NCBI GenBank assembly: GCA_037179385.1
Contig: CM074187.1
Coordinates: forward strand, 48,952,879-49,016,878
Reading direction: 5' to 3'
Length of the DNA: 64,000 bases
Origin: Holothuria scabra
Taxonomy: Eukaryota > Echinodermata > Holothuroidea > Aspidochirotida > Holothuriidae
Below the pieces are notes generated by a model. That model saw nothing but the letters and a program-made list of their open reading frames with translations, was not told the origin of the DNA and did not search any database. Below, in pieces: positions 1 to 64,000 of this stretch. The translations under genes and the position numbers were made by a program. Each line of letters opens with the position of its first letter. The stretch's first letter is position 1.

Positions 1-245
1 ACCTTACTCTTTTACTAACTCAGACAGATATTACTCTAATTGGCAGAAGCATTTTACTGAAAACATTTGCAATCTCACAACTTGTTCTCCTTTATTAAAA
101 TCTACGAAATCATCCGAGTAATTTTATTTTTAAATTGAACTCAGTTTTATACAATTTTATATTATAGGCCTATGGTAAGATAATCCTGACAAAGAAAAAG
201 GTCAAACAATCATTAGTCCAATTTATTTAGTCGGTTTAAAGATAA

Positions 246-815
246 TTCACGTGGGGAGTTTTTATTCATAGTCTTAACACCACATGGATTAAAAGAAACT
301 TAAGGCATGGTAATGGGGATTGGAAGATTCTTTTAGATTATTATCTGAAAGATTTTGGAAAGGAATTTGCCTTTGAATGTAACTTTAGTAAAGATGACAT
401 TCCTAAGATTAATGATCTGTTTGTAACTGAAGCTTGGTCTTTGCTAAGTTTTAAGGTAAAGCTTGGTCTTTGCTAAGTTTTAAGGAACCGACAAAAAAGA
501 CTGGAAACGGGATATTTGCCTATAAAAGATAATTATAACATAACGTTGTGTTTTACGAGTTTCTGCACTCTAAGGGAATTGATTATGTTTACAATTCTTT
601 CAATAATGATGTAATGCCCGTGACGTATGATGAGTTTGTCGAAGTTTATAAGCTAAATAATTTTCCCTTTATCACATATAATGGATTAATTTCTGCTATT
701 TCAACTTTGTGGAAACAAAACTTCAATAACACAGATCATTCTTACAATCCTAATGAGGCTTTAGTTAATAGGTGGCTTGGCTTTTCAATGAGCGTATGGA
801 AATATAACCTATGAA
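246..815 (+). pseudogene. Decayed LINE reverse-transcriptase 3' fragment
   Basis: Positions 249-456 read without a stop and include the residues NLRHGNGDWKILLDYYL and FGKEFAFECNFS. After a break, 548-812 reads FYEFLHSKGIDYVYNSF and FITYNGLISAI. This order (a W.K.l..yy...FG block, then a GI.yV..f block, then a y.gLi.aI block near the end) resembles the region downstream of the reverse-transcriptase fingers and palm in L1/Tx1-like non-LTR retrotransposons. The catalytic FADD box and the endonuclease are absent, so only the tail of ORF2 survives. A 27-nt tandem duplication at 430-485 and a frame change separate the two pieces. It is an inactive relic. The LINE clade is an inference from residue pattern only. 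Confidence 0.5.
430..485. repeat. 27-nt direct duplication inside the LINE relic
   Basis: The 27 nt at 430-456 recur exactly at 459-485, separated by TA. The duplication breaks the reading frame of the LINE remnant, consistent with slippage after it lost function. Confidence 0.85.
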
Positions 816-1030
816 ATCATCACCCAACCAACAGCCTTACCGAAATGGAATTATCACTTAAAGAAGGATCCATGGTCAAGTTCTTATCTTTTCTAATGCG
901 TGGTTCTCATTAAGAGATGTTAAGTTACATTACTTTCAATTCCGTCTTTGCATGGAAATTGGGGAGCTAATGTCAGGGTCACACTGCCATTAATTTGGAT
1001 CATCGACTTCAGATCCAATTTTGTCAGGTT
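816..1030. other. Unassigned sequence
   Basis: No coding potential, repeat or recognisable signal was found between the LINE relic and the first palindromic MITE. Confidence 0.4.
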
Positions 1031-1287
1031 TTTGTTAAGACCTTCTCCATCTCTGGTCGGAAAGAGCCAAAACAATTGTCAACCAGTGTAAATATATGAT
1101 TTGCATCCAACGCCTATGAGAATAAAATGCCACTTGACTTTTCGTGACGTCACACCGACATACATTTTTATAATGTGATGTCACGAAATTGGTGAGCATA
1201 AATTTAATTTTCACAGTCCCATATATGTACACAGCTTGGTAAATTTTCGGCCCTTTCCGACCAGAGATGGAGAAGGGTTTTAGCAAA
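1031..1287. mobile_element. Palindromic MITE (257 bp)
   Basis: The two ends are inverted copies: CTTCTCCATCTCTGGTCGGA near the left end is matched by its reverse complement near the right end, and the similarity continues inward to a central GTGACGTCAC/GTGATGTCAC pair around 1159. Nearly the whole element can fold back on itself. The single minus-strand reading frame that spans it is a by-product of the palindrome, not a gene. No clear target duplication was found, so the superfamily is unknown. Confidence 0.7.
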
Positions 1288-1297
1288 TACTCAAATA

Positions 1298-1320
1298 ATC
1301 GGATCGGATTCCGATCCGAT
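1298..1320. repeat. Perfect 11-bp palindrome
   Basis: Arms ATCGGATCGGA and TCCGATCCGAT are separated by one base. It lies just outside the preceding MITE. It could be a dyad binding site or a decayed element end. Confidence 0.8.
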
Positions 1321-1405
1321 ATCGCTGTAGTGTGTCATACGCTTTAAATAAACCATTACATTTTATGAAACTGAGAGACAGCTCGTAATGTTCGTTCTGC
1401 GAAAC

Positions 1406-1775
1406 CACGGACTTCCTATACATGGACAGAGCATACTGCACGGTAGATTGTTGCTACCGTACATGTGAGAAAAGCGCACCAAAATGGCTGTCTGCTATGG
1501 TTTTGTTTGGACTTGCTCAACTAAACCAACAGATTTTGCAAGACAGTTGAAACATTTCCGGAATAATATAAGGTAAGGTCAAAATCTTTACGCGTATTAC
1601 AGGAAGATGGTATTGTTAGTCATTCAAGTTAAACTTTTAACAGAGTCGTCAAATCATACAAATTAAAACTTTATGGGGGCCATCTTGGTGCGCCTTTTTG
1701 TCCCAGACGGTGGCGACAATCTACGGAGAGCATGTACGTATTACTTGCTCTGTCCATGTATATAGGAAGTCCGTA
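1406..1775. mobile_element. MITE with 8-bp target duplication (370 bp)
   Basis: The left end CACGGACTTCCTAT and the right end, read in reverse complement as TACGGACTTCCTAT, start inverted repeats of about 90 bp with small gaps. Both arms contain ATGGACAGAGCA, TAGATTGT and GGCGCACCAA-like blocks. The octamer TGCGAAAC flanks it on both sides (1398-1405 and 1776-1783). An 8-bp duplication is typical of hAT-type transposition. There is no transposase, so it depended on one supplied in trans. A diverged relative is at 59,404-59,799. Confidence 0.75.
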
Positions 1776-1783
1776 TGCGAAAC

Positions 1784-2267
1784 ATATGAACAGATTTTGA
1801 ATATTTATTCTGAAACTGTCGTTTCCTCTTTTTAAGTGAATGTTAATATTTTTTGTGGAAGATGTTTTGTATATTTGAAGAAGGATGTCTTCTTTGGTTT
1901 ATAATAAGTTTATTAAGCATTCTTCCAACTTTTTAATTTTTCAACTTTTCAATTTTACATTTATCAATGTAAGCAAAGAGCAAGAAAATAAAATTGCCAA
2001 ATACATTTGAGTTTGAGAAAAACTGAATTTGCTTTGAAGGTCGAAATCAAAATCTCTATGAGTGAATTTAGTTAACATATTCCACTTAAAATAAATTGAA
2101 CAATACTTTCAAAATATTCATTTGAATTTTATATAATTTCTATTTGCCTAAAAAGACCAAAGGATGTTCGGAGAAGAAATGATATCTTGTTCATGTTCAT
2201 GCTCATGATGATGTATGACTTTTATTGATGATTTATTTGCACGAGCTAAGAAAAATGTATTAAATTG
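1784..2267. other. Unassigned AT-rich sequence
   Basis: Very AT-rich with no supportable exon, RNA gene or repeat boundary. The last 100 bp (GATGTTCGG onward, from 2163) may be the worn head of the AGGTCA repeat that follows. Confidence 0.35.
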
Positions 2268-2735
2268 TGGCTTGTAAATACATTTTTTCCAAGATATGAG
2301 TGACCGACACTTTTTATATATGAGTTATAGATTTGTCACGTTGAGTGAAAGAACTCTATTGTTTTTGACCAAGTTCAAAGGTCATTTGAGGTCACCAGTG
2401 GTTAAACAACAAAAGCTCTAAAATTGTTTTTTCAAACCTTAAGAACCTTTTGTTTTTTTTTACAGACTAGAGGTTATGTCAGGTACTTAGAGGTCGTGAG
2501 AGAATCAAAGAGCCAGTTTGGTTGAGGTCAAAGGTCATCCGGGGTAACTGGGGGTCAGTGTTATTGGGATTTGTAGTTTATCAACATGATATAAGTGTGT
2601 TTTGATCTTTGTTAAATGAATCCTTGACATTCTGTGCCTAAATTGTAAAGAAAAATCTATCAAACACTGTCAATTTGAAAGAAGGTAAGGTATTTCATAG
2701 CAGGGAATCACTAAGCGTTTTGGCTTTCTGGTTTT
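2268..2735 (+). repeat. AGGTCA-bearing interspersed repeat, diverged copy
   Basis: It shares with the copies at 56,441-57,050 and 62,185-62,508 the order CTTGTAAA, AGATATGAGTGACCGACAC, TTATAGATTTGTCA, a CTATTGTTTTTG run, AAAGGTCATTTGAGGTCACC and a lysine-rich-looking tail. A second half-module at 2524-2560 carries GAGGTCAAAGGTCAT. The stretch at 2703-2735 (GGAATCACTAAGC, TTTTGGCTTTCTGGT) recurs at 63,077-63,105 and looks like the family's 3' end. No coding content. Confidence 0.55.
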
Positions 2736-3207
2736 AGATTTTTAACTGTTCTCGAACTTGAAATATACGATTCAATGTGCTATATCTACGTTATGTCGTC
2801 AGAGTCGCGTATGAGGTTTAAATACAACCCCATAAACATGAACAAATTTGAAAAAAAAAAATCATTTGCCTTGCGATGTCCAAAATATCTTAGAAAAGGC
2901 AATAACTGAAACTGAATGGTACCGTCCCCAACCTCTTAGGAGCATCTCCAACGGCACCGGGAGAGTGACTATAATTGGTTATACCATTTTGGCCGAGAGT
3001 CCTCAATGAGTCAAGTTACATTCCGATCTTTACACTATTAGCTGTAAGTTGAAAATGAAATTTGCTATTCCAAAATGATTAACAATACTCACCGTATTTC
3101 GAGTATCTCGACGACGAACGATGAGTTTTTGTGGACTTGTCGTTGTAGAGTCTGATCTCTGAATAACTCTGGCAGGATACCAACACTGTTTTATCTTCTA
3201 TTGCGGT
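2736..3207. other. Unassigned sequence
   Basis: Single-copy-looking DNA with no exon or repeat that I can support. Confidence 0.3.
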
Positions 3208-3676
3208 TTACAGTTGAATGCTGTGGACAATGTGCGGGTCCGGAAAGCCTTCCAGATGTAAAATAATAAAATGCCGACGTTTCTGAACTTTTATGAAATA
3301 GACTGTGGGTCTGGCAAGTTTCAAAACAAGATCACGTTTCTTAAGTAACTTTTTGGAATATGAAACTACTTTTCCAAGGCTTTTGCCCGGAATTCTGTTT
3401 ACCATACAATACTTTTGGCAGTATGCGGGCACAAAGATGTCGTAAATTTTTGAGTGTAAAGATTGGTTTTCTGATAGATTTTGAAGAATGACTTGGCATG
3501 ACCATTGGTGCAAGATTTATGAACAAGAATTTTCATCGCAGTACCAGGACAGAAGTAACACTTCAAAGGAGTTTGGGTCAAATCTAAAGGACAAATTCGC
3601 TCCCCTACAGGCTATGTTTAATTTGGTTTGTTGGACGCAGCAGTTTTACACATCGACGTCTAATCTTCTGCTGTAA
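3208..3676 (-). other. Possible decayed coding region, unrecognised
   Basis: Stops are unusually sparse on the minus strand. One frame reads 101 residues (3513-3208) ending KKRDLVLKLARPTVYFIKV and then HFIILHLEGFPDP before a stop. An overlapping frame just upstream (3581-3399) contains the cysteine pattern KCYFC...HKSCTNGH. The two could be parts of one frameshifted, zinc-finger-containing transposon protein, but I recognise no family. It could equally be a chance run of open frames. Short plus-strand frames here look incidental. Confidence 0.2.
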
Positions 3677-4139
3677 TCTAGCCTAAATGTTATGAACCCC
3701 GAAGAAGCTTTGACCGGCAAGCAGTTCTGTTCGACTACTTTATCGTTACAATGCAGCACGGCACTATATATTGTCCAGCTGCATGTTTTCTACAGAATTC
3801 ATCGTTTCCAATACACAGCACAATGGTGCATGTAGAATTTAGTTGACGAGCGCCACCCCGAAAACGATTGGGGAGGGGGGGCACGTATTTTCATGCGCCT
3901 ATGATACTGCTATTTAAACTGGCCTAGGCAGGACTTTTGCTTTTTGAACTAACTGCAGGGTCTGATCGCCGGTCTTGGGAAATGGATCGAGGGTGTTCCC
4001 CCTCTTGAGAAATTTCTGGACCCTCAGATACAATCTGGGGCAACATTTGAACACAATTTGAAGACAATTTGTTTGGAGAAAGCGTGCATGTGTGTCTTAT
4101 GTAAACAGATCGCCATCATTTATAGTTGACGCGGAGTGT
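3677..4139. other. Unassigned sequence
   Basis: A G-run at 3870-3880 followed by GCACG resembles the interior of hAT-like elements, but no element boundary could be placed. Confidence 0.25.
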
Positions 4140-4149
4140 AACAGATTTT

Positions 4150-4181
4150 AATTTACCCCAGCCCCCGTGGTGGCGTCACTG
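4150..4181 (-). mobile_element. Solo hAT-like transposon end
   Basis: In reverse complement the sequence reads CAGTGACGCCACCACGGGGG, the same kind of CAGTGRCG terminus as the intact hAT-like elements in this window. No matching partner end or duplicated octamer was found. Confidence 0.35.
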
Positions 4182-4529
4182 CATAGACCAGGGTAAAATA
4201 CATGTCCTTACCTGAGTGAGAAGGGACTGAGTCAAAAAAGTTCAGTTTGTTACCGAAGGGGCAGGTACTTAGTGTAAAGCCAAAAGTTTGGACTCGATAG
4301 TTCATTAAGCTCTTAAATTGAAAATGCAATTCCCTTTGTTTCCCGACCCACCTTCTCCTCTCATTTAATATAGCTTCCTTTATCTCGTCATACTGTTTTA
4401 GGACTAGTTCCTTTTATCACGAGACAATATCTTCGGTCGTAATCTGGTAAATTTAGAGAGATTAGCTCTTTGTTCTACTTTACCTTTTTGTTTGAAGTAG
4501 TAAAATTCAAAAACATTTTCTGGGGTATT

Positions 4530-4850
4530 TCGATCCCCATGCAGGTAAAATTCCCATATGGGACCCTTATGGGACCCCTATCTTGACCCTTAAGGGGTAT
4601 ACATGGTTTTGCTTTAGAGACTCATACGGAGTCCATATCGGCTAGCCCACATGACCGATATGACCCACATATGACAATTATGGGGGCAATTCAAACAACT
4701 GAGAAGTGGATAAGATATGGGTCAGCCATATAATGTCCTTTATGTGTGTTGGCTACCTTAATAGGGCCCTTATTAATCTGGTGTGCAAACGTTAATGGAC
4801 CCCGTACGGTTTTACCCATACGGGACCCATAAAGGTTTGCTAATGCAAGA
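4530..4850. repeat. Cluster of CCCATATGGG-type palindromes
   Basis: Short self-complementary blocks are crowded here: CCCATATGGG, GGGACCCTTATGGGACCCC, CATATG variants, CCCATACGGG and GGGACCCATA. The left (about 4,540-4,580) and right (about 4,797-4,832) groups face each other, as in a worn palindromic MITE, but the termini and target duplication are not clear. Confidence 0.35.
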
Positions 4851-4946
4851 GTTTGCTTATTTTTTCAAAGCAATTTTGAAGCAATTGCCTATATTTAGTT
4901 AAGTTATAGATGTCATTGAATTTTGCCGGGTGTCTCATGTCTATTA

Positions 4947-5165
4947 CACTCTAAAATACATGGTCAAGTACGCACCGACCTAAACTATGGTCAAAGTGTT
5001 GACTTAAACTGTGGTCAAAAGTTACCAACTAACTGTCTGATTGGACCATAAACTGATAAATTGGTAACTTTTTGACCAGTCTAGATCAACAATTTGACCA
5101 ATGTTTGGGTCGGTCCGTAGTTGACCAAACCACCGGTTAAAGTTGACCATAGTGTTTTTAGAGTG
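4947..5165. mobile_element. Palindromic MITE with TA duplication (219 bp)
   Basis: Termini CACTCTAAAA and TTTTTAGAGTG are inverted. The arms continue with TGGTCAA, CACCGACC/GGTCGG, GTTGAC and TTACCAA blocks, so the element folds over almost its whole length. TA flanks both ends (4945-4946 and 5166-5167), as for Tc1/mariner-type insertion. It has no coding capacity. Confidence 0.7.
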
Positions 5166-6094
5166 TATAATAATCGACGTATCTTTATTGCTTTCCATCA
5201 AAGATCACATCAAACCTAACCATTTGAATTTTAATTTACACAACTTTTTATAGGGCATTCACAAAGATTCCCCTAATGGGCAACGCTTGAAGTACCCCAC
5301 ACTTTAAAAGAAGCAAAATGTTTCATTTGTATAAAATTGCGATTGAGGTATGTAGGATAACATTTTTAGAGCAATAACTCTGACAGTCTGCTCGTATGGC
5401 CCACATTTTTGTCGCTTGGTTTGAACAATTTTGTTTTCTGAAATGCAGAATGACAAGACTGAATTCTCGCCTTTAAAACGACCTTCCGGTAGGCGACACC
5501 TTTGGAGATACCCTCCATTGCATCTGACTTGTGAGGCAATTCATCAGTGCGATTTATCGCTCATTGAAGTAATAAATTTGATTTATAACCCAGCATTTAC
5601 CCTAGCCTACTTTCTAAACCAACGAACTCGGATATCATTCTTTGAGGAGAATGCAGTCATTGCATTTTGTGTTTTGTGATTTACTCTTGAGGGTCATGTG
5701 ACAAAATGCTTCTGATTAAACATAAAATTTAAGACAGTAACTTGGTTACCTTATAGTCAATGTTTAATTCCTGAAATATCAGGGCGACTGTTGGGCGACT
5801 GCTTTTGATCTCTACGTGAATACGCCAATATGATTCTATTTCTTTACTTTGCAGATATAAACTTAATTCTTCCTTCTTATTTGTGTTAACTTTACGCGCT
5901 GTGCATAACTGAGAAATTTCTACACCGCGCGCATTCATGCGGCTCACTGAACGACTACATTCACTCCTTTTCGTCTACCTTTACCTCTATGGCTGTATGA
6001 TTAGGTCAAATTCACGTGGAATTGACTTGTAGACTGCATACACAGGAAACTTTTGCATTAGTCTACAAATTAGGTTGGTTCTCATATTTTTCAT
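5166..6094. other. Unassigned sequence with a weak repeat
   Basis: The part around 5,665-5,775 (GGTCATGTGACAAAATG, then ACTTGGTTACCTT) resembles 14,885-14,960 (GTCATGTGACAATG, then CTTGGTTTACCTT), so a diverged interspersed repeat is present twice. An 82-residue open frame at 5,431-5,679 matches nothing I know and has no splice context. Confidence 0.3.
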
Positions 6095-6478
6095 TGACAA
6101 AGAAAGGCGTCAAACCGAAATGAAAAAAGTTGGTATATTTGATGGAAAAGCATTGAAAACCCCCAAAATATCCACGATTCCGATAGTATCTATCAAAAAA
6201 TTGACATTTTACACGATGGTTTCTGATTTGCACTTAAATTATGCATAAACTTTAGCCGAAGATGTGAATCTTGTGATGGCGAGAGAGGGCTGGACCATAA
6301 TGTGACCAATGTTATCCCTTGTTTTTGCAACCTTCATTTTAAGGACAGTTACATAACATCAGAACGTCCTCCAGGTGTTATTTGGTGTCCTAAAAGCATC
6401 AATTACTAAACTGTAAACTATCTGATTAGTAATTAAGAGATAATTCATACCGGTATACGGTGACAAAAGGAATGTAAA
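6095..6478 (+). repeat. Interspersed repeat family B, copy 1
   Basis: It matches 13,480-13,880 in order: TTCTGATTTGCACTTAA, ATTGTGATG/CTTGTGATGGCGAG, TGACCAATG.TAT, CTT.GTTTTT.CAA, CTTCATTT.AAGGACAGTT, CATCAATTACTAAACTGTAAACTAT and GAGATAATTCATACCGGTA. Roughly 380 bp, clearly diverged, non-coding. Class unknown. Confidence 0.5.
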
Positions 6479-7120
6479 AATCATAGGCATAGGAAGCGGG
6501 GAGGGGCTTGGGGCGACACTCCTAAGTGAAAAACGAGTGTGGCGGAAGCTTGCTACCGCCCCAACTTTTTTCATTTCCCAAATCTCGAAAAAAGACACAT
6601 TTCCGGCGCTCATTGCGCGTCGCAAAATGCAATACAGAATGCATTTTTAGGTCTCGCTCATAAATCAGTTTGGTAAAGTTTTCCGAGCTCTGGAAATGAC
6701 AAAATCGGATATTTACCATATCTGACACCACTTCATCAAGGGACACCGGCAGCTATATTGCTATTTTTGTATTTCGGCCCGCTTGGTGCGCCGCAATACA
6801 TCCCTGATACAGTGGTGCTCACACTTGAAAGAAAAATTGGAAAAACTTAGCTACTACTTACAACCCCTAGACATGCAATTTCCGGCTGTCTGAAGGGTCG
6901 CGATTTTTCAAAATTTTCTGTAAGCTCTGCGCCAACTAAAGGTAGTCTTCCGAGCAAGACTTCACATTCCAGGCAGGGAACCTTTAGCCGACCGTACTCA
7001 AATGCTCTCATACACACCTATCATCAGACATCTTTCAACCCTGTCAGTTGAGTAGTCGGTGTAGATGGATTCTTTAGTTATTGAAGTGTCAAAATGTTAC
7101 CAATGTTCAATGTTGCAGAG
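6479..7120. other. TE-like GC-skewed stretch
   Basis: It holds GCGGGGAGGGGCTTGGGG near 6,495 and GCGCGTCGC and GCTTGGTGCGCCGC blocks further on, the composition seen inside the hAT-like elements here. No terminal repeats or target duplication could be matched. Short minus-strand open frames across it are not convincing. Confidence 0.25.
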
Positions 7121-7330
7121 CAGTGACGTAGCTACAGGAGGGCAGGGGAGATTGTCCCCTGCCTTGAAAAGGTGCAAAATTCGAACATTTGAGACACCAG
7201 TCAAATACAATGCTGTTTTCCCAACTTTTCGTTCATAAAATTCCGAATTCTTCCTTATAGAAGCTCCATATTTGTAATTATTGGTTTTGAAAAAGGCAAA
7301 GTTTTCCCCGCGTGCCTTTAATTGCAACCC
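7121..7330 (+). mobile_element. hAT-like left end, partial
   Basis: CAGTGACGTAGCTACAGGAGG is followed by a G-rich then C-rich foldback (GGCAGGGGAGATTGTCCCCTGCC). This matches the left-end architecture of the element at 10,587. The right end was not found. The C-rich tract near 7,875 could belong to it. Confidence 0.35.
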
Positions 7331-8146
7331 TTATTGCAGTAAGTGGAAGCTCATAAAGCAGTCAGTGGTGAACTTTTTCGAACCGCTACAGTAGAATTTC
7401 CGTACTAAAAATTCTTCAAAATAGGCTTTTAAGTTTCAAATATTTTGTCTAAAAAAGGAAAACTTTCTGAAGCTTTTTGAATGTAACCGAGAAGTCTCAA
7501 TCCGCACTCCTTAGACAACATTATGTAAAAACAACGATCTTCAGTCGACATGCTAGCTCAGATATATGCTAAGAGGAAACGCAGATTCTTCGATAGTCCC
7601 CCCAAATATTCAAATTTTTTAACAGGAAACCGTGATTCTAAACTACTTTCTGCAAAACAAGCGCCATATTTACAAACGTGTAAAAGGACCCAAATTTTCG
7701 GCGTGCTCCGCAAGTTACGGACCTGATAGTGGTCACACTTAGGAAAATATCAGTTTTTTTTTTTAATTAAAAAATGTTCTTGCTCGTAGAAAAAGCTAAA
7801 AAAAAATAAACAAACAAACAAAATTTACCTTTTGGCCATTGGGGAAGGGTGAGGTGCATAGTCCAAAATTTTTCCGCCCCCACCCCCACCCCAACCACTT
7901 TCATATTGCTTCCACTGCGAAGTAAAGTAAGAGCACTCTCCTGGCATTTCTTCATAACTTTAAGGGACATTTGAGAAAATTGAATAGGACCATTAATGCA
8001 TATCTTGGCAACCTTTCATTTGGACTGATAGTCAGGTCATACCGGAGACTTTAACCAGAATGCAAGGCGTTCAAAATCGCAAATGGAGGCGGTGTTTACC
8101 GGTTCTAGTGATATTAATAGAAATTTGCTTAACTTAGCAACTCCCA
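7331..8146. other. Unassigned sequence
   Basis: AT-rich with a poly-A-rich patch near 7,790-7,815 and a CCCCCACCCCCACCCC tract near 7,876. No exon or RNA gene supported. Confidence 0.25.
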
Positions 8147-8254
8147 GACGGCAGTAGGTTCTATTTTAAGATTCTTTGGTATGACTCGATATGGGAATCG
8201 ACCCCAGGCTTTCCGCTTGTTAGGAGGATGTTCTACCCTTAGACCAAACACGTG
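8147..8254 (-). mobile_element. tRNA-SINE fragment (head half)
   Basis: In reverse complement it aligns to the tRNA-like head of the full SINE at 58,221-58,470: GTTTGGTCTAAG (A-box region), GGGGTCGATTCCC (worn B box) and the TCATACCAAAGA junction into the body. The 3' half is missing. Confidence 0.6.
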
Positions 8255-8624
8255 ATTTTTTTATAATGATGAGGTCTGCGCATTTCAGAAAAATATATCA
8301 GTGTTAAAAATTTATACAGGTGAAACAGTAGTGATGGGAGGTGAGGGAAAAAGAAGTGTTTATGATACAAGCTCGAGTTTTAGAGAGGTATATGTGAGTT
8401 ATACGTATATAATAATGTTAAAATTGACTGAATAAAACAAGAAGTGGATGATATTATCTACTAGATCTAGAAAATAGACGTGTTTAAACTGCAGAAGAAT
8501 AATTTTATTAGTAACTTCCGGCCGTAGCCAAAACTGTCAGAATTTTACGCATATTATTGGATGTTCAAAATGTCAAAATTTCATCACGAATGACAATTTC
8601 AGTATTTTTTAAAGGCAGTTATTC

Positions 8625-8925
8625 GTCACCCTAAACTACAGTTTCAGTATGCATATATCAAAGCTCTCAATTGGTACAGCTCTTTGATTGGCATCACATT
8701 CAAACAATGCATCATAGCTAAATTACACAGCATGGGCACTGAGAGTGTCTTGATCACACATTATGGACTTGTATGGCCACTGGGACAAGCCATGAAGCAA
8801 TAAACTAGGATTGTCTGGATAAAGATGAGTTTTAGATAAATGTGGGAGGGGCTAGAAGTAAGTAGGTTGGGAGAATTGGAACTGTTTGGGATGATGAAAA
8901 TATGCCTTTAAGTTCTTTAGTGTTC
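8625..8925 (+). repeat. Interspersed repeat family A, copy 1
   Basis: It shares an ordered set of blocks with four other copies at 43-48 kb: CACCCTAAACTACAGTTT, CTTTGATTGGCA, CTGAGAGTGT, TGATCACACATTATGGACTTGTAT, TGTGGGAGGGGCT and GGAACTGTTTGGG. About 290 bp, non-coding, class unknown. Confidence 0.55.
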
Positions 8926-9469
8926 TCAGTATTGTTCGATGGCAGTGCTTATTACGGTTCGGAAGTTCAACCGGATCATCTGTGAATATATCGCTTGATC
9001 ACCAACAAAGCAAGCATATGCTTCCAGATCAGAAGAGATGCAACTAGCAATCGTCTTGGCTAATGAGTTTTAAGGGTAGAGAGAGATAACACCGCAGTCT
9101 TTTATTTTGCGACTCCTCATCAGAGATCTCTCTTCCCATTCCTACTGTAATTGTCAACAACAAAAAACAGTGGGCAATAGATTTTCTCACCGGTCCCCTC
9201 TTTCTTTGGTTGGATAAGTGCGCAGCTTGGGGTCTTTTACCTTACAGTGCGGTTGCTCAAAGGCACCGTTTTAAATTTGTCCTACAAGATTGCCAAATCT
9301 ACTGAATTATACCATGCTGTCATGTACAGCCAGTCAGCCACCAATGAAAAAACTAATGTGAGAATATTTACAAAATGCAGAACAAAAAACTTGGGTTGAT
9401 GTTAACTAAGTTTATTTAGATGCGGTTAAGCACACAGGTATATAGGTCCTGCGCATGGCACATTTGACA

Positions 9470-9619
9470 TTCAACTGAAACACATCAAATCTCGAAATGG
9501 CTTTTTCAAGCCACGGTAGCAATTGATACCATCAGCTGTATCATATGTCGTTCGGCTGATCATGTGGTCACCGGCAAAGCTAGCGCCTATTCGTAAGGGC
9601 GATTCATGTTTCAGTTGAA
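9470..9619. repeat. Inverted repeat, possible short MITE
   Basis: TTCAACTGAAACACAT (9470-9485) faces ATGTTTCAGTTGAA (9606-9619). The arms are only about 14 bp and the interior is not palindromic, so assignment as a MITE is tentative. Confidence 0.35.
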
Positions 9620-9622
9620 GCG

Positions 9623-10194
9623 TCTGGGTCAGAACAAAACTGCGCAGTTAATATTGCGCAATTTTCGCATCCGGGAGACTACGTTTTTTTAGTATCCGTT
9701 CTCTATTCCTAACCCTCTGTGAAGGTCTTCAGTTCTGAACAAAATAAAATATAACTTTGCCGCTCTTGTTGCAGTTATAAGTTGTTTCATTATAAAAAGA
9801 AAGCCCCCGTTCAATGTTTTTCTTAAAACAAAAACAATGTCTAAACTTTTAAGTCAACGGGTTGCTCGGATGTTTCAAACTGTAACAAAAGAATGGTAAC
9901 GACCATGTCCTAAAGAACGGCAGTTGACAAGTTGAAAACTATAGAAAGGGCTTCCGAGAACCCCATACAGTCGTTCCAAGAACCATGTGATTGAAATATT
10001 CCTCAAGTAATATGCCTCAACGTGTAATGAAACCAGAGACATCCGCTTAAATACATTATCTGCTTTCATGGTTAACGCCTTTTAATTTACAAACACCTAC
10101 ATAGTAACAAAACCAACAAGGTACAAATTAAAAACACTGGAATAAGTCCATAAAGCGACTGCTACACTTCGCATTCGCTCGTAAAAATGGAACC
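9623..10194. other. Unassigned sequence
   Basis: No supportable gene. A 64-residue minus-strand open frame at 9,875-10,069 is unrecognised and without splice context. Confidence 0.25.
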
Positions 10195-10439
10195 TACGGC
10201 CGAGTTGTAACGCACCCCACTACAGTCGGGAGGTCTGGAGTTGGAGTCCTGGCCGGATCGCACCAAGACTCGCCGAAAAATGGAAGTTACTGCCATTGTG
10301 CTTGGTGCCTGTGCATAAGTAATGGAGTAGGGAAAACAAGCCAGTGAGTCACCACTAGCTGGAAAAAAGTTGTGGTCGGCTCGACTTGAAACAATTAATT
10401 AGAGACTGAGACTTGAAACCTCATCTAATTAACTGACTC
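10195..10439 (+). mobile_element. tRNA-SINE, diverged near-full copy
   Basis: A tRNA-like head with a weakened B box (GGAGTCCTGGCC) is followed by the body blocks shared with 58,221-58,470: AATGGAAGTTACTGCC, GCATAAGTAATGGAGTAGGG, AAACAAGCCAGTGAGTCAC, GGTCGGCTCGACTTGAA and CTCATCTAATTAACTGAC. Confidence 0.65.
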
Positions 10440-10578
10440 TCTCATAATAAGACACAATTTAGTACTTTCCTCTTTCACTGTCGGAGATGGCCTGAGAATG
10501 TTATGTGTGAGTGCAGGCCTTTACGTCAAACAGTTACCTCACAATTCCACCTAGATGGATGCATTTTTACATAGGAGA

Positions 10579-10586
10579 CACTCAAT
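10579..10586. repeat. Target-site duplication, outer hAT-like element (left)
   Basis: CACTCAAT, repeated exactly at 13,467-13,474. Confidence 0.85.
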
Positions 10587-11849
10587 CAGTGGCGTAGCCA
10601 AGGTGGAGGGGGGGGGGGGGGCATGGGGGCAAGTTGCCCCCGGAAAATATTTTGGGGAAATTTGTGGAATTTGGGGAAATTTCAAGTTGACGAAATGCTT
10701 CCATTTCCTATTTATATAAATTTTTCTCAATATAAGTAATCGTGAAACATTTCTTATGCATAACTCGTTTTTCCATGCAACAAATTTCCCAGATCTCATC
10801 TGCGTCACAGTCACTGCAGCATGAAGCGCACTTGACTGGAGTTCCGCAGAAATGCCCTCTCTGCAGCAGCGTGAATGTTCTCTGGTACACGCGCAGGGTA
10901 TTTTGATCAGTTCAACGTATACTGCGCAACACTGACATGTCATAGGACCGGAGCATAGGATACCATCATCGAGATAGTTCCCTACGTATTGTTGAGGTAA
11001 TGTTATGTTCATCAACTTGATGCACTAATGGATAACACGTTACTAATAAATAGTAACGTAATCATAGCCCCGTGAACGAAATATTCCCTCATTTAATTAT
11101 CACAATTTCCGTTTGTTTTTGTTCCACAACCATTACATTTGTATTCGATTTAAGGCTTTCAGCATTGCATACCAGTAGGCCACAGAGTTTCCAATTTTCC
11201 TTTTTTATATATATTGTGAACAAATTGTCTCCTTAAAAGATTTCAGGATAAGAAAAATATGGCACTCTAAGCATGCAGGAATGAGGCACATGGAGTGTCA
11301 TTTCCTGCAACCTTAGGGGTATTTTTAGCGAAATTTCCCCTGGCGGGTAGCTCCGCGCGAACCGATGGTCGCGCTCCGCGTATCACTCTCACCTGTCACT
11401 AAAGTTGACAACGCCCTGAGTTAGATTAGGTTGATCGAGGTTAAACAGCCCAGTTTCGAACCTATTGGTTGACAGCGCCCTGTGTTAAGTTTAAGCATTT
11501 AATGGCCTCTCATGCTACAAGCCATCGGGCAGATTATAGACTGATCTTACTCAGTGTTTAACCATGGATGGAGCTAAAAACAAAAGCTTACCGTTGTCTA
11601 TATAGGCGGGATTACGGGGGGGGGGGGGCTCGGGGGCACTTGCCCCTCCCCCACTTTTTTTCCAGAACTTAGTCTTTGACGTCTTAGTCTGGTTGCTTTT
11701 GCTACAGAAATACAAACTGGAACTGACATAGCTTCGCGAGTGATACTTAATTAACGATTAAGTTGTATACTGTTTAAACAGGTCATTATACTGCATTGAA
11801 AACTAAATAAAAACAATATTCTTCCAATAATTGTCTCAACGCTGTTTTT

Positions 11850-12620
11850 TTTTTTTTTTCGACACGCTTCGCGCGCACCCTTTTTAAACATTTCAGGATT
11901 CGGGGTTAAAGAACACCTCTTCCATTGTCACTGAAACTTATCACCAATGCCCGGGCCGCACAGAGCTGAACCTCTAGCGTAACTAGTTAGAGGGGGAAGC
12001 AGGGAGGCGGTCGTCTTCTGGTCCCCTTCTCTGACCAAGTGCCTCCACGCTTTCTGAAAGGGTGCAGATCTTATTTGACCCTAATCTGGGGCTCCTCTCT
12101 TCTCCAGCTGAAGTGAAAAGGGGCCCACCCTTTCTCTAATTTCCATTAATTTCTTTATGAGATGTCTCAAAAGTCCATTTCTCGACGTGTTCTACACGTC
12201 CCATCACAGATAAGACCTGTTTAAAAATCTCATGAAAAGGACCCTAGAGGAAACCAACGGTACGTTTTTGCTTAGAATAGAAATATCCCCAGGGATAACC
12301 TTTTTAATATTCAGCTGTAGTGAAAAGGAACCACACTTTGTCTAATTTTATTTCAATTTCATAACAGAGATGAAGTAAAAGTTCATTCTTTTGGCGCGCT
12401 CAGCGCGCCCATTTACAGGTGACGGCTCTGTGAAAATCAACTGAAAAAGGCTACATAGGAAACCAGAGTATGTTTGTGCTTCAGTAAGAATGTCTTGAGG
12501 GGGCAACCGTTATTCAGCTAAAGTAAAAAGTGGCCTATCCTTCCCCTAATTTTCATTTAGTTTCATTACTGATATGTCTCAAACGTTAAATTTTTCGGCA
12601 CGCTTTGCGCGCCCTATCAT
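11850..12620 (+). repeat. Internal modules with GCGC dyads
   Basis: Four diverged modules (dyads near 11,865, 12,185, 12,395 and 12,598) share a frame: dyad, CATCACA-like stretch, GAAAA.G.CC.....GGAAACC, AGCTGTAGTGAAAAG and CCTTTCTCTAATTT. They are tandem and non-coding. Confidence 0.5.
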
Positions 12621-12904
12621 ATACAACGGCTGAATTCACATCACAAGAAAAGCCCCCTAGCTTTAGTTCTGAAAACTCGATCTGGGGCACCAAGGAGGAA
12701 GCCATCGAAGAACCTCAATTTTATGTAATCCATTCTCCCTCCCCGCACTCTCTGCATTATCGATTCCAACCGACTTTAATCATACGGGGTAAGGATGTAA
12801 TTAAAAAAGTCAAATTGTGATATTTGTGGTCTGTTAAGTGCCCATCTTATGTAATTTAAAGTTGAAGATAAAATGCATCATTTTAATGCCTACAATTTCG
12901 TCAA

Positions 12905-13030
12905 TACCAATGGAGCTTCCGGGGGCCTAGCCCCGACCCCCATCGGGGCTTTGCCCCTGGACTCCACCAGGGGCCCTAAGGCGGGCCCCTGGACCCCACG
13001 CCGTTAGGGGGAGCGCCTCGCGGCACTTTC
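12905..13030. repeat. GC-rich foldback block in nested hAT
   Basis: Strikingly GC-rich against an AT-rich background. It is made of self-complementary runs such as GGGGCCTAGCCCC, CCCCATCGGGGCTTTGCCCC and CCAGGGGCCCTAAGGCGGGCCCCTGG. It lies just inside the right end of the nested element and could form stable hairpins. Confidence 0.6.
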
Positions 13031-13479
13031 GGCGCCGTTTGTTAATCTGTCCAATGTTGCCCCCCACTTTCAGAGATCAAATCCCGCCCTGGTTGTCTAG
13101 ACATAATAATCCTGCAAACCTGGACAAACTTATGTGTTACCTTATCTTTAAAGGCCTGGTTCGGAAAAGTAATCTATTAAATCTGTTCGGAAAATTAATC
13201 TTATTAATCACTGGGGATGGGGTGACAACGGGCCCATGATGACATTGTCTTAATCCTATGTATATAGTTGTCATGTTCAGGATTTTGTAGGTGATGTATT
13301 AACTTAGGTAACAGTTATCTTGTGGTTGTCATAAATTTACGTATTTTGTATGCAACTTGACCTTGAAAATATACTGGAACTGAAAATATACTGAAACTGA
13401 AACTGAAAAAATTTGGGGAAATTTTCGAGCTTTGCCCCCCTGGAAAATATCCTAGCTACGCCATTGCACTCAATTCCAC

Positions 13480-13880
13480 TTAAAGGTCATGTGACATGAA
13501 TATGATAAAATTGGGTACTCAATTGAAAAAAACGCTAAAAACAAGAAAATCGCCGCAGTTCCCATCAAATTCCATCGAAAACTGATCATTTTACAGGGCA
13601 ATTCCTGATTTGCACTTAATCATTAATAAATATGAGCTCAATATGCAAATATTGTGATGTCATGAGGGGGATGTGCCATATATGGCCAATTTATTCTTTG
13701 TTTTTACAATCTTCATTTCAAGGACAGTTGTAACATTAGTTTGTCCTAAGGAGTAAGGGTTCTATTTTGGAAATTTAAATTGTGTCACTGAAAATCACCA
13801 GTATCAATTACCAAACCATAAACTATTTGATGAAGAGATACCGGTAATTAAAATAAAGTTTAGAAAAGAAATGTCAACAC
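13480..13880 (+). repeat. Interspersed repeat family B, copy 2
   Basis: See the copy at 6,095 for shared blocks. This one begins right after the outer hAT-like element, so the hAT may have inserted at or near its left edge. Confidence 0.5.
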
Positions 13881-15640
13881 CGTGAAAGACTCCACATCAT
13901 TACTTTTGCATAAGCAACAAGTTGCTTTAGAAATGTTCAAACTTTGAAGAGGTATATCTTGAGAACCGTAAAAGATGCCACCATAGTTCTAACTGATTTT
14001 AAATTAGAAAAGATCACTCCAGTTAATTGCCAAGTGAAGTCTGGGCATTTTGCTGACATGTAACACTACCTTGAAGTGGATTATACTTGCACGTGTATCA
14101 TAATTGTTGCTACCAGAAAGTAGCGTACAAAATAAAGGGGTCTGTCCCCATCACCTCTGGAAGTAATGGAGATATCATTCTGAAGTTGTCTAACCCAACA
14201 ACAGAAACACACCCCCTGTTCTCCGTCATGCGTTTTCAAATACAGGTCATTAAAATAGCACCGGTTAACATCTCAGCCGTAGTGAAAAAGGAAAGACTTC
14301 CCCCAGCCGGGGATATTTTATTGAGACGTGGCTACAAATCTCAACATTAATTTTCCAGCAAACGTATGCTATGTATGGTTTGGGTAAATGTGCCCATACT
14401 TTCAGGCAGTGCTCCTCTCAGATGTGAATGGTCCCGTCAATTTATGCTTCTCTGAAAATGTATTACACGTGCCTAATCCCTGTTGAAGCTATCCGAAGTG
14501 ATGATTTGAAACTGAGACAAGTCATGCTGCCTGTGTTGGGAATCGGATATAGTCAAAGTCCTTTAAATCTCATATGGGCATAGCCTATATGAAAAAGGTG
14601 TGTACAAAATATATGTTGGTAAAAAACTTAACCATCACTGGGCACATGAGTGAAAATGCTGAAATTGGGTAGAGGGTGCCCAAATTGATAACCATGGGTT
14701 TACTAAGGGATAACCTACCCATCCATCTATGTGGAAACCAGCCTCCCGGTAAACCCTTTAGGCCTTATTATATAACATTTAGTTGTGGGTAACTTTGCAT
14801 TTCAGTATTTACACTTAAAGGGCAAGAGCAGTCATCCCAAATTGAAGAAGTGTAGTAGACTGTCCAGTTTCACGATTGGCTTTTGGGAGTCATGTGACAA
14901 TGTTTTTTCTCTTCAAATGTGAAATTTACAAAGAAATAACTACTTGGTTTACCTTCAAAGTGCAAAAGTTAAGTCATAATATGTAACGAAGGATACTTTG
15001 AAGTGAAATATTACAACAATTGTGTTATTCAGTTTTTTTTTTCTCAAAAATGAGTTTGGGAAGACTGCTCTTTACCTTTATTAAACCATATGCTGGAATG
15101 TTGACGGTGCTTTCACCCCACCTGTTTTGCAGCGTGCTAGAGTGTATCAAAAATGAAGAGACGTAATAGGATACATGTTGATAATTCATTTCATTCGTTT
15201 ACCCACTTTCCCTTCATAAAATCACGTGAAGTCAACCCATTCACAAATTCATGGTATTTTATCTAATTAATGTAACAACATGCATTTAATCCTTTCACCG
15301 CGGATCGTCTAAGCCATTTCCAAGTTGGTTGTCAAATCGCTTCTGAAAATTAGGAAGATAAGAAAATGCATCAACGTAAGAATACGCTTCACACAGATCT
15401 TACTACTTTAAAGGAAACATTGGGTTTGTTTTACGAGGAGATTTCATCCTTTCAAAACCAATATTTTTAGCAAAGAGTGATAAATAATTAAGAATAAGGC
15501 AATATGGTAGCCTTCTTTTCACGAAATAAGTTTTCCTCAGATAGAAATTCAGTTGCTTATTGCTGTAGAATAATTTGTTCAACCAAACTTTTAACATTGC
15601 AACTTCCATAACTCCTCTTGTGCATAATATTTTGAGGAGG
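13881..15640. other. Unassigned left flank of the array
   Basis: The only longish plus-strand frame (14,087-14,350, 87 residues, including LSNPTTETHPLFSVMRF) is unrecognised and has no splice context. A weak repeat at 14,885-14,960 matches 5,665-5,775. A minus-strand frame at 15,403-15,723 runs across the array boundary and is not credible. The sequence becomes repetitive abruptly at 15,641. Confidence 0.3.
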
Positions 15641-16115
15641 TTAAGGGAGCACACCACCATTAATTTCTCCATTGACTTACACACTATTTTGCCTTCGTTA
15701 AATGCCCCCCGCAGCCCAGTCAAAGTTCACACCCCACTAAAGCTACCCCTCACATGAAAGCCAGTGAGTTGGCCAATCATGGCATCACAAATTCACCATA
15801 GCATGACCGTTTAGATTTTGAGATAAAAGGGGATGAAGTTTTGGGTCTGTACACCCTACCCTATTAATCCGCAGGTGACGGAAAAAACGTCTTTTTCACA
15901 CCAAATTTTTAAACAGTCTAAATCACCTTCAATTCTTCCCAATTTGGCAACAGTCACACATTTACACGTCCTCTTTCGTATCCAAAACAAACCAACCACA
16001 TCTGATTAGTTTAACTTGAGCAATTCACGCTTAGAGAGGACCTAAAACTGACGGTGTACTTTGGAACTACTTTTCCCGGCAAGGCCGTTCTGCTAATGGT
16101 GGTGTGCTCCCTTAA
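15641..16115 (+). mobile_element. Array MITE copy 1
   Basis: 475 bp including TTAA at both ends. Terminal inverted repeats are GGGAGCACACCACCATTA, perfect over 18 bp beyond TTAA. Internally non-coding. Its left flank is unique DNA, so it marks the array's left boundary. A TTAA duplication suggests a piggyBac-like mobiliser, but piggyBac termini normally begin CCC, not GGG. Confidence 0.85.
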
Positions 16116-18703
16116 GGGAATGTGAAATTTGGATTTGCTCTTCCAAACTTTTTAGACTCATTTTCAAACACATTTCTAGCTCAAAGTATGTCACAGTTTA
16201 ACTTTTCATTGCTTCTATATAGACTTCAGCACACCCAACTTGATGCTGGACATAGGGTCTTTTCTGTGCATTAACAGCTACACCCGGGTGTGTGAGAATC
16301 TCAACATACCTCCTCACACTGGATCACTTGCAAAGCAATTTGTTGCACTGATTTTGATTTCCTACTTAAGTTTTCTATTGCTGTGAAGCTGTGAAGCATT
16401 TTCTTTGCAAAAATTTGAAAGGTTAATATTCAGGCATGCCTTTATTCAGTCGCTGTGGTGATGCAGTCCATCCAACCATCAGGTCATATAGCACTCAATT
16501 CAAGTCTGGAAGGATAAAAAAGCAAAAGGGAAATGAAATCATTAATCTGATCAACAATTTTTAAGCTTTCTGACTTTATACCCATAGAGGAGATTTAGAA
16601 GGTGTCTTTTTGTTACATTATAGGAAAAATACTCACCATTCAGGCTGTTTCTGGAGAACTAAAAGGCTCATAAATTCAGGAGTGGAAAAATGAGGGCGCT
16701 ATTCAAAACATCTGCTTTTGGCAGATTTTGGTCCTGGCCCATCCCCAAACAACTTTTAACAGGGTATTTGTAGAAGGAAAAATTCTCTTACAATTATCTG
16801 AACTACAGAAATGATTAAGCTATCATTATCTTAAACTGAAACATCAGTGACAAACTAGTAACTCTGGAGGAAATAATCTGAAAAGTAAGATAACTTGTAA
16901 AGTTTTTTGCTGAGGTCTCTGTAATGTTAATTCACTCAATGGCAGTCCTATGAAGTTTGTAAGGGTGCTCCTAATTATGTTAAGAGGTTATACAAACCTT
17001 CTATCCCAGCTTGGCTGGGTAGTTTTGTTCCAGAATAAATAGATTACTTATATCTTGCTTTGCTAAAAATGTGAAAACTTCAGAACTTTTCAACAATTCA
17101 CACAACCAATGAAAGTAACTGCCTTTCAGACTTTGAGGTACAGTACCCTACTAACCAAGTCATAGGTATAATGAAAGCTAGTGCAGATATGCCACAACAT
17201 TAAATGGTAGACATTTATTGCGCTCATACATGTAGGTTGCTACTCTGCAGTCAGCAAACAATGTGGGTTAGGGAGAAAAGCACAACTACACTTCTATTAA
17301 TTTGAACCGTTTAGAGAATCCCTACAAAATTGTCACTCACATTAACTTATCTCCTTGATGACATTCATACAGTACTATACCAATGGCTGGAAACTTCAAT
17401 TTTATAGTCCTTGTAGAATGTGCAGCAAGAGATCCCCCACTCACAAATACCTACAGATACTTCAAATTACAAATCTCAAAGAAGAATACTAGGCATTATC
17501 CTTGACTCCTTCAAGGCATGCCAGTGGTAGGCCGGTCTGAATTACATCTGCTGGACTTCCTTACCTCAGTGTATTTAACTTAAGTATTTTTTTCCAGCAA
17601 TAACTATAGGCCTACAACATTTGGAAAATGCCCTGACTAAAGTCATGAAAAAATTTACAGACATACATTTAAAAGGCTGCATGCATGATTCAGTCTCCAC
17701 AAGGTGACTTCATCTATACTAAGGGCAGTTAGTTGATTCGCCTGGTTTGTGTTGCAAAAGAAAGTAGAACATCTTCTGTCTTCTCCAGTAGCTACCACAG
17801 AAAGCTGCAATTTGAAAGTGAACAGTTGAAATTAATGTGTGAAATACTCTTCTTGCATATCTGCTACCAAACAAGTATACCTCCAATCCAATTGGAGTTA
17901 ACAACAGTGTGACTGGCTTAATTTTTAGAACGAACAGCATTTTGAAATAGAGATCAAGCCCCAGCCAAATGGAGACTTGAAAAATATTATTTGATTGACA
18001 GCACTGTGTGTGTGTGTGGGGGGGTGGGGGACTGGTTTTGAGGGGTGGGGATATGCCACCATGCTTTGAACAAAACTGTTCAAGCTGGTGGCCTCCATTA
18101 ACCTCAAAATCCAGGCTACTGCTTTCTCTCCTTGCACGTAGTACAAACTAGGCCTAGGCCTATGTGTTTCAGTCTGGGCCTACGTTAAATGCAAAACAAC
18201 CGTGTGTGACGTTTTAAACAATCTATTTACCTTTGTACATGTGTGACTCGTAGAAATAACCCCCTACAACAAGCTAGACCATTGTTCTTGACTCGAAAAT
18301 GCTATCATATCAACTTCTAGGGACAAAGTGCACACACTTATGGCATGTGTTGACTAACGTTAATCACCAAGCAGCTGTTCGCGGAACTAGCTACTGTTTA
18401 TCTGGGGTGCCTGGGGAACCTGGGGGCTATGGTGGTGTAGAATGACCACTGGAACATTCAACTAATCTTCATTATTCATTTGCTTCCAAAAAATATCATA
18501 AAATAGACTGCAATTGTGCACTCTTTCCAAAAATCTCAATTAGGGTACTATTTTTTACCAAAAATTGCAATTTTGACATAAAAATCGTTCAAGCATGAAA
18601 TTCTGAGACGTCTCCTCAGAATCATGATTAGGACCCTAAAACAAGTCATTTAAGTCTAAATTAGGTGTCTTTATGTCAAAAATGAAGAAAATCAATTTCT
18701 CTC
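16116..18703 (+). repeat. Array spacer 1 (2,588 bp)
   Basis: It starts GGGAATGTGAAATTTGG and ends AAAATCAATTTCTCTC. It contains a (TG)n run followed by G7-T-G5 near 18,005-18,028, a GGCCTAGGCC block near 18,150 and scattered AATAAA. On the minus strand there are donor-like motifs (AATG|GTGAGTA near 16,638 and GAG|GTAAGG near 17,566), but no exon with coding character was found between them. If transcribed, it would more likely be a long non-coding RNA. Confidence 0.85.
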
Positions 18704-19178
18704 TTAAGGGAGCACACCACCATTAATTTCTCCATTGACTTACACACTATTTTGCCTTCGTTAAATGCCCCCCGCAGCCCAGTCAAAGTTCACACCCCAC
18801 TAAAGCTACCCCTCACATGAAAGCCAGTGAGTTGGCCAATCATGGCATCACAAATTCACCATAGCATGACCGTTTAGATTTTGAGATAAAAGGGGATGAA
18901 GTTTTGGGTCTGTACACCCTACCCTATTAATCCGCAGGTGACGGAAAAAACGTCTTTTTCACACCAAATTTTTAAACAGTCTAAATCACCTTCAATTCTT
19001 CCCAATTTGGCAACAGTCACACATTTACACGTCCTCTTTCGTATCCAAAACAAACCAACCACATCTGATTAGTTTAACTTGAGCAATTCACGCTTAGAGA
19101 GGACCTAAAACTGACGGTGTACTTTGGAACTACTTTTCCCGGCAAGGCCGTTCTGCTAATGGTGGTGTGCTCCCTTAA
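18704..19178 (+). mobile_element. Array MITE copy 2
   Basis: 475 bp, indistinguishable by eye from copy 1. Left neighbour is now the spacer end TTTCTCTC. Confidence 0.85.
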
Positions 19179-21765
19179 GGGAATGTGAAATTTGGATTTG
19201 CTCTTCCAAACTTTTTAGACTCATTTTCAAACACATTTCTAGCTCAAAGTATGTCACAGTTTAACTTTTCATTGCTTCTATATAGACTTCAGCACACCCA
19301 ACTTGATGCTGGACATAGGGTCTTTTCTGTGCATTAACAGCTACACCCGGGTGTGTGAGAATCTCAACATACCTCCTCACACTGGATCACTTGCAAAGCA
19401 ATTTGTTGCACTGATTTTGATTTCCTACTTAAGTTTTCTATTGCTGTGAAGCTGTGAAGCATTTTCTTTGCAAAAATTTGAAAGGTTAATATTCAGGCAT
19501 GCCTTTATTCAGTCGCTGTGGTGATGCAGTCCATCCAACCATCAGGTCATATAGCACTCAATTCAAGTCTGGAAGGATAAAAAAGCAAAAGGGAAATGAA
19601 ATCATTAATCTGATCAACAATTTTTAAGCTTTCTGACTTTATACCCATAGAGGAGATTTAGAAGGTGTCTTTTTGTTACATTATAGGAAAAATACTCACC
19701 ATTCAGGCTGTTTCTGGAGAACTAAAAGGCTCATAAATTCAGGAGTGGAAAAATGAGGGCGCTATTCAAAACATCTGCTTTTGGCAGATTTTGGTCCTGG
19801 CCCATCCCCAAACAACTTTTAACAGGGTATTTGTAGAAGGAAAAATTCTCTTACAATTATCTGAACTACAGAAATGATTAAGCTATCATTATCTTAAACT
19901 GAAACATCAGTGACAAACTAGTAACTCTGGAGGAAATAATCTGAAAAGTAAGATAACTTGTAAAGTTTTTTGCTGAGGTCTCTGTAATGTTAATTCACTC
20001 AATGGCAGTCCTATGAAGTTTGTAAGGGTGCTCCTAATTATGTTAAGAGGTTATACAAACCTTCTATCCCAGCTTGGCTGGGTAGTTTTGTTCCAGAATA
20101 AATAGATTACTTATATCTTGCTTTGCTAAAAATGTGAAAACTTCAGAACTTTTCAACAATTCACACAACCAATGAAAGTAACTGCCTTTCAGACTTTGAG
20201 GTACAGTACCCTACTAACCAAGTCATAGGTATAATGAAAGCTAGTGCAGATATGCCACAACATTAAATGGTAGACATTTATTGCGCTCATACATGTAGGT
20301 TGCTACTCTGCAGTCAGCAAACAATGTGGGTTAGGGAGAAAAGCACAACTACACTTCTATTAATTTGAACCGTTTAGAGAATCCCTACAAAATTGTCACT
20401 CACATTAACTTATCTCCTTGATGACATTCATACAGTACTATACCAATGGCTGGAAACTTCAATTTTATAGTCCTTGTAGAATGTGCAGCAAGAGATCCCC
20501 CACTCACAAATACCTACAGATACTTCAAATTACAAATCTCAAAGAAGAATACTAGGCATTATCCTTGACTCCTTCAAGGCATGCCAGTGGTAGGCCGGTC
20601 TGAATTACATCTGCTGGACTTCCTTACCTCAGTGTATTTAACTTAAGTATTTTTTCCAGCAATAACTATAGGCCTACAACATTTGGAAAATGCCCTGACT
20701 AAAGTCATGAAAAAATTTACAGACATACATTTAAAAGGCTGCATGCATGATTCAGTCTCCACAAGGTGACTTCATCTATACTAAGGGCAGTTAGTTGATT
20801 CGCCTGGTTTGTGTTGCAAAAGAAAGTAGAACATCTTCTGTCTTCTCCAGTAGCTACCACAGAAAGCTGCAATTTGAAAGTGAACAGTTGAAATTAATGT
20901 GTGAAATACTCTTCTTGCATATCTGCTACCAAACAAGTATACCTCCAATCCAATTGGAGTTAACAACAGTGTGACTGGCTTAATTTTTAGAACGAACAGC
21001 ATTTTGAAATAGAGATCAAGCCCCAGCCAAATGGAGACTTGAAAAATATTATTTGATTGACAGCACTGTGTGTGTGTGTGGGGGGGTGGGGGACTGGTTT
21101 TGAGGGGTGGGGATATGCCACCATGCTTTGAACAAAACTGTTCAAGCTGGTGGCCTCCATTAACCTCAAAATCCAGGCTACTGCTTTCTCTCCTTGCACG
21201 TAGTACAAACTAGGCCTAGGCCTATGTGTTTCAGTCTGGGCCTACGTTAAATGCAAAACAACCGTGTGTGACGTTTTAAACAATCTATTTACCTTTGTAC
21301 ATGTGTGACTCGTAGAAATAACCCCCTACAACAAGCTAGACCATTGTTCTTGACTCGAAAATGCTATCATATCAACTTCTAGGGACAAAGTGCACACACT
21401 TATGGCATGTGTTGACTAACGTTAATCACCAAGCAGCTGTTCGCGGAACTAGCTACTGTTTATCTGGGGTGCCTGGGGAACCTGGGGGCTATGGTGGTGT
21501 AGAATGACCACTGGAACATTCAACTAATCTTCATTATTCATTTGCTTCCAAAAAATATCATAAAATAGACTGCAATTGTGCACTCTTTCCAAAAATCTCA
21601 ATTAGGGTACTATTTTTTACCAAAAATTGCAATTTTGACATAAAAATCGTTCAAGCATGAAATTCTGAGACGTCTCCTCAGAATCATGATTAGGACCCTA
21701 AAACAAGTCATTTAAGTCTAAATTAGGTGTCTTTATGTCAAAAATGAAGAAAATCAATTTCTCTC
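19179..21765 (+). repeat. Array spacer 2 (2,587 bp)
   Basis: Differs from spacer 1 by one T fewer in the T-run before CCAGC (near 20,650). Confidence 0.85.
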
Positions 21766-22240
21766 TTAAGGGAGCACACCACCATTAATTTCTCCATTGA
21801 CTTACACACTATTTTGCCTTCGTTAAATGCCCCCCGCAGCCCAGTCAAAGTTCACACCCCACTAAAGCTACCCCTCACATGAAAGCCAGTGAGTTGGCCA
21901 ATCATGGCATCACAAATTCACCATAGCATGACCGTTTAGATTTTGAGATAAAAGGGGATGAAGTTTTGGGTCTGTACACCCTACCCTATTAATCCGCAGG
22001 TGACGGAAAAAACGTCTTTTTCACACCAAATTTTTAAACAGTCTAAATCACCTTCAATTCTTCCCAATTTGGCAACAGTCACACATTTACACGTCCTCTT
22101 TCGTATCCAAAACAAACCAACCACATCTGATTAGTTTAACTTGAGCAATTCACGCTTAGAGAGGACCTAAAACTGACGGTGTACTTTGGAACTACTTTTC
22201 CCGGCAAGGCCGTTCTGCTAATGGTGGTGTGCTCCCTTAA
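21766..22240 (+). mobile_element. Array MITE copy 3
   Basis: 475 bp with intact TTAA-flanked termini. Confidence 0.85.
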
Positions 22241-24826
22241 GGGAATGTGAAATTTGGATTTGCTCTTCCAAACTTTTTAGACTCATTTTCAAACACATTT
22301 CTAGCTCAAAGTATGTCACAGTTTAACTTTTCATTGCTTCTATATAGACTTCAGCACACCCAACTTGATGCTGGACATAGGGTCTTTTCTGTGCATTAAC
22401 AGCTACACCCGGGTGTGTGAGAATCTCAACATACCTCCTCACACTGGATCACTTGCAAAGCAATTTGTTGCACTGATTTTGATTTCCTACTTAAGTTTTC
22501 TATTGCTGTGAAGCTGTGAAGCATTTTCTTTGCAAAAATTTGAAAGGTTAATATTCAGGCATGCCTTTATTCAGTCGCTGTGGTGATGCAGTCCATCCAA
22601 CCATCAGGTCATATAGCACTCAATTCAAGTCTGGAAGGATAAAAAAGCAAAAGGGAAATGAAATCATTAATCTGATCAACAATTTTTAAGCTTTCTGACT
22701 TTATACCCATAGAGGAGATTTAGAAGGTGTCTTTTGTTACATTATAGGAAAAATACTCACCATTCAGGCTGTTTCTGGAGAACTAAAAGGCTCATAAATT
22801 CAGGAGTGGAAAAATGAGGGCGCTATTCAAAACATCTGCTTTTGGCAGATTTTGGTCCTGGCCCATCCCCAAACAACTTTTAACAGGGTATTTGTAGAAG
22901 GAAAAATTCTCTTACAATTATCTGAACTACAGAAATGATTAAGCTATCATTATCTTAAACTGAAACATCAGTGACAAACTAGTAACTCTGGAGGAAATAA
23001 TCTGAAAAGTAAGATAACTTGTAAAGTTTTTTGCTGAGGTCTCTGTAATGTTAATTCACTCAATGGCAGTCCTATGAAGTTTGTAAGGGTGCTCCTAATT
23101 ATGTTAAGAGGTTATACAAACCTTCTATCCCAGCTTGGCTGGGTAGTTTTGTTCCAGAATAAATAGATTACTTATATCTTGCTTTGCTAAAAATGTGAAA
23201 ACTTCAGAACTTTTCAACAATTCACACAACCAATGAAAGTAACTGCCTTTCAGACTTTGAGGTACAGTACCCTACTAACCAAGTCATAGGTATAATGAAA
23301 GCTAGTGCAGATATGCCACAACATTAAATGGTAGACATTTATTGCGCTCATACATGTAGGTTGCTACTCTGCAGTCAGCAAACAATGTGGGTTAGGGAGA
23401 AAAGCACAACTACACTTCTATTAATTTGAACCGTTTAGAGAATCCCTACAAAATTGTCACTCACATTAACTTATCTCCTTGATGACATTCATACAGTACT
23501 ATACCAATGGCTGGAAACTTCAATTTTATAGTCCTTGTAGAATGTGCAGCAAGAGATCCCCCACTCACAAATACCTACAGATACTTCAAATTACAAATCT
23601 CAAAGAAGAATACTAGGCATTATCCTTGACTCCTTCAAGGCATGCCAGTGGTAGGCCGGTCTGAATTACATCTGCTGGACTTCCTTACCTCAGTGTATTT
23701 AACTTAAGTATTTTTTTCCAGCAATAACTATAGGCCTACAACATTTGGAAAATGCCCTGACTAAAGTCATGAAAAAATTTACAGACATACATTTAAAAGG
23801 CTGCATGCATGATTCAGTCTCCACAAGGTGACTTCATCTATACTAAGGGCAGTTAGTTGATTCGCCTGGTTTGTGTTGCAAAAGAAAGTAGAACATCTTC
23901 TGTCTTCTCCAGTAGCTACCACAGAAAGCTGCAATTTGAAAGTGAACAGTTGAAATTAATGTGTGAAATACTCTTCTTGCATATCTGCTACCAAACAAGT
24001 ATACCTCCAATCCAATTGGAGTTAACAACAGTGTGACTGGCTTAATTTTTAGAACGAACAGCATTTTGAAATAGAGATCAAGCCCCAGCCAAATGGAGAC
24101 TTGAAAAATATTATTTGATTGACAGCACTGTGTGTGTGTGTGGGGGGGTGGGGGACTGGTTTTGAGGGGTGGGGATATGCCACCATGCTTTGAACAAAAC
24201 TGTTCAAGCTGGTGGCCTCCATTAACCTCAAAATCCAGGCTACTGCTTTCTCTCCTTGCACGTAGTACAAACTAGGCCTAGGCCTATGTGTTTCAGTCTG
24301 GGCCTACGTTAAATGCAAAACAACCGTGTGTGACGTTTTAAACAATCTATTTACCTTTGTACATGTGTGACTCGTAGAAATAACCCCTACAACAAGCTAG
24401 ACCATTGTTCTTGACTCGAAAATGCTATCATATCAACTTCTAGGGACAAAGTGCACACACTTATGGCATGTGTTGACTAACGTTAATCACCAAGCAGCTG
24501 TTCGCGGAACTAGCTACTGTTTATCTGGGGTGCCTGGGGAACCTGGGGGCTATGGTGGTGTAGAATGACCACTGGAACATTCAACTAATCTTCATTATTC
24601 ATTTGCTTCCAAAAAATATCATAAAATAGACTGCAATTGTGCACTCTTTCCAAAAATCTCAATTAGGGTACTATTTTTTACCAAAAATTGCAATTTTGAC
24701 ATAAAAATCGTTCAAGCATGAAATTCTGAGACGTCTCCTCAGAATCATGATTAGGACCCTAAAACAAGTCATTTAAGTCTAAATTAGGTGTCTTTATGTC
24801 AAAAATGAAGAAAATCAATTTCTCTC
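22241..24826 (+). repeat. Array spacer 3 (2,586 bp)
   Basis: Carries T4 instead of T5 in GGTGTCTTTTG (near 22,730) and C4 instead of C5 in AACCCCTAC (near 24,385). The first variant recurs in spacer 5 and the second in spacer 8. Confidence 0.85.
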
Positions 24827-25301
24827 TTAAGGGAGCACACCACCATTAATTTCTCCATTGACTTACACACTATTTTGCCTTCGTTAAATGCCCCCCGCAG
24901 CCCAGTCAAAGTTCACACCCCACTAAAGCTACCCCTCACATGAAAGCCAGTGAGTTGGCCAATCATGGCATCACAAATTCACCATAGCATGACCGTTTAG
25001 ATTTTGAGATAAAAGGGGATGAAGTTTTGGGTCTGTACACCCTACCCTATTAATCCGCAGGTGACGGGAAAAACGTCTTTTTCACACCAAATTTTTAAAC
25101 AGTCTAAATCACCTTCAATTCTTCCCAATTTGGCAACAGTCACACATTTACACGTCCTCTTTCGTATCCAAAACAAACCAACCACATCTGATTAGTTTAA
25201 CTTGAGCAATTCACGCTTAGAGAGGACCTAAAACTGACGGTGTACTTTGGAACTACTTTTCCCGGCAAGGCCGTTCTGCTAATGGTGGTGTGCTCCCTTA
25301 A
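24827..25301 (+). mobile_element. Array MITE copy 4
   Basis: 475 bp. One substitution gives GACGGGAAAAACG where other copies have GACGGAAAAAACG. Confidence 0.85.
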
Positions 25302-27894
25302 GGGAATGTGAAATTTGGATTTGCTCTTCCAAACTTTTTAGACTCATTTTCAAACACATTTCTAGCTCAAAGTATGTCACAGTTTAACTTTTCATTGCTT
25401 CTATATAGACTTCAGCACACCCAACTTGATGCTGGACATAGGGTCTTTTCTGTGCATTAACAGCTACACCCGGGTGTGTGAGAATCTCAACATACCTCCT
25501 CACACTGGATCACTTGCAAAGCAATTTGTTGCACTGATTTTGATTTCCTACTTAAGTTTTCTATTGCTGTGAAGCTGTGAAGCATTTTCTTTGCAAAAAT
25601 TTGAAAGGTTAATATTCAGGCATGCCTTTATTCAGTCGCTGTGGTGATGCAGTCCATCCAACCATCAGGTCATATAGCACTCAATTCAAGTCTGGAAGGA
25701 TAAAAAAGCAAAAGGGAAATGAAATCATTAATCTGATCAACAATTTTTAAGCTTTCTGACTTTATACCCATAGAGGAGATTTAGAAGGTGTCTTTTTGTT
25801 ACATTATAGGAAAAATACTCACCATTCAGGCTGTTTCTGGAGAACTAAAAGGCTCATAAATTCAGGAGTGGAAAAATGAGGGCGCTATTCAAAACATCTG
25901 CTTTTGGCAGATTTTGGTCCTGGCCCATCCCCAAACAACTTTTAACAGGGTATTTGTAGAAGGAAAAATTCTCTTACAATTATCTGAACTACAGAAATGA
26001 TTAAGCTATCATTATCTTAAACTGAAACATCAGTGACAAACTAGTAACTCTGGAGGAAATAATCTGAAAAGTAAGATAACTTGTAAAGTTTTTTGCTGAG
26101 GTCTCTGTAATGTTAATTCACTCAATGGCAGTCCTATGAAGTTTGTAAGGGTGCTCCTAATTATGTTAAGAGGTTATACAAACCTTCTATCCCAGCTTGG
26201 CTGGGTAGTTTTGTTCCAGAATAAATAGATTACTTATATCTTGCTTTGCTAAAAATGTGAAAACTTCAGAACTTTTCAACAATTCACACAACCAATGAAA
26301 GTAACTGCCTTTCAGACTTTGAGGTACAGTACCCTACTAACCAAGTCATAGGTATAATGAAAGCTAGTGCAGATATGCCACAACATTAAATGGTAGACAT
26401 TTATTGCGCTCATACATGTAGGTTGCTACTCTGCAGTCAGCAAACAATGTGGGTTAGGGAGAAAAGCACAACTACACTTCTATTAATTTGAACCGTTTAG
26501 AGAATCCCTACAAAATTGTCACTCACATTAACTTATCTCCTTGATGACATTCATACAGTACTATACCAATGGCTGGAAACTTCAATTTTATAGTCCTTGT
26601 AGAATGTGCAGCAAGAGATCCCCCACTCACAAATACCTACAGATACTTCAAATTACAAATCTCAAAGAAGAATACTAGGCATTATCCTTGACTCCTTCAA
26701 GGCATGCCAGTGGTAGGCCGGTCTGAATTACATCTGCTGGACTTCCTTACCTCAGTGTATTTAACTTAAGTATTTTTTTCCAGCAATAACTATAGGCCTA
26801 CAACATTTGGAAAATGCCCTGACTAAAGTCATGAAAAAATTTACAGACATACATTTAAAAGGCTGCATGCATGATTCAGTCTCCACAAGGTGACTTCATC
26901 TATACTAAGGGCAGTTAGTTGATTCGCCTGGTTTGTGTTGCAAAAGAAAGTAGAACATCTTCTGTCTTCTCCAGTAGCTACCACAGAAAGCTGCAATTTG
27001 AAAGTGAACAGTTGAAATTAATGTGTGAAATACTCTTCTTGCATATCTGCTACCAAACAAGTATACCTCCAATCCAATTGGAGTTAACAACAGTGTGACT
27101 GGCTTAATTTTTAGAACGAACAGCATTTTGAAATAGAGATCAAGCCCCAGCCAAATGGAGACTTGAAAAATATTATTTGATTGACAGCACTGTGTGTGTG
27201 TGTGGGGGGGGGGGGTGGGGGACTGGTTTTGAGGGGTGGGGATATGCCACCATGCTTTGAACAAAACTGTTCAAGCTGGTGGCCTCCATTAACCTCAAAA
27301 TCCAGGCTACTGCTTTCTCTCCTTGCACGTAGTACAAACTAGGCCTAGGCCTATGTGTTTCAGTCTGGGCCTACGTTAAATGCAAAACAACCGTGTGTGA
27401 CGTTTTAAACAATCTATTTACCTTTGTACATGTGTGACTCGTAGAAATAACCCCCTACAACAAGCTAGACCATTGTTCTTGACTCGAAAATGCTATCATA
27501 TCAACTTCTAGGGACAAAGTGCACACACTTATGGCATGTGTTGACTAACGTTAATCACCAAGCAGCTGTTCGCGGAACTAGCTACTGTTTATCTGGGGTG
27601 CCTGGGGAACCTGGGGGCTATGGTGGTGTAGAATGACCACTGGAACATTCAACTAATCTTCATTATTCATTTGCTTGCAAAAAGTATCATAAAATAGACT
27701 GCAATTGTGCACTCTTTCCAAAAATCTCAATTAGGGTACTATTTTTTACCAAAAATTGCAATTTTGACATAAAAATCGTTCAAGCATGAAATTCTGAGAC
27801 GTCTCCTCAGAATCATGATTAGGACCCTAAAACAAGTCATTTAAGTCTAAATTAGGTGTCTTTATGTCAAAAATGAAGAAAATCAATTTCTCTC
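25302..27894 (+). repeat. Array spacer 4 (2,593 bp)
   Basis: The longest spacer: the G-run after the (TG)n tract near 27,200 is expanded. It also has GCTTGCAAAAAGTATC where others have GCTTCCAAAAAATATC. The longer G-run joins two short minus-strand frames into 119 codons (27,264-26,905). Confidence 0.85.
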
Positions 27895-28369
27895 TTAAGG
27901 GAGCACACCACCATTAATTTCTCCATTGACTTACACACTATTTTGCCTTCGTTAAATGCCCCCCGCAGCCCAGTCAAAGTTCACACCCCACTAAAGCTAC
28001 CCCTCACATGAAAGCCAGTGAGTTGGCCAATCATGGCATCACAAATTCACCATAGCATGACCGTTTAGATTTTGAGATAAAAGGGGATGAAGTTTTGGGT
28101 CTGTACACCCTACCCTATTAATCCGCAGGTGACGGAAAAAACGTCTTTTTCACACCAAATTTTTAAACAGTCTAAATCACCTTCAATTCTTCCCAATTTG
28201 GCAACAGTCACACATTTACACGTCCTCTTTCGTATCCAAAACAAACCAACCACATCTGATTAGTTTAACTTGAGCAATTCACGCTTAGAGAGGACCTAAA
28301 ACTGACGGTGTACTTTGGAACTACTTTTCCCGGCAAGGCCGTTCTGCTAATGGTGGTGTGCTCCCTTAA
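27895..28369 (+). mobile_element. Array MITE copy 5
   Basis: 475 bp with intact TTAA-flanked termini. Confidence 0.85.
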
Positions 28370-30955
28370 GGGAATGTGAAATTTGGATTTGCTCTTCCAA
28401 ACTTTTTAGACTCATTTTCAAACACATTTCTAGCTCAAAGTATGTCACAGTTTAACTTTTCATTGCTTCTATATAGACTTCAGCACACCCAACTTGATGC
28501 TGGACATAGGGTCTTTTCTGTGCATTAACAGCTACACCCGGGTGTGTGAGAATCTCAACATACCTCCTCACACTGGATCACTTGCAAAGCAATTTGTTGC
28601 ACTGATTTTGATTTCCTACTTAAGTTTTCTATTGCTGTGAAGCTGTGAAGCATTTTCTTTGCAAAAATTTGAAAGGTTAATATTCAGGCATGCCTTTATT
28701 CAGTCGCTGTGGTGATGCAGTCCATCCAACCATCAGGTCATATAGCACTCAATTCAAGTCTGGAAGGATAAAAAAGCAAAAGGGAAATGAAATCATTAAT
28801 CTGATCAACAATTTTTAAGCTTTCTGACTTTATACCCATAGAGGAGATTTAGAAGGTGTCTTTTGTTACATTATAGGAAAAATACTCACCATTCAGGCTG
28901 TTTCTGGAGAACTAAAAGGCTCATAAATTCAGGAGTGGAAAAATGAGGGCGCTATTCAAAACATCTGCTTTTGGCAGATTTTGGTCCTGGCCCATCCCCA
29001 AACAACTTTTAACAGGGTATTTGTAGAAGGAAAAATTCTCTTACAATTATCTGAACTACAGAAATGATTAAGCTATCATTATCTTAAACTGAAACATCAG
29101 TGACAAACTAGTAACTCTGGAGGAAATAATCTGAAAAGTAAGATAACTTGTAAAGTTTTTTGCTGAGGTCTCTGTAATGTTAATTCACTCAATGGCAGTC
29201 CTATGAAGTTTGTAAGGGTGCTCCTAATTATGTTAAGAGGTTATACAAACCTTCTATCCCAGCTTGGCTGGGTAGTTTTGTTCCAGAATAAATAGATTAC
29301 TTATATCTTGCTTTGCTAAAAATGTGAAAACTTCAGAACTTTTCAACAATTCACACAACCAATGAAAGTAACTGCCTTTCAGACTTTGAGGTACAGTACC
29401 CTACTAACCAAGTCATAGGTATAATGAAAGCTAGTGCAGATATGCCACAACATTAAATGGTAGACATTTATTGCGCTCATACATGTAGGTTGCTACTCTG
29501 CAGTCAGCAAACAATGTGGGTTAGGGAGAAAAGCACAACTACACTTCTATTAATTTGAACCGTTTAGAGAATCCCTACAAAATTGTCACTCACATTAACT
29601 TATCTCCTTGATGACATTCATACAGTACTATACCAATGGCTGGAAACTTCAATTTTATAGTCCTTGTAGAATGTGCAGCAAGAGATCCCCCACTCACAAA
29701 TACCTACAGATACTTCAAATTACAAATCTCAAAGAAGAATACTAGGCATTATCCTTGACTCCTTCAAGGCATGCCAGTGGTAGGCCGGTCTGAATTACAT
29801 CTGCTGGACTTCCTTACCTCAGTGTATTTAACTTAAGTATTTTTTTCCAGCAATAACTATAGGCCTACAACATTTGGAAAATGCCCTGACTAAAGTCATG
29901 AAAAAATTTACAGACATACATTTAAAAGGCTGCATGCATGATTCAGTCTCCACAAGGTGACTTCATCTATACTAAGGGCAGTTAGTTGATTCGCCTGGTT
30001 TGTGTTGCAAAAGAAAGTAGAACATCTTCTGTCTTCTCCAGTAGCTACCACAGAAAGCTGCAATTTGAAAGTGAACAGTTGAAATTAATGTGTGAAATAC
30101 TCTTCTTGCATATCTGCTACCAAACAAGTATACCTCCAATCCAATTGGAGTTAACAACAGTGTGACTGGCTTAATTTTTAGAACGAACAGCATTTTGAAA
30201 TAGAGATCAAGCCCCAGCCAAATGGAGACTTGAAAAATATTATTTGATTGACAGCACTGTGTGTGTGTGTGGGGGGGTGGGGGACTGGTTTTGAGGGGTG
30301 GGGATATGCCACCATGCTTTGAACAAAACTGTTCAAGCTGGTGGCCTCCATTAACCTCAAAATCCAGGCTACTGCTTTCTCTCCTTGCACGTAGTACAAA
30401 CTAGGCCTAGGCCTATGTGTTTCAGTCTGGGCCTACGTTAAATGCAAAACAACCGTGTGTGACGTTTTAAACAATCTATTTACCTTTGTACATGTGTGAC
30501 TCGTAGAAATAACCCCCTACAACAAGCTAGACCATTGTTCTTGACTCGAAAATGCTATCATATCAACTTCTAGGGACAAAGTGCACACACTTATGGCATG
30601 TGTTGACTAACGTTAATCACCAAGCAGCTGTTCGCGGAACTAGCTACTGTTTATCTGGGGTGCCTGGGGAACCTGGGGGCTATGGTGGTGTAGAATGACC
30701 ACTGGAACATTCAACTAATCTTCATTATTCATTTGCTTCCAAAAATATCATAAAATAGACTGCAATTGTGCACTCTTTCCAAAAATCTCAATTAGGGTAC
30801 TATTTTTTACCAAAAATTGCAATTTTGACATAAAAATCGTTCAAGCATGAAATTCTGAGACGTCTCCTCAGAATCATGATTAGGACCCTAAAACAAGTCA
30901 TTTAAGTCTAAATTAGGTGTCTTTATGTCAAAAATGAAGAAAATCAATTTCTCTC
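28370..30955 (+). repeat. Array spacer 5 (2,586 bp)
   Basis: T4 variant in GGTGTCTTTTG as in spacer 3, and one A fewer in CTTCCAAAAATATC (near 30,738). Confidence 0.85.
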
Positions 30956-31430
30956 TTAAGGGAGCACACCACCATTAATTTCTCCATTGACTTACACACT
31001 ATTTTGCCTTCGTTAAATGCCCCCCGCAGCCCAGTCAAAGTTCACACCCCACTAAAGCTACCCCTCACATGAAAGCCAGTGAGTTGGCCAATCATGGCAT
31101 CACAAATTCACCATAGCATGACCGTTTAGATTTTGAGATAAAAGGGGATGAAGTTTTGGGTCTGTACACCCTACCCTATTAATCCGCAGGTGACGGAAGA
31201 AACGTCTTTTTCACACCAAATTTTTAAACAGTCTAAATCACCTTCAATTCTTCCCAATTTGGCAACAGTCACACATTTACACGTCCTCTTTCGTATCCAA
31301 AACAAACCAACCACATCTGATTAGTTTAACTTGAGCAATTCACGCTTAGAGAGGACCTAAAACTGACGGTGTACTTTGGAACTACTTTTCCCGGCAAGGC
31401 CGTTCTGCTAATGGTGGTGTGCTCCCTTAA
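30956..31430 (+). mobile_element. Array MITE copy 6
   Basis: 475 bp. One substitution gives GACGGAAGAAACG. Confidence 0.85.
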
Positions 31431-34018
31431 GGGAATGTGAAATTTGGATTTGCTCTTCCAAACTTTTTAGACTCATTTTCAAACACATTTCTAGCTCAAA
31501 GTATGTCACAGTTTAACTTTTCATTGCTTCTATATAGACTTCAGCACACCCAACTTGATGCTGGACATAGGGTCTTTTCTGTGCATTAACAGCTACACCC
31601 GGGTGTGTGAGAATCTCAACATACCTCCTCACACTGGATCACTTGCAAAGCAATTTGTTGCACTGATTTTGATTTCCTACTTAAGTTTTCTATTGCTGTG
31701 AAGCTGTGAAGCATTTTCTTTGCAAAAATTTGAAAGGTTAATATTCAGGCATGCCTTTATTCAGTCGCTGTGGTGATGCAGTCCATCCAACCATCAGGTC
31801 ATATAGCACTCAATTCAAGTCTGGAAGGATAAAAAAGCAAAAGGGAAATGAAATCATTAATCTGATCAACAATTTTTAAGCTTTCTGACTTTATACCCAT
31901 AGAGGAGATTTAGAAGGTGTCTTTTTGTTACATTATAGGAAAAATACTCACCATTCAGGCTGTTTCTGGAGAACTAAAAGGCTCATAAATTCAGGAGTGG
32001 AAAAATGAGGGCGCTATTCAAAACATCTGCTTTTGGCAGATTTTGGTCCTGGCCCATCCCCAAACAACTTTTAACAGGGTATTTGTAGAAGGAAAAATTC
32101 TCTTACAATTATCTGAACTACAGAAATGATTAAGCTATCATTATCTTAAACTGAAACATCAGTGACAAACTAGTAACTCTGGAGGAAATAATCTGAAAAG
32201 TAAGATAACTTGTAAAGTTTTTTGCTGAGGTCTCTGTAATGTTAATTCACTCAATGGCAGTCCTATGAAGTTTGTAAGGGTGCTCCTAATTATGTTAAGA
32301 GGTTATACAAACCTTCTATCCCAGCTTGGCTGGGTAGTTTTGTTCCAGAATAAATAGATTACTTATATCTTGCTTTGCTAAAAATGTGAAAACTTCAGAA
32401 CTTTTCAACAATTCACACAACCAATGAAAGTAACTGCCTTTCAGACTTTGAGGTACAGTACCCTACTAACCAAGTCATAGGTATAATGAAAGCTAGTGCA
32501 GATATGCCACAACATTAAATGGTAGACATTTATTGCGCTCATACATGTAGGTTGCTACTCTGCAGTCAGCAAACAATGTGGGTTAGGGAGAAAAGCACAA
32601 CTACACTTCTATTAATTTGAACCGTTTAGAGAATCCCTACAAAATTGTCACTCACATTAACTTATCTCCTTGATGACATTCATACAGTACTATACCAATG
32701 GCTGGAAACTTCAATTTTATAGTCCTTGTAGAATGTGCAGCAAGAGATCCCCCACTCACAAATACCTACAGATACTTCAAATTACAAATCTCAAAGAAGA
32801 ATACTAGGCATTATCCTTGACTCCTTCAAGGCATGCCAGTGGTAGGCCGGTCTGAATTACATCTGCTGGACTTCCTTACCTCAGTGTATTTAACTTAAGT
32901 ATTTTTTTCCAGCAATAACTATAGGCCTACAACATTTGGAAAATGCCCTGACTAAAGTCATGAAAAAATTTACAGACATACATTTAAAAGGCTGCATGCA
33001 TGATTCAGTCTCCACAAGGTGACTTCATCTATACTAAGGGCAGTTAGTTGATTCGCCTGGTTTGTGTTGCAAAAGAAAGTAGAACATCTTCTGTCTTCTC
33101 CAGTAGCTACCACAGAAAGCTGCAATTTGAAAGTGAACAGTTGAAATTAATGTGTGAAATACTCTTCTTGCATATCTGCTACCAAACAAGTATACCTCCA
33201 ATCCAATTGGAGTTAACAACAGTGTGACTGGCTTAATTTTTAGAACGAACAGCATTTTGAAATAGAGATCAAGCCCCAGCCAAATGGAGACTTGAAAAAT
33301 ATTATTTGATTGACAGCACTGTGTGTGTGTGTGGGGGGGTGGGGGACTGGTTTTGAGGGGTGGGGATATGCCACCATGCTTTGAACAAAACTGTTCAAGC
33401 TGGTGGCCTCCATTAACCTCAAAATCCAGGCTACTGCTTTCTCTCCTTGCACGTAGTACAAACTAGGCCTAGGCCTATGTGTTTCAGTCTGGGCCTACGT
33501 TAAATGCAAAACAACCGTGTGTGACGTTTTAAACAATCTATTTACCTTTGTACATGTGTGACTCGTAGAAATAACCCCCTACAACAAGCTAGACCATTGT
33601 TCTTGACTCGAAAATGCTATCATATCAACTTCTAGGGACAAAGTGCACACACTTATGGCATGTGTTGACTAACGTTAATCACCAAGCAGCTGTTCGCGGA
33701 ACTAGCTACTGTTTATCTGGGGTGCCTGGGGAACCTGGGGGCTATGGTGGTGTAGAATGACCACTGGAACATTCAACTAATCTTCATTATTCATTTGCTT
33801 CCAAAAAATATCATAAAATAGACTGCAATTGTGCACTCTTTCCAAAAATCTCAATTAGGGTACTATTTTTTACCAAAAATTGCAATTTTGACATAAAAAT
33901 CGTTCAAGCATGAAATTCTGAGACGTCTCCTCAGAATCATGATTAGGACCCTAAAACAAGTCATTTAAGTCTAAATTAGGTGTCTTTATGTCAAAAATGA
34001 AGAAAATCAATTTCTCTC
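31431..34018 (+). repeat. Array spacer 6 (2,588 bp)
   Basis: Looks identical to spacer 1 by eye. Confidence 0.85.
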
Positions 34019-34492
34019 TTAAGGGAGCACACCACCATTAATTTCTCCATTGACTTACACACTATTTTGCCTTCGTTAAATGCCCCCCGCAGCCCAGTCA
34101 AAGTTCACACCCCACTAAAGCTACCCCTCACATGAAAGCCAGTGAGTTGGCCAATCATGGCATCACAAATTCACCATAGCATGACCGTTTAGATTTTGAG
34201 ATAAAAGGGGATGAAGTTTTGGGTCTGTACACCCTACCCTATTAATCCGCAGGTGACGGAAAAACGTCTTTTTCACACCAAATTTTTAAACAGTCTAAAT
34301 CACCTTCAATTCTTCCCAATTTGGCAACAGTCACACATTTACACGTCCTCTTTCGTATCCAAAACAAACCAACCACATCTGATTAGTTTAACTTGAGCAA
34401 TTCACGCTTAGAGAGGACCTAAAACTGACGGTGTACTTTGGAACTACTTTTCCCGGCAAGGCCGTTCTGCTAATGGTGGTGTGCTCCCTTAA
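34019..34492 (+). mobile_element. Array MITE copy 7
   Basis: 474 bp: one A fewer in the A-run of GACGGAAAAACG. This deletion opens a 61-codon plus-strand frame (34,211-34,396) absent from most copies, so that frame is not a conserved gene. Confidence 0.85.
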
Positions 34493-37082
34493 GGGAATGT
34501 GAAATTTGGATTTGCTCTTCCAAACTTTTTAGACTCATTTTCAAACACATTTCTAGCTCAAAGTATGTCACAGTTTAACTTTTCATTGCTTCTATATAGA
34601 CTTCAGCACACCCAACTTGATGCTGGACATAGGGTCTTTTCTGTGCATTAACAGCTACACCCGGGTGTGTGAGAATCTCAACATACCTCCTCACACTGGA
34701 TCACTTGCAAAGCAATTTGTTGCACTGATTTTGATTTCCTACTTAAGTTTTCTATTGCTGTGAAGCTGTGAAGCATTTTCTTTGCAAAAATTTGAAAGGT
34801 TAATATTCAGGCATGCCTTTATTCAGTCGCTGTGGTGATGCAGTCCATCCAACCATCAGGTCATATAGCACTCAATTCAAGTCTGGAAGGATAAAAAAGC
34901 AAAAGGGAAATGAAATCATTAATCTGATCAACAATTTTTAAGCTTTCTGACTTTATACCCATAGAGGAGATTTAGAAGGTGTCTTTTTGTTACATTATAG
35001 GAAAAATACTCACCATTCAGGCTGTTTCTGGAGAACTAAAAGGCTCATAAATTCAGGAGTGGAAAAATGAGGGCGCTATTCAAAACATCTGCTTTTGGCA
35101 GATTTTGGTCCTGGCCCATCCCCAAACAACTTTTAACAGGGTATTTGTAGAAGGAAAAATTCTCTTACAATTATCTGAACTACAGAAATGATTAAGCTAT
35201 CATTATCTTAAACTGAAACATCAGTGACAAACTAGTAACTCTGGAGGAAATAATCTGAAAAGTAAGATAACTTGTAAAGTTTTTTGCTGAGGTCTCTGTA
35301 ATGTTAATTCACTCAATGGCAGTCCTATGAAGTTTGTAAGGGTGCTCCTAATTATGTTAAGAGGTTATACAAACCTTCTATCCCAGCTTGGCTGGGTAGT
35401 TTTGTTCCAGAATAAATAGATTACTTATATCTTGCTTTGCTAAAAATGTGAAAACTTCAGAACTTTTCAACAATTCACACAACCAATGAAAGTAACTGCC
35501 TTTCAGACTTTGAGGTACAGTACCCTACTAACCAAGTCATAGGTATAATGAAAGCTAGTGCAGATATGCCACAACATTAAATGGTAGACATTTATTGCGC
35601 TCATACATGTAGGTTGCTACTCTGCAGTCAGCAAACAATGTGGGTTAGGGAGAAAAGCACAACTACACTTCTATTAATTTGAACCGTTTAGAGAATCCCT
35701 ACAAAATTGTCACTCACATTAACTTATCTCCTTGATGACATTCATACAGTACTATACCAATGGCTGGAAACTTCAATTTTATAGTCCTTGTAGAATGTGC
35801 AGCAAGAGATCCCCCACTCACAAATACCTACAGATACTTCAAATTACAAATCTCAAAGAAGAATACTAGGCATTATCCTTGACTCCTTCAAGGCATGCCA
35901 GTGGTAGGCCGGTCTGAATTACATCTGCTGGACTTCCTTACCTCAGTGTATTTAACTTAAGTATTTTTTTCCAGCAATAACTATAGGCCTACAACATTTG
36001 GAAAATGCCCTGACTAAAGTCATGAAAAAATTTACAGACATACATTTAAAAGGCTGCATGCATGATTCAGTCTCCACAAGGTGACTTCATCTATACTAAG
36101 GGCAGTTAGTTGATTCGCCTGGTTTGTGTTGCAAAAGAAAGTAGAACATCTTCTGTCTTCTCCAGTAGCTACCACAGAAAGCTGCAATTTGAAAGTGAAC
36201 AGTTGAAATTAATGTGTGAAATACTCTTCTTGCATATCTGCTACCAAACAAGTATACCTCCAATCCAATTGGAGTTAACAACAGTGTGACTGGCTTAATT
36301 TTTAGAACGAACAGCATTTTGAAATAGAGATCAAGCCCCAGCCAAATGGAGACTTGAAAAATATTATTTGATTGACAGCACTGTGTGTGTGTGTGGGGGG
36401 GGGTGGGGGACTGGTTTTGAGGGGTGGGGATATGCCACCATGCTTTGAACAAAACTGTTCAAGCTGGTGGCCTCCATTAACCTCAAAATCCAGGCTACTG
36501 CTTTCTCTCCTTGCACGTAGTACAAACTAGGCCTAGGCCTATGTGTTTCAGTCTGGGCCTACGTTAAATGCAAAACAACCGTGTGTGACGTTTTAAACAA
36601 TCTATTTACCTTTGTACATGTGTGACTCGTAGAAATAACCCCCTACAACAAGCTAGACCATTGTTCTTGACTCGAAAATGCTATCATATCAACTTCTAGG
36701 GACAAAGTGCACACACTTATGGCATGTGTTGACTAACGTTAATCACCAAGCAGCTGTTCGCGGAACTAGCTACTGTTTATCTGGGGTGCCTGGGGAACCT
36801 GGGGGCTATGGTGGTGTAGAATGACCACTGGAACATTCAACTAATCTTCATTATTCATTTGCTTCCAAAAAATATCATAAAATAGACTGCAATTGTGCAC
36901 TCTTTCCAAAAATCTCAATTAGGGTACTATTTTTTACCAAAAATTGCAATTTTGACATAAAAATCGTTCAAGCATGAAATTCTGAGACGTCTCCTCAGAA
37001 TCATGATTAGGACCCTAAAACAAGTCATTTAAGTCTAAATTAGGTGTCTTTATGTCAAAAATGAAGAAAATCAATTTCTCTC
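34493..37082 (+). repeat. Array spacer 7 (2,590 bp)
   Basis: Moderately expanded G-run near 36,395, which fuses the minus-strand frames into 118 codons (36,452-36,096). Confidence 0.85.
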
Positions 37083-37556
37083 TTAAGGGAGCACACCACC
37101 ATTAATTTCTCCATTGACTTACACACTATTTTGCCTTCGTTAAATGCCCCCCGCAGCCCAGTCAAAGTTCACACCCCACTAAAGCTACCCCTCACATGAA
37201 AGCCAGTGAGTTGGCCAATCATGGCATCACAAATTCACCATAGCATGACCGTTTAGATTTTGAGATAAAAGGGGATGAAGTTTTGGGTCTGTACACCCTA
37301 CCCTATTAATCCGCAGGTGACGGAAAAACGTCTTTTTCACACCAAATTTTTAAACAGTCTAAATCACCTTCAATTCTTCCCAATTTGGCAACAGTCACAC
37401 ATTTACACGTCCTCTTTCGTATCCAAAACAAACCAACCACATCTGATTAGTTTAACTTGAGCAATTCACGCTTAGAGAGGACCTAAAACTGACGGTGTAC
37501 TTTGGAACTACTTTTCTCGGCAAGGCCGTTCTGCTAATGGTGGTGTGCTCCCTTAA
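37083..37556 (+). mobile_element. Array MITE copy 8
   Basis: 474 bp. It shares copy 7's one-A deletion and adds TTTCTCGG for TTTCCCGG. Sharing with its neighbour suggests copies 7 and 8 descend from a recent local duplication. Confidence 0.85.
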
Positions 37557-40141
37557 GGGAATGTGAAATTTGGATTTGCTCTTCCAAACTTTTTAGACTC
37601 ATTTTCAAACACATTTCTAGCTCAAAGTATGTCACAGTTTAACTTTTCATTGCTTCTATATAGACTTCAGCACACCCAACTTGATGCTGGACATAGGGTC
37701 TTTTCTGTGCATTAACAGCTACACCCGGGTGTGTGAGAATCTCAACATACCTCCTCACACTGGATCACTTGCAAAGCAATTTGTTGCACTGATTTTGATT
37801 TCCTACTTAAGTTTTCTATTGCTGTGAAGCTGTGAAGCATTTTCTTTGCAAAAATTTGAAAGGTTAATATTCAGGCATGCCTTTATTCAGTCGCTGTGGT
37901 GATGCAGTCCATCCAACCATCAGGTCATATAGCACTCAATTCAAGTCTGGAAGGATAAAAAAGCAAAAGGGAAATGAAATCATTAATCTGATCAACAATT
38001 TTTAAGCTTTCTGACTTTATACCCATAGAGGAGATTTAGAAGGTGTCTTTTTGTTACATTATAGGAAAAATACTCACCATTCAGGCTGTTTCTGGAGAAC
38101 TAAAAGGCTCATAAATTCAGGAGTGGAAAAATGAGGGCGCTATTCAAAACATCTGCTTTTGGCAGATTTTGGTCCTGGCCCATCCCCAAACAACTTTTAA
38201 CAGGGTATTTGTAGAAGGAAAAATTCTCTTACAATTATCTGAACTACAGAAATGATTAAGCTATCATTATCTTAAACTGAAACATCAGTGACAAACTAGT
38301 AACTCTGGAGGAAATAATCTGAAAAGTAAGATAACTTGTAAAGTTTTTTGCTGAGGTCTCTGTAATGTTAATTCACTCAATGGCAGTCCTATGAAGTTTG
38401 TAAGGGTGCTCCTAATTATGTTAAGAGGTTATACAAACCTTCTATCCCAGCTTGGCTGGGTAGTTTTGTTCCAGAATAAATAGATTACTTATATCTTGCT
38501 TTGCTAAAAATGTGAAAACTTCAGAACTTTTCAACAATTCACACAACCAATGAAAGTAACTGCCTTTCAGACTTTGAGGTACAGTACCCTACTAACCAAG
38601 TCATAGGTATAATGAAAGCTAGTGCAGATATGCCACAACATTAAATGGTAGACATTTATTGCGCTCATACATGTAGGTTGCTACTCTGCAGTCAGCAAAC
38701 AATGTGGGTTAGGGAGAAAAGCACAACTACACTTCTATTAATTTGAACCGTTTAGAGAATCCCTACAAAATTGTCACTCACATTAACTTATCTCCTTGAT
38801 GACATTCATACAGTACTATACCAATGGCTGGAAACTTCAATTTTATAGTCCTTGTAGAATGTGCAGCAAGAGATCCCCCACTCACAAATACCTACAGATA
38901 CTTCAAATTACAAATCTCAAAGAAGAATACTAGGCATTATCCTTGACTCCTTCAAGGCATGCCAGTGGTAGGCCGGTCTGAATTACATCTGCTGGACTTC
39001 CTTACCTCAGTGTATTTAACTTAAGTATTTTTTTCCAGCAATAACTATAGGCCTACAACATTTGGAAAATGCCCTGACTAAAGTCATGAAAAAATTTACA
39101 GACATACATTTAAAAGGCTGCATGCATGATTCAGTCTCCACAAGGTGACTTCATCTATACTAAGGGCAGTTAGTTGATTCGCCTGGTTTGTGTTGCAAAA
39201 GAAAGTAGAACATCTTCTGTCTTCTCCAGTAGCTACCACAGAAAGCTGCAATTTGAAAGTGAACAGTTGAAATTAATGTGTGAAATACTCTTCTTGCATA
39301 TCTGCTACCAAACAAGTATACCTCCAATCCAATTGGAGTTAACAACAGTGTGACTGGCTTAATTTTTAGAACGAACAGCATTTTGAAATAGAGATCAAGC
39401 CCCAGCCAAATGGAGACTTGAAAAATATTATTTGATTGACAGCACTGTGTGTGTGTGTGTGGAGGGGGGACTGGTTTTGAGGGGTGGGGATATGCCACCA
39501 TGCTTTGAACAAAACTGTTCAAGCTGGTGGCCTCCATTAACCTCAAAATCCAGGCTACTGCTTTCTCTCCTTGCACGTAGTACAAACTAGGCCTAGGCCT
39601 ATGTGTTTCAGTCTGGGCCTACGTTAAATGCAAAACAACCGTGTGTGACGTTTTAAACAATCTATTTACCTTTGTACATGTGTGACTCGTAGAAATAACC
39701 CCTACAACAAGCTAGACCATTGTTCTTGACTCGAAAATGCTATCATATCAACTTCTAGGGACAAAGTGCACACACTTATGGCATGTGTTGACTAACGTTA
39801 ATCACCAAGCAGCTGTTCGCGGAACTAGCTACTGTTTATCTGGGGTGCCTGGGGAACCTGGGGGCTATGGTGGTGTAGAATGACCACTGGAACATTCAAC
39901 TAATCTTCATTATTCATTTGCTTCCAAAAAATATCATAAAATAGACTGCAATTGTGCACTCTTTCCAAAAATCTCAATTAGGGTACTATTTTTTACCAAA
40001 AATTGCAATTTTGACATAAAAATCGTTCAAGCATGAAATTCTGAGACGTCTCCTCAGAATCATGATTAGGACCCTAAAACAAGTCATTTAAGTCTAAATT
40101 AGGTGTCTTTATGTCAAAAATGAAGAAAATCAATTTCTCTC
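37557..40141 (+). repeat. Array spacer 8 (2,585 bp)
   Basis: Most divergent at the (TG)n tract near 39,445, where a longer TG run is followed by GGAGGGGGGA. It also has the C4 variant in AACCCCTAC. The minus-strand frame becomes 141 codons (39,585-39,160) only because of these changes. Confidence 0.85.
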
Positions 40142-40616
40142 TTAAGGGAGCACACCACCATTAATTTCTCCATTGACTTACACACTATTTTGCCTTCGTT
40201 AAATGCCCCCCGCAGCCCAGTCAAAGTTCACACCCCACTAAAGCTACCCCTCACATGAAAGCCAGTGAGTTGGCCAATCATGGCATCACAAATTCACCAT
40301 AGCATGACCGTTTAGATTTTGAGATAAAAGGGGATGAAGTTTTGGGTCTGTACACCCTACCCTATTAATCCGCAGGTGACGGAAAAAACGTCTTTTTCAC
40401 ACCAAATTTTTAAACAGTCTAAATCACCTTCAATTCTTCCCAATTTGGCAACAGTCACACATTTACACGTCCTCTTTCGTATCCAAAACAAACCAACCAC
40501 ATCTGATTAGTTTAACTTGAGCAATTCACGCTTAGAGAGGACCTAAAACTGACGGTGTACTTTGGAACTACTTTTCCCGGCAAGGCCGTTCTGCTAATGG
40601 TGGTGTGCTCCCTTAA
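40142..40616 (+). mobile_element. Array MITE copy 9
   Basis: 475 bp, full A-run. Its right TTAA is followed by unique DNA (GCTATTGTTGG), so it marks the array's right boundary. Confidence 0.85.
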
Positions 40617-40798
40617 GCTATTGTTGGAGTTTGTTGTTGAGAACAAATGATTTGATAATGACTAGAGCTATTTTCTTTTTATACTATTTTGGAGCATTTT
40701 AAAACGCAGTATTTCCATTTAATATATCGTTGTCAAAAACCATTCTTCGCTAACTTTCAGACTTTCCTCAGGCTCTTTGTAATGTTCACTCTTTCCAC

Positions 40799-41045
40799 CT
40801 CGTGTTTTGGTCTAACGGTAAGAGCATCTGCCTCTCACGCGGTAGGCCCTGGTTGAGTATATTCCTAGGTCGAGTCATACCAAAATCTCTAAAAATGAAA
40901 CCTACTGCTGTGCATGATGCTCTGCATAAGCAATGGAGTAGGAAAAAACAAACCAGCGAGTCACAACTGGAAAAAGGCCGTGGCCGGCTCGACTTGATTC
41001 AATAGGTTGGAAACTGGGTCGTAAAACTCTATCTAACTAGCTAAC
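40799..41045 (+). mobile_element. tRNA-SINE copy
   Basis: CGTGTTTTGGTCTAACGGTA (A-box region) and CTCTCACGCGGTAGGCCCTGG form the tRNA-like head. The body TCATACCAAA, TCTAAAAATGAAACCTACTG, GCATAAGCAATGGAGTAGG and GGCCGGCTCGACTTGA ends in ACTCTATCTAACTAGC. The B box is damaged (GGTTGAGTAT). Confidence 0.75.
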
Positions 41046-41132
41046 ACAACCAAATCACCGTCATGCAGATAAACTTTGCAACACTTTGTTTGGTAAATCT
41101 CCCAAGTAAGTTTGGTCTCAGGTGTAGATCCA

Positions 41133-41404
41133 CACTGTAAGCAAAAATTAGTCAAAGCAGCACCTGAACAGACTAACCACATTGATCAACAAATTCACAA
41201 ATATTTGACTAATAGGTAATATTCGACCCAGTTGAATTAGTTTCATATACCGTAAATATTTAACCTACGTGACATAGTTTTGGCTGATATTCTTTAGTTC
41301 ATTACTATGAAATTAGTAAGATTTCATCACAAATTAGTCAAGTATGACTAACCAAATAGGTTAGTCAATTCAGACACCAATTTTACTAATTTGTGTTTAT
41401 AGTG
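41133..41404. mobile_element. Palindromic MITE (about 272 bp)
   Basis: CACTGTAAGCAAAAATTAGT at the left faces ACTAATTTGTGTTTATAGTG at the right. Inner blocks also pair (CTGAACAGACTAACC with GGTTAGTCAATTCAG). No target duplication is clear. Confidence 0.6.
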
Positions 41405-41785
41405 TTATTTGTCTATGGAATTTATAATCAATTACTGTTCTTTCGAAAAAAAAATTGTTGTTTTTTCAGCAGGAAATGACTTCAGAATTATTACATCAGT
41501 CAGTGTTGAAGTGATTATGCTCTTTCGTTTTTGAGTGACAACTGCAATCAGTATAATTACAGTGAATGGACTTAATTTAATTTTAATCACATGGGTAGGT
41601 AGCTTTAGAGATGGTGTTGGTTTCATCTAGTTGCGCCTGCCGCTTTGTCATACAGTCAGTTATGGGGCTCTGCATTGTTATTTTTATTACTTTTCCAGTG
41701 CTTATGGAGATAATTACCCATACTAGACCAACTAGACCACACGCTCAGTCTAACTCGGAATCGGGAGCCACGTACTGGACCTAAA

Positions 41786-42798
41786 CAGTGGCGGGGCTGC
41801 CATATGGTCAGGGGCGGTCCAAAATCGTCTGTCGGCGCACTTTATAGGTTTTTAACATACTTTACTCTTGTACCATTATTGGCAAAAGACATAAATTAAT
41901 AGCGTTGTTTTAAGGCCCAGATAAAAAAATGCTCAAACAGCCGCCGATAACTGTACTATCTTCACTTTATTCTGATGAAAGGGTCTTTTTTAATGTAGGG
42001 ATAGATTTTGCCGAAACGTATCTTCATGCTTTATACGCACTAATGAATGTTGTCGCTGTGCTAAGTTGATTATTTCCACACCAAGCGTGCTTATAAGCTT
42101 ACAAAATACACCGACTGACATTAAATTCACCCTCCCGGCCAATAAAATATGGTGCAAAGGGCGCAACAATAATTGTAGCGCAAATAGCCCTCTTGTTTTC
42201 GGGTATAATTGTCAACATTAGAAAATAAAAAGAGTTTATAAAGATGCTAAAATAGCTTCCACAACATTTTTCAAAATCATTCAGGTTAAATTAAACTGTT
42301 ATCCTAGTGGTAATGATTTAAGGGTTTTAAAATCAAAAAAAAAAAAAAACTGAAAAAGAGAAGAAAACATAAAAGAAAAGGACGAAGAAAAATTAACATT
42401 TTTTAACAGTTCACTGAGTATTTTCCCTATTTATATGCGGTAAAAAGGCTTTAGATTTGCCATTTCCAGCGTTCTGAGAGGCATTTTGGGCCAAAATTAT
42501 CTTGCTCTCTGCGCCAACTCATGGTGGCGAGGAGCCCTTCCCCCTATAAGAATTTTGTCTCCTTCCCCTAATTTTCTTCTGCTGAGGCCGATGGATTGAA
42601 AATTTGAACATGTTTTAATAGAAAAAACTAGCTAAGGAGAAATGAAAAAGAAGTCTTGTACCAGTCTGCCGAAAATCAAATGGAAAGTCTGAAAAGCCGT
42701 GGCTTCGATCGTGCTGAGGCTCAGAGTATTTACTCCTTCAAAGCGACCCTACAGACCATTTTCGCCCCTTCTGACCGAAACCCCCAATTCCACCACTG
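41786..42798. mobile_element. hAT-like non-autonomous element (1,013 bp)
   Basis: Ends are CAGTGGCGGGG and, in reverse complement, CAGTGGTGGAATTGGGGG. The exact octamer GACCTAAA flanks it (41,778-41,785 and 42,799-42,806). The interior is AT-rich with no transposase frame. Terminal motif and 8-bp duplication fit hAT. Confidence 0.8.
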
Positions 42799-42806
42799 GA
42801 CCTAAA

Positions 42807-43214
42807 GTTGGACCTGGATGAGTCATATGGTCTAGGAGCTGGTTCCAAATTGAATTAAGAGGGCTCACAGTGGGGGTATAGTTCCTTTGCGGCCAGGAGA
42901 TGCCCCTGTGATCCAGTAGAGAAATTTGAAACTAATAGTATATATGGTGGCCAATTCAGTAGGACAAACCGCGCCGCCTAAAAACGGGTCGTGATACCGA
43001 GAGCACCCTTGCTCAGAATTTTTTTAGCCACGCCCTTTGACGTCCATACAATGGTTTAACTCACATTAGCTTAGTAAAAACAATTTGATGTTGCAGAAAC
43101 GGTACAAATTAGTTCCGAGGAACGACAGATGCAGACTCGACATGCGACATTTACTGATCCTTCCTTTATGAAGGTCCTTGAAGGTGTGCACGCTTCAGTC
43201 CCTGCAAGAACGAA
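42807..43214. other. Unassigned sequence
   Basis: No gene or repeat that I can support. Confidence 0.25.
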
Positions 43215-43470
43215 ATGGCCGTGTTATAGGTCAAATTCTCAATTGACACAGGTCTTCGATTGACAGTAAGTTTAAAAAATACAGAGAACTATAACTCTTA
43301 TTTCACATGCACTGTATACTGAGAGTGATTTGATTACACGTTGGGGTCTTGTATACTCACCTGAAGCAAAAACTGATACTGTGTCTGGACGAGAATGAGA
43401 ACATTGTGGGAGGGGCTTAGGTCAGGAGAATTATTAGAACTGTTTGGAATGAGGGGATTAACCTTGAAGA
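43215..43470 (+). repeat. Interspersed repeat family A, copy 2
   Basis: Blocks TCAATTGACACAGG, ATACTGAGAGTG, TGATTACACGTTGGGGTCTT, GTATACTCACCTGAAGC, TGTGTCTGGACGAGAATGAG, GTGGGAGGGGCTTAGG and GAACTGTTTGG match the other copies. Confidence 0.6.
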
Positions 43471-44138
43471 TACAACATAGTATTAGTGCAATGCTGTATA
43501 TTTTCTACAGGGATTGATATTCTCGACAGGCTGACAGGGGCCAACATTGTTTGTTATGGCTATCCTGAAGAAAAGTCTATTCCAGGGTCCTCAGACTCAA
43601 TTTTGGGCAATATTTTGGGACACACTTCAAGTAAAGGGGTTTCGTCCCTGAAATGAAGGAATGAAAAACATATTGCCCACTTAATTTTAAAGTGTGGAGC
43701 ATATACACGTAGGCCTTTATCTGACGAATTCGAACAGTCAAATGATGGTCAAGTTAGCCATGACTGTCGTCCATTAGTTTTCAATTCTTTTTTAACGTGT
43801 ACTATGAATGATTGTATATACACCAAAATACCTCTTAATTCACTGAATTTAGAATGGCAAGTAGAAAATAACATTAACAATACATAATTAATAATGTTGC
43901 GTTTTAATGACTTATCTTTATACAGTGAAGGAGATACAAGATGTGTTGCTTTATTCAGAGAGGTGCAGTTATCTAATAACACCATCCTGCTTTATTAACG
44001 CATTGACGCCTTACCGGTGACGTAATGAACATGTTTAGGTGTTAAGTATGTGAACACATGAATGTGTTAGTCGCATGCTTTAACACTAAGCCATTTGCGC
44101 AGCGTGTTAATCGTCTTCATCTTTGAGGTTATAACGGG
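43471..44138. other. Unassigned sequence
   Basis: A 78-residue minus-strand frame (43,985-43,749) is unrecognised and without splice context. Nothing else found. Confidence 0.25.
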
Positions 44139-44170
44139 TTAGGTTAGATGGAGTTTTACGGCCCAGTTTC
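44139..44170 (-). mobile_element. tRNA-SINE 3' tail fragment
   Basis: TTAGGTTAGATGGAGTTTTACGG and CCCAGTTTC match the reverse complement of the SINE's 3' end. The rest of the element is absent. Confidence 0.6.
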
Positions 44171-45335
44171 GTCTTATCTTTGTGGCGTTAATAAATTAAT
44201 ACACTGTATACGGTACACCTTCATTGTACAAAGATTAATGCATTTACACGTTCAAGTGTCCACGAAGTGTTACGTCGTAAATTTTTACAGTGACGAAGAT
44301 TTAACGCTGGTAGACCAACTTAATGTCCGACTTCACTAAATGCTTGGATTGGTCTATATACTACCCCCATGATCTGCGGATAAATTCACATTTTCGTTTT
44401 TAACGGGTTTGATATTCGGTACAGAGCTTAATCGTTAATTTGTGGAATCTTGTTCAGTTTGTGTTTGTTAAACAACAACACAAATGGATTATAACAGTCG
44501 AGTGTGGGATAAATACTGTAATCAAAAGGTTGTAATGAATGTTGCAACTCCCGGTGGATAGCACTTATAAAAGCTTATACTTGGCTGGAGTTACCAAAAC
44601 ATATTATAGTTCTGACATAATGTTGATCCTTGTAGAACCATACAAGGGTCATCAACTATCCAGTAGAACCATAAAATCCATTGAACTATTTAGTAGATAC
44701 TTATCCGAAATTGGTTGCACTCCCCGGGTTGGGGTGTGAAATGGGGAAGGGGTCTACGTGAATAGGCTACCCCCTCCCCAGTAGAGGGAATACTGCTTTT
44801 GTGGGTATCCAGATGAAAAACTTGCGATTTTTGTGCCTCGGCCGTACTTAACATGATAGTGATCCAAATGACCTGCTCAATTCCATTAGTGAAGTGAGAC
44901 AGCACTTCCCGGGGACAATGAAATCTCGAGGAGCTTATCTTGGCTTAGATGTGCCTCAAATCACCTGTACTATTTGATCTCTTTGATTGGTGGGCTGATT
45001 GGTTACTCAAGCTTTATGTCTCCATTTTGTTGTTCAGTAAATTTACCGATTTTCTTTTTTTTCAGTGTTCTTTTTTTGTTGCAATGTTCACCTAATGAGC
45101 AGGCCTCGTGGTCCACTGAGGAAGTCAGACAAATGATTAAGACATGCTTAAATTTAATCATCAAAAGGGTGAAGTTTCGTGATTGACAGGAAGAAATTGA
45201 CTTTTAATTTTTACCGAAATGTTCACCTAATGTATTTCTGTGTCACTTGTTGCTTTATTTTTACGTTTGGGTCATGGAAACCTCTCCTGGGTACCAACAT
45301 GAATACAAAAAATTCTGATTGATATATTGAGTTTT
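44171..45335. other. Sequence downstream of the secreted-peptide exon
   Basis: Apart from the possible relic exon at 44,690-44,817, no feature was recognised. TGTACAAAGATTA occurs at 44,226 and again at 45,490, hinting at an old local duplication. Confidence 0.25.
44690..44817 (-). other. Possible second-exon relative of the secreted-peptide gene
   Basis: Minus strand after an acceptor-like ACAAAAGCAG reads IPSTGEGVAYSRRPLPHF then TPQPGECNQFRISIY and a stop. Compared with the exon at 45,478-45,336, both follow a CAG, both have TCTAC(C/T) and GGGGTAG(C/T) at similar offsets, and both encode ST..G...Y and later a single C. The phase does not match the 46,226 donor, so it may be a decayed duplicate or a coincidence. 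Confidence 0.2.
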
Positions 45336-46289
45336 TCAATGGGTGGGAATAAGTGGGAAATTTGTTTCGTCTTCAACAGAGAACGGGTATGACAGCATTT
45401 CGAAACAAAGTATTCTTCCATTTCCAGTGTATTCATGGGTAGGGTAACTACCCCTTCCCAACCCCATGGTAGACGCACCTGCTTTCACTGTACAAAGATT
45501 AGCCATTAACACGTATCGGTGTTATTCGACATTTAGTTGTTACTTTGTATATTTAACAGCTTTTAACCATTGAATTTGAAAAAAGTAAAAACTAAACAAC
45601 GAAAGGACATTGCTGCATGTTGTAACTTATATTGTGACTTCAAAAGAATGTTTCTGGCGATAAATACAACACCGGAAAATTGGTTTTTTTTTTCATTTAT
45701 AAATATTGTAAAATACACTTATAGAATTATGGTGAAATTTTGAAATAGAAAGGCCTAGTCGTTTCACCCCAAACTACAATTTTTTGTAGTTGTCCACAGA
45801 AAATCACAATTTGCACAGCATTTTGATTGGAAGCAAGTTCAAAAAGTGCAGAGTGCGTAAGCTCGCATCACAAACATGTATTGTTCTGAGAGTGTTTTGG
45901 TTAATTGTAAATTCACCCTGAAGCAATGAAGTGAGATTGTGTCTGGATGAGGATGAGTCTAAGACATTTGTGGGAGGGGCTTAAGTATGTTAGTTAAATT
46001 GGAACTTTTTAGGGTGAGAGGAGAAGGCCTTTAAGCCCCCGTCACATCAAGCATCGATAAACTAATACGATACGACAACGATTGAAGCGCAAAGATAGTT
46101 ATCGTGTAATTCCAAATGTAGTGTTCTATCGTGACTGAACATTATATTTTAACTATAAATCGTTATCGTATCAAATTTGATATCGCTGCTTGGTGTCGGC
46201 GATTTCAGCGAAATCAGTATGTTACCTGGTATATAGTCAAAGGCGGCAAACAACACCACCATGAGAACGAACACTTGAACGGATTTCAT
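45336..46289 (-). CDS. Predicted two-exon small secreted peptide
   Basis: Exon 1 (46,297-46,226) follows a good acceptor (TATTTCTCTTCAG), so a 5' non-coding exon probably lies upstream. It starts at ATG 46,289 and encodes MKSVQVFVLMVVLFAA then FDYIP, a basic start and hydrophobic core typical of a signal peptide, then a donor CAG|GTAACA in phase 1. Exon 2 (45,478-45,336) follows GAAAGCAG and enters in the matching phase, giving ASTMGLGRGSYPTHEYTGNG, then RILCFEMLSYPFSVEDETN and a TGA stop. The product would be 68 residues with one cysteine. The 747-bp intron holds a family-A repeat and a MITE. No family is recognised and function is unknown. The signal exon is more secure than the pairing with exon 2. 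Confidence 0.4.
45757..46034 (+). repeat. Interspersed repeat family A, copy 3
   Basis: It begins TCGTTTCACCCCAAACTAC and runs through TTTTGATTGG.AGCAAGTT, CTGAGAGTGTTTTG, CACCCTGAAGCAATGAA, TGTGTCTGGATGAGGATGAG, TTGTGGGAGGGGCTTAAG and GGCCTTTAAGCCCC. It lies in the intron of the predicted secreted-peptide gene. Confidence 0.6.
46035..46200. mobile_element. MITE with CATCAAGCATCGATA-type ends (about 166 bp)
   Basis: The left arm GTCACATCAAGCATCGATA and ATACGATACGACAACG faces a right arm CGTTATCGTATC and GATATCGCTGCTTGGTGTCG. The arms are about 40 bp, imperfect. It begins where the family-A repeat stops, and its right edge is 25 bp from the donor site at 46,225. Confidence 0.5.
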
Positions 46290-46656
46290 AATGAATGCTG
46301 AAGAGAAATAAGTGTAAAGTCAGAGCTATTTTTCGTCAAAAATCATATATTAGGCTTCATCAAAGTTACACACAATAAAGAGAAAAATGGTTCTCGTGCC
46401 CTATAATCAGGAGAGTATAGGACGACGCCCTCTTCCTCATTTGTGCCAATATTTTGGTTCCTAAAATACGTTAACACAAATCTACTTCAAAGGGTAGCAT
46501 ATGTGTCATCAAATTTTCAAACGGATGAGGTGTCTCTCTCCCCTTAGACCTACCAAGTTCCTCGAAAAATTCCCCTTGAAAATTTTCTGGAAACCCCTGT
46601 TAAAATAGTGGGACGTCGAGTATTTCATGGATTTTGCATTCCTTTCGTTGACCTTG

Positions 46657-46889
46657 CACGCTAAAAACGGTATTTAGGAATTCCTAACCACGTTTTACCC
46701 ACTTGGTAAAATATTTTCATAGGCTAAACATACGTGCCTAAAATTCTAAAAATTCCCACAATTTGAAACCTGGCACAGGTTTAATTTCTCAACATTTATT
46801 GTTTAATAGCTAAACATGTTTACAATTTAAAGGCGATGTCAAAGTGACGACAAAATACATGTTCTATTACTTAACACGTTTAGAGTGTG
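46657..46889. repeat. Weak inverted-repeat element
   Basis: CACGCTAAAAACG and CGTTTAGAGTGTG are imperfectly inverted, resembling worn MITE ends. The interior is not clearly palindromic. Confidence 0.3.
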
Positions 46890-46984
46890 TAATATATATT
46901 ATCTCTCAATTGCTTATCATTTTTTCAGTGTTTGGTGAGAAATATAAATACTTTTGAAAGGAGCAAAATTTTCTTCAAAAGTCA

Positions 46985-47277
46985 AAATGATTAATCCTGT
47001 CAACCCAAACTTTAGTTTTTGTAGCAGTCTACAAAAGTTCTCAATTAGCACAATTTTTGATTGACAGCAAGTTAGAAAATTCATACTACCGAAGCTCATA
47101 TTACACAGCGTGTATTATACTGAGAGTGTTTTGATTACACAATGGGGTCTTGTATACTCATCCTGAAGCCATAAACTGATATTATGTCTCGGTGGTAATA
47201 GTTTAAGATAGTTTTGGGAGGGAATTCAGTAAGTAGGAGTTGGACGGAGTTAGAGGATTAAGCCTTTAATCCCCCAT
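46985..47277 (+). repeat. Interspersed repeat family A, copy 4
   Basis: TCAACCCAAACTTTAGTTTTTG, TTTTTGATTGACAGCAAGTT, TTATACTGAGAGTG, TGATTACACAATGGGGTCTT, CTCATCCTGAAGCCATAAAC and TTTGGGAGGGAATTCAGTAA match the family in order. Confidence 0.6.
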
Positions 47278-48029
47278 AGTATACCGATATACTTTTACAA
47301 GTATCCTAAGTCTAAAAAACAATGGTTCCTAGGTTTATCTGTATTTCAGTAGGTTATTTGATGAGCCCATATTTTGGTGTAACAAATTTTCATATTGAAC
47401 TCAAGTTTATTCATTTTTTATCATTTTTCATTGATTTCCTAAGAATTTCATTTTCACCTTGCCAAACCAATCTTCTTGTTGAACCAGATTGTATCTGAGG
47501 GTAGTTAAAAGGAGGGATTTCCGATTTGAATAAATATTTCACCTCAATGTGTAGGTTTGGTTCTTCTTTCACATGTGAAAAATTTAATTTTTACTATAAC
47601 TTCTTCTTTAAATTATAAAAAAATTTAGCATCATTCGAAGCAATTCCTTGTTCCCTTACAAAATCTACTTAGTATTCAATTCCAAGGGAATGGCCCCACG
47701 TCCCCCTCTGACTACGCCAATGATGCTTCCCAAGGTGCAATCTGTTAGAGATAAAAGTACGCACCAATTTGTATCTATGCCGTTAGAAAACCATGAAATT
47801 GTTGACCGCAATGTTTTTAGAACTAAAGAAATAAATTGATTATCCTTAGTTTTAAAGTGAAAACTTTGCTTTTAAGATTCACTCATACCTTAAAGAACAA
47901 AACCAGTCAAAAACCAGATTTAATTTGAAACGACCACTAAATCTCACAAATTTCCTGTTTTATCTCTTCCAAGTTCCATTCAAGGCATTTCAGAACTCAA
48001 ATATGAAGTTTTAAAGTAAAGGGTTTTGT
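47278..48029. other. Mostly unassigned; a solo hAT-like end
   Basis: At 47,697-47,722 the reverse complement reads CATTGGCGTAGTCAGAGGGG, a hAT-like terminus with no partner. The short plus-strand frame across it (47,648-47,839) is incidental. Nothing else was found. Confidence 0.35.
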
Positions 48030-48320
48030 TAAGTTTAAAAGGTCAAATCTTCTCACCCCTGAGAGTTTTGATTCTCACAACCTACTCACTTCTAGACCCC
48101 CCTACAACTGTCTAAAATTCATCCTCCTCAAGACACAATCTCAGGTTTAGTATACAGGACAGAAAAATAATCAGATCTCTCAGCACAGTCCATATTGAGT
48201 TTTATGAGCTATAACACGGCCCTGCATTTTTTAATTTGCCGTCAGTCAAAGGGTTGTGACAAGTGAGCATTTCTGTAGACTTCTACAAAAATTAAAGTTT
48301 AGAGGTATAATTGACTGCCT
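48030..48320 (-). repeat. Interspersed repeat family A, copy 5 (reversed)
   Basis: In reverse complement: CTCTCAGGGGTGAG..., GTAGGTTGTGAGAATC, AGGGGGGTCTAG, ATCCTCCTCAAG/GTGTCTTGAGGAGGATGA, CTGAGAGATCTGA, and TGACGGCAAATT near the start of the family. This is the only inverted copy in the cluster. Confidence 0.55.
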
Positions 48321-48534
48321 TGAAAAATTTAGTTCATAGCATACCTCGATGATGATATATGACAATTAGTGAAGAACTTATTACATAGCACACAACTCAC
48401 CTGAAGACTGGTATTTTCAAAAAGAAGAGAACCTGTGGGTCGTTGCAGAAGCTCTTTGCAAACCACTGTGAAGCTATATGCCTATTGGATGCATGGATGC
48501 ATCTTTAATATATGATTTCATCTAGATATTTTTA

Positions 48535-49710
48535 GCTCATACCAGCAAAGCTGGTGTGAGCTGTTGTGATCACAGGGCATCTTGCGGTCAGTCTGTTAAC
48601 AATTTTTTTTTCAAAATGCCTCTCCTCACACATGCTTTCATGGATTCGTTTAAAACTTGGGCACAATGTTTCCCGGGTAATGGACGGTACAGGGTGCCAA
48701 AAAATTTTGGTTCAAGGTCCCATAAGAGCACTATGACCAATATTATTCTGCAAAAATAGCTCTTCTCTTACGGATTCTTTTAGAGTGTGTTTATAGTTTG
48801 TCATAGCGATACTCTGGTAGTGGTTCTTTTGCAGTGTTCAGGAATTTTAGATCAGAGACTCACGGTGGGACCCTACCGTCCATTTTGTGAAATATTGCAA
48901 AATACATGACATTTTCCTCAATTAATGTTGGTATTTGGTTATACTTGGGTAGAGTGTACTTTGGGTAATGGGCTATCTGGGTGTTCAGGATTTTTGCGTC
49001 AAGGTCCCCTGTAGGTCCTGCAGTCCATTTTAGCTCATACCAGCATGCTGGTGTGAGCTGTTGTGATCACGCAGCGTCACTCTATTCACCTATCTACCTT
49101 TCTATCTATCTATCTGTCAGCGTGTCTATCTGTCTGTTTGTCCGTCCTTCTACAGTTTTTTCGGAATGTTTTTCATGAACTCGTTTGAAACTTGGATACA
49201 ATTTCTTTTGGGTGGTGGCCTATCTGGGGAGTTCAAGAATTTTGGCCTAAGGTCCCATGTGGGCCCTATGGCCCATTTTATGAAATTCTATTCTGTAATG
49301 GTTTGTCATAATGATATTGAGGTAGTGCTTCTTTCGGATTGTCCAGGAAATTATGAATCTGAGGCCCAAGATGGGCTCTATTTGTTTATTTTGTGAAATA
49401 TTACAAAGTTGTTAAAGCTTTCCCTCCAATTATTGTTAAAAGGGTTGACAGTCTGTAATAAGGACATTAGTGATCGGTGTATGCTATGCTGGAATTTTTT
49501 GTCCAAGGTCTCATATAGGCCCTTTGGCCCTTTTTTTTTTATTAAAATCTGCAAATGCTGCACCTTCTATAAATTGTCAAGTGCAATCTTGGTGCTTGTT
49601 CATTATAATCCTCAGTTGTTGAACTTGTTGGTACCTTTATTGTGTACAGGAAGTTTGGGTTCAAGGCCCAAGATGTGGTCCTGGGTTCCGTTTTATTAAA
49701 TAAAAAGGCA
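48535..49710 (+). repeat. Modular repeat, about seven diverged modules
   Basis: TAGCTCATACCAGCA.GCTGG and TGTGAGCTGTTGTGATCAC occur at 48,534 and 49,029 as unit heads. Between and after them a module recurs: TTTGAAACTTGG.ACAAT, GGGTAATGG, TTCAGGAATTTTGG, CAAGGTCCCATGTGGGCCCTA and CCATTTTATGAAAT. Instances end near 48,735, 48,895, 49,032, 49,285, 49,400, 49,550 and 49,700. A TCTATC/CTGTC run sits at 49,090-49,150. The open frames inside are by-products. Confidence 0.55.
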
Positions 49711-49933
49711 ATAACTCAATGAATCAAAATTTCTGGTTCTTCAAGAATACCTAACTACAATCCTTTAATTAAACTGGTATCTGCATGTGGAAGTAAAGTG
49801 TCATACTTCCTGTGGGTCATATGTCTCTGACTATGTTCGGAAAGGTAGTTGTAGTTTTCGTTCTGTTGTTTCAGCCCAATTATCTTATTTTGTTTGGTTA
49901 ATCACTGGCTTAACGTTATCTTCTATAGAAGCA

Positions 49934-50209
49934 TGGGCGTCCTCAGAAAAAAGTCAGGGGGGCAAAATTTCTTGGGAGGGGCAAAACCTCCAAGTCACCA
50001 TGAATTGACAAAAAGCATGCAAAAATTTCAGCTCAAAATGCCTTCCAGATTGCCGGAAGTGGCATTTCTAAAGCCTATTTTTCGCATAGAAACTTGGAAA
50101 ACATTTTTGTTTGGGTTTTTGCTTTGATTTTTAGATGTTTTTTCAAATTTTTGATTTTCCGGGAAGGGGGCAAGTGCCCCCCTTGCCCATACCTGCGGAC
50201 GCCCATGAG
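49934..50209. mobile_element. hAT-like MITE (276 bp)
   Basis: TGGGCGTCCTCAG at the left and its counterpart CTGCGGACGCCCATG at the right are inverted. The exact octamer TAGAAGCA flanks it (49,926-49,933 and 50,210-50,217). Inside are GGGGGGCAAAATTTC and GGGGGCAAGTGCCCCCC blocks, like those of the larger hAT-like elements here. No coding capacity. Confidence 0.75.
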
Positions 50210-50217
50210 TAGAAGCA

Positions 50218-51654
50218 ATGAGAAGGCAAATTGTGGATTGTATTAAAGTAAGAGTAAGTCATCCTTGAGAATCATCTGTAACTTGTAATTGTTGGCTTTG
50301 TCGTTTAACTTCTGGTCAGTGCAAAAAGGTTATAGAAGAAGTCTTTCTGAGCACATCGTGTATCAAGTTAGTGTTATATACATAGTCTGGTTACAAGTTC
50401 ATTTAGTTGGTTATTTCACATCAGAATGGAGATGTGATTTCCCAAAGTATATTAGGCATCTTGAATTTAACTAGGTTTGCAAATCAAGTTGAACCCTTCC
50501 GTCACTGGATCCTACGCTTGCTTGGACTTAAGGACTAAAGTGTAGATATTTATATCAAATACCACTTACTGTAAGGTACTACTTTCCTTGAGGCAACATT
50601 AAGTTTGGGGTGAGAAATTCAACAGGATTGAGCTTCTACACCTATGGTGACCAGTATGGAACACTCCAAAATGTTTAAATTAAATCACTGATTACCTTTT
50701 ACAAAATTAATGTTTGCTCTAATGATACTTGGTATTCATTTCTGTAAGAGTTCAAGGGTTAACTCTATGTTGGAATTTGGGGACTCCGTTGTCTCTGTTA
50801 GGATGATTTGTTGTGCAAATAACCTAAGGTCCTTTGTAGTCTACTGTTTTAACTATTCGTCTTGTTCTGTTAGGCAGTCTTGGCTTGGTTGTGGTCAAGA
50901 GTGGACTTTGCGTCACCTGTATATTGTATGTTAGCTGTTGGAAATACATGTTTTCTGGAGCAAGTAAATTAACGGACTTTGGTATGTTTTTCTCTACCGT
51001 CTTTGTCTCCACTTCCTTAAAGAACTCACCAGTCTTGCTCACATTAGTCTAGACCCGTTCCGCCACGATACATTTCCGTCATGACATTCAGGAACTCAGG
51101 GTCCAAGGCCCTTCCGGTAGTAAAGGATAGAAGCATTCTCAATGAGTGGAAAAAACCAACAACCTGGGAAGCTCCTTGCAGGAAAATCGTGGTATATGGA
51201 GGGAAATTTGGACATTTGGAAGTGAATAAATCTTGCTATGTCAGTATGTGTAGGGCATCATGGAAAAATTGTGGGAAATTTGAATTTCTTTCAGGGAAAT
51301 AAACATTTTTTCAGCCGTATCGAATGCCCCAACGTATTTTGAAACAGCAACTAAATTGTCACAATTTTCTTCATATTTGTTTTACGTACCTCCAAAATAT
51401 CTTTCATAATATTTCAGGTCTAAAATATTGCTTATATGGTTATCAAAGCAATTACTTTTATTAAAATGTCACAATTAGAAAGGAATTAAGAGAGAAAAAA
51501 TTTGGTCCCTTCTGCTTTGTAACATAATATTGCAAAATGATTAACTCTTCTATTTAGTTTTAAATGGAGTTGACATTCTGCCATGATGCTTGGCTTCTGA
51601 TGTGAATATTGTGTTTTGGTTCACGGTCCTGTCAGAGCTCATGGAATACCTTAT
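50218..51654. other. Unassigned sequence
   Basis: Several open frames of 60-75 codons occur on both strands (such as 51,042-50,824 minus). None shows a recognisable motif or flanking splice pair. No repeat identified. Confidence 0.3.
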
Positions 51655-51750
51655 AGAATCTGATAAAGCACCCGACTTGCTGTCAGGGGGACTGGAGTTT
51701 TACTCTTGGACAGGTCATACCAAAGACTTAAAAATATTAAACTTGTGAAT
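51655..51750 (+). mobile_element. tRNA-SINE head fragment, diverged
   Basis: ATAAAGCACCCGACTTGCTG, GGAGTTTTACTCTTGG (worn B-box region) and CAGGTCATACCAAAGACTTA match the start of the SINE. The body is lost. Confidence 0.5.
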
Positions 51751-52292
51751 GCCATAATTAAGCCTACCTCATGAATTTTGTTAATATTTCTACTGAAGAG
51801 TACTAAGCTTTTGTTTGATGTTAATAATTAGTGCAGGCCATTATCGATGATTATTAATGACTGGCTGGCTGCATGGCTGGCTGATGTGAATACCTAAAAG
51901 CACATTGTCCCGGAGTACTGAAAATGAGTGCATTTATCCGACGAGTTTATCACAGGATAACGCACGAATCACTGGACCGTAATGGATCAATGGAGTTGAC
52001 CAATGGAATTGAGTTCATAAGGATTATTATTAATTAATAATAAGAAAGAAAGACGTACTTACCAATACCACTTAATCAAAGAAGCTGGACATTGGGGTAT
52101 AAGGAGTGGAGTAAGTTTCGACACGTATAGTTTATTTCACACGCCGCATGAAGGGCCAAAGTACATTTTTCATTCATTTTACCGGGTGCGAAGGAAGAGA
52201 GGAGGGGGTTACTACTGACCAAATCATTCCGCGGGATAAAAATGTGGTTGTCGCATTCTCATGGAGTTTAAGAAGCCGGCCGTTGTAATGAA

Positions 52293-52481
52293 ATGCCCAT
52301 TGTTTTAGGCGTGTTCACTACCAGTGACAAAAAATATATGCAAACCGGAACCTCTAATGGCTGTATCCACTCAACCGATGCATTCCAGGTTGTATCTGAG
52401 TCCGGCATGTCGAAGCGACAAAAAATTTCCAAGTACAAAAATTACCCAAATTACTTTCTTCCTATAGACGAATCCGATTAG
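52293..52481 (+). other. Unrecognised open frame, possible exon
   Basis: 62 codons ending SESGMSKRQKISKYKNYPNY then FLPIDESD and a stop. Base composition is less AT-rich than the surroundings and the C-terminal residues look protein-like, but I see no family match and no clear acceptor. The opposite strand is also open over part of this stretch, which weakens the case. Confidence 0.18.
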
Positions 52482-52660
52482 CGCTTGTTTCTAGTGACTG
52501 TAGGCCGTCATTAGTGGGGTCCATCAGCCTAAAACCGTCTTTATTTATTGTTTACATGGATTTCAAACCCTCATATTTAGTGAACTTGGAGAATTTAAGA
52601 TACAAATTAGTGCACAACAATCCATGATAGAGGTAAGCAAGGAAATCGAAAGATTTAAAG

Positions 52661-52864
52661 GTGATGGACCCCAGTTATGGCCGACTGAAATCAGACCATC
52701 ACTTGCTGTCCGGATTCGTGTATAGACCTAGGCACGGATCCACCATACTGGAGGACAGTCCTGCCAAATACGCGTGGCTTGTACAAAACGCACTGCATAG
52801 TCTGTACTCTGGCGGTGTGAACGCATTCATCGAGCAAGCGCGTCAAATGTGGTTTACTACGTAG
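52661..52864 (+). other. Unrecognised open frame, possible exon
   Basis: From ATG 52,664 in a favourable context (GGTGATGGA) it reads MDPSYGRLKSDHHLLSGFVY then RPRHGSTILEDSPAKYAWL and, toward the end, SGGVNAFIEQARQMWFTT. The local sequence is GC-richer than its flanks. All three minus frames also have long open runs, so chance is possible. No function suggested. Confidence 0.2.
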
Positions 52865-53003
52865 TTATCTGTACTCCAACTTGGCCGCCGGGAAGTATTA
52901 TGACGTCATTTGAAAAACCTCTATTATAACAGCATTTTTACATTGACACAAAGGGAACAATTGCTTCTGGAGGTTAAACCTTGGAAAGACCTTAATTCAG
53001 AAA

Positions 53004-53135
53004 GTTAGTTAGATGGAGTTTTACAGCACAGTTTCCAACCTATTTGTTCAAGTCGAGCCAGCCAAGGCCTTTTTTCCAGTTATGGCTCACTACCTGGCTT
53101 GTTTTCCATACTCAATTGCTTATGCAGAGCACCTT
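53004..53135 (-). mobile_element. tRNA-SINE fragment (3' two-thirds)
   Basis: GTTAGTTAGATGGAGTTTTA, TTCAAGTCGAGCCAGCCAAG, CCAGTTATGGCTCACTACC and CAATTGCTTATGCAGAGCA match the reverse complement of the SINE body. The tRNA-like head is missing. Confidence 0.65.
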
Positions 53136-54635
53136 TATTCAGAGTTCAAAGCCCCAGACTGAGGCAAGTCAACTATGCATAATTCAGGCGACTCTGTACA
53201 TCCAGGAACCATCTTAAAAATCATGCCATCGCAAAGTCTAAAAATATTGTATACATCTCGCTCAGTTTGAAAAATATGCTGGTGCAATTATTGACAGATC
53301 AGTTCAGATTAATTGTGCCTAGACATTCTATTTTTAAGCCCTGGTATGCGAATAAATCTATCAGTTTTATCTGAACGACTGGATAGTACGGATTCCTGTT
53401 GGTACCACTGAGACAAGAAATTATTAATTGGTTTGTAGAAATTAATTTGTGGACAGACTATCTAAACGTAGCGTAGCCATTCAAAATTTGGCGCGAAGGG
53501 TACAGATAAGTTTGTCAAAACGCCTCCCAGATGGCTTTGAAATGACACTCTCTATTTCTATTAACAGCATTTAAGTAGGGGAAATACTGGCAATCTCGTA
53601 AAATCAATAAAGTACACAAAAACATGCTCAACGACGGTATGTCCCCTCCCCTGTTCTCAACACTGATCGTCATTTGATTTGAGGTATAGGCTGTCATAAA
53701 AGATGGACAAGTTGCTATCATCGTGGCCTACCAACTCGTAGTTGATTTATAGAAATGGCATCATTGTCATTATCAAACTATATAATCAGTCTCGTGCGCC
53801 CGTTCAAGTTGATATATGGTCTGAAATAAAAATAGACATGTAGTTTAGGGTTGGGAAGCTGACACTGGGGTCATCGAAAGACTCTGATGACGTCACAAAA
53901 TTTTGAATTGTAGTCGCTCATGGAAATGAACACTTCGATTAATGAATGACTTTCTCTCCTGTGCGCATTTTCAATTTCGATCAAAGAAACTATGAAAATT
54001 ACCAGAATGATTTCGCAAGTTATCATTGAACACAATTTCAGGAGAAATTGTCGGCTAAAAGGCCCAGAGTCATGGGGAGATTTCCGGTCACCCTGTTCTG
54101 AACGTTTGGCAAATGGTCACCAATTTGTCCCGAAATCATCTCCAAAGTTGCACAATAAGCACCAAATGGTTGAATTTTGTCTCAAGATATATTTTCCCAC
54201 ATAGGTTTGTTGATAAATTGGTCCAGTTTTCATAGAGATGGTCAATCCCGCTTTGTAACGGTTTATGCTACGAATCTGTCTGCATTACACCTGCAGTCAG
54301 GCAGCTCATCTTGAAAACGCAGTGAACACAACAGCACTTGGACACACAGTACAACACAATGCAATTCGGCGTACACGTTCGTATGTAAGTGATAAGAGAG
54401 TATGTACTGTATAATGCAAAGGTGAGCAGAACGAACACACTGTGATGTATAACATTTTTAGTGAAGACAGAGTGAAAACAAGAAAGGAACCACTGTATTT
54501 TGGAAATATTATTTGTTCTCTCTCTTTCAAATGATATTTCAACATATTCTCATCTTGAAGACGGGAAATGTGCAGTTTGAAACTTTGCAAGTGACTTCGT
54601 ACTCCTTCGGATTTCTCGAAAGACCTATGACAGAG
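53136..54635. other. Unassigned sequence
   Basis: No gene, RNA or repeat that I can support. A 136-codon minus-strand frame (54,716-54,306) runs into the hAT-like G-run and shows no recognisable domain. Confidence 0.3.
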
Positions 54636-55260
54636 CAGGGGTGGCGCGAGGATTTGCCCGACGGGGGGGGGGGGCAAGCTCCCCGACAGGGGGCCAACAT
54701 TTCGAGTCCCCGACAAAGGCGATGAGTTAGGCCCGGTAGGATATGACTTGGTAAAATTTAAGGCGCGCGTAGCGCACCGAACTTTGGGTTTTTTTCAACA
54801 AATAATTAAAAATTTGGAGTTTGTTTAGAGGAAAACATTTTTGAACGAAATTTGGCTTTTGTAAGGACAATTAAAAAGTTGGGGTGTTTATTGAAGAATC
54901 TGTCATTCATATGGGCAAAATCAAAAATGTGACATAGGTGGCAGCTGAAATTCTTTGGGGGTTACGCATTTGCATCGTACTAGGCCTAGGTAGTAAGGCT
55001 TCAGACGAAACTGGTAATTTTCCCGAAAAGTTTCTCCCTTTTTTGAAAATTAACAGCTTACCATTTTGAATGAAGCTGGAAACTTTACGAAGAGCAATTG
55101 TAGGAGTGATGAACAGAGTTGGCTTGGGTTTTTTATTGTTCGGAGTAATCATCGAAAAAGGAATATTTTGCCATTTTTGAGAATCTGAAGTTTACAGCAA
55201 TTAGCGGCTCGTCATAAGGGCACAAGGGGGGAGGGGCACTTGCCCCCAAACATTTCCGAA
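54636..55260 (+). mobile_element. hAT-like fragments
   Basis: It starts CAGGGGTGGCGCGAGG followed by a G11 run and GCAAGCTCCCC. GGCGCGCGTAGCGCACC follows at 54,761. A second G-run with GGGGCACTTGCCCCC occurs at 55,226-55,246. These are hAT-like left-end features, but right ends and target duplications could not be paired. It may be two overlapping remnants. Confidence 0.4.
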
Positions 55261-55453
55261 GCATGGTCTTCAATTTTCCAAAAATAACGTTATTCGATAT
55301 GACATGAATAAAAAGTGGCCTTTTTCTTAATCTGGGCAAAGTATCCCAGCCTTCTCTCTCGTACGAATGTCCTATCTTATTTGAAAAGTATAAACTAATG
55401 CGTAATTGTCAAGGATATAGTTCGTAATTGTATCAAATTTTTAGCCCTGTACC

Positions 55454-55959
55454 GGCCGTTTGGAATACCGTTTTCACAGTTATTCGGGAATTTCAAATAT
55501 CTTCAATTAATTTCAGATATAATTCAATTTCAGATATCTCTTATTCAATTTCAGATATCTCTTATTCTATTTCAGATATCTCTTATTCATTTTCCGATAT
55601 CTCTAATTCAATTTCAGATATCTCTAATTCAGTTACAGATATCTCTAATTCTATTTCATATATCTCTAATTCAATTAGCTATCTTTAATTCAATTTCAGA
55701 TATCTCAAATTCAATTTCAGATATCTATAATTCTGTTTCAGATATCTCTAATTCTATTTCATAATCTCTAATTCTATTTCAGATATCTCTAATTCAATTT
55801 CATATATCTCTAATTATATTTCAGATACCTCTAATTCAATTTTAGATATCTTTAATTCCATTTCAGATATCTAAAATAGTGCAATATCTTGGTTATCTGA
55901 AATTAATTAGAGATATCTGAAATTCCTGAATAAATGTTATAACGGTATTCCATACGGCC
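55454..55959. mobile_element. MITE whose interior is a 21-bp minisatellite (506 bp)
   Basis: Terminal inverted repeats of about 70 bp: GGCCGTTTGGAATACCGTT on the left and, in reverse complement, GGCCGTATGGAATACCGTT on the right. They continue through ATTC.GGAATTTCA.ATATCT and AATTAATTTCAGATA. Between them lies only a tandem repeat. No coding capacity is likely. Superfamily unknown, and no target duplication was identified. Confidence 0.7.
55521..55876 (+). repeat. 21-bp minisatellite, about 17 copies
   Basis: The unit is AATTCAATTTCAGATATCTCT with point variants and a few 1-2-base losses. Because 21 is a multiple of three, one frame reads a repeating SISDISY/SISDISN heptad, explaining an 86-codon open frame at 55,428-55,688 that need not be translated. 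The GATATC core is self-complementary. Confidence 0.85.
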
Positions 55960-56054
55960 ACCCAGAAGCGTTGATAGCGCTACCAGCACCAATAGCAGTA
56001 CTGAATCAGTACTGTTATTGGGGCTGGTAGAGCTACCAATGCTTCTGTGTGGCC
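55956..56054. repeat. 99-nt near-perfect hairpin
   Basis: About 48 nt on each side pair with roughly seven mismatches: GGCCACCCAGAAGCGTTGAT pairs with the right arm ending in CTTCTGTGTGGCC, and the loop is AAT between two CAGTACTG palindromes. It shares GGCC with the right end of the minisatellite MITE. Length and mismatches resemble a microRNA precursor, but a tiny foldback transposon is equally likely. Confidence 0.7.
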
Positions 56055-56361
56055 GGCTCAGGTTTACAGGCTTATTCGACCACTGGTCATGAGTTAATAT
56101 GATTCGAAAAGTTGTGATTTCAATTTATTTCCAACAGTGTGCAGCTCCTTGAAACAAAAAAGTCCAGTACAAATTTATGTTTGATATTGGAAGAGGAACA
56201 TATTCTAGGCATAGCTTACTGGGGAAATTTTTACTCATATCCCATGTTTGGTTCTCGAGATATTAGAATTAAAGTTGACACATTTTCTACAAAGAGTGAA
56301 CTTTCAACAAGTAGATTAGATGTCATGTATTCACATTAATGGAAATGTTTAGTTGTTTTTG

Positions 56362-57050
56362 ATTCCTTGCCATAGGCAGGCAAGGAATCTATGCGATGGT
56401 GATGTCGATGGTGATGTGTGTGTGTGTGTTTGTGACAGTTGCTTGTAAACAGGATATCTTAAGGTAGGAATGTCCGACACCTTTTACATTCGGTATATAG
56501 ATTTGTCATGTTAAGAGGAAGGACCCTATTGTTTTTGGAGGTCAAAGGTCATTTGAGGTCACCAGCGGTAAAATTGCGAAAACGTCGAAAATGGCTTGTA
56601 AACAAGATATCTTCAGATAAGAGAGACCGACACTCTTCATACATGGTATATAGGTTTGACAAGTTGAGAGTAAGAACCCTATTGTTTTTGGTAGAGATCA
56701 AAGGTCATTTGAAGTCACCAACGGTAAAATTGCGAAAACTTCGAAAATGGCTTATAAACACGATATCTTCAGATAGGAGTGACCGACACTTCTCATACTT
56801 GGTTTATAGGTTCGTGATGTTGAGAGGAAGAAACCTATTGTTTTTGGTTGAGGTCAAAGTTCATTTGAGGTCACCAGCGGTAAAAATGCGAAAACACCGA
56901 AAATGGCTTGTACACATGATATCTTCAGATAGGAGTGACGACACTCTTTATATTTGGTATATACATTTGTCATGTTGAGAGAAAGAAGCCTATTGTTTTT
57001 GGTAGAGGTCAAAGGTCATTTGAGTTCACCAGCGGTAAAATTTGCACCAT
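56362..57050 (+). repeat. AGGTCA-bearing repeat with four 155-bp modules
   Basis: The head is a hairpin (ATTCCTTGCC...GGCAAGGAAT) followed by TATGCGATGGTGATG and a TG run. Modules begin at 56,441, 56,594, 56,750 and 56,905. Each contains GATATCTT, a GACCGACAC-like block, CTATTGTTTTTGG and a version of AGGTCAAAGGTCA-TTTG-AGGTCA. Module length leaves a 156-codon open frame (56,508-56,978) of three similar segments. It is a repeat artefact. Confidence 0.75.
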
Positions 57051-57350
57051 TTGGCTTCGCCATAGACAACATCAAAACCAAAATGTGCAACGTATACTAG
57101 CGCACATTACAGAACCTTGCAGCACAGAAAGCAATCTGGTTACATATTCTGACCTTGTTTGGTGATGCTACAGGACATCATCAATGTAAGTTCCTGGCTC
57201 AAGAGAAAAATTAAAATTGCCGAAAGAGGCTTGGGAACGTTCTTCCATAAATCCCAAAGTTTCCCCTAACAAGAACCAAGTATTTTTCAATTTTTCGTCA
57301 ATATAGAGCCCAAGTGTTTTTGCCTCTATTTCAGCACCCCCTTAGATAAG

Positions 57351-57545
57351 GTCAGTTAGGTGGAGTTTTACATCTCGGTTTCTAACCAATTGGTGACTTT
57401 TTTAAGTCTGTATGGCCACGGTCTACTGGCTTCTTTTCCCTATTCCATTGCTTATGCTGAACCCAATCACAATGGCAGTAGGTTCCATTTTTAGAGTTTT
57501 CGGTATAAACCTGCTCCTACTGCAAATGGGATACTCTGACCACTT
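57351..57545 (-). mobile_element. tRNA-SINE, diverged
   Basis: GTTAGGTGGAGTTTTACATC, CCACGGTCTACTGGCTTCTT, CCATTGCTTATGCTGAAC and AATGGCAGTAGGTTCC match the SINE body in reverse. The tRNA-like head is badly worn. Confidence 0.6.
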
Positions 57546-58210
57546 GATCATGCAGACCTCAGCTTTGGAACATGTCCAGAGTTAGTTTGCAGAACTCTTT
57601 TCACAATAATTCTTCACCACAATCGTACTTAACAGTTATAGTGAACTAAAAAGGTCTATTATCAAAACTGTGATTGGTCACCGTAGAGAAAGTAACCTTG
57701 TCTTGCATATTATCGTGACAACATTTTTTTTTTTTTTTGCTCGAAAGAGTAAGTCAGAGTTTGACAGATAATGTTAAGCTTTTGTTCCAGCACCTCGTTT
57801 TCCCTTCTGAATTGATTGTTTACCAGAATTGAGGAGGTTTTTTAGGATAGAAAAAACCTTAATTTTGTGTTGCTTACCTTGAAGGAAAATTTCGAATATT
57901 TGTCGGGTAAAAAAATTCCTCATCGATGCTAAACTGGACAGTTTCCACTACACTGTAACCAATCACGATGTAAGAGCGTGATAATGAATGGTTTTTGTTA
58001 GAATTAAGTAAATGTACAAATGTGGTGCAAAATTAAACTTGTAAAAACATACTCTGATTGCTTCTTTGACAGAAATCAACAAGATAGCATTTCCCCTACA
58101 TGAAAGACCTCTTCAACGTCACTGTATTGTAGTGTATACAACCAGTTTGGAAACTAAAATCGAGATGCTGTCACAGAAAGTTTCTCTGTCAAATTTCAAT
58201 TTGTCCCTTC
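57546..58210. other. Unassigned sequence
   Basis: Includes a T-run near 57,725. No gene or repeat that I can support. Confidence 0.25.
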
Positions 58211-58220
58211 AAAAATGTCA

Positions 58221-58470
58221 GTTAGTTAGTTAGATGGAGTTTTACGGACCAGTATCCAACCAATTGGTTCAAGTCGAGCCGGGCACGGCCCTTTTTCCAG
58301 TTGTGGCTCACTGACTTGTTTTCCCTACTCCATTGCTTATGCGGAGCATCACGCACAACGGCAGTAGGTTACGTTTTTAGAGTCTTTGGTATGACTCGAC
58401 CTGGGAATCGAACCCGGGCCTCCCGAAGTGAGAGGCGATGTTCTAACGTTAGACCAAACACGCAGCTTTT
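58221..58470 (-). mobile_element. Intact tRNA-derived SINE with 10-bp target duplication
   Basis: Reading the minus strand, the head CGTGTTTGGTCTAACGTTAG contains the A-box region, and GGTTCGATTCC (58,414-58,404) is a perfect polymerase III B box. The body follows (TCATACCAAAGACTCTAAAA, GCATAAGCAATGGAGTAGGG, GGCTCGACTTGAACC), ending in CATCTAACTAACTAACTGAC. AAAAATGTCA flanks it on both sides (58,211-58,220 and 58,471-58,480), the mark of LINE-mediated insertion. The open frame inside is not a gene. It is the best copy in the window and lies 490 bp beyond the sulfotransferase stop codon. Confidence 0.88.
58404..58414 (-). promoter_or_regulatory. RNA polymerase III B box of the SINE
   Basis: GGTTCGATTCC on the minus strand matches the consensus GGTTCGANTCC exactly, so this copy may still be transcribable. 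Confidence 0.75.
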
Positions 58471-58958
58471 AAAAATGTCAGGGAACAATGTTAGGGGACC
58501 ACGGAACACTGACTATGGGGCTGAAGTAAAATGTGTGTTGTACCTTCTCCTCAAATTTTTAAAGATTTATGAATAAACAATTGTTTACGCGAATCTTTTT
58601 TAGCTTTGGACGTTTATAATTTTTAAACAGTTAGAAATGTTTGTTAACAAAAAATTTCATAACTTTACTAGGAAATGTTGCTAGCAGTTCAAACTGATAA
58701 TCATTGTCCTCAGTACCATGCGATTTCTGTTCGATACAAAAGACAAGGAGACCAGTGTAGTAAATGCTGGCGCCGTTACTCTTGATTGTTTGTAGTGAAA
58801 TAGTTCATCCATTTGTCACAATATCTTTTACAAATCGGTTCACTTATTCCAAATTAGTGGCTGAATCTTAAGCACACAACTTCAAAGTTGATCCCAGTAG
58901 AACAAGGGCCGGAGTTATCCGTGGTCCATTTTCTTCTACTAAGATCGAATGTTTCAAA

Positions 58959-61500
58959 TCACACCCAATGTGATGGTAAGGGACGAACTTTCCTTTCGAT
59001 TAAAGTCTTGTTTACATCTAGAATATGTTTTACTAAACTTGGTAGAAAAAATGGTTTTGATGTTAAATGATTTCGGTCTCTCCAAGGATAAGTTTTAATT
59101 GCACAGCTGATAAGGTGAGGTTTGATTGGTTGACCAAGGAACATTATCATTCTCGTTATTTCTCTTTCCGTGTGCTCTATAAGATCCCTGTAGTAGACTA
59201 TTAACAGTCGTTTACTATTTTTTATCCACGACAGATTTAAATCGTGCCAGTACTTGAAGGACTCTTTGGTGCTCTTAATCCATACCTCTGTAAAATAAGT
59301 AAAAAAAAGGGTAATAGAAATAGATAAAACTAGGTATTTGTTTTAACATGTACGCAAGAAGATCTAGAAAACGTTGTCCAACCACTAAGTTATGAGTAGG
59401 ACTCACAGATTTCCTAGAAATGGACAGAGGATCAAGTGACCTAAACTGTCGCACGCAAGAGAACCGAAAAATCGGCACCAAGATGGCCACCGTGAAGCCT
59501 TAATATGTATGATTTGAAGACCACTCTGTAACATTTCAAACATAATTCGGACTTGAATGGGAAAAACATCGTCTTCCTTCAATCCATTCAGTGAGTTTGA
59601 CCTTACCTGGCATCATTTCGGAAAAAGTCAAGTTTCTCGCTAAATCTATCAATTTAGACTACTTGAGCACGTCCAGAATTTCACACACAAAATCATAGCA
59701 GGAAGCCATCTTGCTAAGCCTATACTCACACGTGGGTAGCGACGATCTACGCAAGAACGTAAGTGCAACAAACTATGCCCATGTATATTGGAAGTCAGTG
59801 GTAAGACAACAAGCTGTGCCTTACAGCCGGGAACTTAAGACCAAGGTTATTAGTAACAGGCTGGACGAAAGTTTCATTACGTTCGTAGGCCTCAGGTAAA
59901 AAAAATGCAAAAACAGTTTCAATTTCTCGTAATGTATCTTCTTTTATGCATATTCTTTTTTTAACAATTTGCATGAAAAACTCTTACTAGGCATCAAGTT
60001 GGTCATTGTGTCTCCGGTACATGTACAGGTTGGCAATGTCCATTACCAAATTGTTAAGGTTTCTATTTAAATCGCACATCCACAACACGAATCTTTCTCC
60101 ATATTGCACAGAAAACCGTATGACGTCCCAGCCTACCTGCTCTACTTTCTATCAGATGTCTGACCTCTGCGTTTGTTTTGTTTCGCACGAACGTGTGAAC
60201 CCGGAAAAACTCTGAAACAGATGATTCGAATGGATTCCTGATGAGGAGAATGGCTCCCTCAAAAGAACGGACATGGCTTTCTTCGTAAAGGTGAGATTTG
60301 ACTACAATTCCTCGTCCATCTTTGTAGTCGATTTGACATCCTTTGAGGGCTTGGTGAAAAGAAACAAAAACAAGGGATATACATGCAAACAGAAACTTTA
60401 TATTTTTCATATATTTTCGTTTCATCTAAACCAGGTCTTATTCTAAGACCCTCCAGAGATCACCTCTAAAAACGTGAAAAAGATGATTTTGGGCCAAAAC
60501 AGGTAGTTAGTTAATACGTTTTGCAAATGTTCCATGAGTCGAAAAACTCATTGTTCTCTTTATCCATCCACCTACTCAAAGTGGCACTGCCCTAGACACC
60601 TCTATCCCTCAAGTAACAAAACTTAAGGGTACTTCCTGGACCCCCATGACGCCACTGTAGGCAAGGGGTTGCAAAATATGCCCACGTTAATTCCTGCCTG
60701 TCGTAAGAGGCGACTGAAGGGAAACGAACTTTAACTTTTTATCTAGTTGACTGACACTTTATAACACATTCGTGTTGGTGTGTCGTTAAATCTCATCTAA
60801 CTGACTGACCGACCGACCGACCGACCGACCGACCGACCGACAGACCGACTGACTGACTGACTCACTGACTGACTGACTCACTGACTGACTGACTCACTGA
60901 CTGACTCACTGATTGACTGACTCACTGACTGACTGACTCACTAACTTGACCATGAAAAAAGAGTGAACTAAGTCACTTTCTAATAGAGTGAAAACTATGA
61001 ATTCACTTCATTAGAGTGTAAATTCACTCCGAGAGAATTCACTCCTCTTTGATGAGTGAAAATTTACTCTTAAACGAGTGCCTACAGTGATCACTCTATC
61101 TTAAGAGTGATCAATGTAGGCGCTCCATGAAGAGTGAAACGTCGTTCTTTTGGAGTGAATTTCACTCTTCATGGAGTACATTTCACTCTCCGTGGAGTGA
61201 ATATACACTCTTATGCAGTGTACTTCCTGTCTTCACTCTATTAGAGAGTGACTTACTTCACTCTTTTACATTTGGAGAGTAGAGTGTCAGATTAGAAAGA
61301 AGAAACCTCACCTTTAGACGAGTCCATTTGTACTTCATACTTTCGGTAAACCGAAGTGGTGTATATCTGTGTCGCTATCTGCAACATGTACCTGGTCCAA
61401 GTATTTCCCGACCTAGGGAAACTAGCTAAAGCAACCAACGGCATCGAATCCTTAGGAGCAAATTTAATATCTTGTTCAACGTTGGTACATAGCGTTGAAT
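58959..61500 (-). CDS. WSCD-type sulfotransferase, last three coding exons (5' part not found)
   Basis: Exons, minus strand: 61,500-61,312, 60,340-60,165 and 59,285-58,959. Junction phases agree: donor AAAG|GTGAGG (phase 1) with acceptor CTCAAAG, and donor GCAGAG|GTCAGA (phase 0) with acceptor TTTTACAGAG. Joined they give 229 residues. Exon 1 carries [18 protein letters not shown], the loop that binds the 5'-phosphosulfate part of PAPS. Exon 2 has GRGIVVKSH and [20 protein letters not shown], the 3'-phosphate site. Exon 3 has [11 protein letters not shown] and MIMFLGQPI, the late strand and helix of the fold, and a TGA stop. Residue order matches the WSCD/sialate O-sulfotransferase family, usually Golgi membrane proteins using PAPS as donor. 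Exon 1 starts in mid-codon after CCCTGATCAG, so at least one upstream exon exists. No WSC domain or membrane anchor was found in the window, so substrate is unknown. Confidence 0.8.
59404..59799. mobile_element. MITE, second member of the 1,406 family
   Basis: The left arm (CACAGATTTCCTAGAAATGG, then CACCAAGATGG) and right arm, reverse complement (CACTGACTTCCAATATACATGG, then TAGATCGTCGCTACC, AAGATGG), match the arms of the element at 1,406-1,775 in order. Flanks GTAGGACT and GTAAGACA may be a worn octamer duplication. It lies in the last intron of the sulfotransferase gene. Confidence 0.55.
60630..60656 (-). mobile_element. Solo hAT-like end in intron
   Basis: In reverse complement it reads CAGTGGCGTCATGGGGGTCC, a hAT-like terminus. 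No partner end was found. Confidence 0.4.
60661..60800 (+). mobile_element. SINE-like element, 3' part
   Basis: CCTGTCGTAAGAGGCGAC followed by TGAAGGG, then GTTGGTGTGTCGTTAAATC and CATCTAACTGACTGAC. The 3' end resembles the other SINE's CATCTAACTAACTGAC tail, so both may use the same LINE machinery. The CCTGTCGTAAGAGGCGAC block is one I associate with SINEs of several invertebrates. That association is from memory and unverified. Confidence 0.5.
60788..60945 (+). repeat. GACT/GACC microsatellite
   Basis: Runs of GACC, then GACT with interspersed CACT units. It continues directly from the SINE-like 3' end, so it is probably an expanded SINE tail. Intronic in the sulfotransferase gene. Confidence 0.9.
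60957..61267. mobile_element. Full-length foldback element of GAGTGAA blocks (311 bp)
   Basis: The ends AAAAGAGTGAAC and, in reverse complement, AAAAGAGTGAAG begin arms that stay similar for their whole length (TAAGTCACT, CTAATAGAGTGAA). The centre near 61,100 pairs TACAGTGATCACTCT with AGAGTGATCAATGTA. Within each arm GAGTGAA/TTCACTC recurs many times. It sits 45 bp downstream of the donor site at 61,311. Confidence 0.7.
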
Positions 61501-62104
61501 CTGATCAGGGGAAGAAGATTTAGGGGAGGAAACTTGAAGCTTTATTTAGAAAGAGGGAAATAGGCATGCTTCTTTTTTTACTATGATTCCGTGCCGAAGG
61601 CAGGCAACTTGAGAATTCACACGGTGGTGTCTAATGTGTCTGTGTGCGTGTCTGTGGCTGTGACTGTGACACTATCGTATATGTGTTTGTGTGACGGTTT
61701 CTTTGTAAACACGGCATCTCTCAAGCATTCAAGACAGCAATGACTAACAATTTTACTGAGGTACAAATGAGAAACCAAGCTTAAAGAGCAAAATCAATTC
61801 AAATAAAATGCTTATACAATATAATAATTAGAGTTAATTTCTTTTAGATTAAAAGACAACTTCCCCAAGCTTACATTGTCCTCGCAGAAAGGCTTCTTGG
61901 TGTCATACCTTCCATATGCAACGGATATTAATGGAAACATTATTAAAGATTCTTAAACATTAAGTAAATAACGGGGAAGTACACGTTACTGACATAAGAT
62001 TGGATGATACTTCATTAAGACGAAAACTTTACTGAATATCAGCGAGTTATATCTTACTCAACTGAGTTGAATCCTTTTCCGTAAGTCTGGAATAGGATAA
62101 TACA
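61501..62104. other. Region upstream of the first recognised sulfotransferase exon
   Basis: A pyrimidine-rich tract (minus strand) leads into the acceptor at 61,501. The stretch 61,580-61,720 looks like a worn head of the AGGTCA repeat (CCGTGCCGAAGGCAGGCAA then a TGTGTCTGTG run). A donor-like GACAAT|GTAAGC near 61,873 has no exon I can defend. Confidence 0.35.
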
Positions 62105-62508
62105 TGTTAGACCCATTCCTTGCCGAAGGCAGGCAAGGAATCTATGCGATGGTGATGTCGTGTGTGTGTATGTGTGTTTGTGACACTCCTTGTAATCGCG
62201 ATATCTTGAGATAGGAATGACTGACACTTTTCATATTTGGTATATAGATTTGCCATGGTAAAAAAAAAAGAACCCTATTGTTTTTGGTGGAGGTCAAAGG
62301 TCATTTGAGGTCACCAGAGATCAAAGACCGAAAACCTCGTTATTGCGATATCTTGAGATAGGAATGACCGACACTTTTCATATTTGGTATATTGATTTGC
62401 CATGTTGAGAGGAAGAACCCTGTTGTTTTTGGTGGAGGTCAAAGGTCATTTGAGGTCACCAGAGGTCAATGATGGAAAAACCTTGTAATAACGATATCTC
62501 GAGGTAGG
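62105..62508 (+). repeat. AGGTCA-bearing repeat with hairpin head and two-plus modules
   Basis: Hairpin ATTCCTTGCCGAAGGCAGG then CAAGGAAT at 62,114-62,141, then TATGCGATGGTGATGTCG. Modules from about 62,185 and 62,335 carry GATATCTTGAGATAGGAATG, TTTTCATATTTGGTATAT and an exact AGGTCAAAGGTCA at 62,291-62,303 and 62,436-62,448, each followed by TTTG and AGGTCA. A third module stops at 62,508. Confidence 0.75.
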
Positions 62509-62510
62509 GG

Positions 62511-62537
62511 CGTCTCAAAATCCTGGATCCGCCACTG
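62511..62537 (-). mobile_element. Solo hAT-like end
   Basis: In reverse complement CAGTGGCGGATCCAGGATTT, a hAT-like terminus directly joined to the broken AGGTCA repeat. The insertion or a later deletion may have truncated that repeat. Confidence 0.45.
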
Positions 62538-63064
62538 GCCCTTCTTTCCACACCTTCTTGAACCATTGCGTCAGCCCACTCTAGATGAAAAAATCTCGTC
62601 ATATCACCCACCTACAGCAGTACTTCTCCCGACTGAGGTTATCACTGAAAACATATATTGTAGATCATTGGAAATTTGCTGCCCAAATTGTAGCTCTTTC
62701 GTTCACCTATGATTTAATCATGGAGCTACTACAAATTGAGTAAAACCAGCTTATTTCCTTTTGAAAAAATCATGTTGGCAAAGAGTGCATGGGAACTCTG
62801 TAAGAAAAATAACGTACCTACATGCTCCTCTTGATTTGAACTGAATAAGTTTTGCAAGCTATATAACCCTACAGCTTTAGAAATATATAGATCCAAATAA
62901 GAAAATTTAAACCACAAATGCATGCAGAAAACTTGGATTTAGTATAAAATTTGTATGATCCACAGAAACCCACTAACCAAAGCAATTCTTTTTTTCATCT
63001 ACAAAACTTGATTCCCTTTAAAATGCTCGTTTCAGTGGTTTATGAGGACAATTACAAAGCACCC
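62538..63064. other. Unassigned sequence
   Basis: No coding region found. The 64-codon minus-strand frame (62,923-62,729) is unrecognised. Confidence 0.25.
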
Positions 63065-63107
63065 CTTTTCGGCAAGGAATCACTAAGCCTTTTGGCTTTC
63101 TGGTGTA
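63065..63107 (+). repeat. 3' end of the AGGTCA repeat family
   Basis: GGCAAGGAATCACTAAGC and TTTTGGCTTTCTGGT match 2,703-2,735. It probably once joined the head at 62,105, with about 500 bp of other DNA now between. Confidence 0.5.
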
Positions 63108-64000
63108 GAAGTCTAAAGGCAAGAAGTCGGTCACATTGAAACTGAGGGGCCCTTTTAGAAGCGCAGAACTCTTTCAAGCGCAGGACTTCCATTTTCATCC
63201 TTTGCCAAAAGACCGTAGCTTGTAGGGGGCAGGGGAGAAGTGAGATTTAAAAATCGCAAATACACCAAGTGCTAAGAGATGGTGAGACACAACGTATAGG
63301 GAGTGTCTAAACAACACCTTACAGGTTAAGAGTATGCCCAGACTTAGGCCCTAGACTCTGGCTCTTCCCCAAAGAATCGAGAGGATTTTGCGAAATCATT
63401 TTTCGGATTTTGAGAGAAACATAACTCACAGCCGCTATAATTTGACCACCACATTTAAAAAATTTTCTTTTCAAGTTTAAAGAGAGAGCGCAGTAACATG
63501 CCTCTCTTCTGAACAATTCTAAAGATGGTAAGGAGTGAAATATACTAGTAACAAAAATAAATGGATTTAGGGCTTTTGCTAAACAGCCAATGAATCGACA
63601 TAGAAATTTGAAACATGACCGCCACTGCACAAACTCGGCTGTCTACAAAGTTAAACTCCTATTTGATAAATCGTTACAAGTTGCATGTTTCAAATTTCTA
63701 GGCCGTTGACTCCTTCAACGGCCGGCAAAGACGTACGAGACGGGGACAGGTGAGCGAAGGGTGTTCAGTGCGGAGAGCAATACTTTGCCATTTACAATGC
63801 GAAAGATATTAGGAGTGAAATCATTCATGGTTTGGGAAATTTGAAAAGTGCCATTAGAGCCCACATTTTGAGCTTTAACCAGATGGGAAGCACTGTATTT
63901 ACTGTAAAATATTGTGAAGAATCAAACAAAAGAAATGATTTTTCAGGTTGAAACCTATAAGAAGCTTGGTCTGAGTGTGTATAGAATTTATGGTGAGCTA
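63108..64000. other. Unassigned sequence at the window edge
   Basis: The 103-codon minus-strand frame (63,630-63,319) contains LAKALNPFIFV, which faintly recalls the NPxxY region of a G-protein-coupled receptor, but the rest does not fit. A 17-bp inverted repeat lies at 63,601-63,617 and 63,684-63,700. Missing upstream exons of the sulfotransferase may lie here or beyond. Confidence 0.25.

What the first reader, a model, noticed from the sequence alone, without database searches (positions are those of the whole stretch)
15641..40616. Young macrosatellite bounded exactly by MITEs
Seen: nine 474-475-bp TTAA-flanked MITEs alternate with eight spacers of about 2,588 bp, all in the same orientation, and both array edges fall precisely at a MITE edge. 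Inference: two MITEs first inserted about 2.6 kb apart in direct orientation, then unequal exchange between them multiplied the MITE+spacer unit. This makes a MITE pair the seed of a macrosatellite, rather than a MITE with internal tandem repeats. A composite transposon that jumped with both MITEs is the main alternative.
Basis: partly seen in the sequence, partly recalled or inferred. Interest (0 to 1): 0.8.

Follow-up and report, generated by a model that had tools for sequence, protein, structure and literature searches.

The report
Eightfold jumping-gene array, KolobokP type
The array is a known, unusual kind of animal jumping gene with matching repeats at both ends, here stacked eight times in a row by copying one unit; it is a clean young example rather than a new kind of element.

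Summary
Nine directly repeated 466-467-bp repeats (474-475 bp with both TTAAs) alternate with eight spacers of about 2,588 bp, and both edges fall on a repeat edge. The proposed origin, two chance MITE insertions at this site, is not supported. The repeat-spacer-repeat unit is a dispersed mobile element: seven single copies were read elsewhere in the same genome. Six of the eight repeat-spacer-repeat insertions (window included) have perfect 4-bp target duplications: TTTG, TTAT, TTGT, TTCA and TTAA twice. The architecture is that of KolobokP DNA transposons (Kojima & Bao 2022, PMC9587614): terminal direct repeats with their own inverted repeats, and multimers (LTDR-INT)n-LTDR. A likely autonomous partner is in the genome: LTDRs 92% identical, a transposase, and a His-Me nuclease on the opposite strand. 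The window is therefore a non-autonomous KolobokP octamer, probably grown by unequal exchange between LTDRs. Two additions: LTDR pairs of single copies tend to match by locus (2 of 5,040 pairings as close; 5 of 7 left repeats closest to their own partner), and all eight INT|LTDR junctions match the I-PpoI site at 14 of 15 bases. The second is only a lead; the partner's junctions match less well.

The parts
15641..15644 (.). left outer target-site duplication (TTAA)
15645..16111 (+). LTDR 1 (467 bp, 18-bp terminal inverted repeats GGGAGCACACCACCATTA)
16112..18707 (+). INT 1 (starts and ends with TTAA; longest frame 142 aa, no Pfam match)
18708..19174 (+). LTDR 2
19175..21769 (+). INT 2
21770..22236 (+). 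LTDR 3
22237..24830 (+). INT 3
24831..25297 (+). LTDR 4
25298..27898 (+). INT 4
27899..28365 (+). LTDR 5
28366..30959 (+). INT 5
30960..31426 (+). LTDR 6
31427..34022 (+). INT 6
34023..34488 (+). LTDR 7
34489..37086 (+). INT 7
37087..37552 (+). LTDR 8
37553..40145 (+). INT 8 (its unit is the most diverged, 4 substitutions from the commonest unit sequence)
40146..40612 (+). LTDR 9
40613..40616 (.). right outer target-site duplication (TTAA)
18699..18713 (+). first of eight INT|LTDR junctions that match the I-PpoI site at 14 of 15 bases (others start at 21761, 24822, 27890, 30951, 34014, 37078, 40137); a lead only

Best explanation
This is one insertion of a non-autonomous KolobokP-type DNA transposon (LTDR-INT-LTDR, about 3.53 kb) at a TTAA target, multiplied in place to (LTDR-INT)8-LTDR. 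Shown: the unit is a dispersed mobile element found as a whole between 4-bp target duplications, and the genome holds a relative with similar LTDRs, a transposase and a His-Me nuclease. Inferred: the transposase acts in trans on the inverted repeats at the LTDR ends and moved the unit here. The two identical direct LTDRs then mispaired, and unequal exchange or break repair added one LTDR+INT per event, leaving both edges on LTDR edges and the outer TTAAs unchanged. Inferred and less certain: the element's nuclease stimulates this by cutting at or in the LTDRs. The array is young: five of its eight units and a single copy on C21 have no substitutions between them.
For: Structure and edges. Seven single copies elsewhere, five with perfect 4-bp duplications TTTG, TTAT, TTGT, TTCA, TTAA. 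Joined flanks of the C15:26.09M and C10 copies, 2 of 4 tried, align without interruption to repeats lacking the element. Partner L072: LTDRs 92% identical, transposase PF20700 E=2.4e-41 on the LTDR strand, nuclease PF05551 E=9.3e-13 on the other, TTAA on both outer sides. The transposase frame carries a CCHC-like finger, a DxxH and a Cys/His cluster before a KAES motif. Repeats with spacer on both sides at C14, C18 and C22:24.4M, so multimers there too. The C21 single copy has 0 substitutions from units w1, w2, w3, w5 and w7. The published KolobokP description matches in architecture.
Against: No coding match was found in the array, so membership rests on architecture, on the LTDR match to one partner copy, and on an 87-bp, 72% match between the two INTs. 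Pfam names the transposase Mutator-like; no Kolobok tree was built. Products of unequal exchange (shorter or longer alleles) were not seen. Insertion of a ready-made multimer is not excluded. Two of eight repeat-spacer-repeat loci have imperfect duplications (C2 TTAA/TGAA, C15:31.36M TCAA/TTAA), as does the solo repeat (CCAA/TTAA).
Confidence: 0.88

Rival explanations
1. One reading: two independent MITEs landed 2.6 kb apart in the native sequence of this locus and unequal exchange between them made the array; the dispersed copies are later exports from here.
For: Array edges on repeat edges and TTAA on every side. The C21 copy is substitution-identical to most array units, so one export from here is possible.
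Against: Five other single copies (C15:26.09M, C2, C9, C10, C15:31.36M) differ from the commonest array unit by 32-50 substitutions (C22:34.31M not compared), far more than the 0-6 within the array, so the composite is older than this array. A partner family in the genome has the same paired architecture.
Confidence: 0.04
2. The octamer was inserted ready-made: transposase used the outermost inverted repeats of a longer array elsewhere, or a multimeric circle, and pasted it in at one TTAA.
For: Outer duplications are intact. Other multimers exist in the genome. The right-most unit is the most diverged, so not all units are equally young.
Against: Among the repeats compared only the C21 single copy shares the window's three private substitutions; no donor array was seen. 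An insert of about 25 kb is long.
Confidence: 0.15
3. Each new copy arises as a cointegrate: one LTDR on a circular LTDR-INT molecule is copied into the target, which by itself yields LTDR-INT-LTDR with two identical LTDRs and an outer duplication. Arrays come from repeats of this or from exchange.
For: In four of seven single copies both LTDRs share substitutions absent from the other single copies (C2 3, C21 3, C10 1, C15:31.36M 1), and no column separates left from right at more than one of the seven loci. 12 differences summed over seven pairs against a mean of 28.4 for all 5,040 pairings, 2 of which are as low.
Against: Local gene conversion predicts the same. Two of seven left LTDRs are closer to another locus than to their own partner: C22:34.31M (5 differences) and C9 (3). 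Some of the shared substitutions recur in arrays (C21's in the window; those of C10 and C15:31.36M in C14 repeats). No circle was observed. I lowered this from 0.20 to 0.17 on recounting C9.
Confidence: 0.17
4. LTR retrotransposon or TRIM with tandem arrays, as in Cassandra.
For: Same R-S-R-S-R look, paired repeats mostly alike at each locus, 4-bp duplications (PMC7215508 for the arrays).
Against: Repeat ends are GGGAG...CTCCC with 18-bp inverted repeats, not TG...CA; of three frames of the partner scanned, one matches a transposase, one a nuclease and one nothing.
Confidence: 0.01

Closest known systems
KolobokP DNA transposons (Kojima & Bao 2022, PMC9587614)
   Same: LTDR of the 450-bp class (467 bp), own 18-bp inverted repeats starting RR and ending YY, internal region that starts and ends with one tetranucleotide (stated there for one family), 4-bp duplications, single units, multimers and a possible solo repeat; partner with transposase and opposite-strand His-Me nuclease.
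   Different: The window is an octamer, and 9 repeat hits on C14 spread over 83 kb, 7 of their 8 gaps being whole multiples of the unit. I did not see the paper's supplement, so cannot say whether its authors met this family or longer arrays. The 14-of-15 I-PpoI-like junction is not mentioned in the parts of the paper that I read (4 of 6).
Cassandra TRIM tandem arrays (PMC7215508; abstract, outline and passages seen)
   Same: (repeat-internal)n-repeat arrays in which neighbours share a terminal repeat; at least 12 units reported there.
   Different: Retroelements moved through RNA; the KolobokP paper notes that LTRs have no inverted repeats beyond TG..CA.
Bacterial composite and pseudo-composite transposons (IS26 translocatable units; as described in PMC9587614)
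   Same: Two direct mobile repeats flank an internal region and the whole moves.
   Different: There the transposase lies in the IS; in KolobokP it lies in the internal region, and the pair is the normal state of the family.
Tetris/DAIBAM foldback element and TIR-220 satellite (PMC4079207; abstract and outline seen)
   Same: A DNA transposon as the source of longer tandem arrays.
   Different: There the repeats inside the inverted ends are amplified; here whole elements sharing their ends are.

Membership tests
[quoted passage not shown]
   466-467-bp repeats in the window and about 467-bp repeats in seven single copies
KolobokP | Each LTDR has its own 11-18 bp inverted repeats, 5'-RR and YY-3' | tested here: met
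   18-bp perfect inverted repeats GGGAGCACACCACCATTA inside TTAA
KolobokP | 3-5 bp target duplications outside the whole unit | tested here: met
   Perfect in 6 of 8 repeat-spacer-repeat loci with both flanks seen (window TTAA, C15:26.09M TTTG, C9 TTAT, C10 TTGT, C21 TTCA, C22 TTAA); imperfect in 2 (C2, C15:31.36M)
KolobokP | Multimers (LTDR-INT)n-LTDR | tested here: met
   Window n=8; repeats with spacer on both sides at C14, C18 and C22:24.4M; C4 and C6 only by hit spacing
KolobokP | Solo LTDRs | tested here: inconclusive
   One repeat without spacer within 1.5 kb on either side, L059 at C15:34.488M, but its flanks are CCAA and TTAA
KolobokP | Autonomous relative: DDE transposase on the direct strand, His-Me nuclease downstream on the complementary strand | tested here: met
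   L072 (C5), LTDRs 92% identical; PF20700 2.4e-41 and PF05551 9.3e-13; whether the copy is intact was not tested
KolobokP | Transposase groups with KolobokP within Kolobok (CCHC finger, C/DxxH, finger before E) | tested here: inconclusive
   Patterns match at residues 200-221, 286-289 (one of four loose C/DxxH matches), 356-378, and KAES at 431; no tree built, Pfam label is Mutator-like
TTAA-specific MITE (piggyBac or classical Kolobok) | Target duplication always TTAA | tested here: not met
   TTTG, TTAT, TTGT, TTCA at four copies
LTR retrotransposon / TRIM | LTR termini TG...CA | tested here: not met
   GGGAG...CTCCC
LTR retrotransposon / TRIM | Primer-binding site and polypurine tract | not tested
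   No scan was run

The most novel reading that the evidence does not exclude
The INT|LTDR boundary of this family is a homing site for the partner's I-PpoI-type nuclease. Every unit then carries a built-in break point exactly at its LTDR edge, so cutting drives both the homogenising of LTDR pairs and the growth of macrosatellite arrays: a transposon whose nuclease turns insertions into satellites.
Probability: 0.1. Interest if true: 0.65.

Novelty: new member of a known kind. Interest (0 to 1): 0.32.

Why it matters
It explains a striking macrosatellite without a new mechanism, and places a transposon lineage named in one paper of the held library in another genome, together with a likely autonomous partner. 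The young octamer, its substitution-identical single copy on C21, and clusters of nuclease genes in the same genome make a good system for testing how direct-repeat-ended DNA transposons keep their ends alike and become satellites.

Tried and rejected
Rejected: MITE pair seeding in situ (older dispersed copies exist); TTAA-only element (four other duplications seen); LTR/TRIM (termini); chance repeats (25 kb at 99.8%). Rfam gave no match in the window at gathering thresholds. No Pfam match for the 142-aa spacer frame; a 152-aa frame in INT 8 was not scanned.

Left unfinished: spacer-only genome search and junction count (not completed), so spacer without repeat elsewhere, and total copy number, are unknown. 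Only 40 of 1,828 first-look candidates for the repeat were scored, and only 4 of 1,889 for the whole unit. The larger arrays were not read through; unit numbers there rest on hit spacing. In one search most of the newly added repeats were aligned in the wrong orientation; they were turned and recounted. The five-pair sum (7) agrees.

The I-PpoI-like junction: striking in the window (8 of 8 junctions at one mismatch; one other hit at up to 2 mismatches; shuffles mean 0.09), but all eight are copies of one sequence. The partner scores only 10 and 11 of 15 at its two junctions and the window's LTDR|INT junction 11 of 15. In the seven loci of distant nuclease families that I printed, the INT ends in CCCTAAA or CCCCAAA before GGTCTC, with no such match by eye. 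Kept as a lead. Solved-structure searches gave no homing endonuclease for the nuclease and nothing for the transposase.

Full report
What is there. The window holds nine directly repeated 467-bp sequences (two of them 466) alternating with eight spacers. Each repeat is flanked by TTAA and each spacer is 2,593-2,601 bp with both TTAAs counted. The repeat begins GGGAGCACACCACCATTA and ends with its exact reverse complement. Units are 3,059-3,068 bp long. Five of the eight have no substitutions between them; the right-most unit is the most different, with four. The self-comparison and the repeat search found neither repeat nor spacer in the window's flanks. Frames in the spacer are at most 142 aa in INT 1 and 152 aa in INT 8; the 142-aa one has no Pfam match and the 152-aa one was not scanned.

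It is a mobile element, not a local accident. A search of the same genome (1.19 Gb, 31 contigs, unnamed) found the full repeat-spacer unit at four other places, each followed by a second repeat (4 of 1,889 candidates scored). A search with the repeat alone scored 40 of 1,828 candidates: 9 in the window, 9 on C14 between 44.919 and 45.002 Mb, 5 on C22 near 24.4 Mb, 4 on C4, 2 each on C6, C18, C21 and C15:26.09M, and 1 each at five places. At C14, C18 and C22:24.4M the repeats that were read have spacer on both sides, so these are multimers. Seven single units were read at both ends, six of them in full. With the window that gives eight repeat-spacer-repeat loci with both flanks: six have perfect 4-bp duplications (TTAA twice, TTTG, TTAT, TTGT, TTCA) and two do not (C2 TTAA/TGAA; C15:31.36M TCAA/TTAA). 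Inside, the junctions read are TTAA on both sides of the spacer. Joined flanks of the C15:26.09M and C10 copies align without interruption to repeats lacking the element; those of C2 and C9:1.31M found no such match.

It has a likely autonomous partner. The Pfam family PF05551 (zf-His_Me_endon, zinc-binding loop region of homing endonuclease) matches at 77 places in this genome and in none of 14 control genomes. One of them, C5:57.41M (L072), carries two direct repeats 92% identical to ours, TTAA on both outer sides, a 579-aa frame matching PF20700 (E=2.4e-41) on the repeat's strand and a 171-aa nuclease frame (PF05551, E=9.3e-13) on the other. The transposase frame has a CCHC-like finger, a DxxH (one of four loose C/DxxH matches) and a Cys/His cluster before a KAES motif, the order given for KolobokP. 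The partner's internal region shares only 87 bp at 72% with our spacer, so the window family is a non-autonomous relative rather than a simple deletion of this copy.

What it is called. Kojima & Bao 2022 (PMC9587614; I read parts 1-4 of 6, plus passages) describe KolobokP by these features: paired long terminal direct repeats with their own short inverted repeats, 3-5 bp duplications, an internal region that in one family begins and ends with the same tetranucleotide, solo repeats, and multimers (LTDR-INT)n-LTDR. They propose unequal crossover, perhaps induced by the nuclease, or circles, for the multimers. The word KolobokP occurs in 1 paper of the library. Membership is met on architecture and on the partner; the transposase tree was not done.

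How it most likely works. Shown: whole-unit insertion elsewhere, a partner, recency. Inferred: a transposase in trans inserted a single unit at TTAA; the two identical direct repeats then mispaired and exchange multiplied the unit. Insertion of a ready-made array is not excluded. A single copy on C21 (TTCA duplication) has no substitutions from five array units, so transposition and amplification are both recent; which came first is open.

Paired ends. In six single copies the left and right repeats differ by 0, 1, 3, 2, 1 and 0 bases, 7 in all, against a mean of 23 over all 720 pairings, of which only the true one is as low. Four of the six have substitutions shared by both repeats and absent from the other single copies; those of C21 recur in the window array, and those of C10 and C15:31.36M in some C14 repeats. 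A seventh copy (C22:34.31M) has repeats that differ by 5. With it the sum is 12 against a mean of 28.4, and 2 of 5,040 pairings are as low; no alignment column separates left from right at more than one of the seven loci. Against a simple reading: the left repeats of C22:34.31M and C9 are closer to the right repeat of another locus than to their own, so 5 of 7 pair with themselves. The pair is thus usually made from one template or homogenised locally; cointegrate-like insertion and gene conversion are both compatible, and I lowered the former from 0.20 to 0.17 on this recount.

A lead. The spacer|repeat junction, CTCTCTTAAGGGAGC, matches the I-PpoI site CTCTCTTAAGGTAGC (site seen in a passage of PMC6294500) at 14 of 15 bases, at 8 of 8 junctions, with one other window hit at up to two mismatches and 0.09 expected. 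The KolobokP paper places the nuclease of the lineage close to I-PpoI. Against it: the partner's own junctions score 10 and 11, the window's repeat|spacer junction 11, and the eight copies are one event.

Nuclease-bearing clusters. In one search, 45 of the 77 matches lie in four clusters with mostly about 4.38-kb spacing (C10:32.76M 9, C16:25.47M 13, C10:9.06M 11, C18:34.22M 12). The loci read from the first two (9 of 9 and 7 of 13 matches) carry a repeat about 73% like ours over positions 6-333. This suggests that multimers are common in this genome, also for families with a nuclease frame, although at C10:32.76M and C16 the match contains two TGA stops in every copy listed.

Verdict. Observation confirmed; the in-situ MITE-pair origin is not supported; known kind, new family member as far as seen here, well preserved and young.

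Noticed in passing
G000:C10:32.760-32.796M, C16:25.467-25.521M, C10:9.060-9.109M, C18:34.223-34.274M: Four clusters of 9, 13, 11 and 12 matches to PF05551 with mostly about 4.38-kb spacing; in the first two every listed match holds two TGA stops.
   Followed up: partly
G000:C18:17.792-17.815M: Four PF05551 matches at about 7.65-kb spacing, a different and longer period.
   Followed up: no
L010, L074, L059: Imperfect outer 4-bp duplications (TTAA/TGAA, TCAA/TTAA, CCAA/TTAA), in each of which one side is TTAA like the internal junctions; may be carried flank rather than mutation.
   Followed up: no
L059, just 3' of the solo repeat: The solo repeat is followed by TTAAGGGAGCAG, which again resembles the start of a repeat.
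   Followed up: no
window 58959-59342 (-): Open frame with a Pfam sulfotransferase match (E=5.1e-5), probably an exon of a host gene; a second frame at 60063-60425 (-) has no match.
   Followed up: partly
window 55489-55872, 56441-57042, 60800-60946: Ordinary tandem repeats with periods of 21, 156 and 4 bp; the C10 copy of the element sits in a repeat related to the 156-bp one.
   Followed up: partly
window 52733-52925: A dispersed repeat whose relative on C15:26.09M received the transposon; the window copy aligns across the joined flanks, 81.5% identity.
   Followed up: yes
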